Below, piece after piece: positions 1 to 64,000 of a stretch of DNA of 64,000 bases. Location: assembly GCF_016907475.1 (NCBI RefSeq), contig NZ_JAFBCA010000001.1, forward strand, positions 620,001 to 684,000. Direction: 5' to 3'. Source of the stretch: Nocardioides cavernae. GTDB lineage: Bacteria > Actinomycetota > Actinomycetes > Propionibacteriales > Nocardioidaceae. Numbering within the stretch: the first letter of the stretch is position 1; every line of letters begins with the position of its first letter. The notes under the pieces are model-generated. The model saw only the letters and a program-made list of their open reading frames with translations, did no database searches and was not told the DNA's origin. Position numbers and translations under genes: made by a program.

Positions 1-2
1 GC

Positions 3-818
3 ATGCCTTTCGGCCGCAAGAAGTCCCTGATGGACCGTGCGCACGACTACGTGGAGCAGCTCTCGGAGACCGTCACCGACACCGTCGTCCCCCAGCTGGA
101 GTCGGCGTGGGAGCAGGCGGTGGAGAAGGCCGGACCCGCGCTGACCGACGCGCGTGACAAGGCCCAGCCGCTGCTCGAGGAGGGGCGCACCCGCGCCACC
201 GAGGCGGCCGCGGCCGGAGCCGCGCTCGCAGCCGTCAAGGGCGCCGAGGCGCGCGAGAAGGCTGCCCCGCTGCTGGCCGAGGCACGCGCCACCGCCGCCG
301 ACAAGGCGGCCGTCGCCGCCGCTCTCGCTTCCGAGCGGGCCGCGGAGGGTCGCGACATCGCCGTGGCCAAGGTCAACGAGCTGCGTGGCGTCGAGCCCGA
401 GCCGCAGGGCAGCAAGCTGAAGAAGCTCCTGGTGCTCACCGGGCTGCTCGCCGTCGGCGGTTTCGTGTTCAGCAAGCTCAAGGGCAAGCAGGACGCCGAG
501 GCCAACTGGCAGTCGACCTACGTGCCACCGGCCCCGCCGAAGCCCGCCACCACGACCGGGTCGGCCACCCCGCCGCCCACGCCCGCCTCCCCGGCCGCGA
601 CGTCGGCCGCACCCGGCGGCGACCCGCTCACCGACCCGCTGCCCGACGAGGTCACGGCCGACGACGTCGTGACCGTCGACCCGCCGGCCACCGACGACAC
701 CGGCGGCGGCGCCCCGGGCGAGGCGATCAGCGACTCGATCGAGGAGGCGCACCCGCCGACCGACCCCGACGCGCCCGCCGACGTGATCGACATCGACGAC
801 GTGCCCCGCAAGAACTAG
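3..818 (+). CDS. helical membrane-anchored hypothetical protein
   Basis: I do not recognise a function. The 271-residue product has three parts. Residues 1-130 are rich in Ala, Glu, Lys and Arg and read as long amphipathic helices. One hydrophobic segment lies at about 141-157 (KLLVLTGLLAVGGFVFS). The last 105 residues are rich in Pro, Thr and Asp and look disordered, ending DVPRKN. This suggests a single-pass protein with a helical domain on one side of the membrane and an acidic tail on the other. The ATG is two bases into the window, so its ribosome-binding site and any earlier start cannot be seen. It converges on the acyltransferase gene, with a strong hairpin between them. Confidence 0.7.
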   Translation: MPFGRKKSLMDRAHDYVEQLSETVTDTVVPQLESAWEQAVEKAGPALTDARDKAQPLLEEGRTRATEAAAAGAALAAVKGAEAREKAAPLLAEARATAADKAAVAAALASERAAEGRDIAVAKVNELRGVEPEPQGSKLKKLLVLTGLLAVGGFVFSKLKGKQDAEANWQSTYVPPAPPKPATTTGSATPPPTPASPAATSAAPGGDPLTDPLPDEVTADDVVTVDPPATDDTGGGAPGEAISDSIEEAHPPTDPDAPADVIDIDDVPRKN

Positions 819-839
819 CAGCACCCGCAGCACCGCACC

Positions 840-893
840 GGGCGGTGCCCCACCCACACTCGACTGGTTCAAGACGTGGGTGGGGCACCGCCC
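840..893. terminator. bidirectional hairpin terminator
   Basis: Perfect 18-bp inverted repeat, GGGCGGTGCCCCACCCAC at 840-857 against its complement at 876-893, with an 18-base loop. It lies between convergent genes (ends at 818 and 991), so it probably stops transcription from both sides. There is no T-run, as is usual in GC-rich actinobacteria. Its right arm belongs to a dispersed motif seen again at 957-980 and 47805-47830. Confidence 0.65.
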
Positions 894-990
894 GAGTCGC
901 GTGCACGGCGTGTCGTCGGTCGGGCGGTGGCTCAGCCACCTTCGGCCGGCTCCCGATGTGGGTGGGCCACCGCTCGGGGCGCCCGGAGGG

Positions 991-2007
991 TCAGGGCGCG
1001 TCGACGCGGTTGGTCTCGATCCAGTCGTCGATGTGCTCCCACCAGTTGAAGAGCCACTCGATGCGCTCCTCGCGGTCGACCGGGATCTCCTCGCGGGCCA
1101 CCCGCCACCACCGCATGGTGATCTGCTTGTCCATCGGCAGCTCGCGCCACACGTCGCCGACGGTCAGCATGTGGTCGAGCCCGGTGTGGGCAACCATCAG
1201 CACGTCGGCCTCGGGCGCGGCCTCGAGCGCGGCCAGTACGCCGCCGGGGCGGGGCGCCAGGACGTGGACCATCTCCTCCGCGCGGACCGCCATCCGCTCC
1301 AGGCCGAGCCGGCGGAGCCGGGCGATCGCGCGGTCGCGGCGCGCCGCGGTGAAGTTGCCGCCCTCGGGGAAGATCACGAAGGCGTCGTTGTGGTCGAGGC
1401 CCGTCGCGAGCGACGCGATCTGCGACTCGAGGTCCTCCCCGGCCGCCGGGTTGGGGGAGATGAAGCGGGCCGGGACCCGGTTGAGGATCACGTCGATCGC
1501 CGGGTCCCAGGCGAGGGTGTTCTTGAGGACCACGCGCGGCTCGCGGTGGTACCAGTGCAGCAGGGCGTACATCAGCACGAACGAGTCGCCGGGCCCCGCG
1601 TGGCGGCACATCACCAGCACCGGACCGTCGGGCACCCGCGACGGGTGCGGCCCGTCGGTGCGGATCCGCAGCGCCAGCACGCGCCGGGCCTCGCGGAAGA
1701 ACACGATCAACGTGCCCTGCACCAGGTCGTAGTGGATGCCCGCGAAGTAGGGCGAGCGGATCCGCCAGCCGAAGCCGCTGGCCAGCCACAGGCCGAGCAG
1801 CACCGCGAGCATCAGCGTCTCGAAGGTGGCGTACAGCAGCACCAACCACAGCACGCGCAGCGCGCGCCACCGGCCGGGCAGCACCGGAGCGAGCGCCGCC
1901 GCCACCAGCAGCCAGCCCGGCAGGGTCACCCACATCAGCACCGTCAGCGCAATCACCGCCGGGGCCACCACCAGCCGACGGAGCACCCACACGAGCGAGC
2001 GCCTCAT
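991..2007 (-). CDS. PlsC-type lysophospholipid acyltransferase
   Basis: Predicted membrane acyltransferase of the PlsC/LPLAT fold, likely moving an acyl chain to a lysophospholipid or related acceptor. The HX4D catalytic motif is visible as RHAGPGD and the substrate-binding block as FPEGGNF, in the order expected for the family. The N-terminal 80 residues hold two hydrophobic stretches, so it is membrane-bound. The ATG at 2007 gives 338 residues and overlaps the patatin stop codon by four bases (ATGA), which implies translational coupling. Longer starts exist in this frame but would run through the patatin gene. Pairing with a patatin lipase suggests a deacylation-reacylation couple for membrane lipids; that is inference. 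The acyl acceptor is unknown. Confidence 0.85.
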   Translation of the reverse strand: MRRSLVWVLRRLVVAPAVIALTVLMWVTLPGWLLVAAALAPVLPGRWRALRVLWLVLLYATFETLMLAVLLGLWLASGFGWRIRSPYFAGIHYDLVQGTLIVFFREARRVLALRIRTDGPHPSRVPDGPVLVMCRHAGPGDSFVLMYALLHWYHREPRVVLKNTLAWDPAIDVILNRVPARFISPNPAAGEDLESQIASLATGLDHNDAFVIFPEGGNFTAARRDRAIARLRRLGLERMAVRAEEMVHVLAPRPGGVLAALEAAPEADVLMVAHTGLDHMLTVGDVWRELPMDKQITMRWWRVAREEIPVDREERIEWLFNWWEHIDDWIETNRVDAP

Positions 2008-2834
2008 GGCCGGCCGAGCTCCGCGTCGAGATAGTCCCGCGAGGCGACGTACGTCGCGTCGATGCGCGCCTGCACGCCCGAGAAGTCGCGGTGGGAGAGC
2101 AGCGAGTCGTCGCGTGACGACGTGCCGGCGGCGGGCAGCACGTGGGCCTCGACGCCGTCGGGGATCGTCGCCATGTCGCGCGTGAAGCGGTGGCGGCGGG
2201 CCACCTCGAAGCTCACCCGCGCGACCTCCCACGGTCGGGTCGGCACCCGCAGCGGCCGGTCGATCCGGCCGACCTGGAGCACGAAGACGCGGGTGGCGCC
2301 GAGCTCGACCGCCCGGCCCACCGGGATGGAGTTCACGAGCCCACCGTCAAGGAAGTGCTCGCCGTCGACCTCAGCCGGCGGGAGGAGGCCGGGCACGGCG
2401 GCGCTGGCGAGGATCGCCGGCACGATCGGCCCCTCGGTGAACCAGTGCTCGGCCGCACGCTCGATGCTCGCCGCGCACACCTCGAGCCGCACCGGGAGGT
2501 CCTCGAAGCGTGCGCTGCCGAGCTCCTCCTCCAGGCGGGTGCGCAACGGCTGGGAGGAGTAGATGTGGGTGCCGGTCGAGACGGCTCGCCGGACCGTGCG
2601 CAGCGGCCGGTCGCCGTACACGTCCCGTCCCTCCGCCGTGGCGACCCACAGGTCGGTGAGCCGGTCCACGACCGCGAGCTCGGGCTGCCGGGCGACCATC
2701 GCGCCGTTGAGGGCACCGACGCTCGTGCCCAGGACGAGGTCCGGGACGATGTCGCGCTCGAGCAGCGCCCGCAGCATGCCGACCTCGACGGCACCCAGGA
2801 CGCCGCCGCCACCGAGGACGAACGCGGTCACCAT
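2004..2834 (-). CDS. patatin-like phospholipase
   Basis: Patatin-family serine lipase/esterase of 276 residues. The N-terminus carries the glycine-rich oxyanion loop (GGGGVLGA), then the nucleophile elbow GTSVG (GXSXG) and later the aspartate of the Ser-Asp dyad in FLDGGLVNS. The full catalytic set is therefore present. No signal peptide is seen, so it should act in the cytoplasm or at the inner membrane face. It is the first gene of a two-gene unit with the acyltransferase. A TAGGGT hexamer six bases before the ATG suggests a leaderless transcript. The natural substrate cannot be told from sequence. Confidence 0.9.
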   Translation of the reverse strand: MVTAFVLGGGGVLGAVEVGMLRALLERDIVPDLVLGTSVGALNGAMVARQPELAVVDRLTDLWVATAEGRDVYGDRPLRTVRRAVSTGTHIYSSQPLRTRLEEELGSARFEDLPVRLEVCAASIERAAEHWFTEGPIVPAILASAAVPGLLPPAEVDGEHFLDGGLVNSIPVGRAVELGATRVFVLQVGRIDRPLRVPTRPWEVARVSFEVARRHRFTRDMATIPDGVEAHVLPAAGTSSRDDSLLSHRDFSGVQARIDATYVASRDYLDAELGRP

Positions 2835-2840
2835 GGGTCG

Positions 2841-2846
2841 ACCCTA
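2841..2846 (-). promoter_or_regulatory. -10 element, leaderless, patatin operon
   Basis: TAGGGT on the minus strand ends six bases before the ATG at 2834, so transcription should begin at or next to the start codon. No Shine-Dalgarno sequence is present. Confidence 0.5.
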
Positions 2847-2853
2847 GTGAGGA

Positions 2854-3255
2854 TCAGGCGAGCTCGGGGTACTCCGCGCGCACGCGTCGGGTGGCGCGGT
2901 GCTCGGCCCAGAAGGAGACCAGCGGGATCGTGCCGCAGACGAGGGTCACCAGGGTGAAGGGGAAGTCCCACCTGGCCCGGCGCGAGAGCAGGAAGGCACT
3001 GAAGAGGAAGATCATGTAGAGCCAGCCGTGCGCGACGCCGAGGTAGGTCGTGATCAGCTCGCCCACGTGCTGGGCGTCGGACCCGGGGGTGACCCAGGTC
3101 GGGGTGCTGTCGAAGACCCCCCACATCGGGGATCCGTCGAAGTTGGCCAGCGGGACGCCGATCAGGCAGAGCACCACGAGCAGGACCCCCACGATGGAAG
3201 CCATGACGCGGTAGGCGGTGAGGTTGCGGGACACGGCGGTCAACCTATCCGGCAC
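2854..3255 (-). CDS. DUF3817 integral membrane protein
   Basis: Small membrane protein with the DUF3817 pattern: hydrophobic helices near residues 17-37 (VMASIVGVLLVVLCLIGVPL), 75-90 and 100-115, with a conserved GVAHGWLYMIF stretch. Function is unknown for the family. The GTG start at 3255 gives 133 residues and overlaps the end of the SURF1 gene by 11 bases. A later GTG at 3234 (VSRNLTAYRVM) is nearer the usual family N-terminus and is a fair alternative. Overlap with SURF1 suggests one transcript, a pairing that would fit a role near the respiratory membrane, though that is only context. Confidence 0.8.
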   Translation of the reverse strand: MPDRLTAVSRNLTAYRVMASIVGVLLVVLCLIGVPLANFDGSPMWGVFDSTPTWVTPGSDAQHVGELITTYLGVAHGWLYMIFLFSAFLLSRRARWDFPFTLVTLVCGTIPLVSFWAEHRATRRVRAEYPELA

Positions 3256-3985
3256 TCGGTGAGGGCAGATCGGGTGCCAGGTCGGGCCTGGTGGCGTCGC
3301 GCCGCCAGCGCCACCAGATGAAGGCGGCGAAGGCTCCGAAGACCCACCACTCGACGGCGTAGAGGAGGTTGCGGACGCCGGTCGTGCGGCTCGGCGTGGG
3401 CAGTGCCGCGAGCTCGGCCTCCTCCAGTCCGGGGCCGGGGTCCTGGCTGATGACGTAGGCCGACCACAGATCCACGTCGACGCGCTGCACCGCGTCGGCG
3501 ACCCGGATCTCCGGGAACACGTCGTCGGTCGGGTCGTCGTCGACGACCAGGGTGCCCTCGGGGGGCTGCAGCCAGCCGGTCACCTCTGCTTCCCCCGAGG
3601 CGGCCAGCAGGTCGGCGTCGGGCTCGGGCGCCCAGCCGCGTACGACGAGCACCGCGGCGTCACCGGTCTGCAGCGGGGTCACGGCCCAGTAGCCCGGCTC
3701 GCCGGCCCGCGACCGGTCCGCGACCCAGAAGCCGCCGTCGAGCCACTCGCCCGCCACCTCCACCGGCCGACCGAGGTCGGGGGCGGGGAACGGGTCGTCG
3801 TTGCCCATCACGTCGTCCAGCGGCACCGGCGTGATGCCGGTCAGGTCGCGCGCCTCGGCGTCGCGGTGCGCCTGCCAGGCGTCGTACTGCCACTTCCCGA
3901 GCATCCCGGCGATCCCCACCAGCACGAGCGCCAGGGCCGCCGCCCCGAGGTCGGTCAACAGGCCGGGTCGGCGGGGGGCGGTCAC
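3245..3985 (-). CDS. SURF1 family protein
   Basis: SURF1-type membrane protein, a family that helps assemble cytochrome c oxidase. The 246-residue product has the expected two transmembrane helices, one near the N-terminus (LGAAALALVLVGIAGMLG, followed by the typical KWQYDAWQ) and one near the C-terminus (YAVEWWVFGAFAAFIWWRWRR), with a periplasmic domain between them. The C-terminal NLLYAVEWWVFG is typical of actinobacterial members. The GTG at 3985 is chosen because upstream sequence in frame enters the neighbouring sigma-factor gene. Its 3' end overlaps the DUF3817 gene. Confidence 0.9.
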   Translation of the reverse strand: MTAPRRPGLLTDLGAAALALVLVGIAGMLGKWQYDAWQAHRDAEARDLTGITPVPLDDVMGNDDPFPAPDLGRPVEVAGEWLDGGFWVADRSRAGEPGYWAVTPLQTGDAAVLVVRGWAPEPDADLLAASGEAEVTGWLQPPEGTLVVDDDPTDDVFPEIRVADAVQRVDVDLWSAYVISQDPGPGLEEAELAALPTPSRTTGVRNLLYAVEWWVFGAFAAFIWWRWRRDATRPDLAPDLPSPSAG

Positions 3986-4010
3986 GGCCTCGATTGTCCC
4001 AGCCGCCCGG

Positions 4011-5288
4011 TCACCGTCCTCCGGCGGATCCGAGCTGGTCCCGCCGACGAGTGAGGTACGCCATCTCGGCGGAGTTGCCGGACAGCTCGATCGCCCGGTC
4101 GTAGGCCCCGCGCGCCTCCGCGCTGCGGCCCAGCCGGCGCAGCAGGTCGGCGCGGGTGGCGTGGAACGCGTGGTAGCCGGCGAGGGGCGTGGCCAGCGCG
4201 TCGACCTGGGCGAGGGCGACGTGCGGGCCGTCGAGCTCGGCGACGGCGATCGCGCGGTTGAGGGCCACGACCGGCGACGGGTCGAGCCGCACGAGCTGGT
4301 CGTACAGCGCCGCGACCTGCGACCAGTCGGTGTCCCGGGCGTCGGCGGCATCGGTGTGGACGGCGTTGATCGCGGCGAGCACCTGGTAGCGGCCGGGCGG
4401 TCGGCCCGAGGCCAGCCGCTCGCGGACGAGGGCGTGGCCCTCGGCGACGAGCGTGCGGTCCCACGCCCCGCGGTCCTGCTGGTCGAGGGTGACCAGCTCG
4501 CCGTCCGCGGACACCCGTGCCGTGCGTCGGGCCTCCGTGAGCAGCATCAGGGCGAGCAGGCCCGCTGCCTCCCCGTCCTCCGGCAGCAGCTCGCGTACCA
4601 GGCGCGTGAGACGGATTGCCTCGCCCGTCAGCTCGGCACGCACCGGGTCGGTGTCGGCACCGCTGGCGAGGTAGCCCTCGTTGAAGACGAGGTAGAGCAC
4701 GGTCAGGACGCCGTCGATCCGGGCCGGGAGGTCCGCTGCGGCCGGGACGCGCCACGGGATTCCGGCGGCCTTGATCTTCGCCTTGGCGCGGGTGACCCGC
4801 TGTGCCATGGTCGTCTCCTGCACGAGGAACGCGTGCGCGATCTCGGCGACGGTGAGGCCGCCGACCATGCGCAGCGTGAGCGCTACCCGCGCCTCCACGG
4901 CGAGGGCCGGGTGGGCACAGGTGAAGAGCAGCCGGAGTCGTTCGTCCTCGACGGCGCCGGCTGGCTCCGGTGGTCCCGCGAGCTGGTCGGTGAGCATGTG
5001 GGCCTGCCTTTGCTTGGCGTCGCGCCCGCTCTCGCGGCGTACGCGGTCGAGCGCCTTGTTGCCCGCGGTGGTGGTCAGCCAGGCGCCCGGGTTGGGGGGT
5101 ACGCCGTGAGTGCGCCACCGCTCGACGGCGACGGCGAACGCCTCGGCAGTGGCGTCCTCGGCGACGTCGAGGTCGCCGAAGCGCCGGGCGAGGGTGGCCA
5201 CGACCCGGGCCCACTCCTCGCGGTGGACCCGGGCCAGGACCTCGTCGAGGCCTGCTGCGGCCCCGACGTCGGTCTCTGCGTCGGTCAT
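4011..5288 (-). CDS. ECF sigma factor, ECF42 type with C-terminal TPR-like domain
   Basis: Extracytoplasmic-function sigma factor of 425 residues, much longer than a typical 180-220-residue ECF. Region 2 is at about residues 15-90 (EDATAEAFAVAVERW, then NPGAWLTTTAGNKALD) and region 4 at about 120-180 (LTVAEIAHAFLVQETTMAQRV). The remaining C-terminal half is helical and TPR-like (LDPSPVVALNRAIAVAEL; GYHAFHATRADLLRRLGR), the hallmark of the ECF42 group. ECF42 genes are usually beside a DGPF/YCII gene, which is the case here: the partner ends four bases upstream of this start. No anti-sigma factor is adjacent, in keeping with the group, where the C-terminal extension is thought to control activity. 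Confidence 0.92.
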   Translation of the reverse strand: MTDAETDVGAAAGLDEVLARVHREEWARVVATLARRFGDLDVAEDATAEAFAVAVERWRTHGVPPNPGAWLTTTAGNKALDRVRRESGRDAKQRQAHMLTDQLAGPPEPAGAVEDERLRLLFTCAHPALAVEARVALTLRMVGGLTVAEIAHAFLVQETTMAQRVTRAKAKIKAAGIPWRVPAAADLPARIDGVLTVLYLVFNEGYLASGADTDPVRAELTGEAIRLTRLVRELLPEDGEAAGLLALMLLTEARRTARVSADGELVTLDQQDRGAWDRTLVAEGHALVRERLASGRPPGRYQVLAAINAVHTDAADARDTDWSQVAALYDQLVRLDPSPVVALNRAIAVAELDGPHVALAQVDALATPLAGYHAFHATRADLLRRLGRSAEARGAYDRAIELSGNSAEMAYLTRRRDQLGSAGGR

Positions 5289-5292
5289 GGCG

Positions 5293-5625
5293 TCAGGCGA
5301 CGCCGCCGAAGGGGCGGATCTCGACCTTCCGGTGGCAGGCGCGCGAGGCGTCAGCTGACAGCGCGAGCGCGACGTCGAGGTCGTCCGCGGTGACGACCCA
5401 GAAGCCGGCGAGGAACTCCTTGGACTCCACGAACGGTCCGTCGGTGAAGACCGGCTCGCCGTTGCGGCTGTCGGTGACGGTGGCGTCCTGCGGGTCGGTG
5501 AGGCCGCCGCCGAAGACCCAGCGGCCCTCGTCCTTGAGGCGGTCGTTGAACGCGTCGATCGCGCCGGGCGCGGAGTCGTCGGCGGAGTTGTCGGTGTCCC
5601 CGATGACGGTGAGGAGGTAGTGCAT
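5293..5625 (-). CDS. YCII/DGPF-domain protein
   Basis: A 110-residue YCII-related protein containing the diagnostic motif in FTDGPFVESKE, with the rest of the ferredoxin-like fold (MHYLLTVIGD at the start, GFWVVTADDLD after the motif). Its biochemical role is not established; the family is the standard genomic partner of ECF42 sigma factors and may be a target or co-regulator. The ATG at 5625 has GGAG six bases upstream, which decides it over longer in-frame starts. The sigma-factor gene follows after four bases, so the two form an operon. Confidence 0.92.
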   Translation of the reverse strand: MHYLLTVIGDTDNSADDSAPGAIDAFNDRLKDEGRWVFGGGLTDPQDATVTDSRNGEPVFTDGPFVESKEFLAGFWVVTADDLDVALALSADASRACHRKVEIRPFGGVA

Positions 5626-5747
5626 GTCGGTCTCCAGTGGTCGGCGGCCACCCCTGTCGGGCGACCTCTCACCCCTACCACGAACGGGACGCCGCGGATA
5701 CGACAACGACGGCCGACGAGTTCTTGCGCGTTGTCGGCGGGCGTCGG

Positions 5748-6419
5748 TCAGGCCGAGGCCAGGGCCAGCTTCACCGCGAAGCCGACGAAGATCGCACCGA
5801 CCGCCGAGGTAGCCCCCGCCGACAGCGCCTTGCGCCGTCGGAAGGCGGCCGCGAGGTGCGTGCCGCCGAAGATCAGGACGCTGAGGTACGCCGCGCTGGC
5901 CAGGGTCGCAAGAGTGCCGAGCAGCAGGAACGAGACGACCGGGTGGGCGTAGGCCGGGTCGACGAACTGCACGAAGAAGGCGACGAAGAAGAGGATCGCC
6001 TTGGGGTTGAGCAGGCTGATCACCAGCGCGCGCCGGTAGGGCCGCTCACCACGCGCCCGGGGCTCCACGCCGGCCTCCACTGCGGCGTCGGCGATCTGGT
6101 CGGCGACGGGGACGCGCGAGCGCCACATGCCCCAGGCCGCGCGGAGCATGCCGATGGCGAGCCACAGCAGGTAGGACGCGCCCACCCACTTCACGACGGC
6201 GAACGCCGCCGGGTTGGCCTGCAGCAGCGACGCGACGCCGGCTGCGGACAGGGTCATCAGCACCGCGTCGCCGGTCCACACGCCCGCCGCGCCGGCGTAC
6301 CCGCTCCGGACCCCCCGCCGCGCGGCGACGGAGAGGACGTAGAGCGAGTTCGGGCCCGGCAGCAGGATGATCAGGACGAGACCGACGAGGTAGGTCGGGA
6401 GGTCGGTGATGCCCAGCAC
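5748..6419 (-). CDS. LysE/RhtB family amino-acid exporter
   Basis: LysE-type exporter, closest in shape to LeuE: it begins LGITDLPTYLVGLVLIILLPGPNSLYVL, which contains the family's PGPNS signature, and has six hydrophobic segments over about 223 residues. It would export neutral or basic amino acids across the inner membrane. The GTG at 6419 matches the family N-terminus and has GGGA just upstream; an ATG at 6485 would add 22 unconserved residues and lacks any ribosome-binding site. A conserved NPKAILFF segment lies at mid-protein. Substrate is not predictable. Confidence 0.88.
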   Translation of the reverse strand: MLGITDLPTYLVGLVLIILLPGPNSLYVLSVAARRGVRSGYAGAAGVWTGDAVLMTLSAAGVASLLQANPAAFAVVKWVGASYLLWLAIGMLRAAWGMWRSRVPVADQIADAAVEAGVEPRARGERPYRRALVISLLNPKAILFFVAFFVQFVDPAYAHPVVSFLLLGTLATLASAAYLSVLIFGGTHLAAAFRRRKALSAGATSAVGAIFVGFAVKLALASA

Positions 6420-6541
6420 GCGTCCCAGTGTGCGGCCGGTCGTGGGGCGCGGATCACCGATTCCGAGGGATGGGCCGGACGTCACACGGACTTGTTGGGG
6501 AAGTTGTGCGCCTGTAGGCCGTTACAACGGCCTACTGGCGA

Positions 6542-6569
6542 CGAAGTCCCCGCACGTGCGGGGACTTCG
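6542..6569. terminator. palindromic hairpin after tRNA-Ala
   Basis: A perfect 28-base palindrome (CGAAGTCCCCGCAC then its complement) lies 16 bases beyond the 3' end of tRNA-Ala on the minus strand. It folds into a long GC-rich hairpin and is the likely terminator of the tRNA; the exporter gene lies beyond it. Confidence 0.6.
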
Positions 6570-6584
6570 ACACGAAAGGAATAG

Positions 6585-6660
6585 TGGTGGAGCCTAGGGG
6601 ACTCGAACCCCTAACCCCCTGCTTGCAAAGCAGGTGCGCTACCAATTGCGCCAAGGCCCC
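6585..6660 (-). tRNA. tRNA-Ala (TGC)
   Basis: Complete cloverleaf on the minus strand. Acceptor arms GGGGCCT and AGGCTCC pair (one G-U), the anticodon arm CCTGC-TTTGCAA-GCAGG carries TGC, and the T arm is AGGGG-TTCGAGT-CCCCT. The 3' CCA is encoded (6585-6587). Together with the nearby tRNA-Ile this is the usual pair downstream of gyrA in actinobacteria. Confidence 0.97.
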
Positions 6661-6693
6661 GTGAGCGCGAGGCGCTCGGTGGAGGGAACGGGC

Positions 6694-6819
6694 TCAGGCC
6701 TTCTCGACGGTGTCGGTGGCCTCGGCCCAGAGGGCCTGCTCGTTCTTGCCCTCGTCCATCTTCTTCTTCGCGACGACCGCACCGGCGGCGGCGAGTGCGA
6801 CCAGCAGGAGCTTCTTCAT
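6694..6819 (-). CDS. DLW-39 family small protein
   Basis: A 41-residue protein: a hydrophobic N-terminal helix ([17 protein letters not shown]), a basic stretch ([11 protein letters not shown]) and a conserved tail [13 protein letters not shown]. The tail matches the DLW-39 family, tiny actinobacterial proteins of unknown function found near gyrA; the usual D of DLW is an A here. The start is clear, with AGGAGAG a few bases upstream of the ATG. It sits between tRNA-Ala and tRNA-Ile on the same strand. It is probably a single-pass membrane protein. Confidence 0.88.
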
Positions 6820-6854
6820 GGACTCTCCTCGGGATCGGAGCGAAGGGGATGGAG

Positions 6855-6928
6855 TGGGCCTAGGAGGACTTGAACCTCCGACCTCTTCCTTATCAGGGAA
6901 GCGCTCTAACCGTCTGAGCTATAGGCCC
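6855..6928 (-). tRNA. tRNA-Ile (GAT)
   Basis: Complete cloverleaf on the minus strand: acceptor arms GGGCCTA and TAGGCCC, anticodon arm CTTCC-CTGATAA-GGAAG with anticodon GAT, T arm GGAGG-TTCAAGT-CCTCC, discriminator A at 6855. The next bases are CTC, so the CCA end is not encoded and must be added by the nucleotidyltransferase, a pcnA-type gene found at 37807. Confidence 0.97.
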
Positions 6929-6960
6929 GTGCACGCCGCAAGCGGCGACGCCGAAGGTTA

Positions 6961-6976
6961 CCTGACCTCGGTCAGG
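6961..6976. terminator. small hairpin CCTGAC-CTCG-GTCAGG
   Basis: A six-base-pair stem with a four-base loop lies between the DUF3566 gene and tRNA-Ile. With the next hairpin it may separate the gyrase unit from the tRNA genes, or it may border the tRNA promoter. Confidence 0.35.
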
Positions 6977-6988
6977 CGGTGCCAATCG

Positions 6989-7011
6989 GCCCGGCGTCGT
7001 TCAGGCCGGGC
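6989..7011 (-). terminator. terminator of the gyrB-gyrA-DUF3566 unit
   Basis: Inverted repeat GCCCGGC / GCCGGGC with a nine-base loop directly abuts the DUF3566 stop codon (7012-7014). Its position fits termination of the leftward gyrase transcript. Confidence 0.5.
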
Positions 7012-7557
7012 TCACTTCTCGTCCTCGGCGAGGGTCACCTCGATGCCGCCGAGGAGGGCGGCCGCGAGGTTGTAGAGGAACGCCGTGAGGGTCGCGATCG
7101 CGGTGATCAGGATGACGTCGACGACCGAGACGAGGAGCGTGAAGCCGAGCACGCGCGACATCCCGACGTAGTTGGTGACGTCGAAGGTGGAGTTGCCGCT
7201 GTCGCCCTCGACGATGCTCGCCACGGCCGAGTTGATCGAGTCCCACACGCCGGCAGCGCCGAGCACCGACCACACCATGAAGATGGCGACGAAGGTGACG
7301 ACACCGAACGCAACGGAGAGCAGGAACGACGTCTTCATCACCGACCACGGGTCCACCCGGGTCAGCCGCAGCCGGGCCCGACGCGGCTGGCGGCCGGCCG
7401 ACCGACGCACGCGGCTGCCGCGCGACGCGGCCGGTCCGGCGTTGGCGCGGTGCTCCTCAGCGGCGCTGGACAGCGTGTCCTGGAGCCGCTCGGTCAGGGA
7501 CCGCTTGCTGGGCTCGCCCCCTGAGGTACGGCGGGGAGTCGCGGTGCGCTCCGACAT
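7012..7557 (-). CDS. DUF3566 transmembrane protein
   Basis: A 181-residue protein of the DUF3566 family, which in actinobacteria follows gyrA. The first 60 residues are hydrophilic and basic. After the conserved ARLRLTRVDPWSVMK come two membrane helices (SFLLSVAFGVVTFVAIFMVWSVL and a second at about residues 137-168). Conserved VWDSIN and DYVGMSRVLGF-like segments are present. Function is unknown. It starts seven bases after the gyrA stop, so it is co-transcribed with gyrase. A hairpin immediately follows its stop codon. Confidence 0.92.
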   Translation of the reverse strand: MSERTATPRRTSGGEPSKRSLTERLQDTLSSAAEEHRANAGPAASRGSRVRRSAGRQPRRARLRLTRVDPWSVMKTSFLLSVAFGVVTFVAIFMVWSVLGAAGVWDSINSAVASIVEGDSGNSTFDVTNYVGMSRVLGFTLLVSVVDVILITAIATLTAFLYNLAAALLGGIEVTLAEDEK

Positions 7558-7564
7558 GGGTCAC

Positions 7565-10294
<2,730 letters not shown>

Positions 10295-10355
10295 GATTCG
10301 CTTCTCTCTGGCGTTCTAGGAATGTCTAGGGCTGGTCGTAGATGCGACTAGCGGC

Positions 10356-12569
<2,214 letters not shown>

Positions 12570-12672
12570 GGCACAGCCTTCTGCTCATCGACCCGGACGA
12601 GATCCGGGTGCGTTCGACATGAGTCGAGTCGCGGCGGTTGCGGGGCAACACGGCGTGCGACTCGTGACCGTC

Positions 12673-12701
12673 ATATTACCTGTCAGGGCGCCTGAACCGA
12701 A
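12673..12701 (-). promoter_or_regulatory. candidate gyrB promoter
   Basis: On the minus strand a good -10 (TAATAT, 12673-12678) sits 17 bases from a weak -35 (TTCGGT, 12696-12701), about 105 bases before the gyrB start. AT-rich hexamers are rare here, which makes TAATAT notable. Confidence 0.45.
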
Positions 12702-12838
12702 GCACCAACCCCCGCTTGGGGATGGATCCAGGGGAAAATGTGCCCTCAGCGGGCCTGTGGAGGCCTGTCAGCCGGTCGAACAGGGGGGTCGGTGGGTCCC
12801 CATGTGGTCCGGAGGCTCGCAGATCGGCAGAACGCGGC

Positions 12839-13414
12839 TCAGCCGTAGGTATCGCGCGGACCGCGACCGTCGCGGCTCGACAGCCGCCCCTTGGTCCAGC
12901 TCGGCAGGTGGGGTCCGAGCACCTCGATCAGGGTCACGGTGCCGTGCCCGAGCTCCTCGTTGAGACGTCGTACGACGGTGGGCGCGAGCAGCTTGAGCTG
13001 GGTGGCCCAGGCGGTCGAGTCGGTGCGCACCACCAGCCGGCCGTCGTCGAACGACTCCGGCGTGCAGTGGTCGGCCACCTCGTCGCCGACCAGCTCGGCC
13101 CACCGCCCGAAGACCCCTTGGACCTTGAGGTCGAGCTCCCAGCCGTGGTTGGCGATGAGCCGCCCCATCGCCTGGTCGAGCAGCTGCGGGTCGCGGTCGT
13201 CGGGTCGCGCGCCGGAGGACTTCGTGAACGTACGACGGCGGAAGGTCGAGGACTTCTTCCGTGGTTTGCCGCCCGGCGTGGCGCCCGCTGCCCGGGCCGC
13301 CGCGCGCGCCAGGTCGAGCCCGTCGGGCTGGTGCTCGGCAGCCGCGTCGCCCGGCGCGGGCTCGTCGGACACCCCTTCGGGGGTGGGGTCCGTGGGGCGG
13401 TCGTCAGTCGTCAC
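12839..13414 (-). CDS. dciA: DciA (DUF721) helicase-loading protein
   Basis: DUF721/DciA protein, the ancestral loader or manager of the replicative helicase DnaB in bacteria that lack DnaC/DnaI. Residues 1-70 are disordered and basic ([16 protein letters not shown]). The conserved domain spans about 75-180 and includes [42 protein letters not shown] and [11 protein letters not shown]. The GTG at 13414 gives 191 residues and overlaps recF by 11 bases, the usual actinobacterial arrangement. No dnaC-like gene is in the window, so DciA is the probable partner of the DnaB at 62135. Confidence 0.93.
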
Positions 13415-14570
13415 GGGTCACCGTGCCGTCCGCGACCAGGTAGCGGACGCCCTGGAGGGAGGCGGGCACGTCCGCGGCGACCGCGGCCGTCACCAGCACC
13501 TGCTCGGCACCAGCGACGAGCTCCGCCAGCTGCTGGCGTCGCTCGGCGTCGAGCTCGGCGAAGACGTCGTCGAGGACCAGGATCGGGTCGTCGCCGTCGG
13601 CGCGCAGCAGGTCGTACGACGCCAGTCGAAGCGCGAGCGCGAACGACCACGACTCCCCGTGGGAGGCGTAGCCCTTGACAGGCAGCCGCAGCTGCGGGTC
13701 GCCGAGGGAGAGCAGCAGCTCGTCGCGGTGCGGACCGACGAGGGAGATGCCGCGGTCGAGCTCCTCCTTGCGCCGGGCGGCGATCGCGTCGAGAAGCGCA
13801 GCCTCGAGCGGGTCGCGTGACCCCGGCTGCGCGACCTCCTCGACCGGCGGTTCACCCAGGTCGACGCTCGCGCGGTAGTCGATGTCGGCGTCGTCGCGGC
13901 TCGCACCGCGGGCGACCGCCTCGTAGGCCTTGCCGACGTAGGGGCGCAGGTCCTCGACCAGCCGCAGCCGGGCGCCGAGGATCTCGGCGCCGACGCGGGC
14001 CAGGTTGTCGTCCCAGATCTCGAGCGTGGACATCGCCGCGTCGCGCGACGAGCCACGGGCGACGCCGGCCGTCTTGAGGAGGCTGTTGCGCTGCTTGAGC
14101 ACCCGGTCGTAGTCGGCCCGCACGCCGGCCAGCCGCGGCGAGCGCAGGATCAGCAGGTCGTCCAGGAACTTGCGCCGGTCCGACGGGTCGCCCTTCACGA
14201 GCGTCAGGTCGTCGGGGGAGAAGACCACCGTGCGCACGAGGCCGACGATCTCGCGAGGACGGGGGAGGGGCGAGCGGTTGATCCGCGCGCGGTTGGCCCG
14301 CCCGGGGTTGAGCTCGACCTCGATCAGCGCCGGACGTCCCTCCTTCACCACGGACGCGCGGACGATCGCCTGGTCCGCGCCGGCCCGGACCAGCGGCGCG
14401 TCGGTCGCGACGCGGTGCGACGAGAGCCGCGAGAGGTAGTCGATCGCCTCGACCAGGTTGGTCTTGCCCTGGCCGTTGCGACCGATGAACGCCGTCGCCC
14501 CCGGCTCCAGCGCGACGTCGATGTCGGCGTAGGAGCGGAAGTCGTGCAGGGTCAGGTGCGCGACGTGCAC
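13404..14570 (-). CDS. recF: DNA replication/repair protein RecF
   Basis: RecF helps load RecA at gapped DNA through the RecFOR pathway. The 388-residue SMC-like ATPase has a Walker A motif at residues 30-37 (GRNGQGKT), a signature-like segment [14 protein letters not shown] and Walker [15 protein letters not shown] near the C-terminus. The GTG at 14570 ([18 protein letters not shown]) matches RecF N-termini; the frame is open further upstream but only through gnd. It starts seven bases after the gnd stop and overlaps dciA at its 3' end. Confidence 0.97.
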
Positions 14571-14577
14571 AGGGACA

Positions 14578-15555
14578 TCAGCTCTCGCCGGGCTCCTGGC
14601 CGCTGCCCGCACCGGCCTTCTTCGCCGTCTCCGACTGCTCGGCACCGGAGCTGCTGCCCTCGGCGTCGCCGCCCTTGGGTGCCGCGGAGCGGACCGCGTG
14701 GCCGCCGAACTGGTTGCGCATCGCCGCGACGGCCTTCATCGTCGGCGAGTCGTCCTGGCGGGAGACGAAGCGGGCGTAGAGCGCGGCGGTGATGGCCGGG
14801 GTCGCGACGGCGTGCTCGATGCCGGCCTCGACGGTCCAGCGTCCTTCGCCGGAGTCCTCGGCGTAGCCGGCGACCTTCGACAGGCCCGGGTCGTCGTCGA
14901 GCGCGGAGACCATGAGGTCGAGCAGCCACGAGCGGATGACCGTGCCCTCGCGCCAGGAGCGGAAGACCTCGGTGACGTTGTCGGTGAGCTCGGCCGCCTC
15001 GAGCAGCTCCCAGCCCTCGGCGTACGCCTGCATGATCGCGTACTCGATGCCGTTGTGGACCATCTTGGAGAAGTGCCCGGCGCCGACCTTGCCGGCGTGG
15101 ACCGAGCCGTAGTCGCCCTCGGGCTTGAGCGCGTCGAAGGCCGGCTGCACCTTCGCGATGTCGTCGCCGTCGCCGCCGTACATCAGGGCGTAGCCGTTCT
15201 CAAGGCCCCACACGCCACCGGAGACGCCGCAGTCGACGTAGCCGACCTTCTTCTCCGCCAGGAGCTCGGCGTTGGCGATGTCGTCGGTCCAGCGCGAGTT
15301 GCCGCCGTCGACCACCACGTCGCCCTCGCCCAGCAGGGCGGCGAGCTCCTTGACGGTCGCGCGGGTCGGATCGCCTGCGGGGACCATGATCCACACGACC
15401 TTGGGGCTCGGCAGTGCCTCGACGAGCGCCTCGAGCGAGTCGACGTCGCTGACGTCGGGGTTGCGGTCGTAGCCCACGACCGTGATTCCCGCGCGGCGCA
15501 TGCGCTCGCGCATGTTGCCGCCCATCTTGCCGAGTCCGACGAGTCCGATGTCCAT
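14578..15555 (-). CDS. gnd: 6-phosphogluconate dehydrogenase, decarboxylating
   Basis: Oxidises 6-phosphogluconate to ribulose 5-phosphate and CO2, giving reduced nicotinamide cofactor. The Rossmann nucleotide site [13 protein letters not shown] is at residues 4-16; the substrate region includes [17 protein letters not shown] and [18 protein letters not shown]. At 325 residues it is the short form common between dnaN and recF in actinobacteria. The ATG at 15555 agrees with family N-termini; a TAGTCT hexamer seven bases before it suggests a leaderless transcript and argues against the GTG at 15561. The last 25 residues are low-complexity (Gly, Ser, Glu). Confidence 0.95.
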
Positions 15556-15562
15556 GGTCACG

Positions 15563-15568
15563 AGACTA
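15563..15568 (-). promoter_or_regulatory. -10 element, leaderless, gnd-recF-dciA
   Basis: TAGTCT on the minus strand ends seven bases before the gnd ATG, with no Shine-Dalgarno sequence between. It probably drives gnd, recF and dciA, which are tightly packed. Confidence 0.5.
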
Positions 15569-15606
15569 GCCGTGAGCGAGGAACGAGCGCACGGCGTGTC
15601 GAGGGA

Positions 15607-15661
15607 GGTCGAGTGGCACCGCGAGTGAGCCTGCGAGCTCGCGACGTGCTGTACCGAGACC
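15607..15661. repeat. dispersed intergenic repeat, copy 1
   Basis: Begins GGTCGAGTGGC and ends GTACCGAGACC, with a complex internal inverted repeat. It belongs to a family of four intergenic copies (others at 24513, 27407 and 52707) with ends GGTYGAGTRGC and GTAYCGARACC. This copy lies between dnaN and gnd. Confidence 0.55.
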
Positions 15662-15667
15662 CACCGA

Positions 15668-16804
15668 TTACGACAGGAGCCTTCGCGGCATCAGCAAGTA
15701 GCGGAACGACCCCGTGGTGTCGTCGGCATCAGTGCCCGAGATGACCACGGGCTTGGTCGCCTGGGTGAAGGCGAGGTCGACCATCTCCCCGTCGATGGCA
15801 GTGAGGCCGTCGAGCAGGAACTGCGGGTTGAAGCCGGTGGTGAGGTCGTCGCCGTTGATGTCGGCGTCCACGGCCTCGGTCGCCATCGCCTCGTCGCCGG
15901 AGCCGGCGTCGAGCACGATCTGGTTGTCGCCGAACTTCATCTGCACCGCGGTGTTGCGCTCGGCGACCAGCGCGACGCGCTTGACGGTCTCGATCAGGTC
16001 GGCCTTGCTGACCTTGGCCACGGTGAGGTGCTCGGCCGGGAAGAGCGAGCGCACCTTGGGGAACTCGCCGTCGAGCAGCCGCGTGGTGGTGCGACGTACG
16101 CCGCCCAGGCCGGTGCCCTCGAACCCGATCAGGCCCTCGCCGGTGCCGCTCGAGCTCAGTGCGATCGTCACCTCGGCGCCGGAGGTGAGCGACTTGGCGG
16201 TGTCGCCGAGCACCTTGGCCGGCACGAGAGCGGCGACCGACTCGTCGGGGGACTGGGGGTTCCAGGTGAGCTCGCGGTGCGAGAGGCGGAAGCGGTCGGT
16301 GGCGAGGAGCGCCATGGTCGAGCCGTCGATCTCGATCCGTACGCCGGTGAGCACCGGCAGCATGTCGTCGCGGCCGGCCGCGGTCACGGCCTGCGCGACG
16401 GCGTGGGCGAAGTCGGCGCTGGAGACGGTGCCGGTGGCCGAGGGCATCTCCGGCAGCGTCGGGTAGTCGGAGACCGGCATGGTCTGCAGGCTGAAGCGCG
16501 CGGACCCGCAGGTGAGCGAGACGCGCGGACCGTCGAGGGTCAGCTCGACCGGCTTGGCCGGCAGGCTGCGGCAGATGTCAGCGAGGAGGCGTCCGCTCAC
16601 CAGCGCCTTGCCCTCGTCGTTGACCTCGGCGGAGAGCGTGGCGCGGGCCGAGGTCTCGTAGTCGAACGTCGAGAGCACCAGCCCGGCGTCGTTCGCCTCG
16701 ATCAGCAGACCGGCCAGGACCGGCGAGCTGGGGCGGACCGGCAGGCTGCGGGCAGCCCAGGCAACGGCATCGGCGAAGACGTCGCGTTCGACGCGGAACT
16801 TCAC
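15668..16804 (-). CDS. dnaN: DNA polymerase III sliding clamp
   Basis: Beta clamp that tethers polymerase III to DNA and binds many replication and repair proteins. The 378-residue length and three repeated domains are typical; conserved segments include KFRVERDVFADAVAWAARSL at the start, VSDYPTLPEMP in the middle and YLLMPRRLL at the C-terminus (the YxxMP[MI]RL-like end). The GTG at 16804 has GAGGAGA a few bases upstream, which rules out the longer in-frame extension. It is the first gene to the left of oriC. Confidence 0.98.
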   Translation of the reverse strand: MKFRVERDVFADAVAWAARSLPVRPSSPVLAGLLIEANDAGLVLSTFDYETSARATLSAEVNDEGKALVSGRLLADICRSLPAKPVELTLDGPRVSLTCGSARFSLQTMPVSDYPTLPEMPSATGTVSSADFAHAVAQAVTAAGRDDMLPVLTGVRIEIDGSTMALLATDRFRLSHRELTWNPQSPDESVAALVPAKVLGDTAKSLTSGAEVTIALSSSGTGEGLIGFEGTGLGGVRRTTTRLLDGEFPKVRSLFPAEHLTVAKVSKADLIETVKRVALVAERNTAVQMKFGDNQIVLDAGSGDEAMATEAVDADINGDDLTTGFNPQFLLDGLTAIDGEMVDLAFTQATKPVVISGTDADDTTGSFRYLLMPRRLLS

Positions 16805-17210
16805 AAGGGTCTCCTCGACGAGAGGTGGTGCGGGCAACGAGCGGCTGCACGCGGGCGGGAACCACACGCGTGCACGTGGGAAGTGCATCCTGCCACGCGC
16901 TGTCGAGCCCGCGGCAGGGTTCTCCCCAGAGTGAGGGCGGTCAGGTGTTTGCGGGAGATCGGACCAGTGTTGAGGTTCATAGTCGTCGTAGGGTCCGTGG
17001 AAAGTGTGGACAAGGAACGTTTGCGCAGGTCAGCGGCCGGTAAGCCTGTGGATGACAGGTGTGGACACTGATCGACGCCACTGGCGTGAGGTGTGGACGG
17101 CGTCGCGGTTCGTGTCGTTCGTCCCGATGAGTGCACAGGGGCTGGGGACGACGCGGCGGACCGAACCACAAGTTCTCCACACACCGAGCACCTCGCCGGC
17201 GGTTCGGACG
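16805..17210. other. oriC: origin of replication oriC (dnaN-dnaA spacer)
   Basis: This 406-base gap has no gene and carries a DnaA-box cluster. TGTGGACAA (17005-17013) and TTCTCCACA (17173-17181) fit the consensus; TGTGGATGA (17047-17055) and TGTGGACAC (17060-17068) differ at one base; TGTGGACGG (17092-17100) at two. A 21-base element at 17018-17038 recurs upstream of dnaA and dnaB. The spacer between dnaN and dnaA is the standard origin position in actinobacteria. The stretch around 16970-16990 (GTTGAGGTTCATAG) is relatively AT-rich and may include the unwinding site. The boundaries are those of the spacer, not proven ends. Confidence 0.85.
17018..17038 (+). repeat. origin-associated 21-base element, copy A
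   Basis: Begins CGTTTGCGCAGGTCAGCG and continues for three more bases (GCC). It starts four bases after a perfect DnaA box and is identical over 21 bases to 61837-61857 upstream of dnaB. Confidence 0.75.
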
Positions 17211-18674
17211 TCAGGCCTGGCGGGCCTGCATCTTCACGCGGTTGGTGAGCTCGCTGACCTGGTTGAAGACTGCGCGGCGCTCGGCGAGAAGCTGGCGGAT
17301 CTTGCGGTCGGCGTACATCACCGTCGTGTGGTCGCGGCCGCCGAACTCGCGTCCGATCTGCGGGAGCGACATCGAGGTGAGCTCGCGACACAGGTACATG
17401 CCGATCTGGCGGGCCATCACCAGGTGCCGCCCGCGGGAGGGGCCGGTGAGGTCCTCGAGCGAGACGCCGAAGTAGGCGGCGGTCTGGGCGATGATCAGCG
17501 CGTGCGTGATCTCGGGCTCGCCGCCCTCGGGGATCAGGTCCTTGAGCACGATCTCGGCCAGGGTCATGTCGACCTCCTGGCGGTTGAGGTTGGCGAACGC
17601 CGTCACCCGGATCAGCGCGCCCTCGAGCTCGCGGATGTTGGTCTGGATCTTCGACGCGATGAACTCGAGCACGTCCGGCGGCGCCGTGAGCCGGTCCATC
17701 GCGGCCTTCTTGCGCAGGATCGCGATGCGGGTCTCGAGGTCCGGCGGCTGGACGTCGGTGATGAGGCCCCACTCGAACCGGTTGCGCAGCCGGTCCTCCA
17801 GCGCCTCGAGCCGCTTGGGCGCGCGGTCGGAGGTCAGCACGATCTGCTTGTTGGCGTTGTGGAGGGTGTTGAACGTGTGGAAGAACTCCTCCTGGGTCTG
17901 CGTCTTGCCCTCGAGGAACTGGATGTCGTCGATCAGCAGGACGTCGACATCGCGGTAGCGGCGCTTGAACCGGTCCTGCCGGTCGTCGCGGATCGCGTTG
18001 ATGAACTCGTTGGTGAACTCCTCGCTGGAGACGTAGCGCACCTTGGCGTTGCTGTAGAGGCTGCGCACGTAGTGGCCGATCGCGTGCAGGAGGTGGGTCT
18101 TGCCCAGGCCTGACTCCCCGTAGACCAGGAGCGGGTTGTAGGCCTTGCCCGGTGCCTCGGCGACGGCCACGGCAGCGGCGTGCGGGAACCGGTTGGACGA
18201 GCCGATGACGAAGGTCTCGAAGGTGTACTTCGGGTTGAGGCGGGTCTCCAGGGCCGAGGGCCGGCGCTCGCCGCTGACGCCGACCGGCTCGTGCGGCTCG
18301 ATCGTGACCGGAGCGGGGGGCTCGTACGCCGTCTGGATGTTTGTCGACAAAGAGACAGATCGATCTGTCGATTCGTCGATGTGCGGCTGGGCCTCCGCCT
18401 CGAGCGCCGGGTTGACCGTCACGAGCATCCGGATCTCGCGACCGAAGCCCTCGGTCAGCGCGTCCTCGATGTGGTTGCGCAGCCGGCCCTCGAGCTGGTT
18501 GCGGGTGAAGTCGTTGGGCACGGCGATGATCGCCGTGTTCTCGTGCAAGGTCATCGGGACGCTCGGTCGCAGCCAGGCCCGCTGGTTGGGCTGGAGGTCC
18601 TCGACGATCTGCTGCCACGCCGTCCCGAGATCTACCTGCTGATCGTCCACCCGGACCGCCTTCGCTTCCACCAT
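17211..18674 (-). CDS. dnaA: chromosomal replication initiator DnaA
   Basis: AAA+ initiator that binds DnaA boxes at oriC and opens the duplex. Domain I is at the N-terminus ([20 protein letters not shown]); the linker domain II covers about residues 90-150; the AAA+ domain has Walker [14 protein letters not shown] and Walker [14 protein letters not shown]; domain IV ends with the DNA-binding signature [14 protein letters not shown]. It has 487 residues from the ATG at 18674. Residues 99-112 are encoded by an AT-richer palindromic repeat also found at 24624, read in frame through the linker. The transcript points toward oriC, as is standard. Confidence 0.98.
18341..18372. repeat. palindromic repeat inside dnaA, copy 1
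   Basis: Contains the palindromes TTGTCGACAA and GACAGATCGATCTGTC. It matches 24624-24655 at 28 of 32 positions. Inside dnaA it is read in frame as part of [14 protein letters not shown] in linker domain II, with codons such as TCT, TTG, ACA and GAT that are rare in the neighbouring genes. Confidence 0.7.
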
Positions 18675-18833
18675 GTCGTCGTGCTCGTGTGCTGCTCTGG
18701 ATCCGGCCTCGCAGGGGCGGCGCCACCGATGTGACCGGTGAGGCTTCCACAGAGTTGTCCACAAGCTGTGAACTGCCGGGCCCGATCCGTGGGATCAGAC
18801 CCCCACGGCCGCAACGGCTGGTGATCCTTCCAG

Positions 18834-18854
18834 CGTTTCCGCAGGTCAGAGACC
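18834..18854 (+). repeat. origin-associated 21-base element, copy C
   Basis: CGTTTCCGCAGGTCAGAG and three further bases; 18 of 21 positions match the oriC copy. The nearest perfect DnaA box is about 70 bases away, at 18755. Confidence 0.6.
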
Positions 18855-19007
18855 GATTCGAGCGGTCTGTGACCCAGATCACATGGCGTGCTGGACCCTG
18901 GTCGGACCGGGGTCGGGACGGACCGCGGAGGCCTTGAACGTAACAACCGGTGGAGGCGTGGAGCAAGATGTCATCCACAGGCAGGCCAGCAGGGGCGGCT
19001 CGTGGGT

Positions 19008-19037
19008 TTGACCCCCACTTCGCCCGCCGCGTACCGT
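19008..19037 (+). promoter_or_regulatory. rpmH operon promoter
   Basis: TTGACC (19008-19013), an 18-base spacer and TACCGT (19032-19037), which fits a housekeeping actinobacterial promoter. It would give a leader of about 135 bases before rpmH. Confidence 0.55.
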
Positions 19038-19178
19038 TGGCCGGTCGCTCCCCGTCGACGGGTGCCGCATGTCCACGATCCGCCGCCTGGCGGCCGCGCG
19101 GACGGGCGGTCCCGGTTGAACGACCAGCACTGACGCCGTGTGGAGTGGACATCCCTCGAAACCTTCGGAGAAATAGCC

Positions 19179-19316
19179 GTGAGCAAGCGTACGTACCAGC
19201 CGAACAACCGTCGCCGTCACAAGGTGCACGGCTTCCGCCTGCGCATGCGGACCCGTGCCGGCCGCGCCATCCTGTCGGGCCGACGCCGCAAGGGCCGCAA
19301 GAGCCTGGCCGTCTGA
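19179..19316 (+). CDS. rpmH: 50S ribosomal protein L34
   Basis: Very basic 45-residue ribosomal protein of the large subunit: [18 protein letters not shown] at the start and RKGRKSLAV at the end, a full match in length and pattern to bL34. The GTG at 19179 has GGAG nine bases upstream. It heads the rpmH-rnpA-yidD-yidC-jag-rsmG block, the conserved right arm of the origin region. Confidence 0.98.
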
Positions 19317-19341
19317 CGGCCAGAGCCCGCGGCACACGCCG

Positions 19342-19695
19342 TTGCTCTCCGCTGTCCACCGCCTCACCACCGCTGACGGTTTCCGCCGCACGGTGCGTCA
19401 GGGGCGACGCGCCGGTTCGACGACCCTCGTGGTCCACCTGTGGGTGGACCGGGACGCGGCACCGGCGCCGGCGCAGGTGGGGTTCACGGTCGGCAAGGCT
19501 GTCGGCAACGCCGCCACGCGAAACCGTGTGAAGAGACGACTTCGGCACCTGACCCGGGAACACCTCGCTGCACTCGAGGAGCTCCCGGGTCGTGCTGCGC
19601 TCGTGGTTCGTGCCCTGCCGGCCGCATCCGAGGCGTCGTACGCCTCCCTCGGTGCCGACCTCGCCCGTACCCTGAGCAGGGTGAGCTCGCCATGA
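19342..19695 (+). CDS. rnpA: ribonuclease P protein component
   Basis: Protein subunit of RNase P, which matures tRNA 5' ends. The RnpA signature [11 protein letters not shown] is present, preceded by [19 protein letters not shown] at 19342 ([16 protein letters not shown]) gives 117 residues, the normal length; the frame remains open upstream but only over rpmH sequence. The gene begins 25 bases after rpmH and its stop overlaps the yidD ATG (ATGA). The start codon choice rests on family N-termini and is less certain than the gene itself. Confidence 0.96.
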
Positions 19696-19952
19696 AACAC
19701 CTCCTCATCGGCTTCATCCGCGCGTGGCGCTTCGCGATCAGCCCGCTCTACGGCCAGGTCTGCCGTTACCACCCGAGCTGCTCGGCGTACGCCCTCGAGG
19801 CCGTCACCGAGCACGGCTCGATCCGCGGCACCTGGCTCGCCGTACGCCGTCTCTCCCGCTGCCACCCGTGGGCCGCCGGCGGCTACGACCCCGTTCCCCC
19901 CCGCGCCGGATCGGCCGGCCAGTCCACGTCCACTGCAACTCGAGGAGCATGA
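19692..19952 (+). CDS. yidD: membrane protein insertion efficiency factor YidD
   Basis: An 86-residue YidD protein. Conserved features are [14 protein letters not shown], the cysteine-containing [15 protein letters not shown] and [17 protein letters not shown]. It aids insertion of inner-membrane proteins together with YidC. The ATG overlaps the rnpA stop and the stop codon is followed immediately by the yidC start, so translation is probably coupled along the operon. Confidence 0.96.
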
Positions 19953-20924
19953 GTGCTCGACTTCTTCAGCACCATCGGCGGCGCGATCATGGCGCCGCTC
20001 TACTACGTCATCTCGGCGGTGCTGGTCGGCTTCCACAAGCTGTTCGGCTCGGTGTTCGGCCCGGAGACCGGGATCGCGTGGGTGCTGTCGATCATCGGGC
20101 TGACGCTCGTGATCCGCATGGCGTTGATCCCGTTGTTCGTCAAGCAGATCAAGTCCAGCCGCAACATGCAGCTCATCCAGCCCAAGGTGCGCGAGCTGCA
20201 GAAGAAGTACGGCCACGACCGTGAGCGTCTCGCGCAGGAGACGATGAAGCTCTACAAGGACTCGGGCACCAACCCGTTTGCGTCCTGCCTGCCGATCCTC
20301 CTGCAGATGCCGATCTTCCTGGCGCTGTTCCGCCTGATCGACCAGGCCGCGAAGAACCCTCAGGATCCCAAGGGCCTGATGACGGTCACGCTCAACGAGC
20401 AGTTCGGCGACGCGGTGTTCCTCGGCGCGAAGATCTCCGACACGTTCCTCAACACCGACGACATCGGCGTGCGGGTGCTCGCCGCCGTGCTGGTGCTCGC
20501 CATGACGGCGACGACGTTCCTCACCCAGCGCCAGCTGATGAGCAAGAACATGCCGGCCGATGCCCTCTCCGGCCCCTACGCCCAGCAGCAGAAGATGCTG
20601 CTCTACGTCCTCCCGGTCGTCTTCGCCGTCGGTGGTATCGCCTTCCCGATCGGTGTCCTCTTCTACTGGACCACGTCGAACCTCTGGACCATGGGCCAGC
20701 AGTTCTACGTCATCCGCAACAACCCGGCTCCCGGCACCCCCGCGGCTGCGGCCAAGGAGGACCGAGACCGGGCGAAGGCCGCTCGCAAGGGGCAGAAGAC
20801 TCCCGCGCAGATCGAGGAGGAGCGCCTCGCCGCCGAGGCCGAGGCCCGCCGCGCGGAGAAGTCGGACACCCGCCAGCAGCCCCAGCGGCAGTCCAAGTCC
20901 CAGCGCAGCAAGAAGAAGCGCTGA
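19953..20924 (+). CDS. yidC: membrane protein insertase YidC
   Basis: YidC/Oxa1 insertase that places proteins in the cytoplasmic membrane, alone or with SecYEG. The 323-residue gram-positive-type form has no large periplasmic domain. Helices lie at about 10-30, 45-65, 105-125, 175-195 and 220-250; the conserved positively charged groove is preceded by LTLVIRMALIPLFVKQIKSS. The C-terminal 60 residues are Lys/Arg/Gln rich (KSQRSKKKR), which in this family contacts the ribosome. The GTG at 19953 directly follows the yidD stop, with CGAGGAGC just upstream. Confidence 0.97.
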   Translation: MLDFFSTIGGAIMAPLYYVISAVLVGFHKLFGSVFGPETGIAWVLSIIGLTLVIRMALIPLFVKQIKSSRNMQLIQPKVRELQKKYGHDRERLAQETMKLYKDSGTNPFASCLPILLQMPIFLALFRLIDQAAKNPQDPKGLMTVTLNEQFGDAVFLGAKISDTFLNTDDIGVRVLAAVLVLAMTATTFLTQRQLMSKNMPADALSGPYAQQQKMLLYVLPVVFAVGGIAFPIGVLFYWTTSNLWTMGQQFYVIRNNPAPGTPAAAAKEDRDRAKAARKGQKTPAQIEEERLAAEAEARRAEKSDTRQQPQRQSKSQRSKKKR

Positions 20925-20989
20925 CCCAGACCTCCCTGACGACGCTCGCAAGGGTGTCGTCGCACCTGATCGAGAAGCAGGAGACGCAC

Positions 20990-21541
20990 GTGAGTGAGCA
21001 GTTGACAGACGGCGAGACCGTCGCCGAGACGACCGAGAACGACGAGCCGACCAGCGAGTCCACCGGCGCGGCACGACCTTCCAAGGTGCAGCGCCTCGAG
21101 CACGAGGGCGACATCGCGGCGGACTACCTCGAGGAGCTCCTCGACATCGCGGACCTCGATGGTGACCTCGACATGGACGTGGAGGGTGATCGAGCGAGCG
21201 TGCAGATCGGCGGCGCCGACCTGAGCCAGCTCGTCGGTCGCAACGGCGAGGTGCTGGAGGCGCTCCAGGAGCTCACCCGGCTCGCGGTCTACCGCGAGAC
21301 CGGCGAGCGGTCGCGCCTCATGCTGGACGTCGACGGGCACCGCGCGCAGCAGCGTGAGCGGCTCGTTGCCCTGGCCGAGACGTCGATCGCCGAGGTGAAG
21401 GAGTCCGGCGAGTCCGTGTCGCTGGAGCCGATGAGTGCGTTCGAGCGCAAGGTCGTCCACGACGCGGTGTCGGCTGCCGGCCTGACGTCGGAGTCCGAGG
21501 GCGCCGAGCCCAAGCGTCACGTGGTGATCCTCCCGGCGTGA
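20990..21541 (+). CDS. jag: Jag/KhpB KH-R3H RNA-binding protein
   Basis: RNA-binding protein of the Jag/KhpB group, often linked to cell-wall growth and YidC. The KH domain lies at about residues 45-110 (LVGRNGEVLEALQELTRLA with its GxxG-like loop GRNG) and the R3H domain at about 120-175 (LEPMSAFERKVVHDAV). The N-terminal 35 residues are acidic and disordered. The GTG at 20990 has CAGGAG seven bases upstream, preferred over a GTG at 20954. The stop overlaps the rsmG start by four bases. Confidence 0.94.
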   Translation: MSEQLTDGETVAETTENDEPTSESTGAARPSKVQRLEHEGDIAADYLEELLDIADLDGDLDMDVEGDRASVQIGGADLSQLVGRNGEVLEALQELTRLAVYRETGERSRLMLDVDGHRAQQRERLVALAETSIAEVKESGESVSLEPMSAFERKVVHDAVSAAGLTSESEGAEPKRHVVILPA

Positions 21542-22314
21542 GCGACGACGTTTCACGTGAAACCGGTGGGTCGAGTGGGCCCCCCGGGCCCGTATCGAGA
21601 CCACCCTCCGTGCCGCCCGAGGCGCGGAGGGTGTTCGCGTCCGACCGCCTCGCGCTAGCCGAGCGCTACACCGAGCTGCTGGCCACCGAAGGCGTCCTCC
21701 GCGGGCTGATCGGTCCCCGCGAGGCCCCGCGGCTGTGGGAGCGCCACGTCCTCAACTCGGCAGTGCTCGGTGAGGCGGTGCCGGACGGTGCTTCTGTCTG
21801 CGACGTCGGCACCGGCGCCGGTCTCCCGGGCCTGGTGCTGGCGATCGCCCGGCCGGACCTCGCGGTGACACTGGTGGAGCCGCTTCTGCGACGTACGACG
21901 TTCCTCGACGAGGTCGTGGCGGAGCTGGAGCTCAGCCACGTGACGGTCGTGCGCGGTCGTGCCGAGGACCTGCACGGCACGGCGACCTTCGACATCGTCA
22001 CCTCGCGTGCCGTCGCCCCTCTCGAGCGGCTGCTCGGCTGGTCGATGCCGCTCGTGTCCCCCACTGGCGCGACGGTGGCCATGAAGGGTCGCTCGGTCCA
22101 CGACGAGATCGCGGAGACGCGGGGCTTCTTGTCCACGTGGCGTTGCGGCGAGCCCGAGGTCTTCGAAGTGGGCGCCGGACTGCTTGATCCCCCCACCACG
22201 GTGGTGCGGGTGCCGTGGGCCGACCCATCCCGGATAGGTTGGCCCCTTGCCCGGAATCCCAAGCGGCGCCCCGGGCGTCGGGACCGTTCTGCGGTCGAGC
22301 GAGAGGTGAGCTGA
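21538..22314 (+). CDS. rsmG: 16S rRNA (guanine-N7) methyltransferase RsmG
   Basis: Methylates G527 (Escherichia coli numbering) of 16S rRNA; loss can give low-level streptomycin resistance. The SAM-binding motif is CDVGTGAGLPGLVLAI, followed by VTLVEPLLRRTTFL and the later ATVAMKGRS. It has 258 residues from the GTG at 21538. Residues 5-9, VSRET, are encoded by a parS site. The last 20 residues are basic. parA begins two bases after the stop. Confidence 0.96.
   Translation: MSDDVSRETGGSSGPPGPVSRPPSVPPEARRVFASDRLALAERYTELLATEGVLRGLIGPREAPRLWERHVLNSAVLGEAVPDGASVCDVGTGAGLPGLVLAIARPDLAVTLVEPLLRRTTFLDEVVAELELSHVTVVRGRAEDLHGTATFDIVTSRAVAPLERLLGWSMPLVSPTGATVAMKGRSVHDEIAETRGFLSTWRCGEPEVFEVGAGLLDPPTTVVRVPWADPSRIGWPLARNPKRRPGRRDRSAVEREVS
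21550..21563. promoter_or_regulatory. parS site 1
   Basis: Perfect 14-base core GTTTCACGTGAAAC near the start of rsmG. ParB binds such sites to load onto DNA and spread. It is read as VSRET in the RsmG N-terminus. Confidence 0.93.
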
Positions 22315-22315
22315 G

Positions 22316-23455
22316 TTGAGCCAGGGCCCTAGTGACGACATGGGTTGGCGCAGCACGGGTAGTGACCCGTACCCGTTTTCCACCGCTCAGGAGGGCACCC
22401 CTGAGCGGGGATATCCACAGGATGGACCGCTTCATCCACAGGACGGGGAGCGCGCAGCTGTTTCACGTGAAACACCGACTGGCGATGTTTCACGTGAAAC
22501 TCGACCCGCCTGGCAGGTGCGAACCGCCGGCGAGCTCGCAGGTCAGGACAACGACTTCGCCGACCAGGGCACGCCCCTGGCGCAGGCAGCCCAGCACTCG
22601 GTCCTGGCGCGCACCGGCGGCCTGCGGAGGCAGGGCGTACCCCGTCCGGACGGCACGAGGGTGCTCGTCGTCGCCAACCAGAAGGGCGGCGTCGGCAAGA
22701 CCACCTCGACGGTCAACGTGGCTGCCGGCCTGGCGCAGCTCGGCCAGAAAGTCCTGGTCATCGACCTCGACCCGCAGGGCAACGCCTCGACGGCCCTCGG
22801 GATCGAGCACCACCGCGGGGTGCCGTCGACGTACGACATGCTCGTCGAGGGCGCTCCCCTCGCGGACGTGATGACCGAGTCGGCCGACCTCCCGGGCCTG
22901 TGGGTGGTCCCGGCGACGATCGACCTGGCCGGCGCCGAGATCGAGCTCGTCAGCGTGGTCGCGCGCGAGCAGCGGCTCGACCGTGCGATCGCCGCCCACC
23001 CTCTCGTCGGCAGCGCGGCTGAGATCGGTGAGGACCGCTTCGACTACGTCCTCGTCGACTGCCCCCCGTCGCTCGGGCTCCTCACGCTCAACGCGCTGGT
23101 CGCCGGTCGCGAGATGTTCATCCCGATCCAGGCGGAGTACTACGCCCTCGAGGGACTCGGCATGCTCCTCGAGACCGTCGAGATGGTGCGCCAGCACCTC
23201 AACCCACGCCTGGTCATCTCCACGATCCTGCTCACGATGTACGACGCCCGCACCCGTCTCGCCGCCGGCGTGGCCGACGAGGTCCGTGGCCACTTCGGTG
23301 ACCAGGTCCTCAAGACGGCGGTGCCGCGGTCGGTCCGTGTCTCGGAGGCGCCGTCCTACGGCCAGACCGTGATGACCTACGATCCGGCGTCGGCGGGAGC
23401 GCTCTCCTACCTGGAGGCCGCCCGCGAGATCGCCAGCAAGGGAGCGCCCGCATGA
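22316..23455 (+). CDS. parA: chromosome partitioning ATPase ParA
   Basis: Deviant-Walker ATPase that moves ParB-parS complexes to segregate origins. KGGVGKTT is at residues 123-130; the switch regions are [13 protein letters not shown] and [11 protein letters not shown]. The first 115 residues are a non-conserved extension that contains two parS sites, both read as VSRET (residues 49-53 and 58-62). The start taken is the TTG at 22316, two bases after rsmG, with AGAGG upstream; the ATG at 22340 is possible, and a start after the parS sites cannot be excluded. parB follows after 13 bases. Confidence 0.95.
22459..22474. promoter_or_regulatory. parS site 2
   Basis: Perfect 16-base consensus TGTTTCACGTGAAACA within the 5' part of parA. 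Confidence 0.96.
22486..22501. promoter_or_regulatory. parS site 3
   Basis: TGTTTCACGTGAAACT, 15 of 16 consensus bases, 11 bases beyond parS site 2 and on the same helical face to within about two bases. Confidence 0.93.
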
Positions 23456-23468
23456 ACGAGGTCATGGC

Positions 23469-24464
23469 ATGAGCAGCAACGCACCGCGGCGCGGCCTGGG
23501 GCGCGGCCTCGGGTCGCTGATCCCGACCGCTCCCAGCCAGCCTCTCCCGCCGCCGGCCGCGGCGGGCCCGGCCCCGTCCCCGGATGGCCCGAACGACCCG
23601 GCCACGATTGCCGCCTCTGCAAACGGGTCGCAGGCCGTGGACGGCACCGGCGCCGGCGCCTACTTCGCGGAGCTGCCCATCGCGCAGGTCCGTCCGAACG
23701 CCCGCCAGCCGCGGCAGGTCTTCGAGGAGGAGGCGCTCGCCGAGCTGGTGCACTCGATCCAGGAGGTCGGCCTCCTGCAGCCCGTCGTCGTACGCCGCAC
23801 CGGCGAGGACGCGTACGAGCTGATCATGGGCGAGCGTCGGTGGCGCGCCTCCCAGCAGGCCGGTCGCGACACGATCCCCGCGATCGTGCGCGAGACCGAT
23901 GACGACGACATGCTCCGCGACGCGCTGCTGGAGAACCTCCACCGCTCGCAGCTCAACCCGCTCGAGGAGGCCGCCGCCTACGGCCAGCTGCTCGAGGACT
24001 TCGGCTGCACCCACGACGAGCTGGCCCAGCGCATCGGCCGCTCGCGGCCGCAGATCTCCAACACGCTGCGGCTGCTGAAGCTGTCCCCCGCCGTCCAGCG
24101 TCGCGTTGCAGCCGGCGTCCTCTCCGCCGGGCACGCCCGTGCGCTCCTGTCCGTCGACGACGCCGGTCTCCAGGACAAGCTCGCGGCCCGGGTCACCGCG
24201 GAGGGCATCTCCGTACGTGGACTGGAAGAGATCGTCTCGCTGCGCACCGAGGAGGAGTCAGCTCCGCGCGTCCTGCGCCGGAAGCCCGTCGCCCCCGGCC
24301 TCGACGAGCTGGGAGAGCGTCTCTCCGACCGCTTCGAGACTCGCGTCAAGGTCGACCTCGGCAAGGCGAAGGGCAAGATCACGGTCGAGTTCGCCAGCCT
24401 CGACGACCTACGTCGGATCGTCGACATCATGGACCCGCGCAACCGCAACGACCGCCCCATCTGA
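23469..24464 (+). CDS. parB: chromosome partitioning protein ParB
   Basis: CTP-dependent DNA clamp that loads at parS. The N-terminal ParA-interaction patch [12 protein letters not shown] is at residues 7-18; the CTP-binding motif GERRWRA is at 121-127, followed by [19 protein letters not shown]; the helix-turn-helix is [22 protein letters not shown]; the C-terminal dimer domain ends the protein at residue 331. It follows parA by 13 bases. A hairpin is found ten bases after the stop. Confidence 0.98.
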
Positions 24465-24473
24465 GCCGCGCAG

Positions 24474-24498
24474 CCGACCGCGAGGCACGAGCGGTCGG
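24474..24498 (+). terminator. hairpin after parB
   Basis: CCGACCGC / GCGGTCGG, eight base pairs with a nine-base loop, ten bases after the parB stop and between convergent genes. Confidence 0.5.
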
Positions 24499-24512
24499 TG
24501 TGGGCGCGGCCA

Positions 24513-24566
24513 GGTAGTGCAAGCGACACGGCGGAGCGAAGCGAGGCCGTACGAGCGCGTCGAAAC
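24513..24566. repeat. dispersed intergenic repeat, copy 2
   Basis: Degenerate member of the GGTYGAGTRGC-GTAYCGARACC family: starts GGTAGTGCAAGC, ends GCGTCGAAACC and holds an internal ACGGC/GCCGT stem. It lies between parB and the convergent acyltransferase. Confidence 0.4.
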
Positions 24567-24623
24567 CCCCTGGGGCGGGAAGAACCCCTGAGGGCGACGC
24601 GTGGATCACGGCATCCACGCTCA

Positions 24624-24655
24624 TTGTCGACAAAGCCACACATCGACCTGTCGAT
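24624..24655. repeat. palindromic repeat downstream of parB, copy 2
   Basis: Shares 28 of 32 bases with the element inside dnaA (18341-18372), including the same TTGTCGACAAAG start and CTGTCGAT end. It is intergenic here and clearly more AT-rich than its surroundings. A related CATCGAC-CT-GTCGATG palindrome spans its right half. Confidence 0.7.
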
Positions 24656-24671
24656 GAATCGACGAAGCAAC

Positions 24672-25448
24672 CTAGCGCTTTGTCTTCTTCGCCCGCTTCT
24701 CCGCCCGCTTGCGAGCGCGCTCGCGCTTCTCCTCGGCGTCGAGGCGAGCGGCCTCCTCGAGCGTGGGGGCGGAGCCGCCCATCGAGGCTGGCACCCACCA
24801 CGAGCCAGGAGGCTGCTCGTCGGCGGGGTAGCCGGCGATGGTGTCGCGCAGCATCTGCGACATCTGGGCGTGGAGGCGGGCGGTGTCGCCGACGGGGTCG
24901 TCGCCGGTCGGGTGCATCGGCTCGCCGACCGTGATGGCGATCGTCTTGCCGCGGGAGAAGTCACGGGGGTGGTCCTTGGTCATCATCCGCTGCGTGCCCC
25001 ACAGGATGACCGGCACGACGGGTACGCCGGCCTCCGCAGCGATGCGTACGGCCCCGGTCTTGAACTCCTTGAGCTCCATGGCCCGCGAGATGGTGGCCTC
25101 CGGGAAGATGCCGACGGCCTCGCCCTGGCGCAGGTGGTCGACAGCGGCGTGGAAGCTGGCGATCCCCTCGCCCCGGTCGACCTCGATGTGGTGCAGGGAG
25201 CGCATGAGCGGGCCGACCCACCGGTGGTCGAACAGCTCGCGCTTGGCCATGAAGCGCACCAGCCGGCCCGAGGGGTTGGCCGCAAGCCCGCCGTAGATGA
25301 AGTCGACGTAGCCGATGTGGTTGTAGGCAAGCAGGACACCACCCTCGCGGGGGACGTGCTCGGTGCCGCTCATCCGGAAGCTCTGGCCGAGGGCCTTGAA
25401 GGCCGCCTTGGCGGTGACGATGATCGGGGGGTAGGTCACATCGCGCAT
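24672..25448 (-). CDS. PlsC-like 1-acylglycerol-3-phosphate acyltransferase
   Basis: Acyltransferase likely in phosphatidic-acid synthesis. The HX4D motif is NHIGYVD and the acceptor-binding block IFPEATISR. It is 258 residues long from the ATG at 25448; the last 40 residues are highly charged (EEKRERARKRAEKRAKKTKR). It may associate with the membrane through a short hydrophobic N-terminus. A TAGGCT hexamer seven bases before the ATG suggests a leaderless mRNA. It converges with parB. Confidence 0.88.
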   Translation of the reverse strand: MRDVTYPPIIVTAKAAFKALGQSFRMSGTEHVPREGGVLLAYNHIGYVDFIYGGLAANPSGRLVRFMAKRELFDHRWVGPLMRSLHHIEVDRGEGIASFHAAVDHLRQGEAVGIFPEATISRAMELKEFKTGAVRIAAEAGVPVVPVILWGTQRMMTKDHPRDFSRGKTIAITVGEPMHPTGDDPVGDTARLHAQMSQMLRDTIAGYPADEQPPGSWWVPASMGGSAPTLEEAARLDAEEKRERARKRAEKRAKKTKR

Positions 25449-25455
25449 GCCGAGG

Positions 25456-25461
25456 AGCCTA
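25456..25461 (-). promoter_or_regulatory. -10 element, leaderless, acyltransferase
   Basis: TAGGCT on the minus strand, seven bases before the ATG at 25448. Confidence 0.45.
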
Positions 25462-25495
25462 GGGTCAGCCGACGGGTGGCCGCGACCCTTCGTGA

Positions 25496-26710
25496 TCAGC
25501 GTCGCGTGGCGAGGAAGTCGGCGATCCGGCCGATGGCCTCCTCGAGGACCGACGCCTCGGGGAGCGTGACGAGCCTGAAGTGGTCGGTGTCGGGCCAGTT
25601 GAAGCCCGTCCCGTGCGTGACGAGGATCTTCTTGGCGCGCAGGAGCTCGATGACGAAGTCCTGGTCGTCGTCGATGGCGTAGACGTCCGGATCGAGGCGC
25701 GGGAAGCAGTAGAGGGCGCCGCGGGGCTTGACGTTGGTGACACCGGGGATCTCGTTGAGCAGCCGGTGGGCGAGCATCGACTGCTCGTAGAAGCGGCCAC
25801 CGGGCCCGATCAGCTCCTCGATGGACTGGTAGCCGCCCAGGGCTGTCTGGATGGCGTGCTGGGCGGGCACGTTGGCGCACATCCGCATGTTGGCGATCAG
25901 CGTGAGGCCCTCCAGGAAGTCGGTGGCGATCTCCTTCGGACCGGAGATCATCACCCAGCCCGCGCGGTAGCCGCACACGCGGTAGGCCTTCGAGAGGCCG
26001 GAGAACGTCAGGCACAGCACGTCGTTGCCGCCGTACGTCGCCGCATGGTGGTGCTGCGCGTCCTCGAACAGGATCTTCTCGTAGATCTCGTCGGCCATGA
26101 CGACGAGGTGGTGCCGCCGGGCGATGTCGACGAGCGCCTTGACCGTGCTGTCGCTGTAGACCGCGCCCGTGGGGTTGTTGGGGTTGATGATGACGATGGC
26201 GTGCGTGTTCTCGGTGATCTTCGACTCGATGTCGGCGAGGTCGGGGTTCCAGTCGGCCTCCTCGTCGCACCGGTAGTGCACCGGGATCCCGCCGGCGAGC
26301 GTCACGGCTCCCGTCCAGAGGGGGTAGTCGGGCGCCGGCACCAGGATCTCGTTGCCGTCGTCGACGAAGGCCTGCAGCACCATCGAGATCAGCTCGGAGA
26401 CGCCGTTGCCGATGAAGATGTCCTCGACACCGACGTCGCGCAGGCCGTGCGACTGGTAGTAGTGCATGACCGCGGTGCGCGCCGACCAGATGCCCTGGCT
26501 GTCGGCGTACCCCTGCGACTGCGGCAGGTGGTGGATCATGTCGGCGAGGATCTGCTCCGGGGCCTCGAAGCCGAACGGCGCCGTGTTGCCGATGTTGAGC
26601 TTGAGGATCCGGTGGCCCTCGGCCTCGAGCCGCTGTGCCTCGACCAGGATCGGCCCGCGCACGTCGTAGCGGACACCTTGCAGCTTCTTGCTCTGTCGGA
26701 TCGGGCGCAC
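25496..26710 (-). CDS. fold-type I aminotransferase, AlaA-like
   Basis: PLP-dependent aminotransferase of the class I/II group, best resembling the alanine/aspartate-type enzymes (AlaA). The PLP-binding lysine is in FSGLSKAYR; NPNNPTGAVY and DEIYEKILFEDA are the cofactor and dimer segments; the substrate-carboxylate arginine is likely in HFRLVTLPE. It has 404 residues from the GTG at 26710, with AGAGGATG just upstream. It probably makes alanine from pyruvate and glutamate. It is divergent from the GNAT gene with 41 bases between the starts. Confidence 0.92.
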   Translation of the reverse strand: MRPIRQSKKLQGVRYDVRGPILVEAQRLEAEGHRILKLNIGNTAPFGFEAPEQILADMIHHLPQSQGYADSQGIWSARTAVMHYYQSHGLRDVGVEDIFIGNGVSELISMVLQAFVDDGNEILVPAPDYPLWTGAVTLAGGIPVHYRCDEEADWNPDLADIESKITENTHAIVIINPNNPTGAVYSDSTVKALVDIARRHHLVVMADEIYEKILFEDAQHHHAATYGGNDVLCLTFSGLSKAYRVCGYRAGWVMISGPKEIATDFLEGLTLIANMRMCANVPAQHAIQTALGGYQSIEELIGPGGRFYEQSMLAHRLLNEIPGVTNVKPRGALYCFPRLDPDVYAIDDDQDFVIELLRAKKILVTHGTGFNWPDTDHFRLVTLPEASVLEEAIGRIADFLATRR

Positions 26711-26738
26711 GCTTCATCCTCTCAGGCCGTTCCGGGAC

Positions 26739-26744
26739 TAACAT
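26739..26744 (+). promoter_or_regulatory. -10 element, leaderless, GNAT gene
   Basis: TAACAT, seven bases before the GTG at 26752. Confidence 0.45.
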
Positions 26745-26751
26745 CGAGAGC

Positions 26752-27396
26752 GTGTCCCGCAAGACCGCGCGCCTGACCGTCGACCACCTCGCGGAGCTGG
26801 CCGACCCGGTGCGGTCGTGCCTGTTCTGGGAGCTCTCGCCCGTCGACCGGGCGCGGCTCGACCACGACGAGCGGATCGCGGAGAAGGAGAGCTGGCTCTC
26901 GACGGTGCTGCGCGACTGGGGCTCGTGCGGGCGGGTCGTACGCCTCGACGGGCGCACCGTCGGGCACATCGTCTACGCCCCGGCGGCGCGACTGCCCGGT
27001 GCGGCCACCCTGCCGACGGCCCCGGGCTCGCCCGACGCCATCATCGCGGCGACCGCGTGGGTCGAGCCGGGCCTGCGGAGGGGCGGCCTCGGCCGGCTGC
27101 TGGTGCAGGCGATGGCCGCCGACCTGGTCGAGCGCGGTCACTCCGCGATCGAGGCGTACGGCGACACGCGGGGGCAGACGACGGGATGCGTGCTGCCGGC
27201 CGAGTTCCTCGGCGGCGTGGGCTTCAAGACCCAGCGCGCGCACCCCACCACCCCGCGGATGCGGATGGAGCTGCGGACGGCGCTGAGCTGGAAGGACGAG
27301 GTCGAGCTCGCCCTCGAGAAGGTCTGGGGCGTCGTGCGCCCCACGCAGAAGGCGACCCGCCCGATCGGATCGGTGCGGGTCGCCTCTCGCGACTAG
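26752..27396 (+). CDS. GNAT family acetyltransferase
   Basis: N-acetyltransferase fold: the acetyl-CoA loop is GLRRGGLGRLLVQAM, after an IIAATAWVEP beta strand. It has 214 residues; the C-terminal 50 residues (ELRTALSWKDEVELALEKVWG) form an extra helical part. It matches by position the GNAT gene found beside parB in mycobacteria (Rv3916c). The acceptor is unknown. The GTG at 26752 is chosen because a TAACAT -10 sits seven bases before it; the upstream open frame overlaps the aminotransferase. Confidence 0.88.
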   Translation: MSRKTARLTVDHLAELADPVRSCLFWELSPVDRARLDHDERIAEKESWLSTVLRDWGSCGRVVRLDGRTVGHIVYAPAARLPGAATLPTAPGSPDAIIAATAWVEPGLRRGGLGRLLVQAMAADLVERGHSAIEAYGDTRGQTTGCVLPAEFLGGVGFKTQRAHPTTPRMRMELRTALSWKDEVELALEKVWGVVRPTQKATRPIGSVRVASRD

Positions 27397-27406
27397 TGCC
27401 CTCGCT

Positions 27407-27506
27407 GGTCGAGTAGCCGCGAGGAACGAGCGGCGTATCGAGACCCTCGGATCTCGATACGGCTGTTCCGCGACTTCGTGCCTCAGTCGCGGGCCTACTC
27501 GATCTG
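27407..27506. repeat. dispersed intergenic repeat, copy 3 (double, inverted)
   Basis: Two head-to-head units: 27407-27445, with ends GGTCGAGTAGCC and GTATCGAGACC, and 27449-27506, the same ends on the other strand. The whole can fold into one long hairpin. It lies between convergent GNAT and trxA genes. Confidence 0.6.
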
Positions 27507-27516
27507 GCCGCACGAC

Positions 27517-27540
27517 GTCGTGCGCGCCAGCGCGCACGAC
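27517..27540. terminator. trxA/GNAT bidirectional terminator
   Basis: GTCGTGCGCGC and its exact complement with two bases between, an 11-bp GC-rich hairpin between convergent genes, 11 bases from the trxA stop. Confidence 0.6.
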
Positions 27541-27551
27541 TGCGCGTCACA

Positions 27552-27875
27552 TCAGATGATGCCGTCGAGCTCCTTGAGGAGCGCAGCCTTGGGCTTGGCG
27601 CCCACGATGGACTTCACGACCTCGCCACCCTGGTAGACGTTGATCGTCGGGATGCCGGTGACGCGGTAGGACGAGGGGGTCACCGGGTTCTCGTCGACGT
27701 TCATCTTGAGGAACGTGAGCTTGTCACCGTGCTCGGCGTTGAGCTCGTCGAGGATCGGGGCGACCTGGCGGCACGGACCGCACCACTCAGCCCAGAAGTC
27801 GACCAGGACGGGCTTGTCGGACTTGAGGACCTGCGCCTCGAACTCGGCGTCGGTCACGGCGGCGATGTTGGCCAC
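27552..27875 (-). CDS. trxA: thioredoxin
   Basis: Dithiol-disulphide redox protein with the WCGPC active site at residues 31-35 and cis-proline in TGIPTINVY. From the GTG at 27875 it has 107 residues, the standard length, with AAGGGG about nine bases upstream; an ATG at 27893 would add six residues and has a weaker site. It is reduced by the thioredoxin reductase at 29114, which lies 1.2 kb away across a MarR-membrane protein pair rather than next door as is common in the group. Confidence 0.97.
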   Translation of the reverse strand: MANIAAVTDAEFEAQVLKSDKPVLVDFWAEWCGPCRQVAPILDELNAEHGDKLTFLKMNVDENPVTPSSYRVTGIPTINVYQGGEVVKSIVGAKPKAALLKELDGII

Positions 27876-27964
27876 GGTTTGTGCCCCTTTCATGGGAGTC
27901 GTCTGGTGGGGATGTCCTGAGTCAACACCACTGCTCCGACACTTTGTTCCCGCCCGGTCCGACC

Positions 27965-28030
27965 GGGGTAGTCCACCGGGAACCGGCTGCGCAACGGCCG
28001 GTACGACGACCGAAGCCGGTGGAGTACCCC
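27965..28030. promoter_or_regulatory. long-range inverted repeat in trxA-marR gap
   Basis: GGGGTAGTCCACCGG (27965-27979) pairs with CCGGTGGAGTACCCC (28016-28030) at 14 of 15 positions, spacer 36 bases. It lies in the 197-base divergent gap and could be a regulator site or an mRNA structure in either leader. Confidence 0.4.
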
Positions 28031-28072
28031 GCGCAATAGAGAAGCAACAACATTGTGTAGTCAATTCACGAC

Positions 28073-28525
28073 ATGACCGATCACACCGTCGTGCTCGACC
28101 GGATCCTCCACCTCGCGAGCCTCGTGCGGGCCGACCTCGCGCGCTTCGAGGAGCGAGGCGGGCTGACCTCGGCGCGGGTGCACCTGTTGTGGCTCCTCGG
28201 CGCGTCCGGGCCCAGCACGCAGCAGGCACTGGCCGTCGCGCTCGACGTCACCCCACGCAACGTCACCGGGCTGGTCGACGGACTCGTGAGCAGCGGCCAC
28301 GTCACCCGCGAACCGCACCCGGCGGACCGTCGCGCCACCCTCGTCACGCCCACCGAGCAGGGTGCGCGCGCGATCGACGACCTGGTGGCCGGGCACCAGG
28401 AGCTCGCCGAGCGGCTGTTCGCCGATGTCGACAGCGACCGGCTGGCCGTGTTCGACGACGTGCTCGGCGCGACCGTCGAACGGTTCGCCGCGCTCATGGC
28501 GGCAGAGGGCGAGGCTGGGCGATGA
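28073..28525 (+). CDS. MarR family transcriptional regulator
   Basis: A 150-residue winged-helix repressor of the MarR type: recognition helix region STQQALAVALDVTPRNVTGLVDGL and the wing with the conserved DRRATLVTPTEQG. N- and C-terminal helices would form the dimer. It is coupled by an ATGA overlap to a membrane-protein gene, so it may regulate that gene and itself. An AT-rich patch (28045-28069) directly before the ATG is the probable promoter/operator. Ligand unknown. Confidence 0.92.
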   Translation: MTDHTVVLDRILHLASLVRADLARFEERGGLTSARVHLLWLLGASGPSTQQALAVALDVTPRNVTGLVDGLVSSGHVTREPHPADRRATLVTPTEQGARAIDDLVAGHQELAERLFADVDSDRLAVFDDVLGATVERFAALMAAEGEAGR

Positions 28526-29145
28526 GCCTCGTACGCCGGCTGCCGGGCCACGCGTGGCAGGTGCTGCTCGTCGAGCTGGCGCTCTACCGCGCCCTGGCGC
28601 GCTGGGTCGTCCGGCGCCCCGACGTGCCGGCCGGCACCACCCCCATCGGTCATGGCCAGCTGGCGGGGCCGATGCTGTGGCTGTGGATCTTCGGCTCGGC
28701 GGTCGAGGTGCTCGTCCTCGACCTCGTCCTGCACCGATGGGTCCCGTCGCTGCGGCTCCCGTTCCTCGTGCTGGGGGTGTGGGGCGTGCTGTGGATGCTC
28801 GGCCTGCTCGCGTCGACGCGCGTGCGTCCGCACCTGCTCGGTGACACGGAGCTGGTGGTGCGCAGCGGGGCGCGCACGCGTGTCGCCGTACCCCTGGCAG
28901 CGCTGGAGGGGACACGGGTGGTGAACCACGCGCTGCCCGGCACGGTGCGCTCGCTGCACGAGGACGACGGCCTGCTGCTCGTCGGCCTCGGGTCGGAGAC
29001 CAACCTCGAGCTGGTCCTCTCGGCACCGACGACGCTGGCGACGTCGGCGGGGCCGCGCACGGTCAGCCGCGTGGGGCTGTGGGTCGACGAGCCGCGCGAG
29101 GCGGCGGTGGCGCTCAGGCGCCGGCTGTCTGCACCTGCTCGCTGA
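28522..29145 (+). CDS. membrane protein coupled to MarR regulator
   Basis: Not recognised beyond being an integral membrane protein of 207 residues. Two long hydrophobic stretches lie at about 50-68 ([20 protein letters not shown]) and 75-95 ([20 protein letters not shown]). The following 100 residues resemble a beta-rich PH-like module ([21 protein letters not shown]). The ATG overlaps the marR stop, indicating coupling. It overlaps the 3' end of trxB by 32 bases on the opposite strand. It may be the target or sensor of the MarR regulator; that is inference. Confidence 0.75.
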
Positions 29146-30127
29146 TCTCCTGGACCGTCGCCGCAGCGTCACCGGCGGTGGACGCCGCGTGGTCGAGCGC
29201 GGCGATGAAGCGCTCCGCGTCGAGGGCTGCGGCGCAGCCGGTGCCGGCGGCCGTGATGGCCTGCCGGTAGTGGTGGTCGACCAGGTCGCCCGCGGCGAAG
29301 ACGCCGGGAAGGTTCGTCCGGGTGGACGGGTGGTGCACCAGGACGTAGCCGTCGTCGTCGAGGTCGACCTGCCCGGTCAGCAGCTCCGAACGCGGGTCGT
29401 GGCCGATGGCGATGAAGAGCCCGGTGATGTCGAGCTGGCGCTCGTCACCCGTCACGGTGTCGCGCAGCGTGATCGACTCGAGCTTGTCGGCGCCGTTGAT
29501 GGCGGCGACCTCGGAGTTCCAGACCATCTCGAGCTTGGGGTCGGCGAAGGCGCGCTCCTGCATGATCTTGGAGGCGCGCAGCTCGTCGCGACGGTGGATC
29601 AGGTAGACCTTGGACCCGAAGCGGGTGAGGAAGGTGGCCTCCTCGATGGCGGAGTCGCCGCCGCCGACGACGGCGATGGCCTGCTCGCGGAAGAAGAAGC
29701 CGTCGCAGGTGGCACACCACGAGACTCCCCGACCGGAGAGCTCCTCCTCGCGGGGCAGGCCGAGCTTGCGGTAGCCCGAACCGGTGGCGAGGATCACCGA
29801 GCGCGCGGTGTAGGTGTCGGTGGCGGTCTTCACGACCTTCACGTCGCCGGTCAGGTCGACCTCGACGATGTCGTCGGAGACCAGCTCGGCGCCGAACCGC
29901 TCGGCCTGGGCGCGCATCTCGTCCATCAGGGCCGGGCCCATGATGCCGTCGCGGAAGCCGGGGAAGTTCTCCACCTCGGTGGTGTTCATCAGCGCGCCGC
30001 CGGCGGTGACCGAGCCCTCGAAGACGAGCGGGTTGAGCGAGGCGCGAGCCGCGTAGACGGCGGCTGTGTAGCCCGAGGGCCCCGAGCCGATGATGATGAC
30101 GTTGCGCGTCTCGGTGCTGGTGCTCAT
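29114..30127 (-). CDS. trxB: thioredoxin-disulphide reductase
   Basis: NADPH-dependent flavoprotein that reduces thioredoxin. The FAD-binding [15 protein letters not shown] is at residues 13-27; the redox-active pair is CATC in [11 protein letters not shown]; the NADPH site is [12 protein letters not shown]; the C-terminal FAD block is [24 protein letters not shown]. It has 337 residues from the ATG at 30127. An open frame extends further upstream but has no family similarity. It is separated by 100 bases from the anti-sigma gene on the same strand. Confidence 0.97.
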
Positions 30128-30227
30128 GTGGGTCAGTGACTCCTGCTGGCTTGCTGGAACGGGCTGGTGCGGTACGTCGTCCTCAACCGATCGTAGGCGA
30201 CCGTTGTTCCACACCCACCCGCACCGC

Positions 30228-31019
30228 TCAGGGCGCGGGCAGCGTGATCGTACGCACCGGAACGGCCTCGCCGCACACGTAGAGCTCGACGCCCTGCGCC
30301 TCGCCGACGGGGCGACGGAACACGACCACCCCGCTGCGGCCGTCGACCTCCGCGGCGACCAGGGCGGCGGCCCGGCCCGGCCGCGGGACGGCACAGTCAC
30401 GGAGTGCGTCGAGCGTGGCGAGCTGCTGGCGACGAGTGGTGCCCTCCGCCCGCAGGTCGAGGAGCTGGTCGTCGAGGCCGGCGTCCGCCGTGGACAGGCT
30501 CGGCAGGCCGGCGAAGGGTGTGGCGGGAGAGCTCTTCAACGACTCCGGCGCGGGCTCGGAGGCGGCACCGGAGTCACCGCCCTGGTCGGAGCCGGAGCTG
30601 GTGCTCGAGTCGCCGTTGGCGCCCCCGGCCTCGGATGAGTCGGGCGACTCGGCGAGCGAGGAGTCGGACTGAGAGCCGGCACTCGACTCGCCGGCGTCAT
30701 CGCCGCCGCGGGGGAGGACCTGGCCGATCGCGACACCCGCGACGACGACGGAGGCGGCGGCCAGCAGGCCGATGCTCGCCACGCGGCGTCGGCGGGAGCC
30801 GAGGTCGACCACGCGTCCCGGCGAGCGGTCGTCGTGCTCGGTCGCGGGCCCGGCAGTGCGCTCGGACGCGCGCTCGGCCACCCGTTCGGACATGAGGGAG
30901 GCGAGGGTCTCGTCGAGGCGGGCGACGACGTCGGGAGGCGGTGGCCCGTCGTGACGGGCGTCCGCGAGCAGGCGGCGTACGGCCTCCTGCTCGGGTGGGA
31001 GTCCGGAGGACTCGGGCAT
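30228..31019 (-). CDS. anti-SigM-type anti-sigma factor
   Basis: Probable anti-sigma factor for the SigM-like sigma encoded just upstream. The 263-residue product has a cytoplasmic N-terminus with [18 protein letters not shown] helices, one membrane helix at about 80-100 ([22 protein letters not shown]), a Ser/Gly/Asp-rich linker and an extracytoplasmic C-terminal domain. The topology and position match Rv3912 of Mycobacterium tuberculosis. No zinc-binding HxxxCxxC motif is present. Unlike the overlapping mycobacterial arrangement, 101 G-rich bases separate it from sigM. Confidence 0.85.
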
Positions 31020-31061
31020 CCGCGGTCACCTCCTCGGGTGTCAGGCTGCGGGGGACGTGCG

Positions 31062-31117
31062 CGGGGGACGGGTGGGGGCGGGGGTGGGGGCGGGGGGTGG
31101 GGGTGGGGGTGGGGGGT
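31062..31117 (+). other. G-quadruplex-prone tract between sigM and anti-sigma gene
   Basis: Runs of three to six G separated mostly by single T or C (for example GGGGGTGGGGGCGGGGGG) cover 56 bases of the plus strand, which is the template strand for sigM and the anti-sigma gene. Such a tract can form G-quadruplexes and slow polymerase. No open frame covers it. Confidence 0.7.
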
Positions 31118-31120
31118 TGC

Positions 31121-31792
31121 TCAGGGCGCGGGAGGACCTCGTGGCCGCACGGTGGGTTGGACGGGTCCGTCAGGGGGCGGGTTCCCGTGAGGCGGGTCAC
31201 CGGCCGGGTGGCGCAGGTCGGCGAGCAGCGCGGCGAGCTTGGTGCGACCGCGGGAGCATCGCGACTTCACGGTTCCCTCCGCGCAGCCCAGCATCTCGGC
31301 CACCTCGGCGACGGGGTAGCCCTCCATGTCGACGAGGACGAGCGCGGCACGCTGCTCGGCGGGCAGCGTGGCGAGCGCGTCGAGCACCCGACGGCGCTGC
31401 TCGACCTCCTCCGCGACCGCCTCGGGCTGGTCGTCGTGCACGGCGGTCGCCACCACGGTGCCGCGGTCCTCGACGTCGTCCGGCATGGACTCGAAGCGGC
31501 GGATCTTCGCGGCCCGGAGGCGGTCGAGGCAGGCGTTGACGACGACGCGGTGCAGCCACGTGGTCACGGCGGCGTCACCGCGGAAGGAGCCCGCCCGCCG
31601 GAAGGCGGCGATCATGCCGTCCTGGAGCCCGTCGGCGGCGTCCTCGGGGTTGCCCATCGTGCGGAGCGCGACCGCCCACAACCGGTCGCGGTGGCGGGCG
31701 AACAGCTCGCCGAAGGCGGCGGCGTCGCCGTCGACGTGGGCCTGGAGCAGGTCCCGGTCGGAGCGCTCGTCGCTCGTCGGGGTGTGGCTCAC
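31121..31792 (-). CDS. sigM: SigM-like ECF sigma factor
   Basis: ECF sigma factor of 223 residues. Region 2 is FGELFARHRDRLWAVAL to TWLHRVVVNACLDRLR; region 4 is ALATLPAEQRAALVLVDMEG then VAEVAEMLGCAEGTVKSRCSR. The C-terminal 30 residues are Pro-rich. The GTG at 31792 overlaps the pseudokinase stop by four bases. Context (murJ, pseudokinase, anti-sigma, trxB) is that of mycobacterial sigM, a regulator of secreted and surface proteins. The gene symbol is assigned by synteny. Confidence 0.9.
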   Translation of the reverse strand: MSHTPTSDERSDRDLLQAHVDGDAAAFGELFARHRDRLWAVALRTMGNPEDAADGLQDGMIAAFRRAGSFRGDAAVTTWLHRVVVNACLDRLRAAKIRRFESMPDDVEDRGTVVATAVHDDQPEAVAEEVEQRRRVLDALATLPAEQRAALVLVDMEGYPVAEVAEMLGCAEGTVKSRCSRGRTKLAALLADLRHPAGDPPHGNPPPDGPVQPTVRPRGPPAP

Positions 31793-33771
31793 CCGAGCAC
31801 CTGCACCTCGGTGATCGTGCCGCGGAACCCGTCAGCCACCTGCGGCAGCAGCGTCAACCAGACGGTGACGAACTGGCCCGACACCGGCTCCGTGAGGTCG
31901 ATCGTCAGCTCGCCGTCGCCGGAGGCGGTCCCGACGGGGGTCAGCCCGGACACCCCCGCGGGGGGCTCCGAGGTGACGTACGCCGCCAGGGAGGTCTGGC
32001 CACCCGCCGTGGTGACCAGGACCTGGCGGACGGCCTTGGTCGTGCCGAGGTCGATGACGAGACCGACGCCGGTCTTGAGCCCGCCGGGACCGAAGTTCTG
32101 CTCGTAGGTCGAGGTGGACCACGAGGTCGCGGGATCGCCGTCGAGGACGTTGGGCACCGAGTCCGGGTTCTCCTCCCGCGGAGCCGCTCCCTGCGGGTCG
32201 AAGTCGTCGGCGGTCAGGTCGGCGAACGGCGTCGGCGCGGCGACGCTCGGGGTGGTCGTGGACGTGGGCTCCTCGCTGGAGCCGGGCGTCGGTGGCTTCA
32301 GTCCGAGCTGGTACGCCGCGACCGCCGCCACGCCGACGAGCAGGCAGATCCCCACGATGATCGCCAGCCGGATCCAGGTGCGTCCCGGCACCTGGTCGCC
32401 CGTGTCGTCGAACCCGTCGCCGGTGTCCCACCGGTCCTCCGACCACGAGCCGGAGGACCACGACCCGGTGTCGCGGCCCGCCGGGCGCACCCCCGAGTCG
32501 CGGTTCGGGTCCACGCCGGAGTCGTGGCTGGAGTCCCATGGCCAGTACTCCGGGTTGGTGACGGCGCGGCTGCCCGGGCGGGGACGGCGTACGGGCTCGC
32601 CCTCCGGCGGGTCGGGCGCGAAGAGCGGCTTGGGCGTCGGGTCGGCGAAGGGCGGCGGCGGGGCCGGCTTCTCGGTGCGCGCGCGGAGCCAGTCGACCTC
32701 GTCGTCGTCGTGGAAGACCGGCATCCCGGCCTGCGTGGGCAGGTCGGTGCTCGGCGGCGCCGGGTCGTCGGCGGGCGGCTCCTCGGCCCGGACGGCGGTC
32801 GTCACCTCGGGCTCTGGCTCGCCCGGCGAGTCGGGGGGCAGGTCGGGCACCTCTGCGTCGGCTCCCGGCTCGAGGTCGGCCGCCGGCACGACCGGCACCA
32901 CCGTGGTGGGGGCGACGGACGAGGTGGGCGGCGGGGTGGCGAGGGAGGGGGCCGGCTGGTGGTTCGGCTGGTGGTTCGGCCGCGCGCCCGGGACCACGAC
33001 GTGGGTGCCGGTCATCTCGCCGACGTGCTCGAGGAGGAGGTCGCGGATGCTGCGCGCGGACGGGTGCGGGCGGTCGGACTCCCGCTGCGGGTTGAGCACC
33101 TGGTCGCACAGGGCGTCGAGCACGCGCGGGATGCCGGCCCGGACCCGACGCGGGCGCAGCACCTCGCCGTGCACCTCGGGGGCGGGCGGCAACGCCGACG
33201 GCGAGACCCCGGCCCACTTGCCGGTGAGCGCGCAGTAGAGGAGGCCGGCGAGGTCGATCTCGTCGACGTTGACCCGGCCCGCGGGCAGGCCGCGGAGCGC
33301 CGCCTCGACGCCGAAGCCGATGATCCGCACTTGCCCGTGCTGGTCGATCAGCACGTGCTCGGGGGTCAGGCAGCCGTGGGCGAGGCCGGCGTCATGGGCC
33401 TCGACGAGGCTGTCGGCGACCTCGGCCACCAGCCAGGCCGCACGACGGGGGGCGAGCGGTCCCTCGCGGGTGAGCAGGATGTCGAGGGAGTCGCCCTGAC
33501 CCCACTCGTTGACGACGAAGCAGCGCCCGTCGGCGGCCTCGGCGTCGAGGACCCGCAGCAGCCGCCGGTCGATGACGGGCCCGGTGCGGCGCGCCGCCTC
33601 GAGGAGCGGCTGGGCGCGGTCGTCGTCCGCGGCGAGGATGTGCACGGCCACCGGGCGGTGGAGGACGAGGTCGTGCGCGCGCCAGAACCGACCCGCCCCG
33701 GACTCGGCGAGGAGGTCGTCGAGGCGGTAGCGCCCGGCGAGCACGTCACCCGCCTGCATCGACATCGGCAC
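31789..33771 (-). CDS. MurJ-associated pseudokinase with C-terminal extracellular domain
   Basis: A 660-residue protein kinase-like protein. The N-terminal fold (residues 10-260) keeps the kinase outline but lacks catalysis: the ATP lysine is replaced (VAVHIL), the HRD loop reads HGCLTPEHVLI and DFG reads GFG. A long Pro/Asp-rich linker leads to one membrane helix (LAIIVGICLLVGVAAVAAY, about 475-493) and an extracytoplasmic galactose-binding-like domain. In Mycobacterium tuberculosis the same domains are fused to MurJ as Rv3910 and bind FhaA when phosphorylated; here they form a separate gene. GTG 33771 or ATG 33765 can be the start; AGGAAGG lies upstream. Confidence 0.9.
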   Translation of the reverse strand: MPMSMQAGDVLAGRYRLDDLLAESGAGRFWRAHDLVLHRPVAVHILAADDDRAQPLLEAARRTGPVIDRRLLRVLDAEAADGRCFVVNEWGQGDSLDILLTREGPLAPRRAAWLVAEVADSLVEAHDAGLAHGCLTPEHVLIDQHGQVRIIGFGVEAALRGLPAGRVNVDEIDLAGLLYCALTGKWAGVSPSALPPAPEVHGEVLRPRRVRAGIPRVLDALCDQVLNPQRESDRPHPSARSIRDLLLEHVGEMTGTHVVVPGARPNHQPNHQPAPSLATPPPTSSVAPTTVVPVVPAADLEPGADAEVPDLPPDSPGEPEPEVTTAVRAEEPPADDPAPPSTDLPTQAGMPVFHDDDEVDWLRARTEKPAPPPPFADPTPKPLFAPDPPEGEPVRRPRPGSRAVTNPEYWPWDSSHDSGVDPNRDSGVRPAGRDTGSWSSGSWSEDRWDTGDGFDDTGDQVPGRTWIRLAIIVGICLLVGVAAVAAYQLGLKPPTPGSSEEPTSTTTPSVAAPTPFADLTADDFDPQGAAPREENPDSVPNVLDGDPATSWSTSTYEQNFGPGGLKTGVGLVIDLGTTKAVRQVLVTTAGGQTSLAAYVTSEPPAGVSGLTPVGTASGDGELTIDLTEPVSGQFVTVWLTLLPQVADGFRGTITEVQVLG

Positions 33772-33811
33772 CGCTCACCCCACCTTCCTCGCCTGTCCCA
33801 CTGCTGAGGCC

Positions 33812-33817
33812 ACTCTA
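33812..33817 (-). promoter_or_regulatory. candidate -10 for pseudokinase-sigM operon
   Basis: TAGAGT on the minus strand, about 40 bases before the pseudokinase start and just beyond the murJ stop, would give a short leader containing AGGAAGG. It would let sigM be expressed apart from murJ. Confidence 0.35.
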
Positions 33818-33824
33818 AGGAGTC

Positions 33825-35462
33825 TCACCCGCGCCGGAGGCGCGCCGCGACGGTGTCGACCAGGCTGGTGACCTCGCGCACCCGCAGCAGGCGGGCCCCG
33901 GCGAGGAAGATCAGCAGCCCGGCCGCAGCGCTCAGGCCGCCGCGCAGCAGAGACGGGAACGGTCCGGGGTACTCGCCCATCCCGGCGAGGGCGCGCTCCA
34001 CCCCCCAGGCGGCGGCGCCGGTGAACGCCAGCACCAGCGCCATCCGCACCAGGAACCGGAGCAGCTGCGGGGTCTCCAGGCCGCCGACCGTGCGGCGCAG
34101 GAGCACGAAGCTCACGACCGCGCCGACGGTGTACGACGCCAGGTAGGCGACGACGAGCATGGGCGCCGTGTCCTCCGGCGGCCGGGAGGGCACCAGCAGG
34201 AGGGCGACGACGACGTTGGTCGCCGACACCGCAAGCTGGATGAAGAAGACCAGTCGCGTCATCTCCATGGCGTAGAAGCCGCGGAGCATGAAGTAGTGGA
34301 TGGTGAAGACGACCAGCGCGGGTCCGAAGACCGCCAGCGTCGGGGCGAAGGCGGCTGCCTCCTCCGGGTTGTCCCAACCGAAGGCGAAGCCGGCGACGTC
34401 GCCCGCCGTGATCGGCAGCAGCAACGCGAACGGCAGCACCAGGGCGAGCGCCGTGCGGAGCGTCGACCCGACGGTGCGGCCCAGCTCGGGCAGCCGTCCC
34501 TCGTGGGCATAGGACGAGATCTGCGGCAGGATCGCGGTCGCCAGCGAGACCGTGACGATGGCGTGCGGCACCATCATGATCAGCAGGCTGTTGGAGTAGA
34601 CGAGGTAGCCGGTGCCGTTGCCGCCGTCGACGGTGCCGCCCGACGCCAGCTTGACCACGACGAGGTACGCCGCCTGGGTGACGACCACGAACAGCACCGT
34701 CCAGCTGCCCAGGGACAGCGTCTTCGCCAGCTCGGGATCACGGAAGTCGAAGCGGGGCCGGTACCTGAATCCCGAGGCGCGCAGGTAGGGCACGAGGACG
34801 AGGAACTGGACCACGATCCCCAGCGTCGAGCCGAGGCCGAGCATGACCTCCTGGCTGGTGCTGAGCGCCTCGGTCCGGGCCGGGCCGTCCCCGGTCGGTC
34901 CGAAGACGATGAGGTAGGTGACCAGCATCAGGACCGACAGCAGGTTGTTGGCGATCGGCGCCCACATCATCGGACCGAAGCGCTCGCGCGCGTTGAGGAT
35001 CTGCCCGACGAGGACGTACATGCCGTAGAAGAAGACCTGCGGCAGGCACCAGCGAGTCAGGTTGACGATCGACTCGAGCTGGGTGACCCGGTCCGGGTCG
35101 AGGTAGCGACTGTCGAGGTAGAGGCGCAGCAGCAGCGGTGCAGCGACGACGAGGATGATCGTCACGATCCCCAGGAAGATCGCCGAGAGGGTGATGACCC
35201 GGCTGGCGTAGGCGTCGCCGCCGTCGTCGTCCTCCTTGATCCGCCGGACCAGCTGCGGCACCAGCACCGCGTTGAAGATCCCTCCGGCCAGGAGGATGTA
35301 GACCATGTTGGGCAGCGTGTTGGCGATCGCGAAGAGGTCGCCCCGCAGCCCGGAGCCGAGGGCGACCACCAGCAGCGTGGCGCGCACGTAGCCCGACGCG
35401 CGGGACAGGACGGTGCCCGCCGCCATGACCGCCGACGAGGCCAGGACCTTCTGGTCGCTCAC
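33825..35462 (-). CDS. murJ: lipid II flippase MurJ
   Basis: MOP-superfamily flippase that moves lipid II across the membrane for peptidoglycan synthesis. The 545-residue product has about 14 membrane helices, with family segments SSAVMAAGTVLSRASGYVR at the start, NMVYILLAGGIFNAVLVPQL, and LPQVFFYGMYVLVGQILNARERFGPMMWAPIANN. The GTG at 35462 overlaps the DUF6049 stop by four bases. The frame is open for 4.3 kb, but upstream of this GTG it only shadows other genes. No kinase domain is fused, in contrast to mycobacteria. Confidence 0.96.
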   Translation of the reverse strand: MSDQKVLASSAVMAAGTVLSRASGYVRATLLVVALGSGLRGDLFAIANTLPNMVYILLAGGIFNAVLVPQLVRRIKEDDDGGDAYASRVITLSAIFLGIVTIILVVAAPLLLRLYLDSRYLDPDRVTQLESIVNLTRWCLPQVFFYGMYVLVGQILNARERFGPMMWAPIANNLLSVLMLVTYLIVFGPTGDGPARTEALSTSQEVMLGLGSTLGIVVQFLVLVPYLRASGFRYRPRFDFRDPELAKTLSLGSWTVLFVVVTQAAYLVVVKLASGGTVDGGNGTGYLVYSNSLLIMMVPHAIVTVSLATAILPQISSYAHEGRLPELGRTVGSTLRTALALVLPFALLLPITAGDVAGFAFGWDNPEEAAAFAPTLAVFGPALVVFTIHYFMLRGFYAMEMTRLVFFIQLAVSATNVVVALLLVPSRPPEDTAPMLVVAYLASYTVGAVVSFVLLRRTVGGLETPQLLRFLVRMALVLAFTGAAAWGVERALAGMGEYPGPFPSLLRGGLSAAAGLLIFLAGARLLRVREVTSLVDTVAARLRRG

Positions 35463-37753
35463 GAGCGCTCCACCGCCGGGCTCCCCGCTGCCGGCCCGTC
35501 CGCCGGCTCGGGGTCGGTCACGCGGTCGGTCGCGGCGTCTTGCTCGGGGTCGATCTCGGGCTCCGGCTCGCTGTCGGCGGCGGCGAGCTGGGCGCGACGG
35601 GCCCGGATCTGGCCCGGCAGGCGGTAGCCGATCATCCCGAACAGCACGAGTGCACCGAGGGCCATCACGATCCAGATGATCGCGCTCACCCGGGCGGCCC
35701 GGATGGGCAGCGAGTCGAAGGACCCGAGCGGCACGCCGTCGAGGCTGGTGACCGCGAGCCGGACGTTGTGCACGCCCGCTCGGCTGGTGGTGGCCTCGAA
35801 CCGGACGACGCTGCGCGCGCCGGGACCGAGACGTCGTACGCCGCCACCGCTGAGCGTCAGCTCGCCGTCGGTCCGCACCTGCACCTGCACCTCCACCGGC
35901 TGGTCGAGGCCGTTGACAAGCGTGACCCCCAGGGGGCCGGAGTCGCTGGACAGGGTCACCGCGGGGGGCGCCTCGATCTCGATCCTGCCGAGGTCGGCCC
36001 GCATCGACTCCTCGACCCGCTCGGCCGCGCCCACGGCGAGCCCGGGTCGCTCGCGGTGCTGCTCGGACAGGGTGACCAGCAGCTCGTCGCGCACCTGCGC
36101 CTCGATTGTCGTCACCGGGATCACCACCTGCTCCAGCAGCGTGGCCGCCTCGCCGGCGCGGTTGGCCGCGGAGAAGGCCTCGGGACCGAGCTCTTCGGCG
36201 ATGTCGTCGTCGGTGTAGGACAGGTTCGCGGCCGGGACGCCCTTGGGCGTGCGGGCGGCGATGTCCCCGAGGGGGACCAGGTCGAGCCACGACTGCTCGA
36301 GGTCGGTGAAGAACGACGCGGCGTCCTCGCCGCGCCACACCGTGGGCAGCGTGACGACCAGCGGCGCGGTGTCGTCGGCCTCCAGGCGGAGGGCCGCCTC
36401 GCTGAGCAGCCGCTGCCGCAGCGCGAGGGGGTCGTTCGACGCGGTCGGGCCGGGACCGCCCGCCTCCGCGCCGGTGCTGGTGATCACCACCTCGTGCCCG
36501 AGCAGCTTGACGACGGACGTCGGACTGGTGGGCGGGATGGCGAAGGCGTTGTCCCCCAGCAGGATCGTCGTGCCCAGCGGCACGGCGGTGATGGCTTCGG
36601 GGCTGAGCAGGTCGTTCTCCGGCGCGACGGTCGGCTGGGACGGCAGCGTGAGGGCGACCATCACCTCGGCGCTGCGCGCGACCGCCTGGTCGAAGCGGGT
36701 GCGGTCGTTGCGGATCGATGCGGAGACGTCGATGTCGCCGTAGGGCAGCGTGAGCACCGGTGTCGCGCCCACGAGCAACCGGAACCGCTCCAGCCACGCG
36801 GAGGCGGAGGCGGCCAGCTGCGCCTCCTCGTCCGTGGGCTCCTCGGTGGGGACCGGCTGGGTCGGGGTGAGCGTCTCGCCCGGCGTGGTCGGCGTCTCGT
36901 CGCCGTCCTCCGACGGCTCGACGGGTGCCGGCTCCTGGCCGGGCACGTTGGGGTCGGGGGTGAGGGTGCGCGGCGGGTTGCCCTTCGCCAGGCGCGCCAG
37001 CGCGTGGAGGACGGCGGGGTCGACCAGCCAGCTGTACGGCGCGGAGCCGGCGGAGTCGGCCATGTCGAGCACGCCGTCGAGGCTGCCTCCCTCCTCGAGC
37101 CGTCGGGCCCAGCGCTCGGTTCCGGCCACGGAGCCGTCCTCGTCGAACCACACGCGGCTGCGGATCGGCAGGATCACCGACGCCTCCCGCGCCTGGGCGC
37201 CGCCGGACGGCACGCGGGGGATGAACGTGCGGGCCCGGCCGTCGGCGACGAAGTCGCGCGGCACCGAGCTGTCGCCGATCGCGTGGATGCCGATCCAGTA
37301 GACGCCCGGCTCGCCGGAGGTGGCCAGGAGCTCGACGGGGACGGAGTCGGTGAACGTGGCTGAGGCGCCCGGCGCCAGCTCGTCGATCGTGTCGAAGGTG
37401 CCGGGCACCGTCACCCGGTCGCCGACGAACAGGTTGGGGTCGATCAGGGCGGACTGCGAGAGGCTGAGCGGGTCGAGGATCGGCTGCTCGGAGGAGAAGG
37501 CGTGCAGGTTGACCCGGGTGAAGGTGTCGTCGCTGACGTTGGTGACGGTCCCGGCGATGTCCACGTCGCCGCTGACCGGCAGGACCGGGGTCATGGCGTC
37601 GATGTGGACGAGGAGCGGGTCGCCGTCCTTGGCCGGAGCGGGGGCCGCGGCGGGTGCGAGTGCTCCCGCACCGGGCGCGAGGAGACCCGCGCTCGCGACG
37701 CCGAAGGTGAGGAGCCCCGCCAGGGCAGCACGGAACGACGACGAGCGGGGCAC
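35459..37753 (-). CDS. DUF6049 secreted/membrane-anchored protein
   Basis: A 764-residue exported protein equivalent by position to Rv3909 of mycobacteria; function unknown. An N-terminal signal peptide (SFRAALAGLLTFGVASAGLLA) is followed by a beta-rich domain, a Thr/Pro linker (about 285-325), a middle domain and one C-terminal membrane helix (IIWIVMALGALVLFGMIGY), then a short acidic cytoplasmic tail. Coupling to murJ by overlapping codons suggests a role in envelope assembly. The GTG at 37753 is six bases from a TAGCAT hexamer, so the mRNA is probably leaderless. Confidence 0.9.
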   Translation of the reverse strand: MPRSSSFRAALAGLLTFGVASAGLLAPGAGALAPAAAPAPAKDGDPLLVHIDAMTPVLPVSGDVDIAGTVTNVSDDTFTRVNLHAFSSEQPILDPLSLSQSALIDPNLFVGDRVTVPGTFDTIDELAPGASATFTDSVPVELLATSGEPGVYWIGIHAIGDSSVPRDFVADGRARTFIPRVPSGGAQAREASVILPIRSRVWFDEDGSVAGTERWARRLEEGGSLDGVLDMADSAGSAPYSWLVDPAVLHALARLAKGNPPRTLTPDPNVPGQEPAPVEPSEDGDETPTTPGETLTPTQPVPTEEPTDEEAQLAASASAWLERFRLLVGATPVLTLPYGDIDVSASIRNDRTRFDQAVARSAEVMVALTLPSQPTVAPENDLLSPEAITAVPLGTTILLGDNAFAIPPTSPTSVVKLLGHEVVITSTGAEAGGPGPTASNDPLALRQRLLSEAALRLEADDTAPLVVTLPTVWRGEDAASFFTDLEQSWLDLVPLGDIAARTPKGVPAANLSYTDDDIAEELGPEAFSAANRAGEAATLLEQVVIPVTTIEAQVRDELLVTLSEQHRERPGLAVGAAERVEESMRADLGRIEIEAPPAVTLSSDSGPLGVTLVNGLDQPVEVQVQVRTDGELTLSGGGVRRLGPGARSVVRFEATTSRAGVHNVRLAVTSLDGVPLGSFDSLPIRAARVSAIIWIVMALGALVLFGMIGYRLPGQIRARRAQLAAADSEPEPEIDPEQDAATDRVTDPEPADGPAAGSPAVERS

Positions 37754-37759
37754 GCACCG

Positions 37760-37765
37760 ATGCTA
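37760..37765 (-). promoter_or_regulatory. -10 element, leaderless, DUF6049-murJ
   Basis: TAGCAT on the minus strand, six bases before GTG 37753. It is back to back with the pcnA promoter in a 53-base gap. Confidence 0.5.
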
Positions 37766-37792
37766 GTTGTTCGGCACCACCGGGCCGGCACG

Positions 37793-37798
37793 TAGAGT
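37793..37798 (+). promoter_or_regulatory. -10 element, leaderless, pcnA
   Basis: TAGAGT, eight bases before GTG 37807. Confidence 0.5.
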
Positions 37799-37806
37799 GG
37801 CCTGTC

Positions 37807-39255
37807 GTGTCCGACGCCGCACTGCAACCCCTCACGATCGTCGAGATCCAGCGCCGGGTCGGCGAGGAGCTGGACCGCATCGGGTCGGTCATCGACGAGC
37901 TCGGCACCCTGTTCACCGACGCCGGTGAGGAGCTGGCGCTGGTCGGCGGACCGGTCCGCGACGCGATGATCGGGCGGCTCCAGAACGACCTCGACTTCAC
38001 CACCTCCGCGCGGCCCGACGTCACCGAGCGCCTCGTCTCCGACTGGGCCGACGCCGTGTGGGACATGGGCCGCGACTTCGGCACGATCGGTTGCCGCAAG
38101 GGACCGTGGCAGGTCGAGATCACCACCTACCGCTCCGAGAGCTACGACCCCTCCTCGCGCAAGCCCGACGTCGACTTCGGTGACTCCCTCGAGGGCGACC
38201 TCGGTCGCCGCGACTTCAGCGTCAACTCGATGGCGGTGCGGGTGCCGGGCCGCGAGTTCGTCGACCCGTTCGGCGGGATCGTCGACCTGGCCGAGCGGGT
38301 GCTGCGCACCCCCGGCACCCCCGAGGACTCCTTCTCCGACGACCCGCTGCGGATGATGCGCGCGGCCCGCTTCGCGGCCCAGCTGGGCTTCGCCGTCGCC
38401 CCCGAGGTCGTCGAGGCGATGACCTCGATGGCCGGCCGGATCGAGATCATCTCGGCCGAGCGGGTCCGCGACGAGCTGGTGAAGCTGGTGTGCGCCCCGC
38501 ATCCGCGCCTCGGGCTCACGCTGCTCGTCGAGACCGGCCTGGCGTCGTACGTCCTGCCCGAGCTGCCCGCCCTCGCCCTCGAGCGCGACGAGCACCACCG
38601 TCACAAGGACGTCTACGAGCACACCCTCACGGTCCTCGAGCAGTCGATCGACCTCGAGCACCGCCTGGGCGGCGGACCCGACTTCGTCGCCCGCTTCGCC
38701 GCGCTGATGCACGACGTCGGCAAGCCGCGGACCCGCCGCTTCGAGACCGGCGGCGTCGTGACGTTCCACCACCACGACGTCGTCGGGGCCAAGCTGACCC
38801 GCAAGCGGATGAAGGCGCTCCGCTTCTCCAACCACGACATCGAGGCGGTCTCGCGCCTGGTCGAGCTGCACCTGCGCTTCCACGGCTACGGCTCGGGGGA
38901 GTGGACCGACAGCGCCGTACGCCGCTACGTCCGCGACGCCGGCGACCAGCTCGAGCGGCTGCACATCCTCACCCGCGCCGACTGCACCACCCGCAACCAG
39001 CGCAAGGCCGACCGCCTGCGGCGGACGTACGACTCGCTCGAGGAGCGGATCGCCCGGCTGTCGGAGCAGGAGGAGCTGGCCTCGATCCGGCCCGACCTCG
39101 ACGGCAACCAGATCATGCAGCTCCTCGACATCGGCCCCGGTCGCGAGGTGGGCCAGGCCTACGCCTTCCTCCTCGAGCTCCGGATGGACGAGGGCCCGCA
39201 GACCCCCGAGCAGGCCGAGGCCGCGCTGCGCGCCTGGTGGGCCGCTCGTTCCTGA
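37807..39255 (+). CDS. pcnA: CCA tRNA nucleotidyltransferase
   Basis: Adds or repairs the 3' CCA of tRNAs. The class II nucleotidyltransferase head has LVGGPVRDAMIGR and the metal-binding DLDFTT; the RNA-binding region has RRDFSVNSMAVR and DPLRMMRAARFAAQLGF; an HD phosphohydrolase domain follows (ALMHDVGKPRTR). The full length is 482 residues. It is needed here at least for the tRNA-Ile at 6855, whose gene lacks CCA. The NUDIX gene that lies between pcnA and the DUF6049 gene in mycobacteria is absent. Confidence 0.95.
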   Translation: MSDAALQPLTIVEIQRRVGEELDRIGSVIDELGTLFTDAGEELALVGGPVRDAMIGRLQNDLDFTTSARPDVTERLVSDWADAVWDMGRDFGTIGCRKGPWQVEITTYRSESYDPSSRKPDVDFGDSLEGDLGRRDFSVNSMAVRVPGREFVDPFGGIVDLAERVLRTPGTPEDSFSDDPLRMMRAARFAAQLGFAVAPEVVEAMTSMAGRIEIISAERVRDELVKLVCAPHPRLGLTLLVETGLASYVLPELPALALERDEHHRHKDVYEHTLTVLEQSIDLEHRLGGGPDFVARFAALMHDVGKPRTRRFETGGVVTFHHHDVVGAKLTRKRMKALRFSNHDIEAVSRLVELHLRFHGYGSGEWTDSAVRRYVRDAGDQLERLHILTRADCTTRNQRKADRLRRTYDSLEERIARLSEQEELASIRPDLDGNQIMQLLDIGPGREVGQAYAFLLELRMDEGPQTPEQAEAALRAWWAARS

Positions 39256-39261
39256 GCGGTC

Positions 39262-39891
39262 TCAGGCGCTGCGGTCGCGGACCGCGGCGTCGAGCCAGGC
39301 CGGGAAGGCCGACAGGTCGTCGAGGACGACGTCGGTGCCGGCCGCCTCGAGCTCGGCCCGCGTGCACCCGCCGGTCAGCACCGACACGCTGAGCACGTCG
39401 GCGGCGCGGGCGCCTTCGACGTCGTGCACGTGGTCGCCGACGTAGGCGAGGGCCCCCTCGCGGCGCAGGACCTCGGCCTTGCCCACGCCCCACACCCAGC
39501 TCTCGAGGTGGTCGGCCTCGAGGCCGAGGTGGTCGAGGTGCAGCTGCGCGTTGGGGCCGTACTTCCCGGTGACGACGAGCACCCTGCCCCCGTGGGCGCG
39601 CACCGCCGCGAACGCCTCGTGGGCCCCGGCCAGGGCGGGCACCGTCGTGATCGCGTGGTCGGGGTAGAGCGCGCGGAACCGGTCACCCGCCGGGCCGACC
39701 TGGTGCGGCGGCAGGTGGGGTGCGAGGAGGTGGTCGAGGGGCGGGCCGAGCCGCGCCGTCATCTCCTCGACCGGGAAGTCCACGCCGAGCTCGGCGCCGA
39801 GCGCGAGCAGCACCTGGCGGAACCCGGCCGCGGTGTCGATCAGGGTGAGGTCGAGGTCGAAGCCGACCACGAGAGGGGTGCGTGCGGTCAC
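39262..39891 (-). CDS. HAD family phosphatase
   Basis: HAD-superfamily hydrolase of 209 residues. Motif I is DLDLTLIDT with both aspartates, motif II is in VVTGKYG, and motif IV is YVGDHVHDVEGA. The cap is helical, as in phosphoglycolate-phosphatase-like enzymes. The substrate is not evident. The GTG at 39891 has a TACGCT hexamer seven bases upstream. The gene converges with pcnA, with six bases between stop codons. Confidence 0.85.
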   Translation of the reverse strand: MTARTPLVVGFDLDLTLIDTAAGFRQVLLALGAELGVDFPVEEMTARLGPPLDHLLAPHLPPHQVGPAGDRFRALYPDHAITTVPALAGAHEAFAAVRAHGGRVLVVTGKYGPNAQLHLDHLGLEADHLESWVWGVGKAEVLRREGALAYVGDHVHDVEGARAADVLSVSVLTGGCTRAELEAAGTDVVLDDLSAFPAWLDAAVRDRSA

Positions 39892-39898
39892 GGCGGCG

Positions 39899-39904
39899 AG
39901 CGTA
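39899..39904 (-). promoter_or_regulatory. -10 element, leaderless, HAD phosphatase
   Basis: TACGCT on the minus strand, seven bases before GTG 39891. Confidence 0.45.
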
Positions 39905-39923
39905 CGCACCACCCTCCCGCAGC

Positions 39924-39962
39924 ACGCAGGCCCCGCCCCCACGGAGGGGACGGGGCCTGCGT
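39924..39962 (-). terminator. terminator after inositol-phosphate synthase
   Basis: A 12-bp perfect outer stem (ACGCAGGCCCCG with its complement) plus four inner G-C pairs and a five-base loop. It lies 27 bases past the ino1 stop. Confidence 0.7.
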
Positions 39963-39989
39963 CGACCTGGCGCCGGGCCAGGGGTGGGG

Positions 39990-41072
39990 TCACTCGCCCG
40001 CGATGAACTTCTCCAGCTCGGCGCGACCGATCTCGTCGGGCATCTGCACCGGCGGGGACTTCATGAGGTAGGCCGAGGCGGGGAGGATCGGGCCGCCGAT
40101 GCCACGGTCCTTGGCGATCTTGGCCGCACGGACGGCGTCGATGATGATGCCGGCCGAGTTGGGGGAGTCCCAGACCTCGAGCTTGTACTCGAGGTTGAGG
40201 GGGACGTCACCGAACGCGCGACCCTCGAGGCGGACGTAGGCCCACTTGCGGTCGTCGAGCCACGCCACGTAGTCGGACGGACCGATGTGGACGTTGCGGT
40301 CGCTGACCTTGTCGGCGAGCTCGCCGGTGAGGTTCGACGTCACGGCCTGGGTCTTGGAGACCTTCTTGGACTCCAGGCGCTCGCGCTCGAGCATGTTCTT
40401 GAAGTCCATGTTGCCGCCGACGTTGAGCTGGTAGGTGCGGTCCAGCGCGACGCCGCGGTCCTCGAACAGCTTCGCCATCACGCGGTGGGTGATGGTGGCA
40501 CCGACCTGGCTCTTGATGTCGTCCCCGACGATCGGGACGCCGGCGTCCTCGAACTTCTTGGCCCACTCGGGGTCGGAGGCGATGAAGACGGGCAGGGCGT
40601 TGACGAAGCCCACGCCGGCGTCGATCGCGCACTGGGCGTAGAACTTGTCGGCCTCCTCGGAGCCCACCGGGAGGTAGGAGACGAGGACGTCGACCTCGGC
40701 GTCCTTGAGCGCCTGGACCACGTCGACCGGCTCGGCGCCGGACTCCTCGATGGTCTGGCGGTAGTACTTGCCGAGGCCGTCGAGCGTCGGGCCGCGCTTG
40801 ACCTCGACGCCGAGGGTCGGGACGTCGGCGATCTTGATGGTGTTGTTCTCCGAGGCGTTGATGGCCTCGGACAGGTCCTTGCCGACCTTCTTGTCGTCGA
40901 CGTCGAAGGCGACGACGAACTCGACGTCCTTGACGTGGTAGTCACCGAAGACGACGTGCATGAGCCCGGGGACGGTCCCGGTCGGGTCCGCGTCCTTGTA
41001 GTACTCAACGCCCTGGATGAGGGAGGTGGCGCAGTTGCCGACTCCCACGATCCCTACTCGTACCGAACCCAT
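39990..41072 (-). CDS. ino1: inositol-3-phosphate synthase
   Basis: Converts glucose 6-phosphate to inositol 3-phosphate, the first step to phosphatidylinositol and, in many actinobacteria, mycothiol. The NAD-binding [19 protein letters not shown] is at the N-terminus; the catalytic region includes [15 protein letters not shown] and [31 protein letters not shown] is near the C-terminus. The 360-residue length fits the actinobacterial form. The ATG at 41072 has AAGGAGAG upstream. A PadR regulator lies 73 bases upstream on the same strand, the same pairing as in mycobacteria and streptomycetes. Confidence 0.97.
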
Positions 41073-41145
41073 GGGGCTCTCCTTCTCATCTCTGGTCGTG
41101 TTCTCATCGCTGGTCGTGCTGGCTGGTGTGGCTGGTGAAAGGTGC

Positions 41146-41733
41146 TCAGTCGTTCGGTGCCGGTGCCGGTGCCGGTGCCGGGGCGGGTCGGACCTCGCCG
41201 CCGCGCTCGGCCTGGATCAGGTCCGAGAGCCACCGCACCTCGCGCTCGACCGACTCCACTCCGTGGCGCTGGAGCTCGGCGGCGTAGCGGTTGACCTCGG
41301 CCTGGGTGCGCTCGAGCTCGCCCTGCACGCGGGCGAGCCGCTCCTGCAGCCGCGAGCGGCGTCCCTCCAGGACACGGAGCCGGATCTCCATGTCGGTGGA
41401 GGAGAAGAACGCGAACCGGATGTCGAAGTTGTCGTCCTCCCACGCGGTGGGGCCGACCTCGGTCATGAGTCGCTGGAAGTGCTCGTTGCCGGCGGGGGTG
41501 ACCTCGTACGTGATGCGCGGGCGTCGGGTGGACGCCGTGGCGGCGGCCGCGACCTCGGTGATGAGGTTGGCGCGGAGCATCTTCTTCAGCGCGGGGTAGA
41601 GCGAGCCGTAGGACAGCACGCGACCCCATCCGAGCATGAGGTTGAGCCGCTTGCGCAGCTCGTAGCCGTGCATGGGTCCCTCGTGCAGCAGTCCGAGGAC
41701 TGCGAGCTCGATGGTGTCGCCACGACGTGCCAT
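41146..41733 (-). CDS. PadR family transcriptional regulator
   Basis: A 195-residue PadR-type winged-helix regulator. The DNA-binding domain covers residues 1-90 ([49 protein letters not shown]), followed by a C-terminal coiled helix ([19 protein letters not shown]) and a Pro-Ala tail. It precedes ino1, which it may control. The ATG at 41733 lies seven bases from a TACGAT -10; a TATCG-TAC-CGATA inverted repeat overlaps this hexamer, suggesting autoregulation. Confidence 0.92.
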
Positions 41734-41739
41734 GTGACC

Positions 41740-41756
41740 TATCGTACCGATATATC
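41740..41756. promoter_or_regulatory. padR -10 with overlapping inverted-repeat operator
   Basis: TATCG-TAC-CGATA (41740-41752) is a perfect inverted repeat overlapping the minus-strand -10 TACGAT (41741-41746), and the palindrome GATATATC (41749-41756) is nested at its side. PadR proteins bind such dyads, so this is the probable operator for padR; it is also about 40 bases from the ponA -10. Confidence 0.55.
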
Positions 41757-41793
41757 CGGCCACGACGAATCGGGGTTGTCGTACCCCTCCCCG

Positions 41794-41799
41794 TACCCT
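41794..41799 (+). promoter_or_regulatory. -10 element, leaderless, ponA
   Basis: TACCCT, eight bases before GTG 41808. Confidence 0.4.
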
Positions 41800-41807
41800 C
41801 TTTCCCC

Positions 41808-44159
41808 GTGAGTGCTAAGAAGCGGCGGGCCGACGGCAAGGCCCAGACACGACGGCCCAAGGCGAGGCGTACGGGCAAGCAGCGGGCGGCCCGCGTCGCC
41901 AAGATCCTCGCGATCGTCGGCGTCGTCGGTGCCCTGGTCCTCGGCGGTGTCGTCGTGGTCCTCTACCAGGCGATCAGCATCCCGGAGCCCAACGAGGACT
42001 TCGAGGCGCAGACCACCTTCGTCTACTACCGCGACGGTGAGCAGCAGCTCGGCACCTACTACGAGGACCAGAACCGGGTCTCGATCCCGCTGGGCGACAT
42101 GCCCGAGTCCATGCAGGACGCGGTGGTCGCCGCCGAGAACCAGACCTTCTGGACCGACAAGGGCATCGACCCCAAGGGCATCCTGCGTGCCCTCTTCTCC
42201 AACGCCCGGGGGAACTCCCGTCAGGGCGCGTCCACGATCACCCAGCAGTACGTCAAGATCCTCTACCTGACCAGCGAGCAGAGCTACAAGCGCAAGATCA
42301 AGGAAGCGGTCGTCTCGCTCAAGATCCAGCAGGAGCTGAGCAAGGAAGAGGTGCTCGAGGGCTACCTCAACACCATCTACTTCGGTCGCGGCGCGTACGG
42401 CATCGAGGCGGCCTCCGAGGCCTACTTCGACCACCCGGCCAAGGACCTCAACCTGCGAGAGTCCGCGGTCCTCGCCACCGTGCTCAACAACCCCTCGAAG
42501 TACGACCCGGCCAACGGCAAGGAGGCCAAGGAAGACCTCAAGGGCCGCTACGCCTACGTGCTCGACAGCATGGCCGAGATGGAGACGATCACACCCGAGC
42601 AGCGTGACAAGGCGCTGAAGAAGCTGCCGAAGTTCCCCAAGATCGCCGTGCAGAGCCAGTTCGGCGGCCAGAAGGGCCACATGCTCGCGCTCGTCAAGCA
42701 GGAGATCCTCGCCAAGGGCATCGCCTCCGAGGAGGAGATCGACGGCGGGGGGCTGCGGATCACCACCACGTTCGACCAGGCTGTGATGGCCGACGTCGAG
42801 GAGGCGGTCGAGGAGCAGCGCCCGGACGCCGGCATGCCCGGTGCGGCGGGCAACAAGGACCTGCACATCGGTGCCGCCACGGTCGACTCCTCGACGGGTG
42901 ACCTGCTCGGCTTCTACGGCGGACAGGACTACCTGGACTCCCAGATCAACTGGGCCGTCGCGGGCGGCATGGCGGGCTCGACGATGAAGGCGGCCACCGA
43001 CGTGGCCGCCATCCGTGATGGTTTCTCGCTCAACGACACCTTCGAGGGCAACAGCCCCATCGACATCGCCGGCACCGAGTTCGAGAACCAGGGCGACACC
43101 GACTACGGCTCGGCCGTCTCGATGGTCACCGCCACGGAGAACTCCATCAACACCGCGTTCGTCGACATGGTCGACTCGATGGACGACGGCCCGCAGAAGG
43201 TCATCCAGGCTGCCGAGGACATGGGCATCCCCGGCAGCGAGGGCGAGAGGTGGGGCATCCCGCGGAAGTCCGGCGACATGCAGGAGAACGTCGGAGTCAC
43301 CCTCGGCACCGCCCAGGTCAGCCCGATCAACATGGCCAACGCCTACGCCACCCTGGCCAACGGCGGCACCCGTCACGAGGTCCACGTCGTGCAGAAGGTC
43401 GTCGACAAGACCGGCGAGGTCCTCTACGAGGCCAAGGACCGCAGCAAGCAGACGGTCGACCCGGACATCACAGCGGACGTCGGCTACGCCCTGCAGCAGG
43501 TGGTCGAGAACGGCTCCGGCACGGAGGCCCTCGCCATCGAGCGGCCCGCTGCCGGAAAGACCGGCACTGCCACCAACGACGACGGTGGCGTGTCGTCGTC
43601 CTGGTTCGTCGGCTTCACGCCCCAGGTCTCGACAGCCGTCATGTACGTCCGCGGCCGCGGGCGTGAGTCGCTGGACGAGCCTCGGCCCGACGGTGCCGAC
43701 CTGTGGCTGCCCACCAGCTCCGACGGCAAGTCCGGGTACTTCGGCGGCAACTACCCCGCCAAGACCTGGACCTCGATCATGGGACGGGTGATGGAGGGCA
43801 TGGACGTCGAGGACTTCCCGGAGCCTGTCTACGTCGACGGTGACGCGCCGGACGAGGGCCACGACTACACCCCGCCCCCGCCGCCCCCGCCGCCGTCCTC
43901 GTCCGCCCCGCAGCCGTCCAACACGCCGACGGAGTCCGCGGGCCCGCCCACCGAGACGCCGACGGAGACTCCCACGGAGACCCCGACCGAGACGCCGGTG
44001 CCGACCGAGACGCCCGTCCCGACGACGCCCGTCCCGACGACGCCGCCCCCCACGACGCCGCCCCCGCCCCCGCCGACCGAGACGATCCCGGCGCCGACCA
44101 CCCCGCCGCCGAGCGGGCGCTTCCAGCAGCGCCAGCCGCTGGCCGACCTCCGCCGCTGA
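41808..44159 (+). CDS. ponA: bifunctional class A penicillin-binding protein
   Basis: Peptidoglycan glycosyltransferase-transpeptidase. A basic cytoplasmic N-terminus and one membrane helix (ILAIVGVVGALVLGGVVVVL) precede the GT51 domain, with catalytic Glu110 in AAENQTFWTDKGID (the usual ED is EN here) and GASTITQQYVK. The transpeptidase domain has S391 in STMK, S446 in SIN and K584 in KTGT, so it should be active. The last 110 residues are an exposed Pro/Thr/Glu tail with PTET repeats. The GTG at 41808 gives 783 residues; the frame is open to 41727, but that stretch is the padR-ponA promoter region. Confidence 0.96.
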   Translation: MSAKKRRADGKAQTRRPKARRTGKQRAARVAKILAIVGVVGALVLGGVVVVLYQAISIPEPNEDFEAQTTFVYYRDGEQQLGTYYEDQNRVSIPLGDMPESMQDAVVAAENQTFWTDKGIDPKGILRALFSNARGNSRQGASTITQQYVKILYLTSEQSYKRKIKEAVVSLKIQQELSKEEVLEGYLNTIYFGRGAYGIEAASEAYFDHPAKDLNLRESAVLATVLNNPSKYDPANGKEAKEDLKGRYAYVLDSMAEMETITPEQRDKALKKLPKFPKIAVQSQFGGQKGHMLALVKQEILAKGIASEEEIDGGGLRITTTFDQAVMADVEEAVEEQRPDAGMPGAAGNKDLHIGAATVDSSTGDLLGFYGGQDYLDSQINWAVAGGMAGSTMKAATDVAAIRDGFSLNDTFEGNSPIDIAGTEFENQGDTDYGSAVSMVTATENSINTAFVDMVDSMDDGPQKVIQAAEDMGIPGSEGERWGIPRKSGDMQENVGVTLGTAQVSPINMANAYATLANGGTRHEVHVVQKVVDKTGEVLYEAKDRSKQTVDPDITADVGYALQQVVENGSGTEALAIERPAAGKTGTATNDDGGVSSSWFVGFTPQVSTAVMYVRGRGRESLDEPRPDGADLWLPTSSDGKSGYFGGNYPAKTWTSIMGRVMEGMDVEDFPEPVYVDGDAPDEGHDYTPPPPPPPPSSSAPQPSNTPTESAGPPTETPTETPTETPTETPVPTETPVPTTPVPTTPPPTTPPPPPPTETIPAPTTPPPSGRFQQRQPLADLRR

Positions 44160-44167
44160 GCACGCCG

Positions 44168-45439
44168 GTGGACCGCCGCGACCGCCCCTCGCCCGAGGTC
44201 GACACCGGCGACCACGACGCGCCCACGCGCACCGACCCGGTCGCCGCGGCGATGTCGGAGGTCGTCGGCGGCCCCCTGGGTGACCACGCCGGCGGGCACC
44301 GGTGGTGGAGCGCCGCGCGCGTGCTGACCGGCGCCACGGCGCTCACCCTCGCCGCCGGCATGGTCAGCAAGACGGCGTGCGTGCCGACCGGGTGGGGCAA
44401 CCAGGACCAGCCCTACGCCGAGCTGTGCTGGACCGACCTCGCCGGCACGTCGGTCGACGCCGGGGCTCCTCCGCGGGTGGCCACGTGGCTGCAGCATGCG
44501 GCCGAGTGGCTGCCCGGCGGCGTCGTGGCGACCACGGCCGTCCTCGCCATCCTCCTCGCGGCCCTCGCACTGCTGGCCACCGCGCTGCTCGTCCGGGTCG
44601 ACGCGCGCCGACCCTGGGCGGCGGCCGGGTGGGCGATCGCACCCGTGCTCCTCGTCCACTGGCTGTCGTGGGAGCTGGTGGCGGCCGTGGGCGTGGCCGT
44701 GCTGCTGTGGGGCTGGACCACGGGCCGCCCCTGGCTCGCCGGCGTCGGAGCCGGGGTGGGGGCGGCGTTCGCGCTGCCGGTCGCCGTCGCCTTCGTGGGC
44801 GTGGTCGCCGTGGGCGGCCGCCTCCGCGGCCGCGTCGACGCGCTGCTCGCCGCCGCCGCGGCCTACGTCGTCGTCACCCTTCCCGGCCGGGCGACCGCGG
44901 ACACCCCCGACATCGGCTCCGTCTGGTTCCTCCTCGCCCGGACGGGCCCCGGTGCGTCCACCACGACACGCACCGTCGTCCAGGTCGTCGTCCTCGCCCT
45001 GGCTGCTGGCGCCGTGTGGTGGCTGGTCCGGCGGTCCGGGCGTCCCACCCCGCTCACGACCGCCCGCGCGGGCCTGGTCCTGATCGCCGCGGCACTCGTC
45101 GTGGCGCCGGCGGCCCCGCCCGAGACCGCGCTGCTGGTGCTGCCGCTCGCCGCGATCGCCGTACGTCGCTGGCGCGACCTGCTGGTGTGGCAGGCGCTGC
45201 ACCTGATCAGCTGGGTGCTCACCGGTTGGTACGTCGGCCAGGCCCTCGTGCCGACCGTCTCCGACGACTCGCGCGCCTACTGGCTGGCGGTCCTGCTGCG
45301 GGTCGTCGGGCTGGTCTGGCTCGTGGTGGCCGTGCTGCGGGACGCCCGGTCAGGCGATCACGACGCGGTCGAAGTCGGTCGCGGTGAAGCGGACCCGGAC
45401 CTCGATGTCCTCGCCGACGCGCGGGACCCGCGCCCCTGA
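44168..45439 (+). CDS. polytopic membrane protein, GT87/mannosyltransferase-like
   Basis: Integral membrane protein of 423 residues with eight or more hydrophobic helices and Ala/Val/Leu-rich composition. It occupies the place next to ponA held in mycobacteria and streptomycetes by a GT-C/DUF2029-like membrane protein, so a polyprenyl-linked sugar transferase is possible, but I see no clear catalytic aspartate motif. The GTG at 44168 follows ponA by eight bases, so they are probably co-transcribed. Its last 90 bases overlap the convergent racemase-like gene. Confidence 0.75.
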   Translation: MDRRDRPSPEVDTGDHDAPTRTDPVAAAMSEVVGGPLGDHAGGHRWWSAARVLTGATALTLAAGMVSKTACVPTGWGNQDQPYAELCWTDLAGTSVDAGAPPRVATWLQHAAEWLPGGVVATTAVLAILLAALALLATALLVRVDARRPWAAAGWAIAPVLLVHWLSWELVAAVGVAVLLWGWTTGRPWLAGVGAGVGAAFALPVAVAFVGVVAVGGRLRGRVDALLAAAAAYVVVTLPGRATADTPDIGSVWFLLARTGPGASTTTRTVVQVVVLALAAGAVWWLVRRSGRPTPLTTARAGLVLIAAALVVAPAAPPETALLVLPLAAIAVRRWRDLLVWQALHLISWVLTGWYVGQALVPTVSDDSRAYWLAVLLRVVGLVWLVVAVLRDARSGDHDAVEVGRGEADPDLDVLADARDPRP

Positions 45440-46429
45440 CGGGACGAACAGCATCGAGGCCTGCATGTGGGGCGGCTCGGCGAAGAGCCGCTGCTTGCCG
45501 TCGATCGAGAACGGCGAGCGCACGAAGCCGACGGCGTCCAGTCCGCCGCGGGCCAGGGTCGCGGCGCGCGCCTTGAGGGACTGGTCGCCGGTCGGTGCCT
45601 CGAGGCCGATGCCGTGGGCGGTGCCGCCGCTCACCACGACGATGTGCCCCTGCTTGGGAGCACTGCGACCGCGGTAGCCGAAGGTGTCGCCGCGCTCGAC
45701 CTCGTGCACGTCGAGGACCGTCGCGGTCACCGACAGGGCGCCGCGGTCGCCGAGCCACAGGTCGGTGCCGATGCGGGGACGGACCGTGAAGTCCGGGTAG
45801 GTGGTCGCGAGCCGCCCCAGCTCGGCCTCGGTGAGGTGGGAGACGAAGACGGTGCGGGTCGGCAGGCCGGAGGCCACGACGTCGTTGATCAGCCGGCTCA
45901 CCTCGCCCAGGTGCGAGGTGGTGTTGAGCGGGAGGTGCATCGCCACGCCGCGCAGGCCGCTGCGTCCGGGCCCGAGCGCCGTGGCCGCGGCGGCGAGGTC
46001 GCGGCGCGTCATCCCGTGGCGCAGCATCGAGGTCAGCTGCTCGAGCACGAACCGGGCGTCGGGGTCGTGCTCGCGCAGTGCGGTCAGGTCGTCCGGGCGG
46101 CTGACGGTGTGCACGACCCGGGACGAGATCCGGGCGTCGAGGTCGAGCGCCGCCCCGAACGGGCGCCACGGGGTGAGCACGAGGAGGTCGCCCGCATAGC
46201 GGCTCGCGGCCTCCGCCACCTCGTCGTACGTGCCGACCGCGATCATGTCGACCGCTGCGCCGGTGTCGTCGACGTGGTCGGCGAGCCACTGCGCCCGCCG
46301 GGCGAGGCGGGCGACCGACAGGCCGTAGCCGTTGCCCTTGGCGACCGGCACGATCCCGGGATGGGTGCGGACGGTCCGGAGCAGGTGCGAGCGCCAGCGC
46401 TCGCCGTCCACCGTGAGGCTGAGGCTCAT
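45350..46429 (-). CDS. alanine racemase-like PLP protein
   Basis: Fold-type III PLP protein of 359 residues. The cofactor lysine is in IVPVAKGNGYGLS (alanine racemases have VKANAYGHG), and HLPLNTTSHLGEV, RPRIGTDLWLG and FGYRGRSAPKQG correspond to later racemase segments. It lies beside femAB, an arrangement seen in related actinobacteria, so it may supply or edit an amino acid for cell-wall cross-bridges. True alanine racemase activity is not assured, because the motifs deviate. The ATG at 46429 is chosen; upstream sequence is a low-complexity intergenic stretch. Confidence 0.85.
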   Translation of the reverse strand: MSLSLTVDGERWRSHLLRTVRTHPGIVPVAKGNGYGLSVARLARRAQWLADHVDDTGAAVDMIAVGTYDEVAEAASRYAGDLLVLTPWRPFGAALDLDARISSRVVHTVSRPDDLTALREHDPDARFVLEQLTSMLRHGMTRRDLAAAATALGPGRSGLRGVAMHLPLNTTSHLGEVSRLINDVVASGLPTRTVFVSHLTEAELGRLATTYPDFTVRPRIGTDLWLGDRGALSVTATVLDVHEVERGDTFGYRGRSAPKQGHIVVVSGGTAHGIGLEAPTGDQSLKARAATLARGGLDAVGFVRSPFSIDGKQRLFAEPPHMQASMLFVPSGARVPRVGEDIEVRVRFTATDFDRVVIA

Positions 46430-46513
46430 GCGCGTACTCGCTTCGCTCCGTGCGCGCACGAGGCACGAATGACGCTGTGCCCGATGACTCGCTCGCTGCG
46501 CTCACTCATGCCC

Positions 46514-47650
46514 TCACCCGCGCCGGGCCAGGTAGAGCTGGAACGCCTTGTAGATGGCACGGTTGACCGGCAGGTCCCACTCGCCGGCGTACTCGACGGC
46601 CTGACCGCCGGTGCCGACCTTGAACTGGATCAGCCCGACGTGGGAGTCGTCGGAGTCGAGGGTCTCGGTGATGCCGCGCAGGTCGTAGACGTGGGCCCCG
46701 GCGTCGAGGGCGTGGCGGATCATCGCCCACTGCACGGCGTTGGAGCCGCGGACCTCGCGCTTCTCGGTGGACGACGCGCCGTAGGAGTACCAGGCGTGCG
46801 TGCCGACGCGGATCCCGATCGTGGCCGCGACGAGGTCGCCCTCGTGGCGGGCGAGCCACACCTGGATGCGGCCGGGGTCCTCGGCGGCGAGGGCGTCGTA
46901 CATCGTCTCGAAGTAGGACAGCGGGCGCGGGGTGAAGTGGTCGCGCTCGGCGGTGTGGACGTAGAGGTCGTGGAACGACTTGAGGTCGGTGCGGTCGCCG
47001 AGCGCGACCTCGACGCCGGCCTTGTCGGCCTTCTTGATGTTGCGCCGCCAGAGCTGGTTCATCCCGGCGAGGACGTCGGCCTCCGAGCGCGGCTGCCCGT
47101 TCTCGTCGACCAGCGGGACCTGGAAGTTGAACTGCGGCTGCCCCGCGGTGAAGCCGCCCTCCGCGGACTGCTGCTGCCACCCCAGCTCGTGCAGCTGCGC
47201 GATGACGCGGGCGCCGTCCTGGGTCCGATCGAGGGGAGGTACGTCGCCGAGGCGGCGCACCGACTCGTCGGCGATGCCGGCCTTGACCTGCTCGGCCGAC
47301 CATCGCCGGGTGACCACGGGCGGGCCCATTCGCACGGCGAAGGCGCCCTGCTGCTTGAGGTGGGCGACCATCGGTGCGAGCCACGAGCCGAGGTCGTCGT
47401 CGGACCAGTCGATGACCGGTCCTTCGGGGAGGTAGGCCAGGTAGCGCCGGACCTTGGGCAGCTGGCGGTAGAGGACCAGGGCGGCGCCGACGACCTCGTC
47501 GCCGCGGAACCAGCCGATGGACTCGGCCCGCCACTCGGCCTTCACGCTGGCCCAGCCGGGCGTCTGCAGGAAGCTTGCGGACGACCGGCTCGCGATCAGG
47601 TCGCGGTGCTGCTGGGTGGAGATCGGTCGCAGCGTCAGGGGGGTCGTCAC
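46514..47650 (-). CDS. FemAB/FemX-type peptidoglycan peptidyltransferase
   Basis: Transferase of the Fem family (paired GNAT-like domains), which add amino acids from aminoacyl-tRNA to the peptidoglycan precursor side chain. The order SFLQTPGWASVKAEW, YLPEGPVIDW, RRNIKKADKAGVEV (which includes the RxxI(R/K)K-type motif), YSYGASSTEKREV and WAMIRHALDAG-YDLRGI fits. From the GTG at 47650 it has 378 residues. A TAGCCT hexamer seven bases upstream and a 12-bp inverted repeat around the -35 position point to a regulated leaderless transcript. Confidence 0.92.
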   Translation of the reverse strand: MTTPLTLRPISTQQHRDLIASRSSASFLQTPGWASVKAEWRAESIGWFRGDEVVGAALVLYRQLPKVRRYLAYLPEGPVIDWSDDDLGSWLAPMVAHLKQQGAFAVRMGPPVVTRRWSAEQVKAGIADESVRRLGDVPPLDRTQDGARVIAQLHELGWQQQSAEGGFTAGQPQFNFQVPLVDENGQPRSEADVLAGMNQLWRRNIKKADKAGVEVALGDRTDLKSFHDLYVHTAERDHFTPRPLSYFETMYDALAAEDPGRIQVWLARHEGDLVAATIGIRVGTHAWYSYGASSTEKREVRGSNAVQWAMIRHALDAGAHVYDLRGITETLDSDDSHVGLIQFKVGTGGQAVEYAGEWDLPVNRAIYKAFQLYLARRG

Positions 47651-47657
47651 CCCGGAA

Positions 47658-47663
47658 AGGCTA
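47658..47663 (-). promoter_or_regulatory. -10 element, leaderless, femAB
   Basis: TAGCCT on the minus strand, seven bases before GTG 47650. Confidence 0.45.
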
Positions 47664-47664
47664 C

Positions 47665-47703
47665 AAGGGACCAGACACGACCCCCGTACGCGTCTGGTCC
47701 CTT
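47665..47703. promoter_or_regulatory. 12-bp inverted repeat upstream of femAB
   Basis: AAGGGACCAGAC (47665-47676) and its exact complement (47692-47703) flank the place where the -35 of the femAB promoter should be. This looks like a regulator-binding site, or a hairpin if transcription starts further upstream. Confidence 0.5.
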
Positions 47704-48026
47704 CGTCGGTAGAGACGCGCGCCACACCAGTTTGGTTGCGTGGCGTCAAGAAGTTTCTGACATCGGCCACGACGACACGAGGGGCTCGTGCCGTGGTCCA
47801 CCCGCGTGGGTGGGGCCCGGCCCGAGTTGCTCTGCAGATCGTCAGCAGACCGTCAAGACCAGCGCAAGGTTGGACCGATTGTGGCAGCAAGCCGTACCCC
47901 TCGGTGAGCGGACAGCGTTGAAGAAGTACGGGAGTGACGCGGTCTGTGGGAGACCGCGAGCGTTTCGCCCTCCTGTCACCGACGGCGCACCTGGCGCCGC
48001 AACCGATCCTTTTGGGGGCCACCAGC

Positions 48027-48995
48027 ATGACCACGATCCAGCGACACCACCTCGCTCCACGACTCGGGCTCGCCGCCCTCGTCTGCCTCGGAGCCGTTTC
48101 CGGCTCCCCCCTCGCCAACGCCGCCGCCCCCCCGGGCAACAACGGCACCGTGAAGGTCGCCCCCGACGGCGACATCGACAGCATCCCCAACAACCACCCG
48201 CACGTCGGCTGCACCTTCCAGCTCGAGTGGTACGGCTTCGACGCCAACGTGGTCTCGACGGTCCTCTTCGAGGAGCAGGCGCCGACCACCGGCGTCGGCA
48301 TGACCGTCGCGGGCAACACCACCGTCCAGCTCGACAACGACCCCGGAGCCGGGGCCGGCAACGACGGGATCGACGGGTCGCAGGCCTACACGCTGTCCTT
48401 CGCCGGTGCGCCGCACCCGCAGCAGGGCTACCACGTGAAGCTCACCATCAACACGCCCGAGTCCAACGGCGCGACCGTCAAGCACAAGGTCTTCTGGGTC
48501 CAGGGCTGCGGCACCCCGCCCCCCACGACTCCGCCGACGACCCCGCCGACCACTCCGCCGACCACTCCGCCGACCACTCCGCCGACGACCCCGCCGACGA
48601 CCCCGCCGACGACCCCGCCGACCACTCTGCCGACGACCCCGCCGACGACCCCGCCGACGACCCCGCCGACCACTCCGCCGACGACCCCGCCGACGACCCC
48701 GCCGACGACCCCGCCGACGCAGCAGCCGCAGGAGTCCGAGGACACCGAAGCGCCCGAGGTGCTGGGGGTCCAGGCCTCCAGCGGCGGTGACGACGCAGGT
48801 CCGGGCGCCGACCAGGGTGGGACCGGCCCGGCCTCCTCGGCTCCGCAGTCGCAGCAGGTCCCGACGGCGGTCAACGCGGGAGCCGAGGGCTCGACACCTG
48901 TCGGACCCAGCCCCGTGCAGGTGCTGCTCGGCCAGCTGATGGTCCTGATCGGTGGGGCGGCTGCCCGGCTGGGGTGGCACCGCCTCCGTGGCTGA
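48027..48995 (+). CDS. secreted TTPP-repeat surface protein, probable class F sortase substrate
   Basis: A 322-residue exported protein. The signal peptide is LGLAALVCLGAVSGSPLANA; residues 38-165 form a compact globular domain with two cysteines (HVGCTFQLEWYGFDANVV and FWVQGCG); then sixteen TTPP-type repeats, a Gly/Asp/Gln-rich stretch and a C-terminal hydrophobic helix (VQVLLGQLMVLIGGAAARLG) ending WHRLRG. The end resembles a cell-wall sorting signal but has no LPXTG or LAXTG; VPTAVNAG precedes it. The next gene is a class F sortase overlapping by eight bases. The function of the globular domain is unknown. Confidence 0.8.
   Translation: MTTIQRHHLAPRLGLAALVCLGAVSGSPLANAAAPPGNNGTVKVAPDGDIDSIPNNHPHVGCTFQLEWYGFDANVVSTVLFEEQAPTTGVGMTVAGNTTVQLDNDPGAGAGNDGIDGSQAYTLSFAGAPHPQQGYHVKLTINTPESNGATVKHKVFWVQGCGTPPPTTPPTTPPTTPPTTPPTTPPTTPPTTPPTTPPTTLPTTPPTTPPTTPPTTPPTTPPTTPPTTPPTQQPQESEDTEAPEVLGVQASSGGDDAGPGADQGGTGPASSAPQSQQVPTAVNAGAEGSTPVGPSPVQVLLGQLMVLIGGAAARLGWHRLRG
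48525..48716 (+). repeat. sixteen tandem 12-base repeats (TTPP)
   Basis: Sixteen units of the form ACSACYCCGCCG in tandem, each coding TTPP; the ninth codes TTLP. The array lies within the secreted surface protein and makes a stiff stalk. Its length could vary by slippage in steps of four residues without a frameshift. Confidence 0.9.
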
Positions 48996-49665
48996 CCCTC
49001 GCCGACGTCGCCTGACGTCGCTCCTGCTGGGAGCAGCTGCATCCGCGCTGGTCGTGGGTGGGCTGTTCCTGGCAGGCGGCGCGCTCGAGGCGACGTCGCC
49101 CGCGACGGACACGGGGGCGCAGGCCGCGCCCCCACCGGCGATCCGGGTCGCCGGACCGTCCGGGACCTCGGTGCACGGTCCTCCGCCCGCCCCGTCGGAC
49201 GCTCCGTCCACCTCGGGGGCGCCCGCACCCGGCGTACGACCCGAGGTGCTCGTCGTACCGGCGATCGGGGTGCAGGCGCCGGTGACGCCCATCCGGACCG
49301 AGGACGGGGCGCTGACCCCGCCGTCGGACCCGCAGCAGGTCGGCTGGTGGTCGGGCGGCGCGCGACCCGGGGCCGCCGAGGGTGCCGCCGTCGTCACAGG
49401 GCACACCGTGCACACCGGGGGCGGAGCGTTCGACGACCTCGACACCCTGGCTCCGGGTGACCGGGTGCTGGCGCGCTCGGCGTCCGGCGGCCTGGCCTAC
49501 CGGGTGGCGTCGGTCGAGGTGCTGAGCCGCGCCGAGCTGGCCCGGCGCAGTGCCGACGTGTTCGGTCGGACCGGGCCGCCGCGGCTCGTCCTCATCACCT
49601 GCGAGGACTGGGACGGCACCGCCTACCGCAGCAACGTGGTGGTCACGGCCGAGCCGGTCGACTGA
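48988..49665 (+). CDS. class F sortase
   Basis: Cysteine transpeptidase of the sortase fold. The catalytic histidine is in VVTGHTVHTGGGAFDDL, the cysteine in LVLITCEDWDG and the arginine in YRSNVVV, in the class F spacing. An N-terminal membrane helix (LLLGAAASALVVGGLFLAGG) anchors it outside the cell, followed by a Pro/Ser/Ala-rich linker. It has 225 residues from the GTG at 48988, which overlaps the stop of the surface protein gene by eight bases, so the two are co-expressed and probably work as enzyme and substrate. Confidence 0.92.
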   Translation: MADPRRRRLTSLLLGAAASALVVGGLFLAGGALEATSPATDTGAQAAPPPAIRVAGPSGTSVHGPPPAPSDAPSTSGAPAPGVRPEVLVVPAIGVQAPVTPIRTEDGALTPPSDPQQVGWWSGGARPGAAEGAAVVTGHTVHTGGGAFDDLDTLAPGDRVLARSASGGLAYRVASVEVLSRAELARRSADVFGRTGPPRLVLITCEDWDGTAYRSNVVVTAEPVD

Positions 49666-50466
49666 TCAGAGGTGCTCGCGGAGCCAGGCGAAGTCGGCCT
49701 GGTGCTCCGTCGCGCCGCCCGGCGTCTCGCAGATGACGGGGGCGCCGGCCTCGCGCACCACGCCCGCGAACTCGTCGGCGGGCAGGTGCCCCTGCCCGAA
49801 GTTGGTGTGGCGGTCGGCGCCGGAGCCGAACGTGTCGCGCGAGTCGTTTGCGTGGACGAGGTCGATGCGGCCGGTGATGCCCCGGACCTTCTCCACCGCG
49901 TCGCCGAGCTCGATGCCGCCGGCCCAGGCGTGGCAGGTGTCGAGGCAGAACCCGACGTCGTCGGCGCCCTCGGCCGCGGAGATCGCGTCCCACACGCCCG
50001 CGATGCGGTCGAGGTGGCGGGCCATGGCGTTGTCGCCGCCCGCGGTGTTCTCGATGAGCAGCGGGACCTTGATGTCGGTCGCCTCGACGGCCTTGCGCCA
50101 GTTGTCGAACCCGACGGACGGGTCGTCGGTCTTGTTGACGTGGCCGCCGTGGACGATGAGGCCCTTCGCCCCGATCTCCGCCGCGGCGTCCATGTGCTGC
50201 TGGAGCAGCTTGCGGCTCGGGATCCGGATGCGGTTGTTGGTCGTGGCGACGTTGACCACGTAGGGGGCGTGGACGTAGAGGTCGACCCCGGCGTCCTCGG
50301 CCGCTGCCCGCAACGCCTCCGCCCCGCCGGCGAAGCGGATCTCCGGCCCCTTGTAGCCCTGCGGGTCACCGAGGAAGAACTGCACGAGCGACGTCTCCCG
50401 CGCCAGCGCCTCGGCGATCGGGTCGGTCTGCTCGACGTGGGCGCCGATGGAGAGGGAGGGGCTCAT
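49666..50466 (-). CDS. nfo: endonuclease IV (AP endonuclease)
   Basis: Zinc-dependent apurinic/apyrimidinic endonuclease of base-excision repair, TIM-barrel fold. The family's metal-ligand blocks are visible: SIGAHVEQ at the start, VHAPYVVN, IVHGGHV, LLIENTAG, FCLDTCHAWAGG and LVHANDSRDTFGSGADRHTNFGQG. From the ATG at 50466 it has 266 residues. The ATG overlaps the kinase stop (ATGA), so the two are coupled. It converges with the sortase gene with no gap. Confidence 0.93.
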   Translation of the reverse strand: MSPSLSIGAHVEQTDPIAEALARETSLVQFFLGDPQGYKGPEIRFAGGAEALRAAAEDAGVDLYVHAPYVVNVATTNNRIRIPSRKLLQQHMDAAAEIGAKGLIVHGGHVNKTDDPSVGFDNWRKAVEATDIKVPLLIENTAGGDNAMARHLDRIAGVWDAISAAEGADDVGFCLDTCHAWAGGIELGDAVEKVRGITGRIDLVHANDSRDTFGSGADRHTNFGQGHLPADEFAGVVREAGAPVICETPGGATEHQADFAWLREHL

Positions 50467-51422
50467 GCGGTCCAGCCTAGGAGCACCCACAGACACCCGA
50501 CGACCACGCCGGCCAGGCCGGCGACCGCGGCCCAGCCGAGCCAGTCGACGACTGCTCCCGGCCCCGCCGTCGTACGCCGTCCACGCGGGGGCGGGCCCAG
50601 CCGGTCGGGCACCGGCGGCCCGGCGGGCGGCGGGACCGGCAACCGCCGGAGCAGTCGCAGCGCCGCCTCGGCGGTCGCGATGCGCTGCTCGGGGTCGGGG
50701 ACCAGCAGCCGCTCGACGAGCGGGCGCAGCGGGTGCGACGGGACGACGTCCTGGCGGCCGGGCGGCTCACCGGTGACCAGCTCGAGCGCCACCCGACCCA
50801 CCGCGTAGAGGTCCTGGGTCGGCTCCGGCGGTGCACCCCGCGCCTGCTCGGGCGCCATGTAGCCGTCGGTGCCGATCGCGCCGGGCACCGTGGTGAAGCG
50901 GCGGTCGGCGACCGGGGCGGCCACCCCGAAGTCGCCGAGGCGCAGGTGGGGCGGCCCGTCGCCCGTCGCCTCGAGGAGGAGGTTGGCCGGCTTGACGTCG
51001 CGGTGCACCAGCCCGGCCCCGTGGACCGCCGCCAGGCCCAGCAGCAGCTGCTCGACCAGCAGGGCGCAGGTACCGGCGTCGAGCGGGCCGTGCTCGCGCA
51101 GCAGGTCGGCGACCGACCCGCCGGCCACGAGCTCCATGGCGAGCACGACGAGGTCGTCCTCCGCGGCCCAGCCGTGCGGCGCCACCACGTGCGGGTGGCT
51201 CACCCGGACGGCCTGCTCGCGCACGAACCGGGCCAGCAGCGTCGAGCTGTGGCGCCCGAGCACCTTGAGAGCGACGTCCTGACCGGTCCGCAGGTCGTGC
51301 GCGCGCCACACCGAACCCATCCCGCCGGAGCCGACCTGGTCGAGCAGTCGGTAGCGGCCCGCCACCACCAGATCGGTCCAGGTGGCGGTGCGCGAGGAGG
51401 TGCGCGAGGAGGTGGTTCGCAC
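50463..51422 (-). CDS. Ser/Thr protein kinase with C-terminal membrane anchor
   Basis: Hanks-type kinase with all catalytic elements: Gly loop GSGGMGSVWRA, lysine in VALKVL, HRDVKPANLLL, DFGVA and APEQA. After the kinase domain (about residues 20-255) comes a Pro-rich stretch and a C-terminal membrane helix (WAAVAGLAGVVVGCLWVLLG) with no external PASTA domains. It has 319 residues from GTG 51422, which has a TAGCGT hexamer six bases upstream. Coupling to endonuclease IV is unusual and has no clear explanation. Confidence 0.93.
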   Translation of the reverse strand: MRTTSSRTSSRTATWTDLVVAGRYRLLDQVGSGGMGSVWRAHDLRTGQDVALKVLGRHSSTLLARFVREQAVRVSHPHVVAPHGWAAEDDLVVLAMELVAGGSVADLLREHGPLDAGTCALLVEQLLLGLAAVHGAGLVHRDVKPANLLLEATGDGPPHLRLGDFGVAAPVADRRFTTVPGAIGTDGYMAPEQARGAPPEPTQDLYAVGRVALELVTGEPPGRQDVVPSHPLRPLVERLLVPDPEQRIATAEAALRLLRRLPVPPPAGPPVPDRLGPPPRGRRTTAGPGAVVDWLGWAAVAGLAGVVVGCLWVLLGWTA

Positions 51423-51428
51423 GCTCCG

Positions 51429-51434
51429 ACGCTA
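51429..51434 (-). promoter_or_regulatory. -10 element, leaderless, kinase-nfo
   Basis: TAGCGT on the minus strand, six bases before GTG 51422. Confidence 0.45.
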
Positions 51435-51506
51435 GACCGGCCCGGCGGTCGCGGGACCCTCCTCCACAGGCGGACCACGAGGATTCCAGCCGCGGGGGCC
51501 GTCGCT

Positions 51507-51512
51507 GATAAT
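51507..51512 (+). promoter_or_regulatory. candidate -10 for rpsF operon
   Basis: GATAAT, about 125 bases before rpsF; no good -35 is visible. It implies a leader of about 120 bases. Confidence 0.4.
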
Positions 51513-51587
51513 CTTCTGCGGTTGCCCCCGGGTGACCGCGGTGCACGACCCACGTCGTACACGCGCCGCGAACGCACAGTCCCTCCT

Positions 51588-51606
51588 GCCACGGAAAGCC
51601 CGTGGC
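51588..51606 (+). promoter_or_regulatory. rpsF leader hairpin
   Basis: GCCACGG and CCGTGGC with a five-base loop, 30 bases before the rpsF ATG. Leaders of rpsF operons often bind S6-S18 for feedback control; this hairpin is a candidate, but the consensus was not checked. Confidence 0.35.
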
Positions 51607-51636
51607 CGCTCTAGCCCAGAGGAGGTGGAGACCGCT

Positions 51637-51927
51637 ATGCGTGCCTATGAAGTGATGGTCATCCTCGACCCGAGTCTCGACGAGCGCACCATCGAGCCGT
51701 CGCTCGACAAGTACCTCAACGTGATCCGCAAGGACGGTGGCTCGATCGAGTCGCTCGACGTGTGGGGTCGTCGCCGGATGGCGTACGAGATCAAGAAGAA
51801 CGCCGAGGGCATCTACGCCGTCATCTCGCTGACGGCCGAGCCCGCGACGGTCAAGGAGTTCGACCGCCAGCTCACGCTGAACGAGTCGATCCTGCGCACG
51901 AAGGTCATGCGTCCCGACGCCCACTGA
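51637..51927 (+). CDS. rpsF: 30S ribosomal protein S6
   Basis: Small-subunit ribosomal protein bS6, 96 residues, starting [16 protein letters not shown] and containing the conserved [21 protein letters not shown]. The AGAGGAGG leader sequence precedes the ATG at 51637; an open frame extends further upstream but is not S6. It pairs with S18 (rpsR) in the ribosome and heads the rpsF-ssb-rpsR-rplI cluster. Confidence 0.98.
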
Positions 51928-52050
51928 TCGCCCTCCCGGGCATCTGTGGAAACACCCTTCCCGCTGTCGGTGAGTGCCTGTTTGATGGGCGCATCACCGG
52001 GAGCACCCCGGATCAACCGGCACAGCAGCAGGACTTTCTGAGGAGACCTC

Positions 52051-52665
52051 ATGGCAGGCGAGACCACCATCACCGTGATCGGCAACCTCGTCGACGACCC
52101 GGAGCTGCGGTTCACCCCCTCGGGGGCCCCCGTGGCCAACTTCCGGATCGCGTCGACGCCGCGCACCTTCGACCGCCAGACCAACGAGTGGAAGGACGGC
52201 GACACGCTGTTCCTCTCCTGCGCTGTCTGGCGCCAGGCCGCGGAGAACGTCGCCGAGTCCCTCCAGCGGGGCATGCGCGTGATCGTCCAGGGTCGCCTGA
52301 AGTCCCGTCAGTACGAGACCCGCGAGGGTGAGAAGCGCACCGTCTTCGAGATCGACGTCGAGGAGGTCGGCCCGTCGCTGCGTTCCGCATCGGCCAAGGT
52401 CACCAAGACGACCCGGTCCGGCGGCGGTGGCGGCTACTCCGGTGGCGGCAGTGGCGGCGGCTACTCGGGCGGTGGCGGGCAGCAGTCCGCACCGGCCGAC
52501 GACCCGTGGGCCAGCCCGGCTCCCTCGCAGGGTGGCCAGGGTGGCAGCGGCTGGGGCGGTCAGTCCCAGGGCGCCCAGCCCCAGGGTGGCGGTCAGGCCG
52601 CGCCGGCCAACGACCCGTGGGCCACGCCCGGGGTCAACGGCGGCAACGACGAGCCCCCGTTCTGA
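52051..52665 (+). CDS. ssb: single-stranded DNA-binding protein
   Basis: Coats single-stranded DNA at forks and repair sites. The OB fold covers residues 1-115 ([38 protein letters not shown]); then a Gly/Gln/Ser-rich flexible tail and the partner-binding acidic tip DEPPF at the end. It has 204 residues. TGAGGAGA precedes the ATG. The tail contains two DDPWA/NDPWA repeats of unknown role. Confidence 0.98.
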
Positions 52666-52706
52666 GCGACCCTCGGCTGAGCCTGCGAAGCCGTGTCAGG
52701 TCGCCA

Positions 52707-52763
52707 GGTTGAGTAGCCCGCACGGCTGAGCTCGCGAAGCCGTGACCAGGGCGTATCGAAACC
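52707..52763. repeat. dispersed intergenic repeat, copy 4
   Basis: Begins GGTTGAGTAGCC and ends GCGTATCGAAACC, with an internal perfect hairpin CACGGCT/AGCCGTG (52721-52744). It is inserted between ssb and rpsR, which are usually close together. Confidence 0.6.
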
Positions 52764-52858
52764 CGGCAACCGTGATCCGACACATCAAGCAACACCTCCA
52801 CATTCCATTCCGTCCCTGATTGCCTTCAGGGCCGGGCTCACTGAAAGGGAGCACCACA

Positions 52859-53095
52859 ATGGCCAAGGCAATTCTGCGCAAGCCCAAGAAGAAGGTTTGC
52901 CAGTTCTGCAAGGAGAAGGCGACCGGTGTCGACTACAAGGACACCACCCTGCTCCGCAAGTTCATCTCCGACCGCGGCAAGATCCGCGCCCGTCGCGTGA
53001 CCGGCAACTGCGTCCAGCACCAGCGCGACGTGGCCATCGCCGTCAAGAACGCGCGCGAGCTGGCGCTGCTGCCCTACACGTCCACCGGTCGCTGA
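52859..53095 (+). CDS. rpsR: 30S ribosomal protein S18
   Basis: Ribosomal protein bS18 of 78 residues, the zinc-type (C+) form with CQFCKEK and a later cysteine in GNCVQHQRD; core sequence [33 protein letters not shown] precedes the ATG at 52859. It is separated from ssb by 193 bases containing a repeat, and followed by rplI after 14 bases. Confidence 0.97.
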
Positions 53096-53109
53096 GAGGA
53101 GCACGGAAC

Positions 53110-53556
53110 ATGAAGCTCATCCTCACTCAGGAGGTCGACGGCCTCGGTGCCCCCGGTGACGTGGTCGAGGTCAAGGACGGCTACGGCCGCAACTACCTCG
53201 TCCCGCGTGGCCTCGGCATCCGCTGGAGCCGCGGCGGCGAGAAGACCGTCGAGTCGATTAAGGCCGCCCGCACCGCTCGCGCGGTGCGCGACGAGGACCA
53301 CGCCAAGGACGTCAAGGCCAAGCTCGAGGCCAACGCGGTCATGGTGAAGGTCCGTGCCGGTGAGGGCGGTCGCCTGTTCGGCGCCGTCACCACCACCGAG
53401 ATCGCCGACGCCATCGCGGCCGTCTCCGGCGAGAAGGTCGACCGCCGCACCATCGTGGTGGTCAACCCGATCAAGTCGCTCGGCGCCCACGAGGTGTCCG
53501 TCAAGCTGCACGACGAGGTGTCCGCCACGGTGGCCCTCAACGTCGTCCCCGCCTGA
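53110..53556 (+). CDS. rplI: 50S ribosomal protein L9
   Basis: Large-subunit protein bL9, 148 residues. The N-terminal domain [34 protein letters not shown] is nearly invariant; a long helix ([22 protein letters not shown]) links it to the C-terminal domain. The ATG at 53110 has GAGGAGC upstream. A strong terminator follows, so the gene ends the ribosomal cluster; dnaB, which often comes soon after, is 8.6 kb away. Confidence 0.98.
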
Positions 53557-53575
53557 CGCGACCGACGTACGACAC

Positions 53576-53610
53576 CACGGCCCGCCGCCCCTGAGGGGTG
53601 GCGGGCCGTG
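53576..53610. terminator. rplI terminator
   Basis: An 11-bp perfect outer stem (CACGGCCCGCC) plus five inner pairs, one of them G-T, and a three-base loop, 20 bases past the rplI stop and before a convergent gene. Confidence 0.8.
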
Positions 53611-53626
53611 CTGCGTCTACTGGGGC

Positions 53627-54040
53627 CTACTGGGTCGGCTTGTCGCAGCGCGCGGGTGGCTGGCTGCCGCCGGAGTGGTACTCGTAGGTCCGGCCCCCGG
53701 CGCGCAGCGTGATCCGTGATCCGTCGATCAGCGCCTGCGTGTAGGCCATCCCGGGTTGGGCGCAGCCCCGGCTGCCGTCGCGCCAGGTGACCTCCTCCAC
53801 CGAGACCACCTCGACCTCGCCGGCATCGATGCCGAGGCCGGCGGCCAGGTCGTCCACCGCGCGTTCGACGTCGCGCGGGGCGGGGGTGCCCGACGGGCTG
53901 GTGGTGGGGTGCACGGTCGTCTCCTCCGCGACGGGCGGGTCGGTCGTCGGCCGGCCGGCACCCTCGTCGGGTGCGCCGCACGACGCGAGCAGGGCGCTCG
54001 ACGTGAGCAGCAGGGCGAGGCGACGGCTCGTGGTCATCAT
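53627..54040 (-). CDS. predicted lipoprotein
   Basis: A 137-residue exported protein with a lipoprotein signal (RRLALLLTSSALLASC, lipobox LASC). After a Pro/Thr linker comes a small domain with VTWRDGSRGCAQPGMAYTQALIDG and YEYHSGG, a pattern seen in many uncharacterised secreted proteins. Two cysteines in that domain could form a disulphide. The start is the first of two adjacent ATG codons at 54040. Function unknown. Confidence 0.8.
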   Translation of the reverse strand: MMTTSRRLALLLTSSALLASCGAPDEGAGRPTTDPPVAEETTVHPTTSPSGTPAPRDVERAVDDLAAGLGIDAGEVEVVSVEEVTWRDGSRGCAQPGMAYTQALIDGSRITLRAGGRTYEYHSGGSQPPARCDKPTQ

Positions 54041-54080
54041 GGCAGTGTGACGGCACGGTCGACATGGATGTTCCGGACAT

Positions 54081-54121
54081 GACGAAGGGGCCGACGGTGT
54101 CGCCACCGCCGGCCCCTCGTC
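54081..54121 (-). terminator. terminator after subtilase gene
   Basis: GACGA-A-GGGGCCG-A-CGGTG pairs with its complement over nearly 18 bases with a four-base loop, 22 bases beyond the subtilase stop. Confidence 0.7.
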
Positions 54122-54143
54122 ATGTAGAGAGGTGAGGATCAGG

Positions 54144-57100
54144 TCACTTCTTCGCGACCTTGATCTTCAGCCGGTCCTTGGACCCGAGCACCGCGGCGTC
54201 ACCGAGGTACTCGACCTTGACCTTGATGTTGCCGATCTTCCGGGCCTTCGGCAGCACGAGCTGCGCCTTGCCGAACCGGTTGAGCGTCAGCGTCCAGGTC
54301 TGCTTCTCCAGCGCGCCCTTGACGGTGACCTCCACCGTGCCGGTGGGCGTCACCTTCGGGGCGGACACGGCGATCTTGAGCTTGGCCTTCTTGCCCTGCT
54401 CGACCACCTTCGGAGCGTCCACCTCGAGACGAGACTTCACCTTCGGTGCGGGCGCCTGGGGCGCCTTCACCACGAGGTTGGTCGGAGCCGAGGTGGCTGC
54501 GGCGCTGGTGGTGTTGCCGAGGTACGTCGCCGTCACCGGGTAGGTCCCGGCGGTGGCGAAGCCGGTGAGCGAGGCCGTGGCCTTGCCGGCGGCGTCGAGC
54601 GGCGCGCTGGTGACCATGCGGTCACCGGCCCAGAACTCGACCCTGCCCTCCGGCGTGACCGGACCCGTGCTGAAGACCTGCGCCGAGGCGGTGGTCGAGC
54701 CGCCGGTCTCGATCGTCGTCGGGTCGAGCGAGAGCGCCACGTTGGTGCTGACGGCCGAGCCCTTGATCTTCACGGTGTGGGTCGCCGACACCGGCTTGGC
54801 GCCGGGGTCGTCGGTCGTGTGGACGACCTTGTTGGTCAGCGCCTTGTCACCGACCGTCGGGTCGACCGTCACCTGGTAGCTGAAGCTCGCACCCTCGGCC
54901 TGCGGCTCGGAGTAGGTGGCGCAGACGTTGAGTCCGTCCTCGAGGACGGCGCTCGCGTCACCCTTGTTGACCAGGGAAGCACCGACGGTGCCCTGGGCGT
55001 TCTCCGTGCCGATCGTGGCGCCGTCCAGGATGGCACCCGCCTCGACGTTGTCGTAGGCGAACACGAGGTCGTTGCTGCCGGTGAAGGCGAAGACCTCCAT
55101 GTCCAGCGACCCCTCCGCCCCGGTCTCGTCGTCGTACAGGCGCATGCCGTCGTACTCGACAACAGCGACCTGGGCGCCGGCGGTTGCCAGGGAGATGCCG
55201 GTGTTGGCGTCCTCGTCGTAGAAGATCTGCATGTCCTGCCACAGCAGGGCGGCGAGGTTGTTCGGCGCAAGGGCGTCAGGCACGGCCTGCGGTGCCCACG
55301 GGCGGCCGGCGTAGCCGGAGCCGTAGGCCAGGAACCCGTCGTCGCTGAACCGCAGGCCGTTGTAGGCCTCGCCGTAGAAGCCGTACTGGCGGGTCCCGAA
55401 GGCCGTGTAGCTGACCGTGTCACCGGTCTCCTCGTCGAACCCGATCTCCGGGTCCGTCGTGATGGCGCCGTCGCTGACCTCGTAGAGGTCGACGTAGCCG
55501 GGGCCGAACGGCGTCTGGCACGAGGGGTCCTGCTTGCTCGTGGTCAGCGTGTAGTTGCCCTCCTCGCCGTAGGTCGACCCCAGGGTGCCGCTCCACGACA
55601 CCACACCGTCGGCGAAGGTGGCGTCGTCGGTGGCGGAGCCCTCGACGTACGTCGTGCCTTCCGGCAGTGCGTCGGTGATGGAGTAGGTCAGGTCCTCCTG
55701 GGAGACGTTGGGCGCGACGTCGACGGTGTAGGTGATCGTGTCACCGGGAGCCGCCTCCTCCACGTCCGCGGACTTGGTCACGTCGTCGGCGACCCGGGTG
55801 ACGGTCACGGGGACGACCCCGATGTCGCCCTTGGTGGCCGGGGAGGTGCCCAGGGTCAGCGTGCCGTGCCAGACCTCGCCGGCGTCCATCTCGCTCTCGT
55901 CCCAGAAGGTGCGGATCTCGAACGGGGTGGCCGCAGGAACGGCGCCCTCGGGGCCTTCGGCCCGGAGGTTGCCCTGGTCGCCTGCGACGACCGCGGTCAC
56001 CAGGTCGGTGGTGTCAGCAGCACCGGCCGCCGACGCCTCCCAGTTCTGCACGAGGACCCAGTAGGTGCCCGGCTCCGGGTTCGCGATCTCGACCGCCTCG
56101 TTCGAGCCCGCGCTGGCGCTCATGGCGATCTCGTTGGCCGCGGACACGGCGCCCGTCCCGACGTACATGTCGAAGTCGGGGGCAGTCGGGTTCTCCAGCT
56201 TCGCGATGAGGCTGGTGGCGCCGGCGGGGACCTCGATCATCTCGACGTGCGTGCCGTTGCCGTCGTAGGCGTCGGTGTTGGTGGTGTCCTCCACGATCGA
56301 CAGCGTGGTGCTGGCCTCGGGAACCAGGCCGCTCGCGTCGACCTGCAGGTCGGTGATGGCGATCGCCTCAAGGTCCTCGGTCACCTGCGACCCGGCGTCA
56401 CGACGTGTCGTGATGTCGATCGCGGACGGGAGCACACCGGCCGAGGGCAGCACGCCCACGGGGAGGTGGGCGACCGGGGCCTCGGAACCGGCGGGCGGGG
56501 TGAGCACCAGGGTGCCGAAGAGCCACTCGTCGGTCGCGACACCGGAGTCGAGCGTCGCAGTGACGGCGACGTCAGCCGTGCCGCCATCGGTCAGCTCGAT
56601 CGAGTCCACGTCGGCGTCGAGGGTGATGCCCTCCGAGATGTCCTCCACCGAGACGGTCCAGGTGCCGGCACCGGTCGAGGTGCCGGTGAAGGTGCGCGTC
56701 CAGTCACAGGTCTGCAGGCACTCGTCGTCGGCCATGCTGGCCGTGTTGAGGTCGCGGACGTCGCCGCCCTTGGCCGGGTCGGCGCCCTGGTAGCCCGCGA
56801 GGTCCTCGTCGAGGACGAGGCCCGCCTTGGCGGCGCGGCGCAGCTCGATGCGGCCCGAGCCCATGTCGAACCAGTCGGCGACGGTGCCGTCGGAGTCGGT
56901 GATGTCCCGCTCCGCGGTCGTCATGAGGGCGGACTGGGCCTCGGCCGGGCTCCACTGCTCGGCTGCCGGCACGTCGAGCTGCATGCCCTTCAGGAGCGCC
57001 AGGGCGCCTGCGGTGTGCGGGCTGGCCATCGAGGTGCCGGAGATGAAGTGCCACTCGACGCTGTTCTTCGTGCCGGCGGCGGCGAGGATGTCCACGCCCG

Positions 57101-58874
57101 GCGCCGAGACCGACGGGCTGATCGAGGACACCGCACGGTTGGGTCCGCGGCTGGAGAAGGCGGCCATGATGTCGCCGTTGGCGTCCTTGACGTCCGCGAG
57201 GGAGCCGGACAGGGCTGCCTTCGTGCCCGCGTGGGCGACGATGAACGCCTTCAGCGCGACGCCGTCGGCGTAGGTGATGTGCGCGGCCGGGAGGGCGTGC
57301 GCGTCACCGTTGAGGGAGGTGCCGCTGGCCTGGTCGTTGGCCAGGATCATGCCCTCGGCGCCGAGCTCGGCGAGGTTCTCGCCCTTCTCCACGCGGCCGT
57401 TGCCACCGCGGTCGCAGATGACGATGAGGCCCGACAGGTCCGTGCCCGCCGGGAAGGCGCCGACAGGAGTCTCGTCGTCGGGCTGGCTGCACCGGGCGTT
57501 GTTGTAGGGCGCGGAGCCCGCGTAGACGACCGGGAACGCGCCGTCGGTGGCGCCGGCCAGTCCGGCACCGGCGATGTCGGGCATGGTGGCCGCGTCGGTG
57601 GCGGTGATGCCGGTGACGGAGGCGACGTACTTGCGGTCGTGCGTGGTGGCACCGACCGTCGTCATCCACGGGACGTCTCCGGGGCTGCCGAGCGTGGCGG
57701 CACCGGGGCCGTCGTTGCCGGCGGAGGTGGCGACGTGGATCCCGGCGGCGCGGGCGTTGAGGAAGCCCACGGCGTCGGCGTCGGACCACGGGCTGGACGC
57801 GGCGCTGGAGCCGATGGAGTAGTTGATCACGTCGACGCCGTCGAGGATCGCCTGGTTGATGGAGGCGAGGATCGAGTAGCCCTGGCAGCCGCCGTCGCAG
57901 ACGTCGTAGCCGATGATGTTGGCGTGGGGCGCGACGCCCTTGATGGTGGAGGTCACCGAGAACTCGTGCTCGGTGCCCTTCGCGGAGTACGCCGTGGCCT
58001 CGACCTGGTTGCCGGCGGTCGTGCTGCCGGTGTGGCTGCCGTGGCCGTCGTCGTCGTACGGGTCGTCCTTCGGGTTGCCGCTGGTGGCGGGGTTCTCGAA
58101 GTTGTAGTAGCCGATCAGCTTGTCGTTGCAGCCCCAGTTCGCGACGTACTGCGCGGTGTTGGCCGGGTCGCACATGCCGAGGTACTTGCCGGCGCCGAGG
58201 GGGTTGGTGTGGTCGTAGCCGTCGCCACCGTCCTCGACGGGAACCGTGTCCGCGAAGGACGGGTTGGCCGGGTTCAGGCCGGAGTCGAGGATGCCGACGA
58301 TGACGCCCTCACCCTTGTTCCCCTCGAAACCCGCCGGCACGTTCGAGCCGTCCCAGACCGTCGGCGCACCGATCCACTCGGGCCCCTTGTCGGTCGTGAG
58401 CTGGCGCTCGAAGTCGACCTGGACGGCCGAGACGCCGTCGATCCGCGCGACCTCCTGGGCCTGCGTGCGGGTCAGCTGCACGGCGATGCCGTTGATCGCC
58501 TCGGTGTAGCGGTAGAGCACCTTGGCCGAACCGCCCGTCACCCGGGAGATCGAGGAGACGAGGTCGGCCTGCTCGGCCTTCAGCTCCTTGCGGTAGCCGG
58601 ACTCGGAGCCGGATGCGGCGGTGAGGCTGCGGTCCTGGGCCTGGTCGCGCGTGGGCACGGCCGGGGCCTCGAGCTGGACGATGTAGGTCTCGGCCTTGCT
58701 GCCGGTGCCCAGCTCGAGCACGGTCCCCTTGTCGAGGGCCTGGGCCGGCGATGCCTTGGCCGGCTTGAGCTGGCCGGGGTCGATGTCGGCTGCGTTGGCA
58801 GCCGTCCCCCACGGCACGAGTAGTGCGGCAGCGACGCTGGTGGCAGCGCCGGCCGCAACGGTACGACGGATCAC
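54144..58874 (-). CDS. large secreted S8 subtilisin-like protease
   Basis: Exported serine protease of 1576 residues. A signal peptide (TVAAGAATSVAAALLVPWGT...ANA) and an I9-type propeptide (ETYIVQLEAPAVP) precede the S8 domain, whose triad is Asp in VGILDSGLNP, His in DDDGHGSHTGS and Ser in ISGTSMASPHTAG, with the oxyanion Asn in TSAGNDGPG. A PA-like insertion sits between His and Ser. Beta-rich domains follow, including a DUF11-like module (SYSITDALPEGTTYVEGSA-like) and two Ig-like modules at the C-terminus (TPEGRVEFWAGD; TPTGTVEVTVKGAL). GTG 58874 has GGGAG six bases upstream. No sorting signal is seen, so it is probably released or held non-covalently. Confidence 0.93.
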   Translation of the reverse strand: MIRRTVAAGAATSVAAALLVPWGTAANAADIDPGQLKPAKASPAQALDKGTVLELGTGSKAETYIVQLEAPAVPTRDQAQDRSLTAASGSESGYRKELKAEQADLVSSISRVTGGSAKVLYRYTEAINGIAVQLTRTQAQEVARIDGVSAVQVDFERQLTTDKGPEWIGAPTVWDGSNVPAGFEGNKGEGVIVGILDSGLNPANPSFADTVPVEDGGDGYDHTNPLGAGKYLGMCDPANTAQYVANWGCNDKLIGYYNFENPATSGNPKDDPYDDDGHGSHTGSTTAGNQVEATAYSAKGTEHEFSVTSTIKGVAPHANIIGYDVCDGGCQGYSILASINQAILDGVDVINYSIGSSAASSPWSDADAVGFLNARAAGIHVATSAGNDGPGAATLGSPGDVPWMTTVGATTHDRKYVASVTGITATDAATMPDIAGAGLAGATDGAFPVVYAGSAPYNNARCSQPDDETPVGAFPAGTDLSGLIVICDRGGNGRVEKGENLAELGAEGMILANDQASGTSLNGDAHALPAAHITYADGVALKAFIVAHAGTKAALSGSLADVKDANGDIMAAFSSRGPNRAVSSISPSVSAPGVDILAAAGTKNSVEWHFISGTSMASPHTAGALALLKGMQLDVPAAEQWSPAEAQSALMTTAERDITDSDGTVADWFDMGSGRIELRRAAKAGLVLDEDLAGYQGADPAKGGDVRDLNTASMADDECLQTCDWTRTFTGTSTGAGTWTVSVEDISEGITLDADVDSIELTDGGTADVAVTATLDSGVATDEWLFGTLVLTPPAGSEAPVAHLPVGVLPSAGVLPSAIDITTRRDAGSQVTEDLEAIAITDLQVDASGLVPEASTTLSIVEDTTNTDAYDGNGTHVEMIEVPAGATSLIAKLENPTAPDFDMYVGTGAVSAANEIAMSASAGSNEAVEIANPEPGTYWVLVQNWEASAAGAADTTDLVTAVVAGDQGNLRAEGPEGAVPAATPFEIRTFWDESEMDAGEVWHGTLTLGTSPATKGDIGVVPVTVTRVADDVTKSADVEEAAPGDTITYTVDVAPNVSQEDLTYSITDALPEGTTYVEGSATDDATFADGVVSWSGTLGSTYGEEGNYTLTTSKQDPSCQTPFGPGYVDLYEVSDGAITTDPEIGFDEETGDTVSYTAFGTRQYGFYGEAYNGLRFSDDGFLAYGSGYAGRPWAPQAVPDALAPNNLAALLWQDMQIFYDEDANTGISLATAGAQVAVVEYDGMRLYDDETGAEGSLDMEVFAFTGSNDLVFAYDNVEAGAILDGATIGTENAQGTVGASLVNKGDASAVLEDGLNVCATYSEPQAEGASFSYQVTVDPTVGDKALTNKVVHTTDDPGAKPVSATHTVKIKGSAVSTNVALSLDPTTIETGGSTTASAQVFSTGPVTPEGRVEFWAGDRMVTSAPLDAAGKATASLTGFATAGTYPVTATYLGNTTSAAATSAPTNLVVKAPQAPAPKVKSRLEVDAPKVVEQGKKAKLKIAVSAPKVTPTGTVEVTVKGALEKQTWTLTLNRFGKAQLVLPKARKIGNIKVKVEYLGDAAVLGSKDRLKIKVAKK

Positions 58875-58969
58875 ACGGATCTCCCGTTCGGAATGAAGTG
58901 GGCCCACTGCACGACGACGCGCCCCCAAAATGAATGCGTACGGCGTGCGGGCAGAGAGTGAACAGGTGT

Positions 58970-58999
58970 ATCTGAAGTCACAGGAGCCGTACCTGTCAA
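58970..58999 (-). promoter_or_regulatory. candidate promoter of subtilase gene
   Basis: A perfect -35 TTGACA (58994-58999) with TCAGAT (58970-58975) 18 bases on, or AGATAC two bases earlier, on the minus strand. The leader would be about 90 bases. Confidence 0.4.
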
Positions 59000-59063
59000 C
59001 GAAAAGATCTACCGAAGTTCCTGCGTTAACCGAGACGTAACGCGGGAGGGCGTCCGGCGGTGG

Positions 59064-60224
59064 TCAGCGTCGGCCGGTGCGGTTGGCGGCGGGGAACCGG
59101 TTGGGACGTGCGACGACGCCGTCCAGGACGACCGGCCTGGCGCTCAGCGACTCGATGACGATCCGTCCGGCGCGGAGGCCGGAGTAGCGGTCGATGACGA
59201 CGAGCTGCTTCATCGCCGCCTTCGGGCCGGCGAGGTCCACGACGTGCCAGTCGCGCTTGCCGACGCGCACCCGCACCTTGCCGTGGCCACGGCCGGTGGC
59301 GGCGAGCAGCCGGAGCTCGCCCACCGTCGTCCGGGGCAGCACGAGGCGCGCGCCGCGTCGGGACGCCTTGATCGCGTCGCCGCGGAAGTAGCCGGGGCCG
59401 GTCACCTTCGCCCAGCCGCGCTGCCGGGTCAGGTTCCGCGGCACGAAGAACTCGATGGGCTCCGACCAGGCGCTCGCGTTGCCGGCGGGGTCGACGGTGC
59501 GCGCGGAGAAGCGGTGCCGCCCGGCGGTGGGGTCGGGCAGCTCCCAGCGGCCGCCGCCCGTGCACGCAACGGGCCGGTCGTTGTCGGTGCACTCGAAGCC
59601 CGAGCCCGCCTCGCTGCTGTTGAGCCGGATCGGCACGCCCGCGCCATTGACGACCGGCTGGGTCGGGGTGATCTCGTCGTAGGAGGTGCCGGTGACGAAG
59701 ACGAAGGGCGCGCGGGTGTCCTGTCCCCAGGTGAAGGTCGCCGGCGTGGGGTCCTCGTCGGGGGTGTCCGCCACGGTGGGCGGCAGCAGCGGGGCGGTGT
59801 CGGGGGTGCGGCCGCGGTCGCCGAGGTCGGCGGCGCGGGCCTCGAGGACGTAGCCCCCGGCCGCGGCGTCGGGCAGGTCGGCGTACGTCACCGGGCTGGT
59901 GCAGGCGCGCCAGTCGTGGGCCTGCGGCCCGCCGGTCAGCCGGCACTCGAGCCCGAAGGGGCCCTGGTCGCCGTCGGTGACCTGCCACCCGAGGGTGAAG
60001 GTCATCGACGACACGGTCACCAGCCCGGCGGCGTTGGGTGCGGGGGAGGCCGTCAGCGTGGTCTCGGGGGGCAAGCTGTCGTCACAGCCGTTCTGCAGGA
60101 CGCTCGGCGCGGTCTCGTCGACGCAGCCCGGGGTGGCGCCGGCCGGGGCCGCGGCCAGCGGCACCAGGCCACTGCCCAGCAGTGCCAGCACGGCCAGCCG
60201 GCTCGCGGTGCGGTGTCGAAGCAT
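59064..60224 (-). CDS. secreted beta-rich protein of unknown function
   Basis: A 386-residue exported protein: signal peptide (ASRLAVLALLGSGLVPLAAAPAGA), then a region with paired cysteines (LECRLTGGPQAHDWRACTSP and FECTDNDRPVACTGG) resembling bacterial Ig-like or chitinase-A-N modules (FSARTVDPAGNASAWSEP), and a basic C-terminal half with repeated beta strands (GKVRVRVGKRDWHVVDLAG). No catalytic motif is recognised. The ATG at 60224 has GGGAGGA upstream. It neighbours the subtilase on the same strand with 189 bases between, and may be a cell-surface or matrix protein. Confidence 0.75.
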   Translation of the reverse strand: MLRHRTASRLAVLALLGSGLVPLAAAPAGATPGCVDETAPSVLQNGCDDSLPPETTLTASPAPNAAGLVTVSSMTFTLGWQVTDGDQGPFGLECRLTGGPQAHDWRACTSPVTYADLPDAAAGGYVLEARAADLGDRGRTPDTAPLLPPTVADTPDEDPTPATFTWGQDTRAPFVFVTGTSYDEITPTQPVVNGAGVPIRLNSSEAGSGFECTDNDRPVACTGGGRWELPDPTAGRHRFSARTVDPAGNASAWSEPIEFFVPRNLTRQRGWAKVTGPGYFRGDAIKASRRGARLVLPRTTVGELRLLAATGRGHGKVRVRVGKRDWHVVDLAGPKAAMKQLVVIDRYSGLRAGRIVIESLSARPVVLDGVVARPNRFPAANRTGRR

Positions 60225-60270
60225 GGGTCCTCCCTCGTGTCCGGCGCGCTCCCGGGGCGCCCTCACCGGG

Positions 60271-61608
60271 TCAACGAGCGGCGGTGGCTCCGGTCACGAG
60301 CCACCGGTCGCCGCGTGCGCGCCACGAGAGCAGCACGCCGCGGGCGCCCATGAACACGATGGTCATCGCGACCCAGACCGCGACCAGCCCGTGGGGGAGC
60401 GTGGCCGCCCAGAGCGCGGCTGGTGCGTACGCCGCCAGCACGACCAGGCCGGCCCACGCGAGGTAGGCGCCGTCGCCGGCGCCGATGAGCACCCCGTCGA
60501 GGACGAAGACCATCCCGGCGACCGGTTGCCCGATCGCGGCGACGAGCAGCACCGGCACGAGCAGGTCGCGCACCGCGGGGTCGGTGGTGAAGAGCGCGCC
60601 GATGAACGGGGACACGGCGGCCAGGGCGAGCCCGGCGACGATCCCGCTGCCCCAGCCCCACTGCACCATCCGGCGGGTGAGGCGGCGGGTGCCCTCGACG
60701 TCGCCGCTGCCCAGCGCCCGGCCGGTGAGGGCCTGGGCGGCGATCGCGATCGCGTCGAGGCCGAAGGCGAGGAAGCTCCAGAGGGTGATCGCGATCTGGT
60801 GGGTGGCGATGTTGACGTCGGTGGCTCCGGTGCCGACGCGGGTCACGGCGTACGTCCCGACGAGGAGGCAGGCCCGCAGTGCGAGGGTGCGGACGACGAG
60901 CGCGACGGCGGCGTGCGCGGCGGCCGCGATGCCGGCGCGGTCCGGGCTCAGGGGAGCGTCGTGCTCCCGGGCGGCGCGGACCACGACGACGAGGAACCAC
61001 AGCGCGCTGATCACCTGGGCGAGGACCGAGCCGATGGCGGACCCGGCGATCCCGAGGTCGAGGCCGTAGACGAGCACGACGTTGAAGAGGATGTTGAGGC
61101 CGTTGCCCACGACCGCGACCAGCAGCGGCGTACGTGTGTCCTGCAGCCCGCGCAGCACCCCGGTCGCGGCCAGCATGACCAGCAGCGGGGTGGTGCCGAG
61201 GAAGGCGATGCCGAGGTAGGTCTCGGCGTGGTCGGCGACCTCGGCCCCGGTGTCGAAGACGCCGACCAGCGCCGGGGTGAGCGCGATGCCGCCGACGGTG
61301 GCGACCACCCCGATGATGACGGCGAGCCACACGCCGTCGACCCCCTGGGCGAGGGCGGCTCGGAGGTCGCCCGCGCCCAGGTGGCGGGCGACGCTGGCGG
61401 TGGTGCCGTAGGCGAGGAAGACGCACAGCCCGACGACCGTCTGGAGGACGACCGCGGCGACGCCGAGGCCCGCGAGCTCGGGCGTGCCGAGGTGGCCGAC
61501 GATGGCGGCGTCGGACAGCAGGAAGAGCGGTTCGGCGACGAGCGCGAGGAAGGCCGGGACGGCCAGGCGGAGGATCTCGCGGTCTGTCTCGCGGTGGTCG
61601 GCCTTCAC
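60271..61608 (-). CDS. MATE family efflux transporter
   Basis: Multidrug and toxin extrusion (MATE/DinF-like) transporter of 445 residues with about 12 helices in two halves; family segments are PLFLLSDAAIVGHLGTPELAG, GVLRGLQDTRTPLLVAVVGNGLNI and AIAAQALTGRALGSGD. It would export organic cations using Na+ or H+. The GTG at 61608 has a TAGGGT hexamer six bases upstream. A MATE gene just before dnaB is also found in Streptomyces, so this is the ancestral position. Confidence 0.93.
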   Translation of the reverse strand: MKADHRETDREILRLAVPAFLALVAEPLFLLSDAAIVGHLGTPELAGLGVAAVVLQTVVGLCVFLAYGTTASVARHLGAGDLRAALAQGVDGVWLAVIIGVVATVGGIALTPALVGVFDTGAEVADHAETYLGIAFLGTTPLLVMLAATGVLRGLQDTRTPLLVAVVGNGLNILFNVVLVYGLDLGIAGSAIGSVLAQVISALWFLVVVVRAAREHDAPLSPDRAGIAAAAHAAVALVVRTLALRACLLVGTYAVTRVGTGATDVNIATHQIAITLWSFLAFGLDAIAIAAQALTGRALGSGDVEGTRRLTRRMVQWGWGSGIVAGLALAAVSPFIGALFTTDPAVRDLLVPVLLVAAIGQPVAGMVFVLDGVLIGAGDGAYLAWAGLVVLAAYAPAALWAATLPHGLVAVWVAMTIVFMGARGVLLSWRARGDRWLVTGATAAR

Positions 61609-61614
61609 AGGTTC

Positions 61615-61620
61615 ACCCTA
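61615..61620 (-). promoter_or_regulatory. -10 element, leaderless, MATE gene
   Basis: TAGGGT on the minus strand, six bases before GTG 61608. Confidence 0.45.
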
Positions 61621-61836
61621 GGAACCCCGCAGACTTCGTCGATTGCGGGGCGACATAGCGACGGCTGTGCCTCGACGTACATAGCCCGATGGGACTACCT
61701 GTGTATGGCCGTGTGGATGACGCGTGTCCAACGCTGGTCGAGGCAGGGGAGGGGGCGAGCGGCGAGCATCCTCCAGATGGCGGACAGGTGAACGGACCCA
61801 GGGGCTGGGTATTTTTTGTCCACAGGGTGTGGGATG

Positions 61837-61857
61837 CGTTTGCGCAGGTCAGCGGCC
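61837..61857 (+). repeat. origin-associated 21-base element, copy B
   Basis: Identical over 21 bases to 17018-17038 in oriC, and extended by a shared GTA one base later; it starts 12 bases after a perfect DnaA box. Confidence 0.75.
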
Positions 61858-61945
61858 TGTACGGCACAAAGGTTCCGGCTGCCTCCACAGGGTCGTCCAC
61901 GGCATGTGCACCTGAGGCAGCGTGTCGTCCACGTGTGTGCCCAGC

Positions 61946-61968
61946 TTGTCCACAGACCCTGTGGACAA
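61946..61968. promoter_or_regulatory. inverted pair of perfect DnaA boxes
   Basis: TTGTCCACAG, three bases, CTGTGGACAA: a perfect dyad about 165 bases before the dnaB start. Confidence 0.8.
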
Positions 61969-62134
61969 CTCGGCGCCGTCGGCTTCCCACGAGGCCGTGC
62001 GAGCACGTACGGTCCTGCGCGAACCAGTGATGGAAACGGCTGGTGGACTCGGGTGCGAGCGGAGCCGGCAGCGATGTCGGTGGTCGTCCCTAACGTCGTG
62101 GTCAGTGGACCCGAGCGAGATGGAGGGAGCACCG

Positions 62135-63538
62135 GTGAGCGTCACCTTCGAGGGGGACACCGACGAGGCATGGGGCGACGGACCGGCGGCCTACGAGCCC
62201 GGCAGCTCGCCGCGCTCCCCGGGTGACCGGACGCCTCCGCAGGACAACGCGGCGGAGCAGAGCGTGCTCGGCTCGATGCTGCTGTCGAAGGACGCGATCG
62301 CCGACGTCGTCGACGTGATCAAGGGCGTCGACTACTACCGTCCGGCCCACGAGGTCATCCACGACGCGATCATCGACCTCTACGGTCGTGGCGAGCCCGC
62401 CGACCCGATCACGGTGGCCGCCGAGCTGGTGAAGCGCGGCGAGCTGGTGCGCATCGGTGGCGCCCCCTACCTCCACACCCTGTCGGCCAACGTGCCGATC
62501 GCGGCCAACGCCGGCTACTACGCCGAGATCGTGCGCGACAAGGCGATCCTGCGCCGCCTGGTCGAGGCCGGCACCCGCATCGCCGCCCTCGGCTACTCCG
62601 GCGAGGGCGAGATCGACGACGTCGTCGACAACGCGCAGGCCGAGGTCTACAAGGTCACCGACCGACGCGCGGCCGTCGACTACGCACCGTTGAGCGACAT
62701 CATGAGCGGCGTCCTCGACGAGATCGAGGCGATCGGCAACCGCGAGGCCGGCCTCTACGGCGTGCCGACCGGTTTCGCCGACCTCGACGACCTGACCAAC
62801 GGTCTCCACTCCGGCCAGATGATCATCGTGGCGGCGCGTCCCGCCATGGGGAAGTCGACGCTCGCCCTGGACTTCTGCCGCGCGGCGTCGATCCACAACA
62901 ACCTGACGAGCTGCTTCTTCAGCCTCGAGATGACGCGCTCGGAGATCATGATGCGCCTGCTCTCGGCCGAGGCGAAGGTGCCGCTCAACCACATCCGCAA
63001 CGGCACGATGCGCGACGACGACTGGGAGAAGCTCGCCCGCAAGATGGGCCAGGTGTCCGGGGCGCCGATGTTCATCGACGACAGCCCCAACATGACGATG
63101 ATGGAGATCCGGGCCAAGGCCCGGCGGCTCAAGCAGCGCCACGACCTCAAGCTCATCGTCATCGACTACATGCAGCTGATGAGCTCGGGCAAGAAGGTCG
63201 AGTCCCGCCAGCTCGAGGTCTCGGAGTTCTCCCGCAACATCAAGCTCCTCGCCAAGGAGCTCGAGCTGCCGATCATCGCGCTGTCCCAGCTCAACCGTGG
63301 TCCCGAGCAGCGCGGCGACAAGCGCCCGATGATGAGCGACCTGCGTGAGTCCGGCTCGCTCGAGCAGGACGCCGACATGGTGATCCTGCTCCACCGCGAC
63401 GACGTCTACGAGAAGGAGTCGACCCGCCCCGGCGAGGCCGACCTCATCGTCGCCAAGCACCGCAACGGCCCCACCCGCGACCTCACCGTCGCCTTCCAGG
63501 GCCACTACTCCCGCTTCGTGGACATGGCCCAGGGCTGA
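62135..63538 (+). CDS. dnaB: replicative DNA helicase DnaB
   Basis: Hexameric 5'-3' helicase of the replication fork. The N-terminal domain covers residues 30-135 (NAAEQSVLGSMLLSKDAI); the RecA-like C-terminal domain has Walker A ARPAMGKST, FFSLEMTRSEIMMRL, Walker B LIVIDYMQLM and the arginine-finger region RESGSLEQDADMVILLHR. It has 467 residues from the GTG at 62135, which has GGAGGGAG upstream; the longer in-frame extension is not DnaB. There is no intein, unlike some mycobacterial dnaB genes. Its loader is likely DciA (12839). Confidence 0.98.
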   Translation: MSVTFEGDTDEAWGDGPAAYEPGSSPRSPGDRTPPQDNAAEQSVLGSMLLSKDAIADVVDVIKGVDYYRPAHEVIHDAIIDLYGRGEPADPITVAAELVKRGELVRIGGAPYLHTLSANVPIAANAGYYAEIVRDKAILRRLVEAGTRIAALGYSGEGEIDDVVDNAQAEVYKVTDRRAAVDYAPLSDIMSGVLDEIEAIGNREAGLYGVPTGFADLDDLTNGLHSGQMIIVAARPAMGKSTLALDFCRAASIHNNLTSCFFSLEMTRSEIMMRLLSAEAKVPLNHIRNGTMRDDDWEKLARKMGQVSGAPMFIDDSPNMTMMEIRAKARRLKQRHDLKLIVIDYMQLMSSGKKVESRQLEVSEFSRNIKLLAKELELPIIALSQLNRGPEQRGDKRPMMSDLRESGSLEQDADMVILLHRDDVYEKESTRPGEADLIVAKHRNGPTRDLTVAFQGHYSRFVDMAQG

Positions 63539-63564
63539 GAGGCGCTGACGGCGTTCCGCCGCAC

Positions 63565-63596
63565 CACCCTCCTCTGCCCGAGGACAGAGGCGGGTG
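63565..63596 (+). terminator. dnaB terminator
   Basis: CACCCTCCTCTG pairs with CAGAGGCGGGTG (one mismatch) around an eight-base loop, 27 bases past the dnaB stop. Confidence 0.65.
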
Positions 63597-63633
63597 CGTC
63601 TGCAGACAGAGGTCCGGGACCATTGACCGGGCG

Positions 63634-63639
63634 TAGCCT
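63634..63639 (+). promoter_or_regulatory. -10 element, leaderless, last gene
   Basis: TAGCCT, six bases before ATG 63646. Confidence 0.45.
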
Positions 63640-63645
63640 GCCGGG

Positions 63646-64000
63646 ATGACGGGTCGCGATGCCGAGCAGGCGCACGACCGCGGAGCATGGGCGATGCTGG
63701 CCCGGCGGCTGTCGCCCTACCTGGACCTCGCGATCGGGCTCGCCGCCGCAGCCATGTCCGTCGCGTCGTTGCTGAGCACCGACGTGGCCAGCATCGACCC
63801 CCGGCTCGAGCCCGCCGACCCGTTGTCGGTGGCAGCCACTCTCGTGGCGGGGCTGTCACTGATCTGGCGTCGTCGCCGTCCAGTGACCGCGTTCGCCGTG
63901 TTCGTCACGTGCTGCCTCGTCGTGACCTTGACCGACCACTACATCGGCCTGCTCTCGGTCCTGCTGCTGTTCAGCCTCTACTCCCTCGCCGCGCACAGCC
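63646..64000 (+). CDS. sensor histidine kinase N-terminus (partial)
   Basis: Only the first 118 residues are in the window. They contain three hydrophobic segments (LDLAIGLAAAAMSVASLL; VAATLVAGLSLIW followed by RRRRPVTAFAVFVTCCLVV; YIGLLSVLLLFSLYSLAAH). The WRRRRPVTAF turn is typical of the membrane input domain of actinobacterial NarL-partner histidine kinases. The kinase core would lie beyond 64000, so the assignment rests on the input domain alone. Confidence 0.65.
   Translation, partial: MTGRDAEQAHDRGAWAMLARRLSPYLDLAIGLAAAAMSVASLLSTDVASIDPRLEPADPLSVAATLVAGLSLIWRRRRPVTAFAVFVTCCLVVTLTDHYIGLLSVLLLFSLYSLAAHS

What the first reader, a model, noticed from the sequence alone, without database searches (positions are those of the whole stretch)
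17018..61857. A 21-base element shared by oriC, the dnaA upstream region and the dnaB upstream region
CGTTTGCGCAGGTCAGCG plus three bases is at 17018-17038 (oriC) and, identical over all 21 bases, at 61837-61857 (upstream of dnaB). A third copy at 18834-18854 (upstream of dnaA) matches 18/21. All are on the plus strand, and the first two lie 4 and 12 bases after a perfect DnaA box. A chance 21-base identity at two replication-initiation loci 45 kb apart is very unlikely. It could be the site of an unknown origin-binding regulator that coordinates initiator, helicase and origin.
Basis: seen in the sequence. Interest (0 to 1): 0.82.

Follow-up and report, generated by a model that had tools for sequence, protein, structure and literature searches.

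The report
Phylum-wide IHF-like protein-binding DNA site
The 21-base match is real and belongs to a short one-directional DNA signal found in many actinobacteria and their phages and plasmids; at the replication origin and before the helicase gene it keeps a fixed distance from DnaA-binding sites, which suggests docking of a DNA-shaping protein that has yet to be identified.

Summary

The element is not confined to three loci. Exact CGTTTNCGCAGGTCAG occurs in 196 of 394 class genomes (reversed control: one hit), on phages and on plasmids. It is not an ordinary repeat: at orthologous loci it keeps a rigid register with partner sites.
- oriC: TGTGGA-N7-element in 20 of 20 loci where the box pattern was found (of 30); same gap in two other families.
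- dnaB: TCCACA-N12-element-N30/31-TCCACA; same layout in 29 of 29 scorable Streptomyces loci.
- dnaA: mostly 17/18 bp from a Crp-like palindrome.
- carD: distances to TTGAC cluster at 4, 15, 26, 37 bp, i.e. 11-bp steps.

Consensus is roughly nRWWWnYGCAGGTCAG. Best reading: the site of a widespread architectural protein doing IHF's jobs. Actinobacterial IHF leads, because the element lies 71-84 bp upstream of its gene in 4 of 4 examined genomes of one family; published in vitro work calls that protein's binding non-specific.

The parts
17018..17035 (+). Element copy 1, in the dnaA-dnaN gap (oriC)
   Evidence: Exact; conserved in genus relatives
17005..17013 (-). Perfect DnaA box TTGTCCACA beside copy 1; TGTGGA-N7-element spacing is fixed
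   Evidence: 20 of 20 loci in which the pattern was found, of 30
17047..17068 (-). Two weaker DnaA-like boxes (TGTGGATGA at 17047; GTGTCCACA, 1 mismatch, at 17060) right of copy 1
18834..18851 (+). Element copy 3, upstream of dnaA
   Evidence: 3 or fewer mismatches in 20 of 26 genus loci
18868..18883 (.). Crp-like palindrome TGTGACCCAGATCACA, 18 bp from the 16-base element of copy 3; 17/18 bp spacing recurs in relatives
   Evidence: Read by eye; the name Crp-like is recalled
61837..61854 (+). Element copy 2, upstream of dnaB
   Evidence: 3 or fewer mismatches in 25 of 30 genus loci
61816..61824 (+). Perfect DnaA box; TCCACA-N12-element
61884..61889 (+). Second TCCACA, 31 bp after the 16-base element
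61946..61968 (.). Two further perfect DnaA boxes in inverted orientation
17211..18674 (-). dnaA (start codon chosen by me)
   Evidence: Pfam Bac_DnaA 8.5e-77
15671..16801 (-). dnaN (start codon chosen by me)
   Evidence: Pfam DNA_pol3_beta domains
62135..63538 (+). dnaB (start codon chosen by me)
   Evidence: Pfam DnaB_C 1.3e-105

Best explanation
The 21-mer is a copy of an asymmetric protein-binding site, about nRWWWnYGCAGGTCAG with weaker preferences after it, used widely in Actinomycetota and borrowed by their phages and plasmids. SHOWN: its sequence, distribution, and rigid or helically phased spacing to partner sites (DnaA boxes at oriC and dnaB, a Crp-like palindrome at dnaA, a -35-like TTGAC at carD). 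INFERRED: a DNA-bending or architectural protein docks there and shapes the DNA so that DnaA oligomers, RNA polymerase or a mobile element's own initiator assemble correctly; these are the jobs IHF does in E. coli at oriC, datA/DARS2, lambda cos and phased promoters.
For: Far above control: 196/394 class genomes with an exact copy against one reversed hit. Positional conservation: carD gap, 3 or fewer mismatches in 59/90 loci against 0/90 reversed; carD gap of family f7, core with 1 or fewer mismatches in 28/30 against 1/30; Streptomyces dnaB, 29 of 29 scorable loci at a fixed register with 0-3 core mismatches against 4-10 in control registers. Phasing: carD distances to TTGAC clustered at 4, 15, 26, 37 (54 loci; vector strength 0.97 at period 11); dnaB N12 with a second box at N30/31 in 22 of 24 composites; oriC N7. 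Company: within 60 bp 3' of tRNAs in 26 of 228 chromosomal hits; between the last gene and the end of a mycobacteriophage; upstream of a plasmid replication gene. Candidate reader: element 71-84 bp upstream of the actino_IHF match in 4 of 4 examined f59 genomes; in two of them it is the only genome-wide match to YRTTTNYGCAGGTCAGNG. 66 of the 68 element-bearing phylum genomes have an actino_IHF match, all at E of 5.2e-31 or better; families with weak matches (e.g. f39, f54, f60, f63, f69, f74, f76, f84, f88) show no element (read by eye; shared ancestry and base composition confound this). mIHF depletion in M. tuberculosis lowers dnaA, dnaN and 23 of 45 tRNAs (PMC6155035, passages).
Against: No binding was shown here. 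Published: no common motif in 153 mIHF ChIP peaks (PMC6155035); msIHF binds M. smegmatis oriC, attB and a GC-rich control with equal KD of 0.25-0.27 uM (PMC10028186); mIHF binding described as non-sequence-specific (PMC3724605). Whether those fragments held the element is unknown. The window genome, the five Streptomyces-genus genomes examined and five of six f7 genomes lack a clear copy upstream of actino_IHF. Two element-bearing genomes (G614, G779; 81% and 84% complete) have no actino_IHF match, and many genomes with strong matches have no element. TTGAC phasing is seen only at carD, not at 202 other chromosomal hits. Families f29, f37 and f39 show no exact element in any drawn genome, and f37 and f8 none at carD. 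30 of 228 hits fall in predicted CDS. Not every genus locus keeps the element (oriC 18/30).
Confidence: 0.62

Rival explanations
1. Site of a conventional global transcription factor (class I/II activator or repressor) of growth genes, unrelated to IHF.
For: carD distances to TTGAC clustered at 4/15/26/37 bp are what a face-of-the-helix activator gives; several neighbours read as housekeeping genes.
Against: Copies in oriC with DnaA boxes, beside the last gene and end of a phage, near a linear plasmid end and in terminator-like hairpins are poor places for a promoter-only factor; both orientations relative to genes occur.
Confidence: 0.22
2. Polar roadblock: a bound protein stops transcription or replication forks at origins, gene ends and tRNA ends.
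For: 26 of 228 hits within 60 bp 3' of a tRNA (20 opposite, 6 same strand); copies between transcription units.
Against: No single polarity: for CDS 3' ends within 60 bp, 28 same and 12 opposite, the reverse of the tRNA bias; for 5' ends 45 opposite and 22 same (many are carD). A roadblock needs no helical phasing with TTGAC or DnaA boxes.
Confidence: 0.08
3. RNA-level element (terminator or processing hairpin).
For: Some tRNA and galE copies lie in inverted repeats.
Against: No complementary arm seen by eye at the window's oriC and dnaB copies or at carD; the carD copy lies between divergent genes on the far side of the -35-like TTGAC; no Rfam match except two tRNAs in the window.
Confidence: 0.03
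4. Scar or remnant of a mobile repeat.
For: Dispersed, present on phages and plasmids; some copies beside genes that read as transposase or integrase.
Against: Same position and register at orthologous loci in many families.
Confidence: 0.02

Closest known systems
E. coli IHF-binding sites (oriC, datA, DARS2, lambda cosB, plasmid origins, phased promoters; cosB, plasmid and promoter roles recalled)
   Same: Asymmetric site with an A/T tract beside a specific core, placed between or beside DnaA boxes and phased with promoters, shared by host, phage and plasmid. datA has one IHF site among DnaA boxes and lies downstream of a tRNA operon (PMC10950094, passages).
   Different: Core GCAGGTCAG is unlike the recalled IHF consensus WATCAAnnnnTTR; different phylum; reader unknown; E. 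coli IHF and actino_IHF lack sequence homology (PMC3724605, passage).
Actinobacterial IHF (actino_IHF, mIHF/sIHF; NF041260)
   Same: Widespread protein (354/396 genomes), bends DNA, depletion hits dnaA, dnaN and tRNAs; element upstream of its gene in family f59.
   Different: No sequence-specific site is reported in the passages read; binding described as non-specific.
E. coli datA/DARS loci and the DnaA-box clusters near S. coelicolor oriC (Smulczyk-Krawczyszyn 2006, recalled, not read)
   Same: The dnaB-upstream composite is a DnaA-box cluster with a central architectural-type site, about 45 kb from oriC.
   Different: No evidence on DnaA-ATP turnover or titration; it also sits in front of dnaB and may be a plain promoter region.
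Sal box / TTF-I terminator sites (recalled)
   Same: Non-palindromic, about 18 bp, high information, at gene ends and near promoters.
   Different: No consistent polarity here; no relation implied.

Membership tests
E. coli-type IHF site | Matches WATCAAnnnnTTR (recalled) | tested here: not met
   By inspection of the three window copies
E. coli-type IHF site | Fixed placement relative to DnaA boxes or promoters | tested here: met
E. coli-type IHF site | Binding protein bends DNA at the site | not testable with these tools
   No binding data
actino_IHF target site | Taxonomic range of element and protein agree | tested here: inconclusive
   Protein in 354/396 phylum genomes; strict pattern in 68/396, 66 of which have the protein; G614 and G779 have the element but no match. 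The strict pattern misses degenerate sites such as the f7 carD copies
actino_IHF target site | Autoregulatory copy at its own gene | tested here: inconclusive
   f59 4 of 4 examined; overall 6/60 with 3 or fewer mismatches against 0/60 reversed; no clear copy in own genome or the five Streptomyces-genus genomes
actino_IHF target site | Protein binds the element specifically | not testable with these tools
   Literature passages say non-specific
datA/DARS-like locus | DnaA boxes flanking an architectural-protein site | tested here: met
   TCCACA-N12-element-N30/31-TCCACA; that the site is bound is inferred
datA/DARS-like locus | Promotes DnaA-ATP hydrolysis or ADP release | not testable with these tools
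   -
Dispersed mobile repeat (REP/MITE) | Copies not fixed at orthologous sites | tested here: not met
Known RNA family | Rfam match | tested here: not met
   Only two tRNAs in the window

The most novel reading that the evidence does not exclude
The element is the specific site of actinobacterial IHF that published assays did not find. This unrelated protein would have re-evolved E. coli IHF's regulatory layout: oriC with DnaA, a datA/DARS-like DnaA-box module in front of dnaB, the dnaA promoter, tRNA ends, its own gene, phage cos regions and plasmid origins.
Probability: 0.38. Interest if true: 0.9.

Novelty: new variant of a known kind. Interest (0 to 1): 0.78.

Why it matters
Whether actinobacteria have a sequence-specific architectural factor at oriC is open: mIHF was proposed but bound non-specifically in the assays read (PMC10028186, PMC6155035, passages). 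A conserved site with fixed spacing to DnaA boxes at oriC and dnaB, phased with TTGAC in the carD gap and shared with phages and plasmids, gives a concrete DNA bait and mutable positions. Full-text searches of the held open-access library for motif strings (one search listed 30 of 1,418 papers) showed no description of it; most subscription papers are not in that library.

Tried and rejected
Chance: rejected by shuffles and reversed-pattern controls. Ordinary repeat or mobile scar: rejected by positional conservation. RNA element: no Rfam match. Single-polarity roadblock: orientation counts disagree. Generality of TTGAC phasing: tested at 202 non-carD chromosomal hits, not found. Reader identification by flanking genes: the Pfam tally of 141 flanking ORFs (25 of 134 families shown) was led by cation efflux and epimerase, with CarD, DnaB, integrase and HTH domains further down, and no single regulator. 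In that call many carD flanks had been left out (141 of 217 listed refs, some of them duplicates, were used). The position rule had an off-by-one error and gave 0/30; corrected. In one search the loci were not oriented; redone. A PHROGs scan of viral neighbours was prepared but not run.

The window genus is called Nocardioides because named Nocardioides loci are its best matches; genus f22/g30 is called Streptomyces because its loci match named Streptomyces loci at up to 90%.

Chance caveat: 16 fixed bases in the 257-Gb genome collection give about 120 matches by chance (my arithmetic), and both collection scans stopped at 120 rows, so searches are not used for rates; 6 of the 120 genome titles are labelled with other phyla. 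The whole-genome searches with reversed controls carry the claim.
Full report
OBSERVATION. In the window the 18-mer with 3 or fewer mismatches has 3 matches against 0.18 expected. DnaA, DnaN and DnaB are confirmed by Pfam. All five exact TTGTCCACA boxes of the window lie at oriC, dnaA and dnaB. The nearest named loci are Nocardioides (dnaB protein 89% identical to L333; loci L002, L003, L006 match named Nocardioides at 83-87% DNA identity).

DISTRIBUTION. The genome holds six exact CGTTTNCGCAGGTCAG copies and ten with up to one mismatch. In a class-wide draw, 196 of 394 genomes have an exact copy, and the reversed pattern scored once; families f29, f37 and f39 have none. With a looser pattern, 68 of 396 phylum-wide genomes have one, including several families outside the class; reversed control, three hits. 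Of 228 distinct exact chromosomal hits, 30 lie in CDS predicted by my simple ORF caller and 26 lie within 60 bp 3' of a tRNA, 20 opposite and 6 on the same strand. A keyword scan places 43 beside carD. Other loci read from translations include lexA, rplM, mraZ/moxR, suf, tyrS ends, galE-cation efflux gaps and crgA; those names come from reading translations, not from a database. In 1.2 Mb of viral loci the core CGCAGGTCAG occurs 172 times against 5 for its reverse; those 120 loci were selected for at least one copy each. Several copies lie amid element-specific short repeats that look like iterons or operators (15 loci viewed). A 30-nt query hit 129 plasmid records, 91 of them Streptomyces (E-value limit 10, so some are chance). 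One copy is about 210 bp upstream of a replication-protein gene, one about 160 bp from a linear plasmid end. Mycobacteriophages of the Mutaforma13 type (cluster F, recalled) carry two tandem copies between the last gene, labelled terminase small subunit or HNH endonuclease, and the genome end.

REGISTER WITH PARTNERS. This is the core result. (a) carD gap: 90 loci; element with 3 or fewer mismatches in 59, from 25 families (reversed 0 of 90); none in the eight f37 and two f8 loci. Distance to the first TTGAC, found in 54 of the 59, is 4 (11 loci), 14-16 (26), 25-28 (13) or 37 (4), i.e. 11-bp steps; the offset from the carD start also falls mainly into two groups, 57-65 and 67-71. Vector strength is 0.97 at period 11; the loci are related, so the number of independent events is smaller. 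In family f7 (presumed Mycobacteriaceae) the 5' half is mostly CAACnn but the core stays, 28/30 against 1/30. (b) dnaB: 25 of 30 genus loci. TCCACA-N12-element (up to 4 mismatches) was found in 24 distinct loci of all fetched, 23 tagged dnaB, and 22 have a second TCCACA 30 or 31 bp after the element; three come from two other families, f6 (both dnaB) and f14 (not tagged). In the Streptomyces genus 29 of 30 loci were scorable and all 29 fit, with the next box pattern 27 bases from the core end, i.e. TCCACA at 30. (c) oriC: 18 of 30 genus loci with 3 or fewer mismatches (reversed 1 of 30). Where the box pattern was found (20 of 30) the gap is 7 bases every time; the same gap is seen in seven exact-hit loci of two other families, with TGGGGA in place of TGTGGA. 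(d) dnaA: 20 of 26 (4 short contigs dropped), with a Crp-like palindrome mostly 17 or 18 bp away (read by eye).

CONSENSUS. The 3' half, YGCAGGTCAG, is nearly fixed. The 5' half is mostly an A/T triplet, TTT or AAA, between variable bases: CGTTTn in the exact hits (selected for it), nRAAnn in Streptomyces dnaB; CAACnn in f7 carD is an exception. An A/T patch beside a specific core is what a DNA-bending protein would need; that step is inference.

WHO READS IT. Actino_IHF was chosen beforehand from the company the site keeps, then tested. It matches in 354 of 396 phylum genomes, and in 66 of the 68 that carry the element (the exceptions, G614 and G779, are 81% and 84% complete). All 66 have strong matches (E of 5.2e-31 or better), while families with weak matches show no element; this was read by eye, and shared ancestry or base composition could explain it. 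In three f59 genomes an exact element lies 71, 72 or 84 bp upstream of the match; a fourth f59 genome has one mismatch at 83 bp; in two of the four it is the only genome-wide match. Across 60 upstream regions, 6 have 3 or fewer mismatches against 0 reversed; for YGCAGGTCAGNG, 12 have 1 or fewer against 1. There is no clear copy in the window genome or the five Streptomyces-genus genomes. Published biochemistry goes the other way.

MECHANISM. A protein docks at GCAGGTCAG, bends or organises DNA over the adjacent A/T patch, and holds partners in register: DnaA at oriC and dnaB, RNA polymerase at the carD gap, phage or plasmid initiators and perhaps terminase elsewhere. The dnaB module resembles datA, where one IHF site lies among DnaA boxes next to a tRNA operon (PMC10950094). 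Whether it tunes DnaA, as datA and DARS do, or only dnaB transcription is unknown.

LITERATURE. Among the papers listed for motif strings I opened two: a phiJoe primer near attP containing CCGCAGGTCAGAGC (PMC5311408) and Rex operators (PMC5355995); the others look unrelated by title. Of all papers only listings or passages were seen.

Noticed in passing
window 18868-18883: Crp-like palindrome TGTGACCCAGATCACA upstream of dnaA, recurring in genus relatives mostly 17 or 18 bp from the element.
   Followed up: partly
One search hits, e.g. G007:C23:272258-274786, G456:C47, G032:C2, G452:C4, G462:C16, G135:C1, G006:C24, G035:C7: DnaB in several same-genus genomes matches in two pieces within one long open frame of about 855-979 aa, typical of an intein insertion.
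   Followed up: no
families f39, f54, f60, f63, f69, f74, f76, f84, f88: actino_IHF matches are much weaker in these families, and none of their genomes has the element; possible co-loss worth a proper test.
   Followed up: partly
G196 (f7/g88): Seven identical copies of CATTTCCGCAGGTCAGCG in one genome, perhaps carried by a repeated element.
   Followed up: no
L047, L048, L052: Inverted pair of elements flanking a tRNA-like 3' fragment (by eye) beside a gene that reads as an ISL3-type transposase, in same-genus genomes.
   Followed up: no
L094, L097, L099, L104, L108: Streptomyces galE/cation-efflux gap: the element core is paired with its own inverted core as a hairpin.
   Followed up: no
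NZ_CP109459 (L531): Annotation repeats with a 10,350-bp offset: the plasmid record looks like a head-to-tail dimer.
   Followed up: no
NC_041847 gp106 and the same gene in sister records: Same last gene labelled terminase small subunit in some records and HNH endonuclease in others.
   Followed up: no
window 22537-22546: A fourth core copy (CGCAGGTCAG), probably coding and without the A/T half.
   Followed up: partly
window 6588-6928: Two tRNA genes on the minus strand (Rfam).
   Followed up: no
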